Program-made: the position numbers and the translations under genes | In this document: piece after piece, positions 1-41,246 of the stretch | How the letters are laid out: each line of letters begins with the position of its first letter | How positions within the stretch are numbered: the first letter of the stretch is position 1 | The notes under the pieces: model-generated | Database searches by the model: none | What the model was told of the DNA's origin: nothing | The model's input: only the letters and a program-made list of their open reading frames with translations | Assembly (NCBI GenBank): GCA_945829235.1 | Contig: CALZUA010000027.1 | Location: 1 to 41,246, forward strand | Origin: an uncultured Clostridia bacterium | GTDB taxonomy: Bacteria > Bacillota > Clostridia > Oscillospirales > Ruminococcaceae | DNA length: 41,246 nucleotides | Direction of reading: 5' to 3'

Positions 1-641
1 TTCTTCTGCCGAAATCCGCGGTAACAGCAAAATGCTCCGAAACCGAAACGGTTCTCTTGCCGAAATCCGCGGTAACAGCGAAATCCTCCGAAACCGAAAC
101 GGTTCTCTTGCCGAAATCCGCGGTAACAGCAAAATCGTCCGAAACCGAAACGGTTCTTCTGCCGAAATCACCGACAGCAGAGAAACCATCTGAGGCTGAA
201 ACGGTATTCATTCCAAAGGCTACAGCAACAAATGCGGAAACGGAAAAGCAAATTCAGAAAGGTTCGGTTAGTAAAACCGTTAGGAAAAGGAAATCCAACA
301 AGATAATCATAATAGCAATTGTTGTTGCGGTAATATTGATTGTGGCGGGGATATTTGCATCTGGTATTCTTTTCGGTGGTGACAAAGCCAATATTGAGCG
401 GGCGCAAAGGTATCTTGCTGAAGAGCAATACGAACTTGCGGCAACGGAGTTTGATAAAATAATAATATCCTATCCGATGAATGAGAACGGCTATCTTGGC
501 AGGGCAGAGGTTTACACGGCTCAGGGAAAGAATAAGGAAGCAATCGAGGTGCTGGAAACAGGTTTCCGAAAGACAAACAGCGATAAGATATGGGAAAAAC
601 TCAGCGAATTGAAAAAACGTCAAAACAAGGAGGCGAATTAA
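1..641 (+). CDS. TPR membrane protein with Thr-rich tandem repeats (5' end outside window)
   Basis: The reading frame is open from position 3, so the gene starts upstream of the window. What is visible is a low-complexity segment of 17-residue repeats (PKSAVTAKSSETETVLL), a basic stretch, one transmembrane helix (IIIIAIVVAVILIVAGIFA) and a C-terminal TPR-like region of about 80 residues (RAQRYLAEEQYELAATEFDK and a second helical pair). It ends one base before the kinase gene, whose SD (AAGGAGG, 627-633) lies inside this gene, so the two are surely cotranscribed. The topology (cytoplasmic repeats, TM, outside TPR) mirrors that of the kinase next door. The repeated Thr residues in the SETETVLL motif could be kinase or FHA-type targets; that is inference. 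The N-terminal domain is unknown because it is cut off. Confidence 0.8.
   Translation, partial: LLPKSAVTAKCSETETVLLPKSAVTAKSSETETVLLPKSAVTAKSSETETVLLPKSPTAEKPSEAETVFIPKATATNAETEKQIQKGSVSKTVRKRKSNKIIIIAIVVAVILIVAGIFASGILFGGDKANIERAQRYLAEEQYELAATEFDKIIISYPMNENGYLGRAEVYTAQGKNKEAIEVLETGFRKTNSDKIWEKLSELKKRQNKEAN
9..212 (+). repeat. 51-bp direct coding repeats, three near-identical copies plus one degenerate
   Basis: Units start at 9, 60 and 111 with an exact 51-nt period and only a few substitutions. A fourth, diverged unit starts at 162. Each encodes 17 residues ending in the motif ETETVLL(P). More copies may lie upstream of the window. Near-identity at DNA level points to recent expansion or slippage. 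Confidence 0.9.
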
Positions 642-642
642 G

Positions 643-2718
643 GTGCTTGATGACCAAACATACAGCATTTGCGAGGTTATAGGTCAGGGAAGCGGAGGTA
701 CTGTATACAAAGCTTTTCATAAAAGGCTGAATAAATATGTTGTTATAAAGCAAATAAAGCATAATGGACAGCCTGTTGCCTCCAACCGCACGGAAGTTGA
801 CTTGATAAAAGGGCTTAAGCACTCGTATATTCCTCAGGTATATGATTTTATTGAACAAGACGGCGAAACCTATACGGTGATGGAATATATAGACGGCTCT
901 GATTTTGGCAAGCTTGTCAGTAACGGAACAAGGTTTACAAAAAAGCAGATTCTAAAATATGCAATACAGTTATGTGAAGCTGTAAAGTATCTGCATAGTT
1001 GCAAGCCTGCTGTAATCCACAGTGATATAAAGCCCGAAAATATTATGCTTACCAAAAATGACGATATATGTTTGATAGATTTTAATGTTTCATTGCTTTT
1101 CGATAAAAACGGAAGTCAAGCAATAGGAGGAACGCCGGGATATGCGCCTCCGGAACAGCTTGGCATTCCGCTTGCGGATATCAGCCGCGGAATAGAGGGA
1201 AATCTCCCGATAGGGAAAGCGAAAATGTACATAGATGAGCGCTCGGATATTTACAGCATGGGTGCTTTTTTGTACTATATAATAACCGGAGAACGTCCGG
1301 ATACGGCATATAATGTAAAGCCGCTGACAGAGCTGGTTCCGCAGGCTTCGGACGGTATCGTGCATATCGTGAGCAAGGCTATGGAACTAAATCCCTCAAA
1401 AAGATATCGTTCTGCGGAAGAAATGCTGACAGCACTGCGGAATGTAAACAAGCTCGACAAGAGATATGTTGCCTTGAAAATTCGCAGAGAGATAGTAACT
1501 GCCGTGGCGGCTGTATTTGTTGTCGGCGGTATTTTTTTGAGTTATCAGGGAAGCGGTGTGATGGAAAAAGAGCGCGATGAAAAATTCACCGAATATATAA
1601 ATCGGGCAGAGGATTTTATCAAGCAGAATGATATGGCGAACGCCGAAATTGTTATTGAACGCGCCGAAAAGCTTTATCCTACACGGCTTAAGCCATATTA
1701 TTTTACCGAGAAAATTCTTCGTTCTCAGGAAAAGTATGAGGAATGTGCGGAATATGCCGAGAGTGTGATAACTCCGGAAATGCTTGCCGACTCAAATAAT
1801 ACCGACCGTATTTTGGCGGATATGTATATGCTGAGTGCGGACAGCGCATTTGAGCTTGCGGAAAAAAGTGATGATAAAGACGAGAGCAGTAAGTATTATC
1901 TAAAATCGATTACTCTGTATGAAAAGGCGTTGTTTTACAACAACAGCACTCCCGAATGTTATCGCGATATCACCATTGCCTATGCGAGAACAGGACACAT
2001 TGACGAGGCGGAAACAGAGCTGAAGCTTGCGATGAACAATGGGCTTAGCGATGATCAGCTGGATATGCTTCGAGGTGAAATAAGCTGGTCAAAAGGCGAA
2101 TATGAAAAGGCCTATTCCGGCTTTGAGAGTGCGCTCAATACAACCAATGATGATTATATCAGATACCGCACAATACTGGTTGCATATAAGATGACCGGAG
2201 ATGAAGCAAACAAGCTCTCCGGCAAGAATTCCCGAATGTTAGCGCTTCTGGAACAGCAGAGGGAGCTTGTTGCCGAGAAATACAGCCGTGTTGTAACCGA
2301 AATGCTTGCTTATGAGTATGTTCAGCAAGGAGAGAAAACCGGAGAAAAAGAATATTATGTTAAAGCGGCAAGTTGCTACGATGATGTTTTGAAGGAGGGA
2401 AAATTAAGCTACACTCTCCAAAAAAATTACTTTAACATTTTGTATTCCAAATTAAAGGATTATGACCGTTGCACGGCGTTGCTGGATATTATGAAAAATC
2501 AAGCGGAGGATTACTGGGTGTATATGAATTACTGCTACACCTGTATTTCTCAGGAGCAGGAAAAACCTGCGGCCGAGCAAAGCTATCGGAAAGCATACGA
2601 ATACTATCTGAAAGCCGAGGAGCTGTATGACGGAAAAAGCGTTTCCGACCCTGATATGGACACACTTCGTAGCACCATAGAAACGCTTAAATCTTTTGGT
2701 ATGATAAAGGAGAATTGA
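643..2718 (+). CDS. Transmembrane Hanks-type Ser/Thr protein kinase with TPR ectodomain
   Basis: This 691-residue protein starts at GTG 643, set by AAGGAGG 9 nt upstream. The kinase domain spans about residues 8-270: glycine loop GQGSGG (14-19), ATP lysine in VVIKQIK (K36), catalytic loop HSDIKPEN (126-133, Ser replacing the usual Arg of HRD), DFN instead of DFG (146-148) and APPEQ in the activation segment. The HSD variant suggests an RD-independent kinase that may not need activation-loop phosphorylation. A transmembrane helix follows (about 283-301), then some 390 residues of TPR-like helices expected outside the cell. It has no PASTA repeats, so it is not a classical PrkC/PknB. It lies just upstream of a Nif11 peptide and an ECF sigma factor with no visible anti-sigma factor, so a role in controlling the peptide locus is plausible but unproven. 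Confidence 0.92.
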   Translation: MLDDQTYSICEVIGQGSGGTVYKAFHKRLNKYVVIKQIKHNGQPVASNRTEVDLIKGLKHSYIPQVYDFIEQDGETYTVMEYIDGSDFGKLVSNGTRFTKKQILKYAIQLCEAVKYLHSCKPAVIHSDIKPENIMLTKNDDICLIDFNVSLLFDKNGSQAIGGTPGYAPPEQLGIPLADISRGIEGNLPIGKAKMYIDERSDIYSMGAFLYYIITGERPDTAYNVKPLTELVPQASDGIVHIVSKAMELNPSKRYRSAEEMLTALRNVNKLDKRYVALKIRREIVTAVAAVFVVGGIFLSYQGSGVMEKERDEKFTEYINRAEDFIKQNDMANAEIVIERAEKLYPTRLKPYYFTEKILRSQEKYEECAEYAESVITPEMLADSNNTDRILADMYMLSADSAFELAEKSDDKDESSKYYLKSITLYEKALFYNNSTPECYRDITIAYARTGHIDEAETELKLAMNNGLSDDQLDMLRGEISWSKGEYEKAYSGFESALNTTNDDYIRYRTILVAYKMTGDEANKLSGKNSRMLALLEQQRELVAEKYSRVVTEMLAYEYVQQGEKTGEKEYYVKAASCYDDVLKEGKLSYTLQKNYFNILYSKLKDYDRCTALLDIMKNQAEDYWVYMNYCYTCISQEQEKPAAEQSYRKAYEYYLKAEELYDGKSVSDPDMDTLRSTIETLKSFGMIKEN

Positions 2719-2719
2719 T

Positions 2720-2869
2720 ATGGAAATAGAGCTTACAACGGGCTTTTTGATGTTCTGGGGCGGGATAGCATTATCCGCTTTGTCGTTCCTGTTTGCAGTG
2801 ATATATTTTGCGGCATCGTCAGCAAAGGCGAAGAAATTGCTCAAGAAGCTGGATAAAGAGGATTTCTGA
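2720..2869 (+). CDS. Small single-pass membrane protein, 49 aa, unknown function
   Basis: ATG 2720 follows the kinase stop by one base, with AAGGAG at 2707-2712 as SD. The product begins MEIELTTGFLMFWGG, has one hydrophobic helix (about residues 8-32) and a lysine-rich tail (KAKKLLKKLDKEDF), predicting N-out/C-in topology. Tight coupling to the kinase suggests it belongs to the same signalling operon, perhaps as a membrane partner. I do not recognise a family. Confidence 0.65.
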   Translation: MEIELTTGFLMFWGGIALSALSFLFAVIYFAASSAKAKKLLKKLDKEDF

Positions 2870-2929
2870 TAACGAAAGAAAGATGCTGTATGACCTGCAA
2901 AACTGCGGTAATCGGAATTTTTTTTAAGA

Positions 2930-2958
2930 TGTAACACTCCTGTTGTTCGTGTGTATAC
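2930..2958 (+). promoter_or_regulatory. ECF-type promoter TGTAAC-N15-GTGTATAC (copy 1)
   Basis: TGTAAC at 2930-2935 and GTGTATAC at 2951-2958 with 15 nt between. The same two boxes with identical spacing recur at 9895, 10325 and 39704, each upstream of a secreted-protein gene. The initiator region is followed by a small inverted repeat (GGC/GCC, 2969-2980). Confidence 0.75.
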
Positions 2959-3013
2959 ACTAATGAAAGGCAATAAAGCCAAAAACAAAAACATAATACA
3001 GGAGGAAAAAACA

Positions 3014-3355
3014 ATGATTACAGAGGCATCGGCAAAGAGATTTGGAGAGCTTTCCAACAATGAGGAATTTATGGCTAAAATGCAGCAGGCGCAGACGATG
3101 GAGGAAATCCACCGTTGCCTTAACGACAACGGCGTTGACGTTTCTCTTGAGGACGTGAAGGCGGCTTATGAAGCGGGCAAGGAGCAGTACGAGGGTGAGT
3201 GCTCGGTTGAGGAGCTGGACAACGTTGCCGGCGGAAACTTTTTCAAGGACGCAGCAAAGCTTGCTACAAATCTTGTTTACGGCTTTTGCGCGGTAGGGTT
3301 CAATATGCTCACCGGCGGCAGATACGTTAAGTATATTCCCAAATGCAGATGGTAA
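3014..3355 (+). CDS. Nif11-like leader peptide precursor, double-glycine type (peptide 1)
   Basis: The 113-residue precursor starts at ATG 3014 with GGAGG at 3001-3005; an upstream in-frame GTG (2951) sits inside the promoter and is rejected. The N-terminal part (about 1-74) is a helical acidic Nif11-like leader (FGELSNNEEFMAKM, then VEELDNVAGG) ending in the GG processing site at 73-74. The 39-residue core begins NFFKDAAKLATNLVYG, contains two cysteines (FCAVG and PKCRW) and a basic C-terminus. Known biology: such leaders are cut by C39-peptidase ABC exporters, and one is encoded 1.6 kb downstream. The core has few Ser/Thr residues and no lanthionine synthetase is nearby, so a linear or disulfide-bonded peptide is more likely than a lanthipeptide. 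Function (bacteriocin, signal or other) is not determinable here. Confidence 0.85.
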   Translation: MITEASAKRFGELSNNEEFMAKMQQAQTMEEIHRCLNDNGVDVSLEDVKAAYEAGKEQYEGECSVEELDNVAGGNFFKDAAKLATNLVYGFCAVGFNMLTGGRYVKYIPKCRW

Positions 3356-3413
3356 AAGCTACGGCTTGTGCAGTTGCTTTTAACCCCGCTTTTATCGGTA
3401 TAGAATGAAGACA

Positions 3414-3449
3414 AACCCGCTGTTGCTGAAAAATGCCGCGGCGGGTTTT
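3414..3449 (+). terminator. Probable terminator after Nif11 peptide 1
   Basis: AACCCGC (3414-3420) pairs with GCGGGTT (3441-3447) across a long loop, followed by a short T run. It separates the peptide gene from the sigma/exporter operon. Confidence 0.55.
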
Positions 3450-3493
3450 CTCGTAAAAAAAGGACTATTTAATGCAATTTTTGGGAAATATTA

Positions 3494-3522
3494 TTGAAAA
3501 ACAGCTTGATGTGTGATATAAT
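3494..3522 (+). promoter_or_regulatory. Sigma-A promoter for the ECF sigma/exporter operon
   Basis: TTGAAA (3494-3499), 17-nt spacer, TATAAT (3517-3522), about 60 nt before the sigma factor start. The operon thus has a housekeeping promoter, unlike the precursor genes. Confidence 0.8.
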
Positions 3523-3582
3523 ATATATGGTTTCGTTTCTAAATGAAGCTGTATATAAAAATACATATAATTGAGGTGGGTT

Positions 3583-4113
3583 ATGAGGATAGCCAAAACT
3601 TTGGATGAAGAATTCTCGGAGTATTATAAAAAGTATTTTAATATCGCGGTAAATTATACCGTGAAGAAAATTCAAAATATGCAGGACGCAGAGGATATCA
3701 CTATGGATTGTTTTGCGAAATGCTATGAGAATTTTGACAAGTTTGATGAAACAAAAGCTTCATTCCAGACTTGGCTGTTCGTGATATTGAATAACAGAAT
3801 AAAGAACTACTATCGTGACCATAAGAACAGTGAGGAAATAGCCGAGGAGGTTGCTTCCGAAGAGAAGCTTGAAGATACCGTTGTTGAGGCGGAATATTTA
3901 AGTCAAATGAGAACGGTACTTAAAGACGCACTTGAAACCCTTAACGAACGTCAGCGTGAACTGATAATTATGAAATATTTTAAGAATATGAATTCAAATG
4001 AAATCGCTGAAGCAACCGGTATGACAGCGGTTAACGTTCGCGTTACGACAACCCGTGCAATGACCGCGCTGCGCGATTATTTCAGCAAAAACAACATAGA
4101 ACTGGAGCTTTGA
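3583..4113 (+). CDS. RNA polymerase ECF sigma factor of the peptide locus
   Basis: The 176-residue protein starts at ATG 3583 with GAGGTGG just upstream; the TTG at 3571 would overlap the SD and is not used. Region 2 is visible (DAEDITMDCFAKCYENFDKF, then FQTWLFVILNNRIKNYYRDH), a short acidic linker, and region 4 (LNERQRELIIMKYFKNMNSN, EIAEATGMTAVNVRVTTTRA). There is no anti-sigma gene beside it: downstream, 3 nt away, is the HlyD-like adaptor. The protein is the best candidate to read the TGTAAC-N15-GTGTATAC promoters of the precursor genes. A Ser/Thr kinase upstream without an anti-sigma recalls sigma factors activated by phosphorylation (EcfP/PknT type); that is inference. Confidence 0.9.
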   Translation: MRIAKTLDEEFSEYYKKYFNIAVNYTVKKIQNMQDAEDITMDCFAKCYENFDKFDETKASFQTWLFVILNNRIKNYYRDHKNSEEIAEEVASEEKLEDTVVEAEYLSQMRTVLKDALETLNERQRELIIMKYFKNMNSNEIAEATGMTAVNVRVTTTRAMTALRDYFSKNNIELEL

Positions 4114-4116
4114 TAA

Positions 4117-4965
4117 ATGAAACAGCTTTTCAGAAAATCAATGGTAGAAAAAATGGCAAATCCCGAACAGCTTGACAAAGCCGTTCAGGTTACTTCATCA
4201 ATGTCATGGCTTGCACTTATCGGCGTGGCTTTGATAATTGCCGCGGCGGTTGTATGGGCTTGCTTCGGAACATTGCCGGAAACGCTCACTGTAAATGGCA
4301 TTATCGTGCCGCCGGAAAACAGTTGCGCAATCTATGCAAAATCCGCTGGCATAATCGAAGAGGTTACGGTTTCGAGCGGCAGTTTTTCTGCCGGTGATAC
4401 AATTGCCCGCGTCCGCAGCAGCACGGGCGCGATAACGGATATTACTGCACCCGAAGACGGTACTTTGACAACGTTGCTTTGTTCCTCGGGAAATGAAACT
4501 ATACCGGCAACCGAGGTATATCCCGGCTATGAGATTGCGAGATACTCACCGTCTGTCAGCGGAAAACTCTTGGCATTATGTTTTGTTCCCGTAACCGAAG
4601 CTCGAAAAATACACAGCGGAATGGAAATACAGATTTATCCTGCGGGCGTTGACAATCAGCGGGACGGTCACATGACGGGAACTGTTGTTTCTATCGGTGA
4701 ATATGCTGTCGGTGTAAACAATATGGCTTACGTTCTTGGTGTTGATAACCAGCTTGCTGATATTTTTATTTCATCGGGACCCGTGGTATCGGTTGTGTGT
4801 GAAATAAAGACCGATTCCGGTTCGGAAAACGGTTTCTTTTGGACGAACGCGAACGGCAAAAAGCTTGCTGTTGGCAACGGTACACTTTTCTCGGCGAAAA
4901 TAATTACCGGAGAATATGCCCCAATCTCAAAGATTTTCGGAAATCTGAACGGAGGCAATTCTTGA
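4117..4965 (+). CDS. NHLM-type secretion protein, HlyD-like membrane fusion adaptor
   Basis: This 282-residue protein has one transmembrane helix (about 31-50, WLALIGVALIIAAAVVWACF) followed by a lipoyl-like hairpin (GIIVPPENSCAIYAKSAGII) and a beta-rich domain, as in HlyD-family adaptors. It is short because Gram-positive versions lack the outer-membrane reach. Placed directly before two ABC exporters, it matches the NHLM bacteriocin secretion protein family. The start ATG follows the sigma stop by 3 nt, and its stop overlaps the next ATG (TGATG), so the operon is translationally coupled. Confidence 0.85.
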   Translation: MKQLFRKSMVEKMANPEQLDKAVQVTSSMSWLALIGVALIIAAAVVWACFGTLPETLTVNGIIVPPENSCAIYAKSAGIIEEVTVSSGSFSAGDTIARVRSSTGAITDITAPEDGTLTTLLCSSGNETIPATEVYPGYEIARYSPSVSGKLLALCFVPVTEARKIHSGMEIQIYPAGVDNQRDGHMTGTVVSIGEYAVGVNNMAYVLGVDNQLADIFISSGPVVSVVCEIKTDSGSENGFFWTNANGKKLAVGNGTLFSAKIITGEYAPISKIFGNLNGGNS

Positions 4966-7133
4966 TGAAGAAATATGCAAGAACTCCGACAGTATATCAG
5001 ATGGAAGCAACGGAGTGCGGAGCGGCTTCACTCTCAATGATATTTGCCTATTTCGGCAAACATCTTGCGCTTGAGCAGATGCGAATTGAAACAGGAGTAT
5101 CCCGCGATGGTTGCAATGCGGGAAACATAATGCGCGCGGCAAAAAAATACGGACTTGAGTGTCACGGTTACAGAAAAGAGCCGGAAGCGCTGAAAAAGCT
5201 GACGCCCCCTTGCATTATCCACTGGAATTTCAATCATTTTGTTGTCTTCGAGGGCTTTCGCGGAAAAAAGCCCGTGATAAACGATCCGGCTGTCGGCAGA
5301 AGAGTTCTTTCAATGGAAGAGCTTGACAGCAGTTTTACAGGCATTGTTTTAACGTTTTCTCCCACATCGGAATTTAAGAAAGAGAAAAAGAAAAGCAATA
5401 TAGGCGGTATTTTTTCAGAGCGTCTTTCGGGACAATACGGTGCGGTTGCACAAACCTTGTTCGCGGGGCTATTGTTGGTTTTTCCGGGACTTGCGCTTCC
5501 GATGCTAAGTCAAGTTATTCTGGACGATGTGCTTATATCGGGAAACACAGACTGGTTCTGGCAGCTTATTATTGCAATGGCTGTTATAATTGTCATTCAG
5601 TTTGGACTGACGCTCTATCGAAGCAGAGTGCTGTTAAAGCTACAGAAAAAGATGGCATTGTTGTCCTCGCGGAAATTTCTCTATTCCTTGTTTCGGCTTC
5701 CGATAAGCTTTTTTGACCAGAGATACGCAGGCGATATTGTAAACAGAATTTCAAGTAACACCGGCATAAACGACTTTCTGACAGGCGATTTGGCAGAAAC
5801 AATTTTGGATATGGTGGTAGTTGTATTTTATCTCATTATGCTGATAATTTACAGCCCTCTGCTTTCTGCAATTGCCGTTGTAAGCGCACTGATAAATATT
5901 TTGATAACGCGGATTACTTCTCACAAGCTTGGCGAGCTTTCAATAAAATTTCGTCAGGATAACGGCAAACTAAACGGTGCTGTTTGTGCGGGACTTGAGA
6001 TAACAAGTACTCTGAAAGCTTCCGGCGCGGAATCGGCATATATTGAACGAATTTTGGGATATAATGCCAAAGCGGTTTGTCTTGAACAGAAGCTCAGCCG
6101 TTATCAGCAGATTGCAAATGCAATTCCATCGGCGCTGAAAATTGCCGCTGATGCGGCTATACTCCTGACAGGAGGATATCTTGTAATCAACGGGAAAATG
6201 TCAATCGGTCAGCTTGTTGCATTTACGACGCTGTTTGGTTCTTTTTCTGAACCCGTGGAGAAAATGGTTGGATTTGTAAAGAGTTTTCAAGCGGTTAAGG
6301 CGGATATAGACCGTGTGGAGGACATTGAAAACTATTCTGTTGATGAAAAATTTACAGATAAAACTCCGAATCAGGGTTTACGAACCAAACTGAACGGCTC
6401 TGTGGAATTACGAAACATCTCATTTGGATACAGCAGTTTAAAGCCGCCTTTAATACAGGATTTCAGCTGTAAGGCAGAGTGCGGCAGGTCGATTGCGTTT
6501 GTTGGTTCATCGGGTTGCGGAAAGTCAACGGTATCAAAAATTGTCAGCGGACTATATGCACCATGGAGCGGCGAGTTGTTGTTCGACGGTATTCCGGCAA
6601 AGGAGATACCGAACGAGGTGCTGAATGCAAGCATTTCAACGGTAAGTCAAGACATAACGCTCTTTTCCGGCACTATTCGCGATAACCTCACTATGTGGAA
6701 CAGCAACGTTTCCGAGGCGGATATGATTGCGGCGGCAAAGGACGCTTGCATACATGATTTAATTACGCAGAAGCCCGGCGCTTATGACTACCGTTTGTCG
6801 GAGGGCGCTGCAAACCTGTCCGGCGGACAGCGTCAGCGCCTTGAAATTGCAAGAGCGCTTGTGCTAAATCCCACGGTACTCATAATGGACGAGGCAACCA
6901 GTGCTCTTGACCCAGTTGTGGAGAAGCAGATTATCGACAACATTAAGCGAAGAGGTTGTACTTGTATAATTATTGCACATCGATTAAGTGCAATAAGAGA
7001 TTGTGACCGGATAATAGTTATGTCGCACGGCAGAATTGAGCAAAGCGGAACACACGAGGAGCTTTGCAATGTTGATGGTTTGTATCGGAGCTTTATAAAC
7101 AATAACGAAGGGGAAACTCATGAAACAAGATAA
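4965..7133 (+). CDS. NHLM-type ABC exporter with N-terminal C39 peptidase
   Basis: The 722-residue protein starts at ATG 4965, with GGAGG at 4951-4955. The N-terminal C39 cysteine-protease domain (1-about 140) shows the catalytic Cys in ATECGAAS (C18), His in FNHFVVFEG (H91) and Asp in INDPAVG (D107), so it should be active. Six membrane helices follow (about 160-440), then an ATPase domain with Walker A GSSGCGKST (about 513), signature LSGGQRQR (about 617) and Walker B LIMDEATSALD (about 640). Known role of the family: it binds leader peptides, cuts after the double glycine and exports the core. Substrates here are predicted to be the three Nif11-type precursors. It overlaps the next gene by 14 nt. 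Confidence 0.93.
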   Translation: MKKYARTPTVYQMEATECGAASLSMIFAYFGKHLALEQMRIETGVSRDGCNAGNIMRAAKKYGLECHGYRKEPEALKKLTPPCIIHWNFNHFVVFEGFRGKKPVINDPAVGRRVLSMEELDSSFTGIVLTFSPTSEFKKEKKKSNIGGIFSERLSGQYGAVAQTLFAGLLLVFPGLALPMLSQVILDDVLISGNTDWFWQLIIAMAVIIVIQFGLTLYRSRVLLKLQKKMALLSSRKFLYSLFRLPISFFDQRYAGDIVNRISSNTGINDFLTGDLAETILDMVVVVFYLIMLIIYSPLLSAIAVVSALINILITRITSHKLGELSIKFRQDNGKLNGAVCAGLEITSTLKASGAESAYIERILGYNAKAVCLEQKLSRYQQIANAIPSALKIAADAAILLTGGYLVINGKMSIGQLVAFTTLFGSFSEPVEKMVGFVKSFQAVKADIDRVEDIENYSVDEKFTDKTPNQGLRTKLNGSVELRNISFGYSSLKPPLIQDFSCKAECGRSIAFVGSSGCGKSTVSKIVSGLYAPWSGELLFDGIPAKEIPNEVLNASISTVSQDITLFSGTIRDNLTMWNSNVSEADMIAAAKDACIHDLITQKPGAYDYRLSEGAANLSGGQRQRLEIARALVLNPTVLIMDEATSALDPVVEKQIIDNIKRRGCTCIIIAHRLSAIRDCDRIIVMSHGRIEQSGTHEELCNVDGLYRSFINNNEGETHETR

Positions 7134-9675
7134 TTCTGTATTGCTCAAGGGCGGCGGTGTTTATATAACCGAATCGTCTGTAAACGCATATCGTGTGAGC
7201 AACGGAGAAGTTCTTATGTACATTGTTCCGGTAATTAACGGAAAACCGGGGCGCAGGTCTTTTTGCTATAAAGCAACAGTCGGAGAGGTAATTCCGGGAT
7301 TTTGCTACAATGACATTGACGGCAATTCTTGGCGTTTTTGCTTTGCGGCGGCTGAAACGGCAAGTCTTGAAATCATTGAGAATGGTGCAACAAAAATTCT
7401 TTGTGAAAAATTCGCGAAGAAAGCAGGTATCAGGAATTATGAGGTTGAGGGATTCAACGGAGGACTTGTAGACCAATATAGGATAAATACAGTTGCCGAG
7501 GACAGTTTTATTATCAAGAGCCAGCGCGACAGGGAACAGACTGCGCGTAAGATACTGGAACTGATACAGGATTCGTTCAGCAAAAACAGCGAAGCACAGC
7601 TTGGTGATAAAATCGGGAAACCGCTGTATGACTGCATTTCTGTAATCTGCCGCAAGAAGCGGATAACAATTGCTCCATACGAGAAGGTAAAACAGGCATA
7701 CGGCGATGAACCTCAGCTTTCGGATATTGCCAGAGTATCTCACTTTTCCTATCGCAAGGTAATTCTCGAAGAAAACTGGTACAAAAACGATCAGGGGGAA
7801 ATGGTAGCGTTTCTCGCTGACGGAACGCCGGTTGCGCTTTTTCCAAAAGGCGGACATTCCTATGAAGCTTATAATCCCAAAAACGGTGAACGGAAAAAGA
7901 TTACTGCAAAAAATGCCGAGAAATATGATGTGAATGCATACGTTATATGCAAGCCGCTTCCAACGAAAAAACTTGGTTTTAAGGATATTTTTCATTTCGG
8001 AATTGCAAGCCTAAAGGCAACCGACGCTGTGATTTTGCTTGTGCTTTCCGTTGTTGTTGCACTTATCGGATTGATTGTACCGATTATAAGCCAGAAGCTG
8101 TATGACGAGTTTATACCGCTTGGCGCTGAAAGCATATTGTTTCAGCTGGGCGGCTTGATGACCGCGTTCTTGGCTTCAAATGTAATGTTTTCCGTGGTGA
8201 AAAATCTTTCGCAGTATAAGATAGCACATCATATTTCGTATGATTTTCAGAATGCGGTATATGACCGTCTGTTCAATTTGCCGGAGAGCTTTTTCAGACA
8301 ATTTGAATCGGCAGACCTTGCACAAAGAGTTATGGCGGCATCGGGAATAGTGGCTTCGTGTGTAACCGTGATGGTTGTAAGCATAGCGGCAATTATAAAT
8401 CTTGTTATCTGCCTTGTACGAATGGGATTGTATTCGGCAGAATTGATGTGGATAGGATTGCTTATGACTGTGGTTTATTCGGCGGTTTATTATATAATCA
8501 ACAGCCTGTCGCTAAAGCACGATTTTGCCTGCGCGGAATTGGAGGGAAGCACCTCCTCGATAATGTACCAGTTTGTCGGTGGTATATCCAAGATAAGAAT
8601 TGCCGGAGTAGAAGACCGAGCAATATATGAATTCCTGAAACCATACAGCCGCCTGCGTGTACGAAAAGAGGTTTCGGGCAAAATAGCAGAATTGGGAAGC
8701 GTGATTTCACTTGCCGCCGGCAGTATTTTCTCAATAGTGTTTTATATAATTGTAGTGAAATCCGAGTTGAAGGTAAGCATTGGCGAATTTATTGCGTTCA
8801 ATACCGTTTTCGGTTCTTTTTCTGCCGCGGTAGCTCAGTTGGTTGACGGAATGCTTCAGATAAGGCGGCTCAGACCGGCAATTGACAGACTTGAACCTAT
8901 TCTTTCGGCATTGCCGGAATATGACGATGCAAAAGAACTTCCCGGCAACATTACCGGTGAAATTGAAATAAGCAACATAGTTTTTTCGTATTCCGATGAC
9001 TCGCCAAATGCGATTGACGGACTTTCTCTGAATATCAAAGCGGGAGAATATGTAGGAATTGTGGGAGCGTCCGGTTGCGGAAAATCCACACTTCTGAAAA
9101 TACTGCTGGGATTTGAGAAGCCCAAAAGTGGAAAAGTTTTTTATGATAACAAGGATATTGAAAGTCTTGACAAAAGGGAGCTGAGGAAAAAGATAGGCGT
9201 TGTTCTTCAAGACGGAAAGCTGATTTCGGGGAGCATTTTTGAAAATATTGCAATAACTTCACCGTCAGCGAGCAAGGCTGACGTAGAAGAAGCTGTGAAA
9301 TCGGTCGGACTTATGGAAGATATCAATGAGATGCCGATGGGATTGAATACCGTGCTCAGCGAGAATTGCGGAACAATTTCCGGCGGTCAGAAGCAACGTA
9401 TCCTGATTGCTCGCGCCCTTATCTCCAAGCCTAAGATTTTGTTTTTTGATGAAGCAACCAGCGCTCTTGATAATGTAACGCAACGAACAGTAACCGATAC
9501 TCTTGAAAGAATACCGGCAACGAAATTGGTTATTGCGCACAGACTTAGTACGGTTATAAATTGTGACAGAATAATCGTATTGGACAAAGGAAGAATTGCC
9601 GAACAGGGAACCTACGCTGAGCTTATGCAGAAGGAAGGTCTTTTCCGGCAGTTTGCAAGTCGTCAGATGGCATAG
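7120..9675 (+). CDS. NHLM-type ABC exporter, peptidase-less partner
   Basis: This 851-residue protein starts at ATG 7120 (SD GAAGGGG). The first ~300 residues form a soluble region without the C39 catalytic triad, then membrane helices (about 300-580) and an ATPase domain with Walker A GASGCGKST (about 648), signature ISGGQKQR (about 752) and Walker B LFFDEATSALD (about 773). Both ATPase sites look intact. In NHLM systems this protein is the second subunit paired with the peptidase exporter; the 14-nt overlap with the preceding gene suggests equimolar synthesis and a heterodimer. A strong terminator follows 63 nt downstream. Confidence 0.92.
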   Translation: MKQDNSVLLKGGGVYITESSVNAYRVSNGEVLMYIVPVINGKPGRRSFCYKATVGEVIPGFCYNDIDGNSWRFCFAAAETASLEIIENGATKILCEKFAKKAGIRNYEVEGFNGGLVDQYRINTVAEDSFIIKSQRDREQTARKILELIQDSFSKNSEAQLGDKIGKPLYDCISVICRKKRITIAPYEKVKQAYGDEPQLSDIARVSHFSYRKVILEENWYKNDQGEMVAFLADGTPVALFPKGGHSYEAYNPKNGERKKITAKNAEKYDVNAYVICKPLPTKKLGFKDIFHFGIASLKATDAVILLVLSVVVALIGLIVPIISQKLYDEFIPLGAESILFQLGGLMTAFLASNVMFSVVKNLSQYKIAHHISYDFQNAVYDRLFNLPESFFRQFESADLAQRVMAASGIVASCVTVMVVSIAAIINLVICLVRMGLYSAELMWIGLLMTVVYSAVYYIINSLSLKHDFACAELEGSTSSIMYQFVGGISKIRIAGVEDRAIYEFLKPYSRLRVRKEVSGKIAELGSVISLAAGSIFSIVFYIIVVKSELKVSIGEFIAFNTVFGSFSAAVAQLVDGMLQIRRLRPAIDRLEPILSALPEYDDAKELPGNITGEIEISNIVFSYSDDSPNAIDGLSLNIKAGEYVGIVGASGCGKSTLLKILLGFEKPKSGKVFYDNKDIESLDKRELRKKIGVVLQDGKLISGSIFENIAITSPSASKADVEEAVKSVGLMEDINEMPMGLNTVLSENCGTISGGQKQRILIARALISKPKILFFDEATSALDNVTQRTVTDTLERIPATKLVIAHRLSTVINCDRIIVLDKGRIAEQGTYAELMQKEGLFRQFASRQMA

Positions 9676-9737
9676 AAAACGTTTTGAATTTTTGTTTAGG
9701 ACGTTGACGTGGTTGTTGATTTTCCGAATAAAGATAG

Positions 9738-9768
9738 TCCTGCCGACAGTTTGTTGGCAGGATTTTTT
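9738..9768 (+). terminator. Rho-independent terminator of the exporter operon
   Basis: An 11-bp stem TCCTGCCGACA / TGTTGGCAGGA (one G-U pair) with a 3-nt loop, followed by six T. The precursor genes downstream must therefore use their own promoters. Confidence 0.92.
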
Positions 9769-9894
9769 GTAATTTTACAATCCTGTAAAATCAAAAGTGT
9801 TCGCCGGTTCAGAATGGTTTTTAACACAATAAAAATTATAGTTTATATAAAAGAGATACTTTTTGGAGAAACAAGAAAATGTTTTGTGAAAAAA

Positions 9895-9923
9895 TGTAAC
9901 ACATACGGCGATACGGTGTATAC
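9895..9923 (+). promoter_or_regulatory. ECF-type promoter TGTAAC-N15-GTGTATAC (copy 2)
   Basis: TGTAAC 9895-9900 and GTGTATAC 9916-9923, spacing 15. Ten nt downstream is a perfect hairpin CGGTG-agaa-CACCG (9933-9946), probably near the 5' end of the transcript. Confidence 0.8.
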
Positions 9924-9978
9924 ACAAATGAACGGTGAGAACACCGGAACAGAAATTAAATTTACGGAGGAAAAAACA

Positions 9979-10314
9979 ATGACAACCAGAGAAAGTGTAA
10001 TCGCAGTACTTAGCAATGAAGAGTTCGTGGAGAACATGAAGGCGGTATCTTCCCGCGAGGAGCTTGAGGAGCTTTTCAGAAAGAATGGCGTAACCGGAAG
10101 CATGGAGGAGATAAGCGAGGTAGTAAAGGAGTTCGCAGAGGCTGAGGGTATAATCGAAGCAGACGAGCTTGACGAAAATGCTCTTGAGAATGTTAGCGGC
10201 GGATTCTTATCTCTCTTGGCAGTAGGTGCTGTTACAGTAGCATGGACAGCGTTTTGCGCATACGGTTGCGTATCAACTACAGTCAGCGGAATCAGACAGA
10301 TACTTTCCAAGTAA
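9979..10314 (+). CDS. Nif11-like leader peptide precursor, double-glycine type (peptide 2)
   Basis: The 111-residue precursor starts at ATG 9979 with GGAGG at 9966-9970; longer upstream starts would run through the terminator and promoter. The leader shows SNEEFVENMKAVSSREELEE and ends ELDENALENVSGG (GG at 74-75). The 36-residue core (begins FLSLLAVGAVTVAWTAF) is strongly hydrophobic, with two cysteines four residues apart (FCAYGC), and would span a membrane. It is like peptides 1 and 3 only in the leader, so the exporter must accept different cores. No modification enzyme is encoded nearby. Confidence 0.88.
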   Translation: MTTRESVIAVLSNEEFVENMKAVSSREELEELFRKNGVTGSMEEISEVVKEFAEAEGIIEADELDENALENVSGGFLSLLAVGAVTVAWTAFCAYGCVSTTVSGIRQILSK

Positions 10315-10324
10315 AAAACGAAAA

Positions 10325-10353
10325 TGTAACACATACGCCGCCAAGGTGTATAC
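10325..10353 (+). promoter_or_regulatory. ECF-type promoter TGTAAC-N15-GTGTATAC (copy 3)
   Basis: TGTAAC 10325-10330 and GTGTATAC 10346-10353, spacing 15. Ten nt downstream lies a hairpin CGGC-aataac-GCCG (10363-10376). The whole 95-nt leader up to the ATG is clearly homologous to that of peptide 2, so promoter and gene were duplicated together. Confidence 0.8.
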
Positions 10354-10408
10354 ATAAACGAACGGCAATAACGCCGGAAACAAAATAACAATAACGGAGG
10401 AAAAAACA

Positions 10409-10726
10409 ATGACAAACGAAGAAAAGATGAAGGAACTTCTGCAGAACGACGAGTTCATGGCAAAGCTCAGCGCGATTGAGGAGAAAAGCGAGGTTCAGAA
10501 GCTGTTCAAGGATAACGGCGTAGAGCTTACCGATGAGCACATTGAGAAGCTGAAGTCGGAGCTTGAGAGCGACGAGCTTGACGCGAACGCTCTTGATGCA
10601 GTAAGCGGCGGACTTTATGACGCGCGCGGTCGTAAAAGAACATGGGGTCAATTCTTTGCATATATCACCACTGCTATGTTTTTTGGCCAGAAAGCGGCGA
10701 ACAAACTCAACGATTCATGGGGCTGA
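10409..10726 (+). CDS. Nif11-like leader peptide precursor, double-glycine type (peptide 3)
   Basis: The 105-residue precursor starts at ATG 10409 with GGAGG at 10396-10400. The leader (NDEFMAKLSAIEEKSEVQKL, then ELDANALDAVSGG) ends in GG at 67-68. The 37-residue core starts LYDARGRKRTWGQFFAYI, has a cationic N-terminus and a hydrophobic middle, and contains no cysteine at all. It therefore cannot form thioether or disulfide rings, which argues that this locus exports at least one unmodified peptide. Only 10 nt separate the peptide 2 stop from this gene's -35 box. Confidence 0.88.
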   Translation: MTNEEKMKELLQNDEFMAKLSAIEEKSEVQKLFKDNGVELTDEHIEKLKSELESDELDANALDAVSGGLYDARGRKRTWGQFFAYITTAMFFGQKAANKLNDSWG

Positions 10727-10750
10727 TTGCTTAACCACATAATGAACAAA

Positions 10751-10775
10751 CTGCGCGAGAACATCTCTTGCGCAG
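10751..10775 (+). terminator. Stem of a terminator, possibly cut from its T tract by the IS
   Basis: CTGCGCGAGA (10751-10760) pairs with TCTTGCGCAG (10766-10775), loop of five. Instead of a T run, the IS end begins five bases later (about 10779-10781), so the insertion may have removed the original U tract. Confidence 0.5.
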
Positions 10776-10780
10776 TAGTT

Positions 10781-12279
10781 GGGTCTGAAAAAAGAACTGT
10801 GTAAACGCGAATAATCCCCCAAAACGTACCAATACTAAAAATGTAGCCAAACAGGGCAACGCTGGGGAGCGACCCGATGCAGGCTGTGGAATAAAACGGT
10901 GAAGGACAGCAGCAGGAATGTTGCTGCCTTTGCATTTTTCACCGGATATTCCTAAAGCGGATAAACCTCGGGAGCACGAGGGCAGAGCCCTCGTCAGCCG
11001 TCAGGCTGCGAACCTATCCTCGAAGAAAATCGCAAATTGCGAGTATGCCAGTCCCCAGTCTCGTATAGGCATAGTCCACTTCTTTGAAATCTCCACAACG
11101 CTCATATAAACGACCTTGCGAATAGCGTCATCGGTCGGAAAAATCGACTTGGATTTGGTGAATTTCCGCACCATTCTGTGGTAACCTTCGACGGCATTCG
11201 TTGTATATATTATCTTCCGAATCTCCTGCGGATATTCGAAAAATACGGTCAATTCAGCCCAGTTTTTATCCCAGGATTTCAGGATATTCGGGTACTTCTT
11301 ATCCCACTTCTCGCGGAATTCTTCCTTGGCAAATTCAGCGTCATCAAGATTTACCGCACCGTAAATTTTCTTCAAGTCAGCGCATACTGACTTGCGGTCT
11401 TTGTACGGAACAAACTTGCAGCTGTTGCGTATCTGATGGACTATGCAGAGCTGATTTTTTGTCTTCGGAAAAACCGAGTTTATCGCATCACAAAGCCCCG
11501 TAAGGTTATCGTGACAGGCGATGAAAATGTCTTTCACACCGCGGTTCTTGAGGTCTGCGCAGATGCTCGCATAGAAACTTGCAGACTCGTTTTCGGATAT
11601 CCAAGTACCGAGAATTTCCTTCTGACCTTCCATGTTTATGCCGAGAACAGAGTACACGCATTTCGTGACAATTTTGTTGTCTTTGCGTGAATTGAACACG
11701 ATTCCATCGAAGAAAACCACCGGGTAAATCGCCTCAAGCGGACGGTTTTGCCACTCGTTGACTTCGGGCAAGATTTTGTCGGTTATCCTCGAAACTAACC
11801 CTTGCGAAATCTCGGTTCCGTAGATTTGCTTTAACGTATCTTCGATGTCACGTTGTGACATACCTTTCGCATACATTTGCAAGATTTTCTGTTCAATCTC
11901 GTCGGTTCTTGTCTGTCGTTTTTCGATGACTTTTGGCTCAAATTCGCCGTTTCTGTCGCGAGGAACAGCGATTTTGCACTCACCATAATCGCTGATTATC
12001 GTCTTTTTGCCGTAACCGTTTCTGCTGTTTCCGGCAGCAGAGTTCTTCTCGTAGCCGAGATGTTCGTCCATTTCTGCCTCAAGCATCTGCTCAATCGTCC
12101 CGGCAAAAAGCTGTTTCAACTTTGCCTGAATATCTCCTGTCGTCCGGCAATCCGCCATCAGCAGATTTACCAGTTCCATTTCTCTTTCATCTAATCCGTG
12201 TGTTCTTTTCATGTGCAATACCTCACTTTTTTGTGGGTATTATTGGCATTTACACGGTTCGATATTCAACCTCTTACCC
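10781..12279. mobile_element. IS256-family insertion sequence (~1.5 kb)
   Basis: Imperfect terminal inverted repeats flank the transposase. The left end reads GGGTCTGAAAAAAG and then AACTGTGTAAACGCGAATAAT. The complement of the right end reads GGGTAAGAGG, then AACCGTGTAAATGCCAATAAT, with a few bases of length difference between the two blocks. I find no 8-9 bp target duplication in the flanks, so the ends may be off by a few bases or one flank was rearranged. Between the left end and the transposase stop (10781-11000) are only hairpins: CGGTGAA...TTCACCG around GCAGCA/TGCTGC (10897-10944) and CGAGGGC-aga-GCCCTCG (10977-10993), the latter a likely transposase terminator. Confidence 0.85.
11001..12212 (-). 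CDS. IS256 (Mutator-type) family transposase
   Basis: The product is 403 residues from ATG 12212 (SD GAGG 8 nt upstream), the usual size for IS256 transposases. Typical features are the N-terminal MLEAEMDEHLGYEK motif, basic region GNSRNGYGKKTI, and catalytic acidic residues in VVFFDGIV (first Asp), ACHDNLTGL (second Asp) and YTTNAVEGYHR (Glu). It is full length with no stop, so the element may still be active. Confidence 0.95.
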   Translation of the reverse strand: MKRTHGLDEREMELVNLLMADCRTTGDIQAKLKQLFAGTIEQMLEAEMDEHLGYEKNSAAGNSRNGYGKKTIISDYGECKIAVPRDRNGEFEPKVIEKRQTRTDEIEQKILQMYAKGMSQRDIEDTLKQIYGTEISQGLVSRITDKILPEVNEWQNRPLEAIYPVVFFDGIVFNSRKDNKIVTKCVYSVLGINMEGQKEILGTWISENESASFYASICADLKNRGVKDIFIACHDNLTGLCDAINSVFPKTKNQLCIVHQIRNSCKFVPYKDRKSVCADLKKIYGAVNLDDAEFAKEEFREKWDKKYPNILKSWDKNWAELTVFFEYPQEIRKIIYTTNAVEGYHRMVRKFTKSKSIFPTDDAIRKVVYMSVVEISKKWTMPIRDWGLAYSQFAIFFEDRFAA

Positions 12280-12339
12280 AAAAGCTCGGAGAAAACAAGC
12301 TTTGCTTTAAATCCGTTGTGAACGCTTTCAGGAACGCTG

Positions 12340-13523
12340 TCATATTATCTCCACTCCATTCTGGGCATCAATTATGATACGCCTTTTATCAGCCATAGGT
12401 TCTTCACACCCTGTCTGCTTATTAACCGTAATACCTGTTTTTCTTATTGTGCATACCCATGCCGGAATCATCTTCGCTTTAGCTATGTTTATTTTCCCGT
12501 CAATGTAATTTGGAGTTATAACGTACATTAGTTCCAGCTTGTCAAACTCAATTTTTTCAATCCCCATGACATTTGCGTATTTACGTTGAACAACCTGCGC
12601 CGCCGCTTCGGGAGGAATGAGCTGCGTTATTTTTTCAATCTTGCGGTATTGATCAACACTTAGCCCCACCAACCCATCCGAACAATAAACAGCAGTAATT
12701 TCCGGATGAAATATTGTCAAATCCTTTATTGACTTATAGCCAAGATTATCATTGTATAGCGGAACTCCACCGTATTCCTCATGAAAAACCATATAATAGC
12801 ACTCATCCGATTTATCAACAACGTATGATGTAATGGGCTTCAACTCACCATCTTCTAAGTATGAATTAAAATCGTAAAATGTTCCTTCCGCACATTTTTC
12901 ATCAACGACTTTTTGCATATCGCTCTGATGTAATGCATATACTTCTGCATTTTTGTAAATATTTACTCCAAACTTGGCAAGAATATTCACAACGTTTGCC
13001 ACGGCATTTTCTCTTGTGCAAAAGTCAAGATTTTCATTTAGATGCTCGTAGAGTTCAATATTTCCATCGTAATTTTTGTGGGCTTATCAAGAAGGGTTTC
13101 AGCCAACATTGACACATTTCCAACAAGCTCAACATTGGGAGAGTTATTATTGATAATAAGAGATAAATCGTCCTTATCCCACTTATAAATCGGATATTCA
13201 TTTTTATCACGTCTTATAATTTCGGGAGTTATATCTATATTGCCCAATATTGCTGATTTGACCTTTTCGGTATCATATTCCCCAAACTCAGCAATGCAAA
13301 CACTATATTCCGCTTCAGAAAAATCAATTTCCGCAGTTTGCGAACCACCCGAATTTACGCTGTTGTCGCCAAACTCTATCGGTGCAATATTCGGTTTGGA
13401 AACGCCGGAGAGGTCGCTTACATCAATGCGTTCCAAATCGGTGTCTCTCGTTTCGGAAATACAACCGGAAAGTGTGCCGACAAGCATAACTATCCCCATT
13501 GCAAATGCTGTTATTTTTTTCAT
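12340..13523 (-). CDS. Secreted lipoprotein of the second sigma operon, interrupted by one frameshift
   Basis: ATG 13523 (SD GGGGGAA) starts a lipoprotein with signal peptide MKKITAFAMGIVMLVGTLSGC (lipobox LSGC). The frame ends at 13038 with KPTKITMEILNSTSI. The sequence beyond reads well in another frame (KNYDGNIELYEHLNENLDF, then NVVNILAKFGVNIYKN) to a stop at 12340. One extra A in the A5 run (T run at 13073-13077 on the plus strand) would fuse both parts into about 394 residues. No family is recognised; the C-terminal half is beta-rich (EYGGVPLYNDN, VITPNYIDGKI). It follows the membrane protein gene by 20 nt and probably belongs to the same sigma-controlled operon. Whether the frameshift is real or an assembly error cannot be told here. 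Confidence 0.75.
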
Positions 13524-13543
13524 AATATATTCCCCCAATTATT

Positions 13544-14145
13544 TTACGGTATCCATTTTCCGCTTGCTTGTCCGGATTGTTTTCCCCAAACGCAGAGGAC
13601 AAATTCATCGCCGATTTCGGCTTGTTTATCATAATCAATCTGCAAGGTGTGAGCGCCGTTATCAACGGCAATTCTTCCGATACATTCCCGCGTTTCACCC
13701 TCGCGGTACACTGCAAGAGAGATAACACCTCTGCACTCAATCTCTACGGCTGCGTATTGCTTATCATCTTTTTTCGTCACGGCTACGGTAAATACGGGTG
13801 CATTTTCATCGGTGAAAAGAGTAATTTCAAACTCACCGATATTGCCTTTGCGCTCGTGAAAACGGGCTCTGCGGATATCGGCTCGGGTTCGCTTTCGATA
13901 ACGGACGAAGTTCCCGAAATCACGCTGTCATTCGGCGCAACAATGCGCGTTCCGTACAACTTTACAGCCGCAAAAATTCCCGCCGATATTGCACAAACCG
14001 CTGCCGCTGAAACCGCAATTCTGCGAAACGAAAAATGTTCTCCGTGCTGATAAATAACCAGCGGCTGTTCGGGAACATCGGCTATTTCATCGATAAACTT
14101 GTCATCGATATCGTCCACAATGCTCAGAAATTGCTCCTTTGTCAT
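13544..14145 (-). CDS. Membrane protein, possible anti-sigma factor, interrupted by one frameshift
   Basis: ATG 14145 overlaps the sigma stop by 4 nt (ATGA). The N-terminus is acidic and cytoplasmic (MTKEQFLSIVDDIDDKFIDE), with one TM helix (about 43-62, IAVSAAAVCAISAGIFAAV). The frame breaks near 13859-13862: the sequence continues in another frame as ERKGNIGEFEITLFTDENAP, VTKKDDKQYAAVEIECRG, ending GKWIP at 13544. One extra T in the minus-strand T4 run restores a protein of about 200 residues with an extracellular beta domain. Position and topology fit an anti-sigma factor or sensor for the sigma factor, though I see no zinc-binding anti-sigma motif. Confidence 0.72.
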
Positions 14146-14702
14146 ATATCAAAACCTCTTTTCGACAGATATTTTTTGAGTTGTTTTCGCGTTTTTGCAA
14201 TGTTTTCGGAAACTCCGCTCGGTGACATTCCGTGTTGTTCAGCGAGTTGCGCGATATTAAAACAGCCCCAGTATATCCCGACAAACAGTTGACGTTGACG
14301 CGAGGGAAGTTTGTCCAGAAACCGGTTTAACGCGGCAACAATCTCTTTGCGCTCCGCCTCAATTTCAACGGAATATTCACCCGAAACAAAATCGTCAAGT
14401 TCGTCAAACGACAAATCCGTTTCACCGCCGCCGCGATTTTCGGTTTTAAGGGAACGCACTCTGTTCAGCGCGAGATTTTTCGTTATACGTCCCAGAAACG
14501 CGCGTAACACCGGAGGTCTTTTCGGGGGAATGGACTCCCACGCGCGAATATATGTTTCGTTTACACACTCGTCTGCTTCCTCGGAATTATTGAGAATATT
14601 CCGCGCGATAGTTTTGCAGTAAAGCCCGTATTTTCGTGAAACATCGCGGAGAGCCGCTTCGCTACGGTCAAAGAACAACTCGATGATTTCGCAATCCTCC
14701 AT
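14142..14702 (-). CDS. RNA polymerase ECF sigma factor (second)
   Basis: The 186-residue protein starts at ATG 14702 (SD GAGGAGG 5 nt upstream). Region 2 shows NSEEADECVNETYIRAWESI and FLGRITKNLALNRVRSLKTE; region 4 shows LDKLPSRQRQLFVGIYWGCF and IAQLAEQHGMSPSGVSENIA. It heads a three-gene operon with a membrane protein and a lipoprotein, the usual layout of an envelope-stress sigma with its regulator. Its target promoter is unknown; its own promoter is housekeeping type. Confidence 0.92.
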   Translation of the reverse strand: MEDCEIIELFFDRSEAALRDVSRKYGLYCKTIARNILNNSEEADECVNETYIRAWESIPPKRPPVLRAFLGRITKNLALNRVRSLKTENRGGGETDLSFDELDDFVSGEYSVEIEAERKEIVAALNRFLDKLPSRQRQLFVGIYWGCFNIAQLAEQHGMSPSGVSENIAKTRKQLKKYLSKRGFDI

Positions 14703-14773
14703 ACAATTCCTCCTCGGTGCTTCCTATAATTACAAACACTTTTTTCGCAGAAAATTTCAATGCTTTCATAAAA

Positions 14774-14802
14774 ATTATAAGCTAAAAAACAAATTTTGTC
14801 AA
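14774..14802 (-). promoter_or_regulatory. Sigma-A promoter of the second ECF sigma operon
   Basis: On the minus strand TTGACA (14802-14797), 17-nt spacer, TATAAT (14779-14774), about 70 nt before the sigma start. Confidence 0.8.
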
Positions 14803-14847
14803 TCTGCGCAAATTCAGTGGAGTGCAGGGAAAGCGTATTTATACATC

Positions 14848-14877
14848 TTTACTTTAAAATGCAAAAAGTGATATAAT
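14848..14877 (+). promoter_or_regulatory. Sigma-A-type promoter of a candidate small RNA
   Basis: TTTACT (14848-14853), 18-nt spacer, TATAAT (14872-14877). No start codon with an SD follows before the terminator at 14972. Confidence 0.6.
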
Positions 14878-14883
14878 AAGGGC

Positions 14884-15009
14884 GTAGAGATGCGCCGTAA
14901 AGTAGCACTCTAACTCGACTACAACCGTAAACTTCCCGAAAGGACACACCTCACAAAGTAGCTACAACAAAGAGCGTTACCGCTGAAAAGCAGTAACGCT
15001 CACTTTTTT
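14884..15009 (+). ncRNA. Candidate small RNA, about 125 nt
   Basis: A promoter at 14848-14877 and a strong terminator at 14972-15009 bracket a segment without an SD-preceded reading frame. It can fold: GGCG/CGCC near the 5' end, and the word AAAGTAGC occurs twice. I do not recognise it as 6S, SRP RNA, tmRNA or a known riboswitch. Alternatively it is the leader of nothing, a decayed gene. Confidence 0.45.
14972..15009 (+). terminator. Strong terminator of the candidate small RNA
   Basis: GAGCGTTAC (14972-14980) pairs perfectly with GTAACGCTC (14993-15001), then six T at 15004-15009. Confidence 0.85.
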
Positions 15010-15147
15010 GAGTTCCGGCATTGAATATAGGCTAAGGCTCGTTTTAACATACAAACGAATAATGCAAACCCGCACACAAAATATAATTTAACACGACATT
15101 TTTATTAAGTATCACAACAAAACAATGCGATTTTGCACAACAAAATT

Positions 15148-15177
15148 TTGTCAATTATGCTATAATTAGATTATAAT
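15148..15177 (+). promoter_or_regulatory. Probable promoter of the zinc-ribbon protein array
   Basis: TTGTCA (15148-15153), 18-nt spacer, TATAAT (15172-15177), about 95 nt before the first gene. Confidence 0.6.
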
Positions 15178-15213
15178 TATACGCAAAAGCGAGAGGTTAT
15201 ATTGCTGTCGGGG

Positions 15214-15252
15214 TGCAAGAAATGCACGCACTGCGGAGTTGGTTATATTTGA
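15214..15252 (+). pseudogene. C-terminal remnant of a zinc-finger membrane protein
   Basis: The frame CKKCTHCGVGYI-stop closely matches the last residues of the following gene (YKKCTSCGGDGYT-stop), and the adjoining intergenic DNA with SD and ATG is also duplicated. It is the tail of a deleted family member. Confidence 0.6.
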
Positions 15253-15270
15253 CTTTTGGAGGAAACGAAT

Positions 15271-16413
15271 ATGTTCTGTTCAAACTGTGGAAAACAGATA
15301 AACGACGGTTCACGGTTCTGCGAGTTTTGCGGGGCGCAGACCTCGCGTAGCATTGAAACGCAATCTGACGCGCGGACACAAATGCCGCAGGTGCAGATGA
15401 ACGCTCAGCCCGCGAAAAAGCCCGTCAACAAGAGATTGATAAACCGTATTGCGATGATAGTATCGATACTGGCGTTTGGGGTGGTGATAGCTTTACCGAT
15501 AATCGCGCTTAACAACTCCCCAAGCTACGAAAACCCGTACAATAACAGCGGCGGCTATATTGGCGGCGGGACAAGCAAGCCGCAGTCTAGCAGCTCAAGC
15601 AAGCCGCAGCAAACAATTCCCGAAACGCCGAAAGAAACCTATAAATCGTCCAAGACAGGCAACACGTTCACCGTACCCGATAAAGGGAATGCGAACATTT
15701 TGTGCAATAACACGAAGAAAATGACCGTGCCCGCCGAAAACGCAAAACATACGGGCAAGTACGACAACTCTTTCTATGTGTACGTTGACGGTCTCGCGTC
15801 CGGCTCGGATTGTTTCATAAAATTTGATTTGCAATCGCAGAGCGGCTGGGGGAAAGGAACAACATACAGCCTCTCGGATATGAAAGAACAATATGTCAAT
15901 CAAATAATGCAGCAAGGGTTCTATACTAGCAAGGGCTACAATTATTCTTTCACATGGGAAAAATACGGAAATGTATTTAAAGACGCGCAGTTTACGATAA
16001 TTGACTTTTACCCATCAACGGGCGAGATGAAGTGGTATTTCTATGTGAAAATGAGCGGGGGTGGCACGGAGTGCATTGTCGAGAGCGTGGCTCATACCGT
16101 TCTCGGCGAAAAGCCAAGCTCGTCTTCGGGAGGCAACTCGAGCGGCGGTTCAAGCGGCGGTACGGTTAAACCCGGGGGACACCAATGCGGCGTATGCCGA
16201 GGAAAAGGCTTGGTAAAATGTACAAAATGCGATAACGGCTATCAGCAATGCCCGTCCTGCCACGGCACGAAAACCTATTACTCTTACGCGCAGAAAAGAG
16301 ATGTGGTTTGCCCGAGATGCAACGGCGGCGGAAGTATCAGATGCACCGCGTCGGGTTGCAACGGCACAGGCTACAAGAAATGCACAAGTTGCGGCGGCGA
16401 CGGTTACACTTGA
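15271..16413 (+). CDS. Zinc-ribbon membrane protein with DnaJ-like C-terminal zinc fingers
   Basis: 380 residues from ATG 15271 (SD GGAGG 15258-15262). The N-terminal zinc ribbon is MFCSNCGKQINDGSRFCEFC, followed by a basic linker, one TM helix (about 58-81), a Ser/Pro-rich spacer, an extracellular beta-rich domain (about 120-285) and a C-terminal run of CxxC units (CGVCRGKGLVKCTKCDNGYQ, CPSCHGTK, CPRCNGGG, CTSCGGDGY) like the zinc region of DnaJ. First of four consecutive genes sharing the N-terminal zinc ribbon plus TM plan. DnaJ-type fingers outside the membrane are unusual unless topology is inverted. Molecular function unknown. Confidence 0.85.
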   Translation: MFCSNCGKQINDGSRFCEFCGAQTSRSIETQSDARTQMPQVQMNAQPAKKPVNKRLINRIAMIVSILAFGVVIALPIIALNNSPSYENPYNNSGGYIGGGTSKPQSSSSSKPQQTIPETPKETYKSSKTGNTFTVPDKGNANILCNNTKKMTVPAENAKHTGKYDNSFYVYVDGLASGSDCFIKFDLQSQSGWGKGTTYSLSDMKEQYVNQIMQQGFYTSKGYNYSFTWEKYGNVFKDAQFTIIDFYPSTGEMKWYFYVKMSGGGTECIVESVAHTVLGEKPSSSSGGNSSGGSSGGTVKPGGHQCGVCRGKGLVKCTKCDNGYQQCPSCHGTKTYYSYAQKRDVVCPRCNGGGSIRCTASGCNGTGYKKCTSCGGDGYT

Positions 16414-16430
16414 TTTTGGAGGAAACGAAT

Positions 16431-16457
16431 ATGTTCTGTATAGATTATTTTGGATAA
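16431..16457 (+). pseudogene. 5' stub of a zinc-ribbon gene
   Basis: The sequence TGGAGGAAACGAATATG plus TTCTGT is repeated exactly from the start of the 15271 gene, then the frame stops (MFCIDYFG-stop). With the tail remnant at 15214 it marks a recombination scar. Confidence 0.55.
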
Positions 16458-16482
16458 TTCCGACAAAATCACCAAAAAACTA

Positions 16483-16512
16483 TTGACATTATATACATAA
16501 AGGCAGTATTTA
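16483..16512 (+). promoter_or_regulatory. Probable promoter of the second zinc-ribbon gene
   Basis: TTGACA (16483-16488), 18-nt spacer, TATTTA (16507-16512), about 30 nt before the ATG. Confidence 0.5.
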
Positions 16513-16543
16513 TACCAAAACAAAATTGGAAAGGACGATTTTT

Positions 16544-17527
16544 ATGTTTTGTGAAAAATGCGGTTGCGAAGTTAAGGACAACGCGGCGTTCTGCGAGAAT
16601 TGCGGAGCACAGTTTACTCCTGCTGTAATGAGCACAAGCGCCGCTGTGGCGAAAAAGCCTGTTCCGTTGAAGTACATAGTTATTCCCGCGGTAATTTTAG
16701 CGGTTGCCGCTATTGTCATCACGGTGCTTATTCTTGTGCTGAAGCCCGGCGGAAATGCTCCTGCGGGTAATATCACAAATCCCGGATTCTCACAATCCGG
16801 CAATACGGGAAATTTGCCCGGCGGAACATCTTCGGGAATTCCCCAGCAGCCTGTGACGACAAATACGCTTACCTTAAACGGAACAGCGGTTCAGGGCGCT
16901 GAGTTTGCATATACCTACGACTCTGCGTATGGACATTATTTTGTTGTATCTTATACCGAAGGCAGCGATACGATGGCGTTTATGGCGGTTCTGCCGGAAA
17001 ATTTGTGCGTGAGCGGTGCAAGCTACAGCGGAAATAATGTGTCGGCTAACGGCATTATCTTTGATATTATTCTTGCTTCGGGGTCGGATTACTACGAGTA
17101 CGATTCGAGGAATCATCCTGAGGTTTTCGGAAATTTGTCGGTAACTCTTTACAGTGTAAATCCGTATCAATCGGCTCAGTATATGATTTCGGGAAATGTT
17201 TACATTAACGGACGCACAACAAGTATTTCAGCTTCCGGAAGTTCGGCATACAAAGCCTCCAGCACCGCGACCGGCACAGGCACAGTCACGAATAACGGAG
17301 GATACAACGGCGCAAACGTCTGCGGCGAGTGCAACGGAACAGGCTATTGTTGCATCTGTAACGGCAGTCGCATCTGCACGATCTGTCACGGCTTGGGCAG
17401 GTTTTCCGTTACCACCTACGGAAACGGCTCGGAATATGTGACCTGCAGCGGCTGCAACGGCACGGGGCAGTGCAAATACTGCTCAAACGGCAAGTGCGGC
17501 TCATGCGGCGGCACGGGACATTATTGA
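16544..17527 (+). CDS. Zinc-ribbon membrane protein with DnaJ-like C-terminal zinc fingers
   Basis: 327 residues from ATG 16544 (SD AAAGGA). N-terminal zinc ribbon MFCEKCGCEVKDNAAFCENC, TM helix about 44-66 (YIVIPAVILAVAAIVITVLI), Gly/Pro-rich spacer, beta-rich extracellular domain (about 105-240, LTLNGTAVQGAEFAYTYDS) and C-terminal cysteine motifs (CGECNGTGYCCICNG, CTICHGLG, CSGCNGTGQCKYCSNGKCGS). Same architecture as the 15271 product but with a different middle domain. Fourteen nt separate it from the next gene, so the following two are probably cotranscribed. Confidence 0.85.
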   Translation: MFCEKCGCEVKDNAAFCENCGAQFTPAVMSTSAAVAKKPVPLKYIVIPAVILAVAAIVITVLILVLKPGGNAPAGNITNPGFSQSGNTGNLPGGTSSGIPQQPVTTNTLTLNGTAVQGAEFAYTYDSAYGHYFVVSYTEGSDTMAFMAVLPENLCVSGASYSGNNVSANGIIFDIILASGSDYYEYDSRNHPEVFGNLSVTLYSVNPYQSAQYMISGNVYINGRTTSISASGSSAYKASSTATGTGTVTNNGGYNGANVCGECNGTGYCCICNGSRICTICHGLGRFSVTTYGNGSEYVTCSGCNGTGQCKYCSNGKCGSCGGTGHY

Positions 17528-17541
17528 TAGGAGAAAATAAT

Positions 17542-18417
17542 ATGTTTTGTAGAAATTGCGGACAAAAAATTGAGGACGGTTCAACGTTTTGCCCAAATTG
17601 CGGCACGCCGGTATCAGGCGCAAACGCCGCTCCTGTCAACAACGCTGAAAATGCTCAGCCAAACAATGCTGTAAACGCACAGCCAAACAACGTTGGAGCG
17701 GCTCAGCCTAAACAGCGCAAAAAGCTCGGGACGGGCGCTGTTGTTGCAATTTCGGTCTCGGTGGCGGTTGTCGTTATCGCGGCGGTTGTGGTGTTCTTCC
17801 TATTCTTTTATAAGGGCGGAAACAGCGGTTCATCGGGACAGTCTTCCGGCATAGGCGGTATAGTCGGACCGTCCGGCGGCTCTTCGCAGACTGTTCAGAC
17901 GGGACAGCCTGTGATGACCGTAAACGGAGAGAATATTCCCTTGGAGCTTTCGGGCTTTGCTTATACCGAAGTCGATACGGGGGATTATGGATATGCGGCT
18001 GTTTTCATGGGAAGAAAAGGCACCGAATTGTACAGCGTACAAGCGTTGTTTTTAACCGATGAAGACCCCACCTGTCCTTCCGCAAACACTACATACGACA
18101 CTTTAAGCAGCAAATATGAAGATACGGTTGCCGTTCAGTTCAATTATATGGATTCATCAAAGGGGACTGAAATCTATGCGGCTTCATACGACGGCGGATT
18201 TGACCGCGCAGAGGTGAGCGTTGGCGATTTCAAGCCGAACGAGAAAATGGTGATTTCTATTAACGGTAAAGCCTCGGAAGACGGTCTGACTTTTGATTTC
18301 TCGGCAAGCGGAGATTTGGAGTTCTACCATGACCCCGAAAAGTTCATAGATAAAATCGAGTCAATAGTTAAGTCGGTTCGCAATTCGGGCAATAACAAGC
18401 CGTCAAGTGGAAATTGA
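17542..18417 (+). CDS. Zinc-ribbon membrane protein with extracellular beta domain
   Basis: 291 residues from ATG 17542 (SD TAGGAG). Zinc ribbon MFCRNCGQKIEDGSTFCPNC, Asn/Gln/Ala-rich spacer with internal repeats (AQPNNAVNAQPNN), TM helix about 64-90, Gly/Ser linker, then an extracellular domain (MTVNGENIPLELSGFAY to about 280). It lacks the DnaJ-like tail. The next gene repeats almost all of this protein, including long identical DNA stretches, so this is a tandem duplicate. Confidence 0.85.
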   Translation: MFCRNCGQKIEDGSTFCPNCGTPVSGANAAPVNNAENAQPNNAVNAQPNNVGAAQPKQRKKLGTGAVVAISVSVAVVVIAAVVVFFLFFYKGGNSGSSGQSSGIGGIVGPSGGSSQTVQTGQPVMTVNGENIPLELSGFAYTEVDTGDYGYAAVFMGRKGTELYSVQALFLTDEDPTCPSANTTYDTLSSKYEDTVAVQFNYMDSSKGTEIYAASYDGGFDRAEVSVGDFKPNEKMVISINGKASEDGLTFDFSASGDLEFYHDPEKFIDKIESIVKSVRNSGNNKPSSGN

Positions 18418-18449
18418 CGCAAAATACATAATATTTAGGAGGAAAAATT

Positions 18450-19949
18450 ATGTTTTGTAGAAAATGCGGGCAAAAACTTGAGGACGGTTCAACGTTCTGC
18501 ACAAATTGCGGCACGCCGGTATCAGGCGAAAACGCTGCTCCTGTCAACAATGTTGTGAATACTCAGCCTAGCAATGCTGTAAACGTTCAGCCAAACAACG
18601 TTGGAGCGGCTCAGCCCAAACAGCGCAAAAAGCTCGGGACGGGCGCGATTGTTGCGATAGTGGCTTCGGTGGCGGTTGTGATTATCGCGGCGGTTGTGGT
18701 GTTCTTCCTGTTCTTTTATAAGGGCAACGGCAATAACAACAGCGGCGGTTCATCGGGGCAGACTTCCGGCATCGGCGGTATAGTCGGACCGTCCGGCGGC
18801 TCTTCGCAGACTGTTCAGACGGGACAGCCTGTGATGACCGTAAACGGCGAGAGTATCCCTTTGGAACTTGCTAGCTTTGATTACTGTAGGGTGGATACGG
18901 GAACTGATGGAAATTTTGCTGCTTTTGTAGGGAAAAAGGGCACCGAGATGTACATCGTAGCAGCGTTGTTCTTAACCGATAAAGACCCAAGTTGTCCTAC
19001 CGCAAACACTACATACGACACATTAAGCAGCGAAGATAAAAATAAGGTTTGTGTTTGGTTCGATTATATTGATTCATCAACGAGAGCTGAAATATTTGAG
19101 TATTCATACTCCGGCAATTATGACCGCGCCGAGATTATTGTCGGAGATTTCAAGCCGAACGAGAAAATGGAGATTTCTATTAATGGAAAAGTTTCGAATG
19201 ACGGACTGACTTTTGATTTCTCGGCAAGCGGAAATCTGGAGTTCTACAATGGTTCCGACAGTTTTGATGATAAACTCTGGGATGAAAAAGATGCGTTTCG
19301 CTATTCGGGAAATAACACGTCGTCAAGCTCCAAGCCGTCAAGCTCATCAACACGGCAGGAAGTTGAAATCGCAGGAACAACCTATCCCGTTTCTACAACA
19401 TTTCTTGATTTGAGCAACAAGGGGCTGCGCGACAGCGATATCAAAAACATTAAGTATCTGACAAACCTCACTCGTGCGGAACTCAGTGGAAACAATCTCA
19501 CGGATATCTCGGTTTTGCAGAGCATAACCTCGCTCGAGGAGATTGACGCAAAGGATAATAAAATAAGCGACATTTCCTTTATGAAAAAGCTCCCGAATCT
19601 GAAGATAGTTGTTATGAACAACAATCCGATAAAGGATATCTCGGTATTCAGCAATTTCTCCACGATAGAGAAAATTTGGCTTAACGACACCTATGTAACG
19701 GATATCTCTCCCATCTCCAAGAACAAAGGAATGACGGAGCTTGGCTTTGACAACTGCAATATCAGGGATATTTCCGCAATTAAGGGAATGAAAAAGCTTC
19801 AAATGTTGGAATTGCATAATTGCGGGAATACCGATATAAGCGCCCTTTCAACCTGCACGGGACTTAATTGGCTCAGTATTACAGATAACAAGATTAAGGA
19901 TTGGTCACCGATTGATAAACTCAATATAGCAGAATTGTATCGTGACTGA
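18450..19949 (+). CDS. Zinc-ribbon membrane protein fused to a leucine-rich repeat domain
   Basis: 499 residues from ATG 18450 (SD TAGGAGG). Residues 1-about 285 duplicate the preceding protein (MFCRKCGQKLEDGSTFC, TM, beta domain). A Ser-rich linker leads into a new C-terminal domain of about seven LRR units of 21-22 residues with the internalin/SDS22-like pattern (LTNLTRAELSGNNLTDISVL, LPNLKIVVMNNNPIKDISVF). The fusion gives a membrane-anchored receptor-like protein with a protein-binding ectodomain. A bidirectional terminator follows. Confidence 0.88.
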   Translation: MFCRKCGQKLEDGSTFCTNCGTPVSGENAAPVNNVVNTQPSNAVNVQPNNVGAAQPKQRKKLGTGAIVAIVASVAVVIIAAVVVFFLFFYKGNGNNNSGGSSGQTSGIGGIVGPSGGSSQTVQTGQPVMTVNGESIPLELASFDYCRVDTGTDGNFAAFVGKKGTEMYIVAALFLTDKDPSCPTANTTYDTLSSEDKNKVCVWFDYIDSSTRAEIFEYSYSGNYDRAEIIVGDFKPNEKMEISINGKVSNDGLTFDFSASGNLEFYNGSDSFDDKLWDEKDAFRYSGNNTSSSSKPSSSSTRQEVEIAGTTYPVSTTFLDLSNKGLRDSDIKNIKYLTNLTRAELSGNNLTDISVLQSITSLEEIDAKDNKISDISFMKKLPNLKIVVMNNNPIKDISVFSNFSTIEKIWLNDTYVTDISPISKNKGMTELGFDNCNIRDISAIKGMKKLQMLELHNCGNTDISALSTCTGLNWLSITDNKIKDWSPIDKLNIAELYRD

Positions 19950-19970
19950 TTGAACTGATTGAAAGAAATA

Positions 19971-20011
19971 GCCGCCCTCGAGCGTAAAAACTCAAGGGCG
20001 GCTTTGTTTTT
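19971..20011. terminator. Bidirectional terminator between convergent operons
   Basis: GCCGCCCT(c)GAG pairs with CTC(a)AGGGCGGC, loop CGTAAAAA, followed by TTTGTTTTT on the plus strand. It overlaps the stop end of the minus-strand HTH gene and can serve both operons. Confidence 0.85.
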
Positions 20012-20405
20012 ATTTCGTGTTTTCCCAGATAAAATCCACGGCTGTTTCGTAGCTCATTTTGTGCTTTATCGCGTAAAACACCTTCGCGTCGAACATATTT
20101 TTTACATACAGCGAAGACCTTCCGGCAATATTCAGCATACGCTGAAAATCCTCAACGGACAGCCCCAGCAGCAAGCCTATTCGGATAAGACAATCCCTCG
20201 TCGGAATGCGCGTGCCGTTCAATACCTGATAGCCGTAATTGCGGTCCATATCAAGTGCCCAAATCAGCTCCGCCCGTGAAATTCCCGCGCGTTCCATACA
20301 AGCGGTCAAAAAATCTTTCAGCTCGGGGCAAAGGTTTTCCTTGATAAGTTCCTCGTCAAATTTCTCATCACGTTCGAGCTTTTTTTCGATATCCGATGTA
20401 AGCAT
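20010..20405 (-). CDS. Helix-turn-helix (XRE-like) DNA-binding protein
   Basis: 131 residues from ATG 20405 (SD GAGGAG). An acidic N-terminus (MLTSDIEKKLERDEKFDEEL) precedes an XRE-like HTH (FLTACMERAGISRAELIWAL, DMDRNYGYQVLNGTRIPTRD, LIRIGLLLGLSVEDFQRMLN). It starts 9 nt after the stop of the kinase gene and is probably its cotranscribed partner; it may be the kinase target, which is inference. Confidence 0.8.
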   Translation of the reverse strand: MLTSDIEKKLERDEKFDEELIKENLCPELKDFLTACMERAGISRAELIWALDMDRNYGYQVLNGTRIPTRDCLIRIGLLLGLSVEDFQRMLNIAGRSSLYVKNMFDAKVFYAIKHKMSYETAVDFIWENTK

Positions 20406-20414
20406 ATTTTCTCC

Positions 20415-22518
20415 TCACGCGTTCTCAATAACAACGCTTTTTATTATCATATTATCCCCCGTAAATCCAAGACCGCCGCAGATTTTCCCAACGATATTTT
20501 TTGGAAGAATAACCGAACATTCCGTGCAGTCAAATGCGGGAAAAATGCCGAGGTTTTGCGCTCTCGTGATAAGCGCAGAGCCGTTTTCATCATAGGTCTG
20601 AACCGTCTCGGCGAACTCGAAGATGTGATTTCCCAAACGGCCGAACGTTTGTAGATACAGCATCTGGTATTGATTGTCCTCTTTTGGCATTTTCGGAGAA
20701 TACTCGATTTGAAACGTTAATTTTATGTCGCCGTTGAAGCAGTCGAATGCGGAAACCGGAATATAGTTTGTCATATTCCCGCCCCAATCGGTGACATAAT
20801 ATTGTTCGTCAAGTTCCGCCGATATCGTAGCTCTGCCGCCGTTTCCTGTGGAAACAGAATAATTCGCCGTGCTATTTTCGGGAAGTTCGCCGTTTTGCAG
20901 CTCAAAGCTGTTGTACTCTCCGTCCGCTGCTTCAAGAGTTATGGACTTTATTGCGACGTGGTACGTTTCAAAGCCGAAACCGCCATTCAGCTTTCCTATT
21001 CCTTCGCTCGTCAGCACAAATGAGAATTGCCGCGCGTCCTGTTCTATCGCCACAGCACCCGAAACATCGGCGGTGCGCTGTTCACCGAATGCGGCACAGG
21101 TGCGTATCATATTTGAGCCGCCGCTGTCAACGGGGTAAATTAGATAAACCTCGGGGAAGTTGACGAAATCCGCCACGGTTTCAATATCCAGCGTAATTTT
21201 CACATCGCCGCCGAAGCTCCTTAATATATTTTTGGATATTTTGCCGACATATTGACTGCTGAAACTCCCCTCAAAGTCGCTGAACTCCATCGTAAAAGGT
21301 AAAGCGGGCGTTACCGAGGATTCTTCTTGTTGCGCTTGGGAGCTTGTTGCCGAAGATTGTTCCTGTTGCGTCCGGGAACTTTCGATGCGCGGTTTATTCA
21401 AGATAATTACGGGAGTTAAAGCCGAGCCGCAAAGCAAAATTCCTGCGCACAGTCCGCCCAAAAAATAACGCGTTTTCGGGGAGCGGATATCTTTGGTGAC
21501 TTTATGCGTATTTTGCGGGAAAAATTCCTCGCTCGACAAAGAAAACCCTTCGCCGCGTATTTTCGTATCCGACAGCGCGTTCAGAAACTCCGCGGCGCTC
21601 TCGAAACGCTCCGCAGAGTTTATCGCCGCCGCCTTTTCGACAATGTTCCTGAAATTCGCGGTCACAGCCCACAGGTTTTCGGAAAAATCACGGTCGTTTT
21701 CCATTCGCGCGAAAACGCTTTTTCGGTTTTTTACCGGTAAGCGCGTAAAACAACGTCATTCCAAGCGCATAAATATCGGTCTTTGCGGTAAGCTCCGCAC
21801 CGTCGGAGTATTGCTCCACGGGAGTAAATCCCGTTTTCATCATCACGGTGAGCGATGTTTCCTCGGACGGTTTTCGCGCCGCGCCGAAATCAAGCAACTT
21901 TACCTTACCGTCAGAGCACAGCATTATATTATCTGGCGCGATGTCGCGGTGAAGCAGTCCCGCACTATGTATCGCAACGAGTGCCGAAGCGAGCTTTTCC
22001 GCAAGATACACGCACTGCTCGACGCTTGCCGCGCCGTGATTTTCAACGTATTTTTCAAGCGTTATCCCCGAGAGAAATTCCATAACGCAATATGCCGTAC
22101 CGTTTTCACGAAAGCACTCGAAAAAGTTGACGATATTTGGGTTGCCGTTGAAGCGCGAAACTTGTTCCGCCTCCTCGGAAAAGTGCCTCAGACCGTTGCT
22201 GTAAACGCTGCTCTTTTTCTCACTAATCGGCTTGACCGTGAGCGTTTTGCGCTTTCTTACGGCGATATTCGGAGGAAAGTATTCTTTTATCGCGAGTGTT
22301 TTGTCACTTTTTATGTCAAGAGCAAGGTAAGTTTTTCCGAAGCCGCCGCACCCGATAACGCCTCCAACGATATACTTTTCCGCGAGTTTTGTTCCATGCG
22401 GAAGTGCTTCCGCGTCGGACGCAGATGTGTTTTTGGAATATCCGCAATTCGGGCACGGCTCGGATTTTATTTCGCAAAAACAATTCGCGCAACGCTTTTT
22501 CCCGTTAATACGCGGCAA
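20415..22518 (-). CDS. Zinc-ribbon Ser/Thr protein kinase with TM and ectodomain, interrupted by one frameshift
   Basis: Start is TTG 22518 (LPRINGKKRCANC), set by GGAGGTG 6 nt upstream. The N-terminal zinc ribbon (CANCFCEIKSEPCPNC) is followed by a kinase domain with glycine loop GCGGFGKTY, ATP lysine in LAIKEYF, catalytic loop HRDIAPDN, DFGAA and TPVEQYS. The frame stops at 21688 (GKKPKKRFRANGKRP). The rest of the kinase C-lobe (NFRNIVEKAAAINSAERFES), a TM helix (YFLGGLCAGILLCGSALTPV) and a large extracellular region follow in another frame to 20415. Removing one A from the A5 run (plus-strand T run 21719-21723) gives a continuous product of about 700 residues. As written, the kinase is truncated in the C-lobe. 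Confidence 0.8.
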
Positions 22519-22552
22519 AACGCTCACCTCCACACAAAAAATCTTTATATAC

Positions 22553-22581
22553 ATTATAGCATAGAACGTTGGAAAAATCAA
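22553..22581 (-). promoter_or_regulatory. Sigma-A promoter of the zinc-ribbon kinase operon
   Basis: On the minus strand TTGATT (22581-22576), 17-nt spacer, TATAAT (22558-22553), about 35 nt before the TTG start. Confidence 0.75.
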
Positions 22582-22591
22582 GGCTTTTGAG

Positions 22592-23090
22592 ATGGCTTGT
22601 GACACATTACAAGAAATGTCTTGTTGTGGACAAGGACAAAGAAACCGCTTGTTTAGGCGGTTTGGTGGAAGAATTAGATGTGTGAATACTTTGAATGTGT
22701 ATTGTCATCAGTTCCAAAACGCACAGGCGAGAGTAGCCGAAGCTATGGACGGGGCTTTCGGTTTCCTCGACAGTCGCAAGATGGAAGCTTAAAGCGTGCA
22801 TCTCGAAAATCCGCAATAGCCGACAAGCCGAATTTTTGGCAAAAAGAAAAGCCTACAAAAGGCTTTGTTAAGCCAAATGTGAGCTATGCTTATGGTGAAG
22901 CGTCCCCAAACACAGAAGAACCAATTTACTTTTTCAACACGTTTGGGTTTGTGGTTTTTCTCTGAAAATATGTGTAAACAGCGAGAAGTGAGTATCTCGC
23001 TGTTGTTCATAATTGCCAAAAAATCGCATCAATATATATAATGTCAATAGAATTTTGGCGAATTTTGTCTTATAATTATTATGAACAAAA
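22592..23090. other. Intergenic region without a convincing gene
   Basis: About 500 nt between divergent genes. A short plus-strand frame ends VVDKDKETACLGGLVEELDV-stop and could be the tail of a lost gene. Hairpins: AAACCGC/GCGGTTT (about 22639-22661), AAGCCT/AGGCTT near 22851-22866, and a perfect ACAGCGAGA/TCTCGCTGT (22978-22986 with 22995-23003). TATAAT at 23071-23076 with a poor -35 probably serves the next gene. Confidence 0.4.
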
Positions 23091-23108
23091 ATCTTGGAGG
23101 TAAAAAAT

Positions 23109-23609
23109 ATGAGCTTTTGGCGTAAGTTGAACAAGGCGGTATTCATCATAAGTCTGGCATTTTCGTGTATAGCAGTAATTGTCGGCGCTATCTGGGGATT
23201 CAGTCAGAAATCTGAAGGTCCGGGCGGTGTCGATAATTCTTGGTTTGGCGCTGTTATTCTGTTCGGAGGTATAGTACTTATCCTTGTTTTGTTTTCATTA
23301 TGGGGTATATTTATTGAGTTTCTCGATAATGTTGCCGATATCCGAAATGCGGTATGCGGCGGTCAGCGTATATTGAGCAAGAAGCAGGTTTACAGCGTTC
23401 AGAGCAATCAATCTGTTCAGCAAGCTAACAATGGAGTACAAGTAACAGATGACAATATAGCGCCCGCATCTTCTCAGGAAACACCTCAAGCGGAAGCGGT
23501 ATATATCGAACAAATTATTACATCGGGAAAATGGACTTGCACCGGTTGCGGAAAAAACAATGACGCTGATTCGGGTTTCTGCTATAATTGCGGAAAACCG
23601 AGAGAATAA
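23109..23609 (+). CDS. Two-TM membrane protein with C-terminal zinc ribbon
   Basis: 166 residues from ATG 23109 (SD TTGGAGG 8 nt upstream). Two TM helices (about 10-31 and 47-70), a Gln/Asn-rich cytoplasmic linker and a C-terminal zinc ribbon (WTCTGCGKNNDADSGFCYNC). It is the mirror image of the 15-20 kb proteins, where the zinc ribbon is N-terminal. Thirteen nt separate it from the next gene. Function unknown. Confidence 0.8.
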   Translation: MSFWRKLNKAVFIISLAFSCIAVIVGAIWGFSQKSEGPGGVDNSWFGAVILFGGIVLILVLFSLWGIFIEFLDNVADIRNAVCGGQRILSKKQVYSVQSNQSVQQANNGVQVTDDNIAPASSQETPQAEAVYIEQIITSGKWTCTGCGKNNDADSGFCYNCGKPRE

Positions 23610-23621
23610 GGTGGTGAAAAT

Positions 23622-24224
23622 ATGAGCGAAAAACAAGCAAAGCTCAAAAAAGCCACAAATATTGTCTTTTTGGTTGTAACCGCCGTTGTGGCAGGGTGGT
23701 TTTTGTATAACGGAATAATCAATAATCAAGACTTTTTTAGCGGCTCGAAGATTAGCAAGTTTTGTCTTTCTATAATTACTGTTTTATCGACAGTATTGTA
23801 TTTTCTTCATATCAGATTTAAACGTTCGATACTCTTTGGGATTGCAAATCTGATAGTTTTATTCTTTTTATTGTTCTTTACGGAAAATAAAGACTCTTTA
23901 TTTTTTAATATGATTTGGGTTACAATATATGCCGCTTTATCCTCAATTTATTTTTTCTCATATAAAATAATTCGTAAATTTTTCCCGAATTGTCCGACTG
24001 CTTTATCTCTTTTGAATTTATTTTATTCCATGGTGACAATCTCTGGGGAAGAGTGGGGTAGCTATATAATTGTTACATCTTTTATGATTTTAGCATATAT
24101 TCTATGTGAATTGTTAGCGTATTATTTTTCATCGCCGTGGTACTGCGAAAACTGCGGAAACAAGAACGGCGACAAGCACTTTTTCTGCACAAAATGCGGC
24201 GGCAAGAATCCCTATTTGAAATAA
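23622..24224 (+). CDS. Polytopic membrane protein with C-terminal zinc ribbon
   Basis: 200 residues from ATG 23622 (SD AAGGTGG). Five or so hydrophobic helices between residues 12 and 168 and a C-terminal zinc ribbon (YCENCGNKNGDKHFFCTKCG). Likely cotranscribed with the preceding gene. No family recognised. Confidence 0.78.
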   Translation: MSEKQAKLKKATNIVFLVVTAVVAGWFLYNGIINNQDFFSGSKISKFCLSIITVLSTVLYFLHIRFKRSILFGIANLIVLFFLLFFTENKDSLFFNMIWVTIYAALSSIYFFSYKIIRKFFPNCPTALSLLNLFYSMVTISGEEWGSYIIVTSFMILAYILCELLAYYFSSPWYCENCGNKNGDKHFFCTKCGGKNPYLK

Positions 24225-24241
24225 GTATTTAGGAGTTTGTT

Positions 24242-24352
24242 ATGTCTGATAATATTGAAAATAATTCTGCTGTGTATTTTGACAGTGAAACTTGGGTTTG
24301 ACCGTCCTGCGGAAAACCCGACAACGGGCAGTTCCGAAGCTCGGGGATTTGA
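24242..24352 (+). pseudogene. Broken zinc-ribbon ORF with in-frame UGA at a cysteine position
   Basis: ATG 24242 (SD AGGAG) opens MSDNIENNSAVYFDSETWV, then TGA (24299-24301), then in frame PSCGKPDNGQFRSSGI-stop. Restoring a Cys codon would give the familiar WVCPSCGKPDNGQF ribbon start, so TGA replaced TGT or TGC. The second CxxC is missing, so the ORF is decayed in two ways. Confidence 0.6.
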
Positions 24353-24385
24353 CTGCCTAAAACGCTACTGACCCATAAATATGAT

Positions 24386-24420
24386 AACAGGCTCTCTGGT
24401 TAAACGGAGAGCCTGTTTTT
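24386..24420 (+). terminator. Strong terminator after the zinc-ribbon genes
   Basis: An 11-bp perfect stem AACAGGCTCTC (24386-24396) / GAGAGCCTGTT (24407-24417) followed by T residues; it can also act on the minus strand for the SirTM gene. Confidence 0.92.
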
Positions 24421-24445
24421 GCTGTTGTGCTTAATTTTTGGCAAT

Positions 24446-25315
24446 TCACAAGCACTTCTCAATAATCTCCCCTATATCCCCGTCAATGCAAATCGCCCGA
24501 TTTTGTATTTCGGCAGGGCAATAGCACTCCCCGAGATTTACGCAAGCATAGACAGCATTTGGGTTCTGCACTGTCATCTGCCAAAACGGATATTTAATGA
24601 TAACAGGCGTGTTGAAGCCCACGCCAAGTTCAAGAAGCAGGATATGTGAATTGCTGTGTTTGCTGACAAAATCCTCGTATCGTTTTGCGGCAGCATACCA
24701 ACCCTCGTCCTGCACAAATAAATCGTCACAGCGCAGGTTCATAGTCATTGGCGCACCGCATACGGGGCATTTCGGGATAAGCTCATCGGAGATTTTCATA
24801 TCCTTTTGAAGCGCTGTCATTTTGCGAACAGCGGCTTCGTTATCATAGGTTTTGTTGTGGCAGGCTTTGCCGCATTGCCACAAGCCGTAATCTCCCTGCG
24901 TATAGAAAAGCCGCTTTTTATCAAAGCCGGCTTTCTGAAATTGATGGTCAACATTGGTTGTCAGCACAAAATAATCCTTGCTTTCAACCAGCTTCAGCAA
25001 GTCACTGTAAGGCTTTCCGACAGGCGCGTCATAGCGGTTTATCAATATATGCCTTGACCACCAAGCCCAGTATTCCTTTAGCGTTTCAAAGGGATAAAAT
25101 CCGCCCGAATACATATCCGTAATGCCATATTTTTCGCGGAAATCGCTGAAATATTTCTCAAACCGCTCTCCGCTATACGTAAAGCCCGATGACGCGGAAA
25201 GTCCTGCTCCTGCGCCTATCAGAACAGCGTCAGCGGTTCGTATTTCATTGGAAAGCCGATTTATGTTATCCGAAAAGCTCCCTGTAAATTTCGTAGTCTG
25301 TGTCCTTGAATACAT
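24446..25315 (-). CDS. SirTM-type sirtuin (macrodomain-linked Sir2-family protein)
   Basis: 289 residues from ATG 25315 (SD AAGGTGA), overlapping the macrodomain gene by 50 nt. The NAD-binding GAGAGLSASSGF (34-45), TTNVDHQFQKAGF (119-131, Asn121/Asp123) and TQGDYGLWQC segments identify a Sir2 fold. A four-Cys zinc site is visible (C148, C152 and CPVC). Overlap with a Zn-macrodomain gene is the hallmark of class M sirtuins, known in Staphylococcus and Streptococcus to ADP-ribosylate a lipoylated GcvH-like carrier. No GcvH-L or LplA2 gene is present within the window, so the target here is unknown. Confidence 0.88.
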   Translation of the reverse strand: MYSRTQTTKFTGSFSDNINRLSNEIRTADAVLIGAGAGLSASSGFTYSGERFEKYFSDFREKYGITDMYSGGFYPFETLKEYWAWWSRHILINRYDAPVGKPYSDLLKLVESKDYFVLTTNVDHQFQKAGFDKKRLFYTQGDYGLWQCGKACHNKTYDNEAAVRKMTALQKDMKISDELIPKCPVCGAPMTMNLRCDDLFVQDEGWYAAAKRYEDFVSKHSNSHILLLELGVGFNTPVIIKYPFWQMTVQNPNAVYACVNLGECYCPAEIQNRAICIDGDIGEIIEKCL

Positions 25316-26039
25316 TGAATATCACCTTAATTCTGCTATGGGTATTTTCCTTAAAATCCGTAACTGTTCTCACCGCAATTTCTGCGGCTTCTCTGTTCGG
25401 GAAATGGAACTCGCCCGTAGAAATACAGCAGAAAGCAATACTTGCAATTCCATTTTCCTCCGCAAGTGCAAGGCATGAGCGGTAGCAGGAAGCAAGCTGT
25501 TCTTCGTCATTTCTTGTGACTTCGCCGCCGATAAATGGACCTACCGTGTGCAGAACAAATTTGCAGGGCAGATTGTAGGCTTTTGTGAGCTTTGCTCTGC
25601 CAACAGGCTCGGAATAGCCCTGCTTTCTCATAATCTCTGCACATTCCAGCCGAAGCTGAATGCCCGAAAAGGTATGTATCGCATTGTCAATACAACCGTG
25701 ACAGGGACAGAAACAGCCCAGCATTTCGGAGTTTGCCGCATTGACTATTGCGTCACAGCGAAGCGTTGTAATATCCCCTTGCCACAAATAAATATCGCCG
25801 CATATCGGTGTAAGGTCGGACAAATCCGTTATCCCTTTTTTCATAGTTTCAACTTGCAGATATTCGTCCTGCAACTTAAGAAAATCATCGCCGATTGGGT
25901 GCGGTCTGCGGATATTCATAAGGGCGCGGAGCAGTCGTTTTTGCTCCGTTTCGGATTTCGGAACAGGCGTTTCCTTGTACTGCGGCTGTTCTTCCAACAG
26001 CTTGTTGATGAGGACTATTCTCATTTCGGATTGCGTCAT
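25266..26039 (-). CDS. Zn-dependent macrodomain protein-ADP-ribose hydrolase
   Basis: 257 residues from ATG 26039 (SD GAGG). The macrodomain motif DAIVNAANSEMLGCF (96-110) is followed by the zinc-macro signature CPCHGCIDNAIH, with C109, H114 and C116 as likely ligands, then GPFIGGE and CCISTGEFHFPN phosphate loops. Known role of the family: removal of ADP-ribose from proteins modified by the linked SirTM. The ~70 N-terminal residues are helical, as in other Zn-macro proteins. Confidence 0.9.
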   Translation of the reverse strand: MTQSEMRIVLINKLLEEQPQYKETPVPKSETEQKRLLRALMNIRRPHPIGDDFLKLQDEYLQVETMKKGITDLSDLTPICGDIYLWQGDITTLRCDAIVNAANSEMLGCFCPCHGCIDNAIHTFSGIQLRLECAEIMRKQGYSEPVGRAKLTKAYNLPCKFVLHTVGPFIGGEVTRNDEEQLASCYRSCLALAEENGIASIAFCCISTGEFHFPNREAAEIAVRTVTDFKENTHSRIKVIFNVFKDTDYEIYRELFG

Positions 26040-26079
26040 ATTACAACCTCTTTTCTACCGCATTCACGGGATGCACAAA

Positions 26080-26099
26080 GGCTGCCGTTCCCGACAGCC
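26080..26099 (-). terminator. Possible terminator after the NAD(P)H-binding gene
   Basis: GGCTG and CAGCC arms (26080-26099) form a short GC-rich hairpin between two minus-strand genes, followed on the minus strand by TTTGTG. Weak T tract, so partial readthrough into the macrodomain gene is possible. Confidence 0.4.
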
Positions 26100-26111
26100 C
26101 CTGTTTTCATT

Positions 26112-26741
26112 TTATTCCGAAACTACGCTGATGCGCTTCTGAATATTGTTGCCCTTTACTATTTCGTCAACCATTGCAATTGCGTAATCCGCATAGCTGA
26201 TAACGCTCTCGCCCTTGGAGTTCAGCGTCAGTTCCTCACCGCCGAGAATATATTTGCCTGTTCTGTCACCGTCTGCACGGAAATCTCCCGCGGGGCTGAG
26301 GAATGTCCACTTCACATCATTTCTTGTGCGCAGCTCTTCGAGCGCCTTGACCTGTGCGGCTGCAAGAGGCTTAAACATATCCGGGAAATCGGGACCGTCC
26401 ATAACCTGAACTGTATGCTCGGGATTTACATAGAGGCTTCCTGCACCGCCGACTACCAGCAGACGTATATCTGTTCCGCTGAGAATATCGCAAAGGTGCT
26501 TGAGAGATGTGGAGTGCTGCGGCAGAACATCAGGCGCCCATGCACCGAATGCGTCAACAACTGCGTCAAAGCCCTTGAGATCATCGGCGGTGAGGTCAAA
26601 CAGATCCTTTACGATAACTTTCTTTGCGGCAGACTTGTTCTCACCTCTTACAACGGCGGTAACATCAAGACCTCTTTCTACAGCTTCCTTTACGATAAGC
26701 TGACCTGCTTTTCCGTTTGCACAAATAACTGCGATTTTCAT
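26112..26741 (-). CDS. NAD(P)H-binding protein, atypical short-chain dehydrogenase
   Basis: 209 residues from ATG 26741 (SD AGGAGG). N-terminal Rossmann strand with MKIAVICANGKAGQLIVKEA (nucleotide-binding loop ANGKAGQ), VVDAFGAW, LLVVGGAGSL and TFLSPAGDF motifs of NmrA/YwnB-like proteins. Divergent from an HxlR regulator, a common pairing in thiol- or quinone-stress responses. Substrate unknown. Confidence 0.85.
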   Translation of the reverse strand: MKIAVICANGKAGQLIVKEAVERGLDVTAVVRGENKSAAKKVIVKDLFDLTADDLKGFDAVVDAFGAWAPDVLPQHSTSLKHLCDILSGTDIRLLVVGGAGSLYVNPEHTVQVMDGPDFPDMFKPLAAAQVKALEELRTRNDVKWTFLSPAGDFRADGDRTGKYILGGEELTLNSKGESVISYADYAIAMVDEIVKGNNIQKRISVVSE

Positions 26742-26811
26742 AGTATTATCCTCCTGAAATATGGTTTTGCTTTTCGGAAGATTTCAGCGCTGTTTCTCTT
26801 TCCTTGTCTAT

Positions 26812-26840
26812 ATGATACCACAATGCAGTCGGCTTGTAAA
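26812..26840 (-). promoter_or_regulatory. Promoter of the NAD(P)H-binding gene
   Basis: Minus strand TTTACA (26840-26835), 17-nt spacer, TATCAT (26817-26812). Confidence 0.65.
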
Positions 26841-26903
26841 GTACGCACTTTTTTGTGATATAGTTACCAAAATGATACTAATGGACGGTTACCGCAGGGT
26901 AAC
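26838..26903. promoter_or_regulatory. Two palindromes, candidate HxlR operators
   Basis: AAAGTACGCACTTT (26838-26851) overlaps the -35 box of the minus-strand promoter. GTTACC-gcag-GGTAAC (26888-26903) lies between the divergent promoters. A third element, GTAAGTTACTATTTG (26991-27005), lies just after the HxlR -10 box and resembles sites of the HxlR-family repressor YodB. Confidence 0.5.
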
Positions 26904-26955
26904 GATTGTTTGAAATAGGGGTTTGAGAGCATTTTTCTGCCCGAAAAAATTTTTA

Positions 26956-26984
26956 TTGACTTGTTTTGAGCAGTATGGTATAAT
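26956..26984 (+). promoter_or_regulatory. Promoter of the HxlR regulator
   Basis: TTGACT (26956-26961), 17-nt spacer, TATAAT (26979-26984). Confidence 0.8.
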
Positions 26985-27026
26985 TAGAATGTAAGTTACT
27001 ATTTGATACATTTGAGGAGGCTTGTT

Positions 27027-27362
27027 ATGAGCGAACAGAAAACGATTAAAGAATTGCCCTCCTGTCCCGTTGAAACAACCCTTACCCTTATCGGTGACAA
27101 GTGGAAGGTGCTGATACTCCGTGACCTGATTACAGGCACAAAGCGCTTCGGCGAGCTGAAAAAATCTATCGGAAGCGTATCGCAGAAGGTGCTGACCGCA
27201 CAGCTTCGGGATATGGAGGAAAGCGGACTTGTGAGCCGTAAGGTTTATGCAGAAGTGCCGCCGAAGGTTGAATATTCCCTTACGGAACTTGGTAAAAGTC
27301 TGAAGCCTATTCTTGACGCTATGCAGAGCTGGGGAGAGGGGTATAAGGCTTCGGTAAAATAG
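27027..27362 (+). CDS. HxlR-family winged-helix transcriptional regulator
   Basis: 111 residues from ATG 27027 (SD GAGGAGG); an upstream in-frame ATA/ATT region is not used. Family hallmarks are CPVETTLTLIGDKWKVLILR (Cys near the N-terminus), FGELKKSIGSVSQKVLTAQL, DMEESGLVSRKVYAEVPPKV and YSLTELGKSLKPIL. The conserved N-terminal Cys is the redox sensor in several members. It probably represses itself and the divergent NAD(P)H-binding gene. Confidence 0.93.
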   Translation: MSEQKTIKELPSCPVETTLTLIGDKWKVLILRDLITGTKRFGELKKSIGSVSQKVLTAQLRDMEESGLVSRKVYAEVPPKVEYSLTELGKSLKPILDAMQSWGEGYKASVK

Positions 27363-27424
27363 AGTATCGACCTATCTTTGTAAGTTATTTACGCTCTCTT
27401 GTTTTTTCAACCGCACCGATATAG

Positions 27425-27613
27425 ATTTCACCCGAAACCTGTTCATCGGAATTTGAAAGCTTCTTTAGCTACGAAGGACAGACGGCTCTCGCAATGTTCC
27501 GTCATTACAACGAAAATAGCTTTTGGGGGAACGCATTCACACTTACGAATACTCTCGGACGCGAACCGGTCACAATCAACGAATATTTTAGAAAGGCTTT
27601 ACAGATTGAATAA
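27425..27613 (+). pseudogene. C-terminal fragment of a lost gene
   Basis: After a stop at 27422 the frame reads well for 62 codons (FESFFSYEGQTALAMFRHYN, ENSFWGNAFTLTNTLGREPV, TINEYFRKALQIE-stop) with no start or SD. It looks like the end of an NmrA-like NAD(P)-binding protein, though I am not certain. It lies 60 nt after HxlR, where a regulated oxidoreductase would be expected. Confidence 0.45.
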
Positions 27614-27663
27614 GCAGGGAAGGAGAGCCTGTAATGGAGCTTGCGATTTTCTCGTTTGCTTAA

Positions 27664-29010
27664 TTACAGATTTTCACCGTTGTTTTCAATTACAGTTTTG
27701 TACCAGTATCCCGAATCCTTCACAATGCGTTTTTGTGTGGGATAATCAACAAATATCATTCCGAAACGCTCGCTGTAGCCCTTTGCCCATTCAAAGTTAT
27801 CGAGCAGTGACCACTGAAAATAACCACGAATATCCGCTCCGTTTTCTGCAGATTTTTTCAGTTCAAGGAGATAGCGGTTGAGATAATCAATGCGGTTGGG
27901 GTCGTGTACCTTTCCGTCGAGTGAGATGCAGTCGTGAGCGGACATTCCGTTCTCGGTAATATAAATTGGCAACCCGTACCTGTCGTAATGGAATTTTGTT
28001 CCCCAAAATAATGACGAAGGGACTATATCCCAGCCGATAGCCGTCCGAGGGTGTCCCGCAGGACAGGGAACTATTTCGGCTGAACCGTTTTCGTCTGTTT
28101 TTACGAGTTTTCCCGTATAAATATTCAGCCCGATAAAATCAATGGGTGCGGAGATGAGCTTCATATCCTCTGCGGATTTTTCAGGGAAGATATCCCCGTA
28201 TGCGTTCATAAGTTCATCGGGATATTTTCCGAATACGATAGGGTCCAACCAGAAGCTCTCGGAAAACACAAAATTACCTTTGCCGCAGCTGAAATACGAA
28301 TTTTCGGCAGTTTCAATATCCTTATCGGACAGTGGAACAGATGGAGTTGTAGCTATTGTAAAGCCTATTTTTACATCGCGCACATTTTCCCTCAGCACTC
28401 GGACAGCCTTACCGTGAGCCTTATGTACATTATGACTAATTCGCAGAAGCTCTTTGTCGGAAAGACTATGTCCGGGAGCGTGGTTGCCCTCGGAATATCC
28501 GAAGCCTATGAAAATCTGCGGCTCGTTAAAGGTGATGAAATTTTTAACTCTGTCGCCGAAGCTTTCCGCAACTATTGTTGTGTACAGCTCAAAGCAGTCA
28601 GAAATATCATCATTCAGCCAGCCGCCTTTTAGATGAAGCGCATAGGGCAAATCCCAGTGATACAACGTAACATACGGCTCTATACCGTATTTCAGAAGCT
28701 CGTTTATCAGGTCATTGTAAAAATCAATGCCTTTTTGATTTACCGCACCCGTTCCCTCGGGAAGTATCCTGCTCCACGATATGGAAAAGCGATACGCCTT
28801 TATCCCAAGCTCCGCCATAAGCTTTACATCTTCCTTATAGCGGTGATAATGGTCGCAGGCAATATCGCCTGTGCTGTTGTCGTAGATTTTTCCCTCGGAA
28901 TGGGTAAATTCGTCCCAGATGCTTCTTCCTTTGCCGTCCTCGTCAAATGCACCCTCGATTTGATATGCAGCGGTAGCCGCTCCCCAAACAAAATCTTTTC
29001 TGAAGCTCAT
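27664..29010 (-). CDS. Glycoside hydrolase family 1 beta-glucosidase
   Basis: 448 residues from ATG 29010 (SD AAAGGAAGG), normal for GH1; the longer upstream frame lacks an SD and runs through the promoter. Starts MSFRKDFVWGAATAAYQIEG. Acid/base Glu in TFNEPQ (E163), nucleophile Glu in ITENG (E353), YHWDLPY substrate motif and WSLLDNFEWAKGY near the end. No signal peptide, so cytoplasmic; likely cleaves beta-glucosides such as cellobiose. I see no phosphosugar-specific marker that I can judge. Confidence 0.95.
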   Translation of the reverse strand: MSFRKDFVWGAATAAYQIEGAFDEDGKGRSIWDEFTHSEGKIYDNSTGDIACDHYHRYKEDVKLMAELGIKAYRFSISWSRILPEGTGAVNQKGIDFYNDLINELLKYGIEPYVTLYHWDLPYALHLKGGWLNDDISDCFELYTTIVAESFGDRVKNFITFNEPQIFIGFGYSEGNHAPGHSLSDKELLRISHNVHKAHGKAVRVLRENVRDVKIGFTIATTPSVPLSDKDIETAENSYFSCGKGNFVFSESFWLDPIVFGKYPDELMNAYGDIFPEKSAEDMKLISAPIDFIGLNIYTGKLVKTDENGSAEIVPCPAGHPRTAIGWDIVPSSLFWGTKFHYDRYGLPIYITENGMSAHDCISLDGKVHDPNRIDYLNRYLLELKKSAENGADIRGYFQWSLLDNFEWAKGYSERFGMIFVDYPTQKRIVKDSGYWYKTVIENNGENL

Positions 29011-29172
29011 AAAATCCTTCCTTTCAATAATAGCTTTTATTTTTCCTTGTCCGCAATATGCTTGCGGTATTCGGACGTTGTAATTTGCATTCTCGTTTTG
29101 AACTGCCGCATAAAATGCAGATCGCATTTGAATCTGCACATTTGGGCTATTTGTGTAATGGGTTATATATTT
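29011..29172 (-). other. Long 5' leader of the GH1 gene
   Basis: About 155 nt between promoter and start. It contains a perfect hairpin CCGCAA/TTGCGG (29051-29056 with 29062-29067) that competes with GTCCG/CGGAC (29049-29053 with 29072-29076), the kind of alternative pairing seen in regulated leaders. No known riboswitch recognised. Confidence 0.35.
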
Positions 29173-29201
29173 ATTATACAATATTTTTCCACAAAAATCA
29201 A
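29173..29201 (-). promoter_or_regulatory. Sigma-A promoter of the GH1 gene
   Basis: Minus strand TTGATT (29201-29196), 17-nt spacer, TATAAT (29178-29173). Confidence 0.75.
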
Positions 29202-29380
29202 CCCAAAGTTTTAAGTGTTTCATTCATTAACTGCCGGTTTAAGCACTGTAATTTAATCATAATCGATTTAAATTCACTTTACAATGATAATTTCTGCATT
29301 ATCACTGACACATTTCACTAATTCCCAAATTACCAATATCTCAATAGCAGGATAAGTCAGTATTTTAGCAGGATAATATA

Positions 29381-29409
29381 TTGACAAAACAAGGCACATT
29401 GTATATAAT
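29381..29409 (+). promoter_or_regulatory. Sigma-A promoter of the GH3 gene
   Basis: Consensus TTGACA (29381-29386), 17-nt spacer, TATAAT (29404-29409), about 50 nt before the ATG. Between this and the GH1 promoter (29202-29380) I see only AT-rich sequence. Confidence 0.85.
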
Positions 29410-29461
29410 TTAGGAAAGAATATAATTAAATCAGAACAGTCACTATGAAAGGACAATCACT

Positions 29462-31540
29462 ATGGAAAAATATCTTGACAGCTCCCTCAGCGCAGAAGAA
29501 AGAGCGGTTGCGTTAACCGATGCAATGACGGTGGAGGAGCAGGCTTCTCAGCTCAGATACGACGCTCTTGCCGTAGAAAGGCTGGGTATTCCCGAATACA
29601 ACTGGTGGAACGAGGGACTTCACGGTCTGGCGCGTTCGGGTATAGCCACAATGTTTCCGCAGGCTATCGGTCTGGCGGCTATGTTTGATACGGAGCTTAC
29701 CGGTAAGGTCGCGGAGATAACCGCCGAGGAAGCTCGCGCAAAGTATAATGCATATACAAAATACGGTGACAGAGATATATACAAGGGACTGACCATCTGG
29801 GCGCCCAATATCAATATTTTCCGTGACCCTCGCTGGGGCAGAGGACATGAAACCTACGGCGAAGACCCGTATCTGACCGCAGAAAACGGTAAAGCATTTG
29901 TAAAAGGCTTGCAGGGTGAAGGAAAAACAATGAAAGCTGCCGCTTGCGCCAAGCATTTTGCTGTTCACAGCGGTCCCGAAGCATTGCGTCACGAGTTTAA
30001 TGCCGAGGTTTCCAAAAAGGATATTGAAGAAACCTATCTTCCGGCATTTGAAGCACTTGTCAGAGAAGCTCACGTTGAGGGCGTAATGGGCGCATATAAC
30101 TGTGTAAACGGCGAGGCTTCCTGCGCGAGCAGTTTTCTTATGTCCAAGCTGAACGAGTGGGGCTTTGACGGATACTTTGTGTCCGATTGCTGGGCAATAC
30201 GCGATTTCCATGAGCATCACGGTCTTACATTCGGTCCGGTTGAATCTGCGGCTCTTGCCATAAAATCGGGATGCGATGTAAACTGCGGCTGCACTTATGT
30301 GTATCTCCTTTCCGCACTTAACAAGGGACTTATCACAAAGGAGCATATCCGAAACGCCTGCATTCACCTTATGAGAACAAGAATAAGACTTGGTATGTTC
30401 GATGATAAAACAGAATACGATGATATACCTTATACCGTTGTCGCCTGCGATGAGCACAAGGCGGTTTCGCTGAAATGTGCTCAAAAGTCCATGGTATTGC
30501 TGAAAAACAACGGCATACTACCGCTTGATGAAAGCAAGCTAAAGACAATTGCGGTTATCGGTCCAAACAGCGACAGCAGAATTGCGCTGGAGGGCAACTA
30601 TAACGGTACTGCGGACAAGTATGTTACATTCCTTGACGGTATCAGAGAGCGTTTTGCGGGCAGGGTGATTTACGCCGAGGGTTGTCACCTTTATAAAGAC
30701 AGAACCTCGGGACTTGCACAGGCAGGCGACAGATATGCCGAGGCGCTCGCCGCTGCGGATTGCGCCGACCTTGTTGTACTTTGCGTTGGACTCGACTCCA
30801 CCATTGAGGGCGAAGAGGGCGATACGGGCAACGAGTTTTCTTCGGGAGATAAAAATGATTTGCGTCTGCCCGAATGTCAGCGTATCCTAATAGATAAGAT
30901 AATGCAGACGGGAAAGCCGGTTGTCGTTGTGTGCGCCGCAGGAAGCTCGGTGAACACCGAATGTGAGCCGGACGCGCTTATCCACGCGTGGTATCCCGGC
31001 TCGGAAGGCGGCACGGCACTTGCGGGGATACTTTTCGGCGACGTTTCACCTTCGGGCAAGCTGCCCGTAACATTCTACGAGCGTTCCGATATGCTCCCCG
31101 ACTTCACCGATTATTCGATGAAAAACCGCACCTACCGTTATGCGGAAAATAACGTGCTGTATCCTTTCGGATACGGTCTGACTTACGGAAAAATTGTCTG
31201 CACATCGGTTGAATATAAGGCAGGCAAGGCTGTTGTGACCGCCGAAAACACGGGCAATAATGCAGTGGAGGACGTTATTCAGCTTTATATCAAGGACTAT
31301 TGTGAAAACGCTGTGTCAAATGTGAGCCTGTGCGGTTTCAAGAGAGTAAAGCTTGCATCGGGCGAGAAAAAAATCGTGGAAATTCCCGTATTGGAAAGAG
31401 CATTTACCGCTGTTGACGAAAACGGCGAGCGCAAACGCTTCGGCAACAGGTTTACTTTATACGCAGGCACTCATCAGCCTGATGAAATCAGTGAAAAATT
31501 GTGCGGAACAAAGTGCGTCAGCGCAGAAATAAATTTATAA
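29462..31540 (+). CDS. Glycoside hydrolase family 3, beta-xylosidase/beta-glucosidase
   Basis: 692 residues from ATG 29462 (SD AAAGGAC). The N-terminal TIM-like domain has YNWWNEGLHG (45-54), WGRGHETYGEDP (125-136), CAKHFAVHSGPE (162-173) and the nucleophile Asp in YFVSDCWAI (D242). The second domain and a fibronectin-III-like C-terminus (VEDVIQLYIKDY, LCGFKRVKL) follow. The pattern is closest to intracellular xylosidase-type GH3 enzymes; no signal peptide. With the divergent GH1 gene it forms a plant-oligosaccharide utilisation pair. Confidence 0.94.
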   Translation: MEKYLDSSLSAEERAVALTDAMTVEEQASQLRYDALAVERLGIPEYNWWNEGLHGLARSGIATMFPQAIGLAAMFDTELTGKVAEITAEEARAKYNAYTKYGDRDIYKGLTIWAPNINIFRDPRWGRGHETYGEDPYLTAENGKAFVKGLQGEGKTMKAAACAKHFAVHSGPEALRHEFNAEVSKKDIEETYLPAFEALVREAHVEGVMGAYNCVNGEASCASSFLMSKLNEWGFDGYFVSDCWAIRDFHEHHGLTFGPVESAALAIKSGCDVNCGCTYVYLLSALNKGLITKEHIRNACIHLMRTRIRLGMFDDKTEYDDIPYTVVACDEHKAVSLKCAQKSMVLLKNNGILPLDESKLKTIAVIGPNSDSRIALEGNYNGTADKYVTFLDGIRERFAGRVIYAEGCHLYKDRTSGLAQAGDRYAEALAAADCADLVVLCVGLDSTIEGEEGDTGNEFSSGDKNDLRLPECQRILIDKIMQTGKPVVVVCAAGSSVNTECEPDALIHAWYPGSEGGTALAGILFGDVSPSGKLPVTFYERSDMLPDFTDYSMKNRTYRYAENNVLYPFGYGLTYGKIVCTSVEYKAGKAVVTAENTGNNAVEDVIQLYIKDYCENAVSNVSLCGFKRVKLASGEKKIVEIPVLERAFTAVDENGERKRFGNRFTLYAGTHQPDEISEKLCGTKCVSAEINL

Positions 31541-31563
31541 TATTTCGGAATAAAGTTTAAAGG

Positions 31564-31605
31564 CAGCGCCGCACAATTATTGCGTTAGTTGTGCGGCGCT
31601 GTTTT
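31564..31605 (+). terminator. Strong terminator of the GH3 gene
   Basis: A 13-bp perfect stem CAGCGCCGCACAA (31564-31576) / TTGTGCGGCGCTG (31589-31601), then TTTT. Confidence 0.93.
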
Positions 31606-32623
31606 AAGCTTTTTTGCTCGGGATAACAGGCAAAAGAAGATACGGGCGATTTTCGGCTTCGGAATATACCGATGTTGTGCCGGAAAACGCTTTTCCTTTC
31701 AGATAGTGAACCAGAAAATCTTTTTGCATTGTCCTGCGTAATCGGTGTAAAATTCAAGGAATAGTTAGATATCCTTCTGTATTGCCGCGAAGGTGCAGAG
31801 CGTTTCCGCCCCGGTTTCCGCAAGATAAAACGAGAATTTCTATTCTTGACAAATCGATAAGCCTGCGCTGATAAACATATGCATCAATCAGCTCGTTTTC
31901 TTCAATCTCTTCAAAATAGTTTCTCCTGTTCTTAATGAGTTTTTTTCGTCAGGGTTTTGGGTCCCGACAAGTAGTTTCTGGAGATTTTCCCGACCTGTCC
32001 GTATTTTCCAAGGCCATTTTGAACCGCGGCGACCTGTAGGGGATACCAGGCATTTACAAAATCAGACCCAATGCCGCCGTGTCGTGCAAATTCTCTGTAA
32101 AGATCACATACACCCTCGAATGGGATAATCGCTTTAAGATAAGGAGGACGCTGTGCAGCTATTGCCCATTGCATAATGGCATAGTAAGAAATTCCAAGCC
32201 CTGCTATATTTCCGTCACACCAGGGTAAAGAAGCAATTTCCTCAATGCATTCTGCATAATCTTCTGCTTCCTGAATCGTCCAATTGTCAATAACCCCTTC
32301 CGAGCGTCCACAGCGCGGGAGTCAATTTTTGCAATTGCATATTCCTCGGAAATCCATTTTTCAGGGTCAACGGTTTCCCAATTCATATATTTTCCGCTGG
32401 TACCATTGAGAATTTCCGGATACTTTTCCTTAATATCGTGCCAGAACAAGCTATATCCTTGAGAGAAATGCATTCCTTTGCTGTAAGGACCATAAGTCGT
32501 AATACACGGGTATTGTCCTTCCTTGTTGGGACGGTAAACGTCATATCGAATAATTGTGCCGTCACGCATCAGGATTTCACAATCAAATTCAATAATCATT
32601 CCATTCTCTTTAACAGTTATCAT
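31604..32623 (-). pseudogene. Decayed CocE/NonD-type S15 hydrolase
   Basis: ATG 32623 (SD GGGAG) opens ILMRDGTIIRYDVYRPNKEG, GKYMNWETVDPEKWISEEYA and AIAKIDSRAV, as in X-Pro dipeptidyl-peptidase-like CocE/NonD hydrolases. One missing G at the CC pair 32308-32309 breaks the frame. It resumes as GVIDNWTIQEAEDYAECIEE and GLGISYYAIMQWAIAAQRPP (nucleophile Ser in GISYY). One extra A near 31941-31947 breaks it again, then NYFEEIEENELIDAYVYQRR, and a further shift before FLVHYLKGKAFSGTTSVYSE. The C-terminal jelly-roll domain is mostly missing. Several lesions plus a deletion show real decay, not a single read error. Confidence 0.85.
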
Positions 32624-32635
32624 TTTTTCTCCCGT

Positions 32636-33004
32636 TTAACGCCTTTCTTTATTATTATTGTCGTTGCTTTTACTTTGATTATGAATACGGAAAGCGTCTG
32701 CAAAGACAAACATCAGCTTTTCGGCTTGCTTGTGTATATCTTTGGGCATTGCCGAAATCATAGAATTGAGCTTTGTGTTTTCCTTGTAGGGAGTTGTGCC
32801 GTAAATCAAATAGTCTGTTGAAACGCACAAAGCCTGCGCTATTCTTCCCAAATTCTGTACTTTCATACTCTTGCGTCCTGCTTCGACTTCCCATAAAAAA
32901 TCTGCTGAAATATTCGCAAGCTCGGCTAATTTCTCACGAGAATAACCTCGTTCCTCGCGCACTTGCCTTATCCTTCCGCCGATTGCCGTATTAGACATAT
33001 CCAT
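32636..33004 (-). CDS. XRE-family transcriptional regulator
   Basis: 122 residues from ATG 33004 (SD GGAG 7 nt upstream). Classical HTH: IRQVREERGYSREKLAELAN, ISADFLWEVEAGRKSMKVQN, LGRIAQALCVSTDYLIYG, then a helical tail. It precedes the hydrolase pseudogene by 12 nt and probably regulated it. The 211 nt upstream (33005-33215) hold only a weak TATACT promoter. Confidence 0.9.
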   Translation of the reverse strand: MDMSNTAIGGRIRQVREERGYSREKLAELANISADFLWEVEAGRKSMKVQNLGRIAQALCVSTDYLIYGTTPYKENTKLNSMISAMPKDIHKQAEKLMFVFADAFRIHNQSKSNDNNNKERR

Positions 33005-33215
33005 AGTTTTTCTCCATTTCTTCTTTTTTCAGTATAGCAATTTTAGTATTGTTTGAAAACCGGCAACAGATAGAAGCAAATTATATCTATTGATAGAATT
33101 TGTTATTGATTTTGCAAGGAAAAATTCTAGAACACAGAGCCTAAAAATTGTTGTGCTCCATATTTGCGCGACTGTGGGGAAGTGGATTTTACTGGAAAAC
33201 ATCCGGAATTCGTTC

Positions 33216-34124
33216 TTATAAAGAACTTTTGTGAATTTCTTTTGAAAGATGACGATTTATATTCTCGACAAATTTTCTGGCAATTTCATTTGAACCGCTG
33301 TTTTTATAATATACTCCAAACGAAATTTCCTTGCAGTCGGAAACCGGAATTTTGTGCAAATTCGGGCTGTTTGGGGCGATTCTTTCGGGGATTACAGCTA
33401 TTCCGCAGCCGACCTCCGTAAGCAGGCAGGCTTCTTCCGCAGTCGAGCATAAATGAACAATAGACTGCGTCCTGTTGCCGACAAATGCTTTTTCGGGGTC
33501 TGTTATTTCCTTAAACGACTGCGGCGCGGTCAACAGGATTATCGGGCAATGAACGAGGGAACGGATTTCATCAACGGTTATGCTTTCATAATTGTACACG
33601 GGAAACTTTTCGGTGCAAATACATAAAATTCGTTCCTTGAACAATTGCGTGAAGGTGATATTGTAATAGCTTGTTATCTTGTTTTCGGTATCGAACACAA
33701 CATCAATCTGCTCGTCATATAGCGCTCTTAAAAGCTTTGGCGTGGTTTCAATATGGAGCTGCGGATAAATCTTATCGTATTTTTCTAGCAGCTCTCTCAG
33801 TGGTTCTGTAAGGAACTTTATATGAGACAGCAATCTAACTCCAATTGTAAAATTCGTTAATTCTTCATCGTTGCCGCTAAATCTTTTTTTCGCGCGGCGG
33901 CTTGTCCTGATAATAATCTGCGCGTCGTTTATCAGCAGTTTTCCCTCTCTCGTCAGCTCCACATTTCTCGTAGAACGTCTGAAAAGCCGCGTGTTCAGCT
34001 CGTCCTCAAGACTTTTTATGTTTTTGGTAACAGCAGGCTGCGTAATATTCAGTATTTGCGCGGCTTTTGCAAAATTCAGCGTTTCCGCAACGGTCAAAAA
34101 GCATTCCAGCTGAAATGTATTCAT
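33216..34124 (-). CDS. LysR-family transcriptional regulator
   Basis: 302 residues from ATG 34124 (SD GGGGGAG), normal length. N-terminal winged HTH FQLECFLTVAETLNFAKAAQ, LNITQPAVTKNIKSLEDELN, RLFRRSTRNVELT, then a periplasmic-binding-like effector domain (LRALYDEQIDVVF, VGCGIAVIPERI). Divergent from the chemoreceptor gene with overlapping promoters; it may control that gene and itself. Inducer unknown. Confidence 0.94.
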   Translation of the reverse strand: MNTFQLECFLTVAETLNFAKAAQILNITQPAVTKNIKSLEDELNTRLFRRSTRNVELTREGKLLINDAQIIIRTSRRAKKRFSGNDEELTNFTIGVRLLSHIKFLTEPLRELLEKYDKIYPQLHIETTPKLLRALYDEQIDVVFDTENKITSYYNITFTQLFKERILCICTEKFPVYNYESITVDEIRSLVHCPIILLTAPQSFKEITDPEKAFVGNRTQSIVHLCSTAEEACLLTEVGCGIAVIPERIAPNSPNLHKIPVSDCKEISFGVYYKNSGSNEIARKFVENINRHLSKEIHKSSL

Positions 34125-34148
34125 AAGAACTCCCCCGTAATATGTATT

Positions 34149-34165
34149 GATAACTTTTCGTTATC
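34149..34165. promoter_or_regulatory. Perfect palindrome GATAAC-N5-GTTATC, candidate operator
   Basis: Arms at 34149-34154 and 34160-34165, just downstream of the LysR -10 box (34172-34167 on the minus strand). LysR-type regulators bind interrupted palindromes with T-N11-A geometry, and this 17-bp site fits autorepression. Confidence 0.6.
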
Positions 34166-34166
34166 T

Positions 34167-34195
34167 ATTATAACATAAATTTATTTTACTTTCAA
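34167..34195 (-). promoter_or_regulatory. LysR gene promoter
   Basis: Minus strand TTGAAA (34195-34190), 17-nt spacer, TATAAT (34172-34167). Its -35 box shares DNA with the opposite promoter. Confidence 0.75.
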
Positions 34196-34213
34196 CCATT
34201 ATTATGATATAAT
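34185..34213 (+). promoter_or_regulatory. Chemoreceptor gene promoter
   Basis: TTTACT (34185-34190), 17-nt spacer, TATAAT (34208-34213), 30 nt before the ATG. Confidence 0.7.
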
Positions 34214-34242
34214 ATAAGAAATAACTTAAAAGAGGGATTTTT

Positions 34243-36273
34243 ATGAAAATCAAAGACAAAATCTGCAAAATCGGACTAAAAGTAACTTTGGCTGTTCTCG
34301 TTGTACAAATTGCGGTTTTTCTTGTGCTGTTCCTGTTTGTCAATTACTCGCTGTCGAGCGCTATGAACAACAGCGCCGTGAGCAACATAAAAACAGCGGC
34401 AATCGACCGTTCCGAGATTATCGAGAACTACATAAAATCCGCAGAAGACACGCTTATTGCGTATGTGAAAGCCGACCAGATTAACAATCTTCTAAAAGAC
34501 AAAACTAATCCCGAATATATCTCTGCCGCGCAGAAATATACCGAGGATTTCGGCAAAGACATTTCCAATCTTGAGGGTATTTATATAAGCAGTTGGGATA
34601 CAACAACTCTGGCTCATACAAATGCGGGAGCAATCGGTCTTGTTACCCGTCCGAGCGAGGAAAAACGCAAGCCGCTTCAAGATGCAATGACAGCAGCGAA
34701 CGGAGTTTACAATACGGGTGTATTGATTTCGCCTGCAAGCGGAAATCAAGTTATCTCTATGTATAAGGCTGTTAAGAACAACAGTGGCGATTATATGGGT
34801 TTCGGCGGAATAGCTATTCTGACAAGCGGTCTTGTGGATACGTTAAACGGGCTTGCTCTTGACGGGCTTCAGTCCGCGCGGTATTATCTTGTAAATGCCA
34901 AAACAGGCGAGTATATTTTCCACCCCGACAGCGAAAAAATCGCAACCGTTGCCGAAGAAAAGTATGTAAACGATATTATCGCCAAGGTTAAGGACAGCTC
35001 CGAAGATGTATGCGATTATTTACAGTACAACGAAAACGGCGAGGATAACATCGCCGCTTTCAAGAGCATTTCCTCGCAGGGCTGGGTTTTCATCATCGCC
35101 GACAGCACAAGCGAGGTGTTTGCCGCGTCAAACAGCCTGAGAATAACGCTTTTGTTAATCTGCATCGGCAGTGCGCTTATTCTTTCGGTTATTGTTTATA
35201 TGGTAATAGGGCGTTCTGTTCGTCCGATAAAAACCGTTGAAAATGCAATCAACAGACTGGGAAACATTCAGCTTGATGACTCCGTAGAAATTAAAAAACT
35301 TGCTGTCAGAGATGATGAAATCGGTCACATCGCAAAAGCGTCCGATTTGCTGTGCACAAATCTGAAAAATGCAGTGGACGATATCGGGAGAATACTCGGA
35401 GAAATGGCGAATAAAAATCTTGCCGTTGACACGGAACTTAACACAAGCTATTATTTCGGTGAATTCAGCAAACTGCTGGAAAACCTGAACCAAATCCGCA
35501 GCAGTCTGCTCAACGTTATGGGTGATATTTCCGAGGCGGCAGAACAGGTAAACAGTGGCTCTGTTCAAGTTGCAGACGGCGCGCAGACGCTCTCTGACGG
35601 TACTATTGAGCAGACCGCCTCTATCGATGAACTGGCGCAGAATATCAGCACTTTCGACAGTCAGGTTCACACCAACACCCAAAATTGCGTAGAGGCGCGT
35701 TCTCTTATCGAAAAAACATCGGATTATGTTACCCAAGTGAACGACAAGATGGACAGTCTAACCGAGGCTATGCAAAACATCAACGATACCGCCGGAAAAA
35801 TCAGCAACATCATCAAGACAATCGAAGATATTGCTTTCCAGACAAATATTCTCGCGCTGAACGCCGCTATTGAAGCCGCAAGAGCAGGTCAAGCGGGCAA
35901 GGGATTTGCGGTTGTTGCCGACGAGGTAAGAAATCTCGCCGCGAAATCAGCCGAAGCGGTAAAAGACACAACCGCGCTTATTGACAGCTCGATTGAAGCG
36001 GTAAACAATGGCGCGGACATCACCGCTGAAACTGCGCAGGCAATTCTTCATCTTAATGAGTACACGCTTTCCGTGAAAAACATCGTTGACAATATCGCCG
36101 ACTCAAGCGAAAAACAAACGGAAATGGTCAGCCGCGTAAACAGCGATATTCATCGGATTTCCGGCGTTGTACAGGCAAATTCCGCAACCGCGGAGGAGAG
36201 CGCCGCAGCTTCCGAGCAACTTTCGGGACAAGCAGCCCTTCTCAAAAGTCTTATCGCTGAATTTAATCTCTGA
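34243..36273 (+). CDS. Methyl-accepting chemotaxis protein
   Basis: 676 residues from ATG 34243 (SD AGAGGGA). TM1 about 13-36, an extracellular double-Cache-like sensor (about 40-295, with [20 protein letters not shown] and [11 protein letters not shown]), TM2 about 300-322, HAMP ([16 protein letters not shown]) and a long coiled-coil signalling domain with the conserved tip [20 protein letters not shown]. No C-terminal CheR-binding pentapeptide (ends SLIAEFNL). The presence of a chemoreceptor implies a motile relative or a retained sensory system. Confidence 0.95.
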
Positions 36274-36297
36274 TAAAAATGGGGACTGTTAAAGCAG

Positions 36298-36423
36298 TCA
36301 ATGCTGTTCGTTTCGGCGTTTCAGACCGTTATAATACATATGATTTGAATTATAGGTCAGCTCAACCTGAATCTTGTGATAAATCCCGCCTTTTCTGCCG
36401 CTTTTCATCTCATCTTCAAGCAT
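36298..36423 (-). pseudogene. N-terminal remnant of a Fic-family gene
   Basis: From ATG 36423 the frame reads MLEDEMKSGRKGGIYHKIQV, ELTYNSNHM, a conserved N-terminal segment of Fic-family proteins, then degenerates (YYNGLKRRNEQH-stop) where EGSRLT would be expected. The catalytic HPFREGN motif is absent, so this is a fragment left by a deletion. Confidence 0.6.
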
Positions 36424-36446
36424 TTCCGCAAGCGTAGTCGGGACGT

Positions 36447-36593
36447 TTGTTACAGTCGAAGACGCTGGCGATTGCGCTTTGCAGAACTGCGGGGGAGTAG
36501 TGAGTACATATTTGTGGATTTTCGCTCTTTCCTTTTGATATTCGCTAATCGGGTATTTTCGTTATAAAAACGGAGCAACCGCGCGGTTGCTCC
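36447..36593. repeat. Intergenic repeat, copy A (other copy 39253-39394)
   Basis: Shared blocks: TTGTTACAGTC, GCGCTTTGCAGAAC, GCGGGGGAG, GGATTTTCGCTCTTTCCTTTT and a terminal hairpin AAAACGGAGCAACCGCG...TTGCTCC. Copy B carries the same blocks in the same order with differing spacers. Both lie downstream of minus-strand genes. Confidence 0.7.
36572..36593 (-). terminator. Terminator of the SnoaL-like gene
   Basis: A perfect 22-bp palindrome GGAGCAACCGC/GCGGTTGCTCC followed on the minus strand by GTTTTTAT; a T tract on the plus strand also makes it bidirectional. Confidence 0.85.
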
Positions 36594-36614
36594 AAATTTT
36601 TTGTTTGATGAATT

Positions 36615-37016
36615 TCAGTCTGTCGGTTCAAACGAGCAATGAACGTGTTTAACCTTCCAAGATTTTTGCAACTTTTCCAAGTACATTGTCGTCCGAATAC
36701 CAGGCCTCGGGAAACTCTTGTATCGAGCTATAAAACAAAGGCAGGCGGCGTCCTGCGTTGAAAAAACATTGAATTGCTCGATAATCAATTCTTCAACCGC
36801 TCCGGATTCCGTTTGCTTACCGTTTCGGAAAAACTCGGAAACCAACTGTAAATGTTCCCGAAGCGTGTAGGTGTCATTGCCCTTGTGATTATCGAAGTAA
36901 ATGAGCTCGTTGTGTTCAACGTCATAGAACTCACTCAATTTTTCAATATTCTTGTTGTACCACGACTGATTGTAGTCATTCAAATACTTTTCAAAAAGCG
37001 CTCTGATATCTTCCAA
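36615..37016 (-). CDS. SnoaL-like (NTF2-fold) protein
   Basis: 133 residues from TTG 37016, 10 nt after AGGAGG; the ATG between them is out of frame. Begins MEDIRALFEKYLNDYNQSWY and contains LSEFYDVEHNELIYFDNHKG and CFIARYKSF, ending in HVHCSFEPTD, a typical small alpha+beta cone-fold protein with YxxGD-like region. Substrate unknown; such proteins are often isomerases or stress-associated. An out-of-frame ATG at the ideal SD distance raises the possibility of a start-codon indel. Confidence 0.75.
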   Translation of the reverse strand: MEDIRALFEKYLNDYNQSWYNKNIEKLSEFYDVEHNELIYFDNHKGNDTYTLREHLQLVSEFFRNGKQTESGAVEELIIEQFNVFSTQDAACLCFIARYKSFPRPGIRTTMYLEKLQKSWKVKHVHCSFEPTD

Positions 37017-37306
37017 AGCATATTCGCCTCCTGTTACATATCATTTGAATTTGCAAGAATTTATCGCAATTTTTGCGATGAGCGAATAATCCTGATTAAG
37101 GTCAAGAGTTTGTGCTCCAGAGAACCTTTAAGCTCTTCGCGAAGCTTCCGGCGGTATGCGGTTTTCCCGACCTATTTCAGTTCAAAGAAATGTATACTGA
37201 AAAAGCTCGGAGAAAACCATATTCCGCTGTACCTTGCAGGGAAAATAAAGGAGATTTTTTAGGCGTGTTTGGGGGCGTTTCCCATCATTTTATTGCCCTA
37301 TACCAC
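37017..37306. other. Intergenic region with a possible decayed coding tail
   Basis: 290 nt. A plus-strand frame reads SSSRSFRRYAVFPTYFSSKK, CILKKLGENHIPLYLAGKIK, EIF-stop (37262) with no start or SD, possibly the end of a lost gene. No family recognised. No promoter or hairpin of note. Confidence 0.3.
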
Positions 37307-38428
37307 TCATTTTATCGGCGTTGTGACCTTGCTTTCCAGTTCGCAATGTGTTACATCGTTCCAGTGACGGCGAATGGCAATATCGGCAAAAAGTTCGGTA
37401 TTGTTATATGAGATAGACCATTGTGTGTTGCTTGTGATGTCATTGGGTTTTGGGTCTTGTGCCGCCGATTTCAATGCGTTCCACACGGTATCATTTGTGT
37501 AATTACCTTTTTCATTCTCAAACACCTGCAATACAGCATCATAACGCTCCTTGCCGTGACCTAAGATACCGTTTTTCCGATTTGGTTCAACCTCATCTTT
37601 ATGACGAATAAAGAAATTAGTAACCGCCTCTGACGGAGTATCTATAAGCTCTCTCGGTTCACCGTTAATGTCATACTCTATTACTCTGCCATCACCCGAT
37701 GCATCGGTTATGTAGAAATGGTAATCTCTGCCGCTTGAAGCGAACATATCATAGCTTCGCATAAGCTCGACCGCTTCCTCTGTTGTTGCCGCCCTGTCAA
37801 GCACGAGACGAATTGCAAGAGTAGTTGAAATGACAGGCTTGCCAGTGTTCTGGTGTACAGGCTCGCTGTCAAGCGTCAGCACAGCGATAGACACGCCCTT
37901 CTCGTTCATACCGTCAAGACAGATAAATGGAGCTGTGAGGCTTGCCAGCTTACTTTTGATATTCGCATCGGGAACATTTGCTGAAACATTGTCAAGCGCG
38001 GCAAAGGCAATAGACTTATATCCGTCTTTTGGAGCACAGTAAACCAACATAGCGGAAGTGTTTTTGCTGAAATCATAATTGCGTCCCATATGAACGTCGC
38101 CGTCCGTATCGGTCAGAGTAAACGCCGTACAGCCGAACTTGGGCGCTTTGATACTCACAGGCAACAGCGGAAGAGCCTCTTTCAGAATTGCATCAATCAT
38201 CGTTTGGTCGTCCTTAATGCCGTAATTGATTATACTGTCAAGGCTGTAATCGTATTTGACATCCATGCGATAGAGATTGAACCCATCTTCGTAATTCGTA
38301 AGCTTTTCAATGCTTCCGACAGTCTGGATTCTGGTGAAATACAGTCCAAAAAATACAAGAAAGACGACTAAAACGACCGCCAGAATTGCAAGCAAAACAA
38401 TCAGAATACGTTTCTTCACTTTACTCAT
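37307..38428 (-). CDS. Membrane-anchored Ntn-hydrolase of the linear amide C-N hydrolase/C45 type
   Basis: 373 residues from ATG 38428 (SD GGAGAAA). N-terminal TM anchor (about 8-31), a ~65-residue propeptide-like stretch, then the Ntn motif FGCTAFTLTDTDGDVHMGRN with Cys100 as probable nucleophile, and DGMNEKGVSIAVLTL and VISTTLAIRLVLDRAATTEE segments of choloylglycine/penicillin-acylase-like enzymes. Expected on the outer face of the membrane, hydrolysing an amide (bile salt, N-acyl compound or beta-lactam-like). It follows a TetR regulator by 39 nt in one operon. Confidence 0.82.
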   Translation of the reverse strand: MSKVKKRILIVLLAILAVVLVVFLVFFGLYFTRIQTVGSIEKLTNYEDGFNLYRMDVKYDYSLDSIINYGIKDDQTMIDAILKEALPLLPVSIKAPKFGCTAFTLTDTDGDVHMGRNYDFSKNTSAMLVYCAPKDGYKSIAFAALDNVSANVPDANIKSKLASLTAPFICLDGMNEKGVSIAVLTLDSEPVHQNTGKPVISTTLAIRLVLDRAATTEEAVELMRSYDMFASSGRDYHFYITDASGDGRVIEYDINGEPRELIDTPSEAVTNFFIRHKDEVEPNRKNGILGHGKERYDAVLQVFENEKGNYTNDTVWNALKSAAQDPKPNDITSNTQWSISYNNTELFADIAIRRHWNDVTHCELESKVTTPIK

Positions 38429-38467
38429 AACTTTTTCTCCTTTTCAATTCGATATTAACACCGGTTA

Positions 38468-39055
38468 TTACAGTGCTTTCGGGTTGTATTTCGTGATAAA
38501 TAGCTCAAGGGTTTCTTTGAGCACGGCTAGCTGTGATTTCAGGTAAAATTCGTCCTCAAACAGCGCGTAATGCACGCAAGCTCTTACCAGAATAAATATC
38601 AGCGGCGTTAGCTTCTCGTGCGGAATACCCAGCTTGACCTCAAGGCTTTTGGCATATTCGGTATAACGCTTATCAACTCCCGCAAAGAATTTCTTGCCGT
38701 ATTCTCTGTACTTTGGGTGGGTGTAGACCTGATACATCAGGCGGTATTTCTTCCCGTACTTTTCTGCCGTCCAGTAAGGTATCTCGTCGATAAACCGCCA
38801 CAATTCCTCGACATCTATGGGTGCTTTCGCCATAAAATCGTCTTCTACCTTACTCATACAGTATTCTGTGGATTGAATAATAATGTCATCGAGATTTTCA
38901 AAATATTGATACAGGCTCGCGACATTACAGCCGCAGGCGTCCGCAATAGCTTTCACACCGACACCGGCAAGTCCGTTTTCCGCATAGCAGTCGAAGCACT
39001 TTTCCATAATCTCGATTTGCTTAGCCCTGCGTGCTTCTTCATTAGCAGTTCGCAA
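38468..39055 (-). CDS. TetR-family transcriptional regulator
   Basis: 195 residues from TTG 39055 (SD GGGAGG 7 nt upstream). HTH region IMEKCFDCYAENGLAGVGVK, AIADACGCNVASLYQYFENL, DDIIIQSTEYCMSK, then a helical ligand domain. First gene of the operon with the Ntn-hydrolase; an operator palindrome overlaps its transcription start, so autorepression is likely. Confidence 0.93.
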   Translation of the reverse strand: MRTANEEARRAKQIEIMEKCFDCYAENGLAGVGVKAIADACGCNVASLYQYFENLDDIIIQSTEYCMSKVEDDFMAKAPIDVEELWRFIDEIPYWTAEKYGKKYRLMYQVYTHPKYREYGKKFFAGVDKRYTEYAKSLEVKLGIPHEKLTPLIFILVRACVHYALFEDEFYLKSQLAVLKETLELFITKYNPKAL

Positions 39056-39081
39056 TAGATTTCCTCCCTTCTTGAATAATA

Positions 39082-39097
39082 AAGTAAATGCTTACTT
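39082..39097. promoter_or_regulatory. TetR operator candidate
   Basis: Perfect palindrome AAGTAA-atgc-TTACTT (39082-39097), lying just downstream of the -10 box, ideal for blocking transcription. Confidence 0.75.
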
Positions 39098-39099
39098 AT

Positions 39100-39128
39100 A
39101 TTATAGCGCTCTCGTTAAATTTTGTCAA
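39100..39128 (-). promoter_or_regulatory. Sigma-A promoter of the TetR/hydrolase operon
   Basis: Minus strand consensus TTGACA (39128-39123), 17-nt spacer, TATAAT (39105-39100). Confidence 0.88.
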
Positions 39129-39252
39129 GCGGTTAAAGCAAAAATTAGAAAATTTTTACAGTTTACATGAGCTACAGATTCTTTCTTTCATTATATTTAC
39201 GCTCATCACCGAGTGAAAATTTAAACAGTTAAGAGGATTTCTCAAAGAAAAC

Positions 39253-39394
39253 ATTGTTACAGTCCGAGGCGCTTTGCAGAACAGCGGGGGAGCGGTGAGT
39301 GCGGATTTTCGCTCTTTCCTTTTTAATTTTTGATGTAATTCACAATTCGACATTTTGCATTATAACAAAAACGGAGCAACCGCGTGATTGCTCC
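39253..39394. repeat. Intergenic repeat, copy B
   Basis: Second copy of the repeat described at 36447-36593. It ends with the hairpin GGAGCAA/TTGCTCC (39373-39394), which serves as a terminator for the minus-strand ABC remnant. Confidence 0.7.
39373..39394 (-). terminator. Terminator behind the ABC exporter remnant
   Basis: GGAGCAA (39373-39379) pairs with TTGCTCC (39388-39394); on the minus strand it is followed by GTTTTTG. It has mismatches compared with the perfect copy at 36572. Confidence 0.65.
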
Positions 39395-39418
39395 AAAAAT
39401 AGTTCTGTTCGATAAAAT

Positions 39419-39676
39419 TCATTCTGCCTGCTCAAACTGACTGTTATACAGCTCAGCATATATTCCGTTTTGCAAAATAAGTTCTTTGCCTTTTTCCGTG
39501 CTGTCCTGCGCGGTTTTTTTGCCGTCCTTTATCTTTACCGGCATATCCAAAACCTCGTTGATACGGTAAACGCTGACCATTACTCTCGGAAGCATTACTA
39601 TCATCACGGTGAGCATAGCAAAAGCCATGATGACCTGCATCGCGTACTGCGAAAACACCACCATATCCGAGAAAAT
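39419..39676 (-). pseudogene. ABC exporter remnant with internal deletion
   Basis: The frame reads IFSDMVVFSQYAMQVIMAFA, MLTVMIVMLPRVMVSVYRIN, EVLDMPVKIKDGKK, the end of an ABC exporter membrane domain. It then jumps directly to ELILQNGIYAELYNSQFEQA, the extreme C-terminus of such exporters. The whole ATPase domain and most membrane helices are missing, and there is no SD. Confidence 0.75.
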
Positions 39677-39703
39677 CGAAAGTTAAAAATAATTTCAAAA
39701 AAA

Positions 39704-39732
39704 TGTAACACGTTTGAAATTTTTGTGTATAC
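39704..39732 (+). promoter_or_regulatory. ECF-type promoter TGTAAC-N15-GTGTATAC (copy 4)
   Basis: TGTAAC 39704-39709 and GTGTATAC 39725-39732, spacing 15, identical to the sites of the three peptide genes 30-37 kb away. A short hairpin ATAA-ggtt-TTAT (39740-39751) follows. The next gene is the LRR lipoprotein. Confidence 0.7.
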
Positions 39733-39818
39733 AACTATGATAAGGTTTTATACAAAAGCTCGATTGTGCAGAAATTGTCGCGGAATTCAAGCTAGAAACC
39801 GAAATTTTTCGCCCCCTC

Positions 39819-39847
39819 TTGACAAGATGCCTATAAATATTTATAAT
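39819..39847 (+). promoter_or_regulatory. Sigma-A promoter of the LRR lipoprotein
   Basis: Consensus TTGACA (39819-39824), 17-nt spacer, TATAAT (39842-39847), 58 nt before the ATG and 87 nt downstream of the ECF-type site: tandem promoters. Confidence 0.85.
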
Positions 39848-39904
39848 AATATAGGAAATCCATTTTTGTGGATATAAAATGACAATTTATGGAAAGGAAA
39901 AACT

Positions 39905-41246
39905 ATGAAAATCAGTAAAAAAATCCTGACTGCTATCACTGTAGCGGCGATGGCATTCACTCTGACCGCGTGTAGCGGCGACACTACCACCAGCAACCCA
40001 TTAGACATTTTTAATTCGGGTATCACATCATCTTCGGCGAATTCGAGCGGTTCTTCGGAAAACACTGGCACTTCTTTGGAAACCACAAGCAGTTCTACAA
40101 GCACAACTCCAGAACCGCAGATTGATGTTGATTCAATTACCGAAGCGCCTGCGAGTGATTTTGAGTATGAATACAAAAAAGAACTCGGCGGCGTTGTTAT
40201 AACAAAATACATAGGCGATAAGTTTTCTGTAAAAATTCCGTCTGCTATTGAGGGAGTTAAGGTTGTTGAGATCGGAGAAGATGCATTTCGCATGCAAGTT
40301 GACATAGCGATAGTAGTAATTCCTGACAGCGTTAAATCTATTGGTTGGAGTGCATTTAATAGCTGTGTTGGGCTAACAGGAGTTGTAATCCCGAACAGCG
40401 TTACTAAAATAGGGAATTTTGCGTTTGGTAGTTGCAATGGACTTACAAGCATAACAATCCCGGACAGCGTTACAGAAATAGGATACGGCGCGTTTTACGG
40501 CTGTACCGGACTTACAAGCGTAACAATCCCGAACAGCGTTAAAAAAATAGATGGATACTATGAAAATGGTATTGCTAAAGGTGCGTTTTCCAAATGCACC
40601 AGACTTAAAAGCGTGACGCTCCCCAACAGCATTACAGAAATAGAGTGGTGTACGTTCTACGGTTGCACCGGACTTACAAGCGTAACAATTCCGAACAGCG
40701 TAAAAGAAATAGGAAGAGGCGCGTTTTCCGGCTGTACCGGACTTACAAGCGTGACAATCCCGAATAGCGTTACAGAAATAGAACAATATGCGTTTGAAAA
40801 CTGCACCGGACTTACAAGCGTGACAATCCCGGACAGTGTTGACAGTATTTCAACTACAGCTTTTAGTGGTTGCACAGGACTTGTTTTTATAAACGCAGGC
40901 AATGCAAGTTCCAAATACAGTTTAAGCGATGGAAAAATACTCGAAAAAAATGAAAACGGCGGATTAACGTTACATTCTTGTATTACAGAGATAAATGGAA
41001 ATGTAACAATCCCGAATGGCGTTACAGAAATAGGAGAAAAAGCGTTTTTCGAATGTACCGGACTTACAAGCGTGACAATCCCGAACAGCGTAACAGAAAT
41101 AGGAGAATATGCGTTTTACAATTGCACCGGACTTACAAGCGTTACAATTCCGGACAGCGTTACAGAAATTGGAAGTCGTGCGTTTTCCGTCTGCACCGGA
41201 CTTACAAGCGTTACAATTCCGGACAGCGTTACAGAAATTGGAAGTC
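39905..41246 (+). CDS. BspA-like leucine-rich repeat surface lipoprotein (3' end outside window)
   Basis: Starts at ATG 39905 (SD GGAAAGGA). The lipoprotein signal peptide MKISKKILTAITVAAMAFTL ends in the lipobox LTAC, then a Ser/Thr-rich wall-spanning linker of about 60 residues, then at least ten LRR_5/TpLRR (BspA-type) repeats of 23 residues, e.g. CTGLTSVTIPNSVTEIGEYA. The frame is open to the window end, so the gene is incomplete. Such proteins are surface adhesins or binding proteins. It has both a housekeeping promoter and an ECF-type promoter shared with the exported peptides. Confidence 0.92.
   Translation, partial: MKISKKILTAITVAAMAFTLTACSGDTTTSNPLDIFNSGITSSSANSSGSSENTGTSLETTSSSTSTTPEPQIDVDSITEAPASDFEYEYKKELGGVVITKYIGDKFSVKIPSAIEGVKVVEIGEDAFRMQVDIAIVVIPDSVKSIGWSAFNSCVGLTGVVIPNSVTKIGNFAFGSCNGLTSITIPDSVTEIGYGAFYGCTGLTSVTIPNSVKKIDGYYENGIAKGAFSKCTRLKSVTLPNSITEIEWCTFYGCTGLTSVTIPNSVKEIGRGAFSGCTGLTSVTIPNSVTEIEQYAFENCTGLTSVTIPDSVDSISTTAFSGCTGLVFINAGNASSKYSLSDGKILEKNENGGLTLHSCITEINGNVTIPNGVTEIGEKAFFECTGLTSVTIPNSVTEIGEYAFYNCTGLTSVTIPDSVTEIGSRAFSVCTGLTSVTIPDSVTEIGS
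40441..41246 (+). repeat. 69-bp LRR-coding direct repeats
   Basis: The word ACTTACAAGC (or ACTTAAAAGC) recurs at 40441, 40510, 40603, 40672, 40741, 40810, 41062, 41131 and 41200. Most steps are exactly 69 nt, with a 30-nt insertion before 40603 and a diverged stretch between 40810 and 41062. The last units are nearly identical in DNA, so copy number is probably unstable. Confidence 0.9.

Follow-up and report, generated by a model that had tools for sequence, protein, structure and literature searches.

Box motif and its genomic distribution

The 41,246-nt stretch of DNA analysed here (the window), from an uncultured Clostridia bacterium of the Ruminococcaceae, carries four exact copies of a two-part box, TGTAAC-N15-GTGTATAC, which raises the question of what these boxes do and which factor reads them. 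The initial annotation placed the copies, correctly in every case, at positions 2930, 9895, 10325 and 39704, and proposed that they define a regulon read by the ECF sigma factor encoded at 3583, linking peptide secretion with a surface receptor or adhesin. No exact box occurred in any of 100 shuffled versions of the window. A search of the whole genome (G000, 3.23 Mb in 52 contigs) returned 10 exact places versus none for the reversed pattern. With up to two mismatches there were 16 places (10 exact, one with one mismatch and five with two) against 12 for the reversed control, so that only the 11 exact and one-mismatch places exceed background. The five two-mismatch places, one of which lies upstream of an ECF sigma gene on contig C28, did not rise above the control and were dropped from the regulon. 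Because contig C29 is a 99.995% copy of window positions 1–38779 and carries three of the 10 exact boxes, eight unique sites are left, seven exact and one with a single mismatch. On the ORF lists all eight are intergenic and each points at a gene, rather than being strewn at random as a chance motif would be; the existence of the proposed regulon is thus supported. The sites head GG-leader peptide genes, a putative peptide-LRR/TPR operon, a putative peptide-STAS-TIR/FHA operon and surface-protein loci.

Conservation outside the searched pattern was counted over 12 sites, eight from G000, one from G019 and three from G015. An A follows TGTAAC in 11 of the 12 sites and another follows GTGTATA(C/T) in all 12, giving TGTAACA-N15-TGTATA(C/T)A as the best form of the box. 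The role proposed for its two halves is that of -35 and -10 elements in an ECF-type promoter. Compared with TGAAAC-N16-CGTATA, the consensus for sigma-W of B. subtilis, the box agrees at 10 of 12 positions. In IMG/VR, the box lengthened by its AC and A occurs in four viral stretches that were judged unrelated; window queries (kinase, peptides, sigma, exporter and LRR) gave no match at E ≤ 1e-3 to the four, and ORFs were inspected for three of them.

Three of the window boxes, all on the forward strand, precede peptide genes, each with the ATG 55 nt past the box. Box 1 (2930–2958) lies upstream of pepA (3014–3355; 113 residues, Nif11-like leader with AGG), box 2 (9895–9923) upstream of pepB (9979–10314; 111 residues, GG leader) and box 3 (10325–10353) upstream of pepC (10409–10726; 105 residues, Nif11-like GG leader). 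Seven of nine peptides match TIGR03798 (27.2 bits for pepA, 16.8 for pepB, 24.5 for pepC, and 23.3, 32.2, 31.7 and 18.0 for the others), none of them over the cut-off of 32.3; the other two, of the VSAA/VTAA type, do not match. Five peptide genes of G000 and one of G019 have their ATG 54–58 nt past the box; the distances are 67 and 45 nt in G015, and 47 and 39 nt, if counting begins past one more A, in G308, a genome of another genus. The boxes would drive these presumed GG-leader precursors plus the genes behind them, co-transcribed genes being predicted for a TPR/LRR protein at C1:262604 and for the STAS-TIR/FHA pair at C1:269562.

The sigma gene and its exporter cassette

The proposed reader is a forward-strand gene at 3583–4113 encoding 176 residues. 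It matches Sigma70_r2 (49.2 bits, cut-off 24), Sigma70_r4_2 (45.4 bits, cut-off 25.7) and TIGR02937 (108.4 bits, cut-off 42.9) and falls into clade A of the sigma tree; a short protein with regions 2 and 4, it belongs to the ECF (group 4) sigma factors. Close behind it, on the same strand, follow an HlyD-like subunit (4117–4965; TIGR03794, 167.2 bits, cut-off 156.2), ABC exporter 1 with a C39 peptidase (4959–7133; TIGR03796, 982 bits, cut-off 853.3; Peptidase_C39) and ABC exporter 2 (7120–9675; TIGR03797, 758.7 bits, cut-off 709.4), so that all three components of an NHLM export cassette score over their curated cut-offs. The sigma-A promoter previously suggested for the sigma gene was found at 3494–3522 on the forward strand (TTGAAA-17-TATAAT, 11/12), and the gene would head a sigma, HlyD, ABC1, ABC2 unit under its control. 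No box was found before the sigma gene in the window, nor in relaxed scans of L064 and L095. The promoter of its own class that a canonical ECF sigma gene carries is thus missing from the window sigma gene and present before the sigma gene on contig C3 (see below). Since the window gene has a sigma-A-type promoter and not its own box, the level of the sigma factor may set the regulon, presumably in response to a signal.

No adjacent anti-sigma factor was recognised: the next genes after the sigma gene are those for HlyD and the exporters, and a 49-residue ORF at 2720–2868 has no Pfam match. A Ser/Thr kinase gene lies nearby (643–2718). Kinase-activated sigma factors of ECF43 are marked, in the accessible part of PMC8999054, by a missing DAED motif in region 2.2. 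This motif is kept in the window sigma (QDAED), in G015 (QDAED) and in G019 (QEAED), and the kinase is therefore not needed for the proposed scheme. A tblastn search with the kinase covered 19 stretches from relatives or paralogues, among them the G019 contig, and found no match; on both grounds ECF43-type activation was not adopted. The kinase and the G015 TIR protein also have PADLOC matches, which appear to reflect generic domains.

Co-occurrence of box and sigma factor

Among 43 genomes of the genus, the box is present in three (G000, G015 and G019), and a 3583-type sigma (E ≤ 1e-30) is found in the same three; by a hand count that ignores kinship, identical triples would arise by chance once in 12341. 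NHLM ABC1 (E ≤ 1e-150) is more widespread, occurring in 10 of the 43, of which seven have neither a 3583-type sigma nor a box. In G019 the cassette is syntenic (identity 58% for sigma, 55% for HlyD, 75% for ABC1 and 60% for ABC2), and a box with a GG peptide stands behind it. In G015 one box precedes a GG peptide, and the form GTGTATAT lies behind the exporter, where it heads a putative peptide-STAS-TIR/FHA operon identical in gene order and in GTGTATAT to the G000 locus at C1:269562. A further G015 box, at C93:9077, precedes an unnamed ORF, an observation that weighs against the promoter reading. Outside the genus, G308 (70% complete) carries four exact boxes, two of them preceding GG peptides; neither a close 3583-type sigma (best E value 6.5e-13) nor NHLM ABC1 (best 331 bits against the cut-off of 853.3) was detected in this incomplete genome. 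In G059 a clade A sigma (38%) is present, but neither an exact box nor NHLM ABC1 at E ≤ 1e-150 was found.

These data bear on whether the box, if it is an ECF promoter, is read by another sigma factor, such as the second ECF sigma of the window (14142–14702) or that on C28. G000 offers candidates: the G019 sigma has 11 matches there at E ≤ 1e-5, of which one is the C29 copy, and the two-mismatch box upstream of the C28 sigma gene suggests that ECF -35 elements of the form TGTAAC may be common in G000; the boxes of G308, where no 3583-type sigma was detected, point the same way. Such a reader is nevertheless improbable, given that box and 3583-type sigma co-occur across the genus genomes, that synteny with the exporter is kept in G019 and that no box with up to three mismatches lies near the 14142 sigma gene.

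Boxes paired with sister sigma factors

Other boxes stand beside some other sigma factors. Clade B sigmas pair with TGTAAC-N15-GCGTATAA (one in G009, two in G020); over 12 genomes this pattern occurs three times versus once for its reversed control. It is absent in G000 and G023, so that the pairing holds in two of four clade B members. The sigmas on C23 and C3 of G000 pair with TTATCC-N15-TCGTATAA, found nine times in G000 and once in G022, whose sigma is 60% identical to that of C23; the count over 15 genomes is 10 against a control of one. On C3, one such box heads a peptide-sigma-exporter gene run. The TTATCC box is absent in G027, G034, G041 and G253 despite their clade C sigmas.

NHLM peptide-export modules of this lineage may be insulated regulons, each with its own ECF sigma and a clade-specific -35/-10 pair. 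The clade members without a matching box lower the weight of this idea, and its chances are put at slightly under even. If it is true, G000, with three modules and two promoter classes, would operate several programmes side by side, and in each of them diversified exported peptides would go together with membrane or exported proteins; class 1 would add the STAS-TIR/FHA operon, which may feed back on the sigma.

For the window boxes, the shared presence in three of 43 genomes and the boxes beside some sister sigmas favour the earlier assignment to the 3583 sigma, which stands qualified by the second ECF sigma of the window and by the G308 boxes without a detected sigma. On this comparative evidence the 3583 sigma is the best candidate reader.

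Sigma-A promoters and the BspA-type lipoproteins

The box is also an imperfect inverted repeat, TGTAACAC-N13-GTGTATACA, and might be an operator for a dimeric regulator, in which case other promoters would drive transcription. Its arms match at 8/8 positions, with one extra A, at the seven exact, non-duplicated sites of G000 and at the G019 site; six of the eight follow from the searched pattern, and the AC at the end of the left arm lies outside the pattern and is present in all eight G000 sites. Perfect sigma-A promoters lie beside three of the eight unique sites (window 39704, C1:265005 and C1:269562), in one case immediately before the box, and a weaker site (10/12) begins 141 nt ahead of the pepB box. 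Against this, the dyad drops to 6/8 in two scored G015 sites while the searched boxes persist. In the interval that begins 60 nt before the box and ends at the start codon, no sigma-A site of at least 9/12 (spacer 16–18) is present at five of the eight G000 sites, namely at pepA, pepB, pepC and two C1 genes. The narrow box-to-ATG range at six peptide genes, wider as it is in G015 and G308, and the N15 layout shared with the box pairs of some sister sigmas also speak for a promoter. An operator is therefore unlikely, and the box is probably an ECF-type promoter, read by the 3583 sigma and driving an exported-peptide regulon; start sites are predicted just downstream of its -10 element.

Box 4 (39704–39732, forward strand) differs in setting. 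It lies 172 nt upstream of the start of a BspA-type LRR lipoprotein gene on the same strand (39905–41246, cut by the window end; PF13306, 300.1 bits; lipoprotein-type N-terminus as judged by eye), and a perfect sigma-A-type promoter (39819–39847, forward strand, 12/12) lies between the two. This gene and its C1 counterpart each have such a promoter 85–86 nt before the start, for which reason the box may be accessory there. For both lipoproteins the box probably plays an accessory part or acts on a different gene. The supposed link between peptide secretion and a surface receptor is accordingly weak at the lipoprotein and stands better at the putative peptide-LRR/TPR operon. Both at C1:262604 and in G019, the gene behind a box-led peptide encodes a TPR protein with LRR or RCC1 repeats, the gap between the two holds no sigma-A-like site of 9/12, and the pairing of a peptide with a surface protein is better supported at these two loci than at the BspA lipoprotein.

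Relation to known systems

ECF sigma regulons such as that of B. subtilis sigma-W share with the present one a sigma factor of regions 2 and 4 and a two-box promoter, with an N16 spacing when the box is written TGTAAC-N16-TGTATA. In contrast to the sigma-W type, no adjacent anti-sigma was recognised and no box precedes the sigma gene, and the genes served are those of exported peptides and others linked to them. Streptococcal SigX, a ComX-type sigma of quorum sensing, is not an ECF factor. Its control of bacteriocins, as described in the accessible text of PMC4497675, is alike in that an alternative sigma drives bacteriocin peptides. The NHLP/Nif11 (NHLM) cassette of Haft et al. 2010 (PMC2887384, as far as its accessible text goes) likewise combines HlyD, a C39-peptidase ABC1, ABC2 and GG-type leaders; here the cassette brings an ECF sigma and a promoter class of its own, and the leaders score below the Nif11 cut-off. 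The words 'sigma', 'promoter' and 'transcription' do not occur in the main text of that paper. The kinase-activated ECF43 system (EcfP/PknT; PMC8999054, accessible part) resembles the window in having a Ser/Thr kinase gene near the sigma gene, but the window sigma has an intact DAED and the window kinase has no match in the relative stretches. No description of an ECF-controlled Nif11/NHLM regulon was found in the mostly non-subscription literature searched, including the accessible parts of PMC6363468, PMC8999054 and PMC2887384.

The switching-on of Nif11/NHLM peptide systems is little described in the literature reached. Box specificity lets sequence predict unlinked members of a peptide-export programme, and adds the peptide-LRR/TPR and STAS-TIR/FHA operons, which position alone would not connect. 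If sister modules truly own sigma/promoter pairs, they would form a natural set of orthogonal parts.

Leader hairpins

A minor feature of the peptide genes is a leader hairpin after each box, on the forward strand at 2969–2980 (GGC...GCC), 9933–9946 and 10363–10376. The first is weak singly (dinucleotide-shuffle fraction 0.08). A fraction of 0.05 is reached at 8 of 11 genus sites with simple shuffles, at 5 of 12 sites with dinucleotide shuffles and at none of the four G308 sites with either. By eye, the stems vary on both sides (GGC/GCC, GGTG/CACC, GCAA/TTGC).

The TGTAAC-N15 box is a specific promoter-like element

The exact TGTAAC-N15 box, a putative -35/-10 pair, occurs four times in the window (2930, 9895, 10325 and 39704), as the initial annotation stated, and was absent from 100 shuffles of the window. 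The genome-wide scan proposed there was performed and gave 10 exact matches in the source genome (G000) and none with the reversed pattern. When up to two mismatches were allowed, 16 places were found (10 exact, one with one mismatch and five with two) versus 12 with the reversed pattern. Contig C29, with 38,798 bases, repeats window 1-38779 at 99.995%, either because the assembly is redundant or because a large stretch is truly duplicated, and accounts for three of the exact sites; the unique sites are seven exact ones and one with a single mismatch. Some spacers look copied (pepB/pepC and C1:262604/C1:265005), so the number of independent events is below eight. We conclude that this promoter-like element is real and highly specific, and that it marks out a regulon made up of exported peptides and genes linked to them. 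A two-mismatch box on contig C28 (24330-24358, minus strand; L015) lies upstream of another ECF sigma gene (C28:23742-24191), and is perhaps that gene's own promoter.

Shifted by one base, the box reads TGTAAC-N16-TGTATA and matches the Bacillus subtilis sigma-W consensus at 10 of 12 positions. The rival reading, which we keep, is that the box is an operator: in G000 and its relative G019 the boxes form an imperfect inverted repeat (8/8 with one extra base; 7/8 at C1:269562). This symmetry is partly built in by the search pattern, and only 6/8 was obtained in the two sites scored in genome G015.

Genes downstream of the box

The boxes at 2930, 9895 and 10325 precede the GG-leader peptide genes pepA, pepB and pepC, each with 55 nt from box to ATG, and the box at 39704 lies 172 nt from a BspA-type LRR lipoprotein gene. 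On contig C1, the site at 262604 is followed after 58 nt by a Nif11-like GG peptide (108 aa) and then by a 588-aa protein that combines TPR and LRR with a hydrophobic segment; that at 265005 is followed after 71 nt by a 67-aa zinc-ribbon ORF and then by an 823-aa BspA-type LRR lipoprotein. The site at C1:269562, with the -10 form GTGTATAT, lies 57 nt from a 71-aa peptide with VSAA at the end of its leader, followed by a STAS protein and an FHA protein with a sub-threshold TIR match. The box at C39:6684 (minus strand) is 160 nt from a 50-aa ORF that begins like a lipoprotein and ∼410 nt from a 1047-aa protein containing a zinc ribbon, TPR and BspA LRR. Several leaders carry a small hairpin, possibly a 5' mRNA stabiliser, ∼10 nt past the -10 box (window 2969-2980, 9933-9946 and 10363-10376, with counterparts in L017, L018, L064 and L094).

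Sigma-A sites were scored at a threshold of 9/12 letters with a spacer of 16-18. None was present between 60 nt upstream of the box and the start codon for pepA, pepB, pepC, the C1:262604 peptide or the C1:265005 zinc-ribbon ORF. Nor was any found in the gap from the C1:262604 box to the LRR/TPR gene, in that from the G019 peptide to its TPR/RCC1 gene, or in those from the two VSAA/VTAA boxes to the STAS genes after them. By contrast, each of the two BspA lipoprotein genes is preceded by a perfect sigma-A promoter at a distance of 85-86 nt from its start (window 39819-39847; L017 11321-11349), another perfect one starts 57 nt upstream of the C1:269562 box, and the C39 gene has weaker sites (best 10/12). 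Given this distribution, the proposed link between peptides and surface proteins holds best at C1:262604 and in G019, and is weak at the window 39704 lipoprotein for which it was initially put forward. In L017 the zinc-ribbon ORF separates the box from the sigma-A promoter; the window has no such ORF.

Co-occurrence of the box and the ECF sigma factor

Judging from genome comparisons, the most probable reader of the box is the ECF sigma factor encoded in the same export cassette (window 3583..4113). Among 43 genomes of the genus, the exact box occurs in three (G000, G015 and G019), and the same three contain matches to this sigma at E<=1e-30 (next best member, 3.9e-25). The NHLM exporter gene ABC1 (E<=1e-150) is present in 10, leaving seven genomes with the exporter and without this type of sigma or box. 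The box plus one A was found in two of 396 sampled family genomes (G000 and G308; the sample lacks G015 and G019), and a longer form only in G000 among 394 sampled order genomes. In L064 (CAMAGG010000040.1), box and sigma are placed as in G019 contig C40, in the order sigma, HlyD, ABC1, ABC2, box, GG peptide and zinc-ribbon/TPR/RCC1 protein. Immediately after ABC2 in G015 comes TGTAAC-N15-GTGTATAT, followed by genes for a VTAA peptide, a STAS protein and a TIR/FHA protein. This gene order and -10 variant recur at C1:269562 of G000, a different species, suggesting that the peptide-STAS-TIR/FHA operon probably belongs to the system.

Several observations count against the pairing. G308, from another genus, has four exact boxes (two before GG peptides, a third 305 nt upstream of another, and the fourth, close to a contig end, with no gene assigned to it), and neither a clade A sigma (best match 6.5e-13) nor NHLM ABC1 was found in this 70% complete genome. 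Conversely, G059 has a clade A sigma and no exact box, and the G015 box at C93:9077 precedes an unassigned ORF. In L091 (G308 contig C98), a box-bearing GG peptide was seen by eye to lie beside prophage-like structural genes.

Sister sigma factors and their candidate boxes

G000 contains three NHLM modules (C27, the window, and C23 and C3), each with an ECF-like sigma nearby. In a tree of 15 sigmas (the G022 sigma left out), clade A (100/99) unites the window sigma with those of G019, G015 and G059, and clade B (100/99) holds the C4 type together with the sigmas of G009, G020 and G023; clade C, containing C23 and the long-branched C3, is weaker (85/83). Across 12 genomes, TGTAAC-N15-GCGTATAA was found once in G009 and twice in G020, in each case with one box <=3 kb from the clade B sigma, and not in G000 or G023 despite their clade B sigmas; the reversed control matched once, in G023. 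Across 15 genomes, TTATCC-N15-TCGTATAA was found nine times in G000 and once in G022, whose sigma shares 60% identity with the C23 sigma and 32% with the window sigma (reversed control, one match in G059). It was absent from the other 13, including G027, G034, G041 and G253, which carry clade C sigmas. Downstream genes, assigned for seven of the nine G000 sites and not for the G022 site, encode GG or GG-like peptides at six of the nine and an exported protein at one. On C3, a TTATCC-type box is followed by the gene for a 63-aa peptide, which ends next to the sigma start, with HlyD and the exporters after. Such an arrangement is positional evidence for a putative sigma/box pairing in the sister module, not for the window sigma.

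Control of the window sigma and neighbouring genes

The window sigma gene has a sigma-A-type promoter, in agreement with the initial annotation; the window scan found no box before it, and no anti-sigma was recognised. Its intact DAED motif argues against ECF43-type phosphorylation control, which was rejected. We favour a model in which the sigma would be controlled by its level or by some partner, with the regulon's STAS and FHA proteins as candidates for feedback.

The window encodes a second ECF sigma (14142-14702, minus strand; Pfam over cut-off), 23% identical to the first; the ORF after it (13783-14145, minus strand; no Pfam hit) may be its anti-sigma. Upstream of pepA are a TPR protein (57-641) and a Ser/Thr kinase with a TPR-like region (643-2718), and a Mutator-family transposase (Transposase_mut; 11001-12218, minus strand) adjoins pepC. 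From the C29 comparison, tandem zinc-ribbon protein genes (17528-18407 and 18436-19327) are ∼82.6% alike, the second being lengthened by LRR-like repeats.
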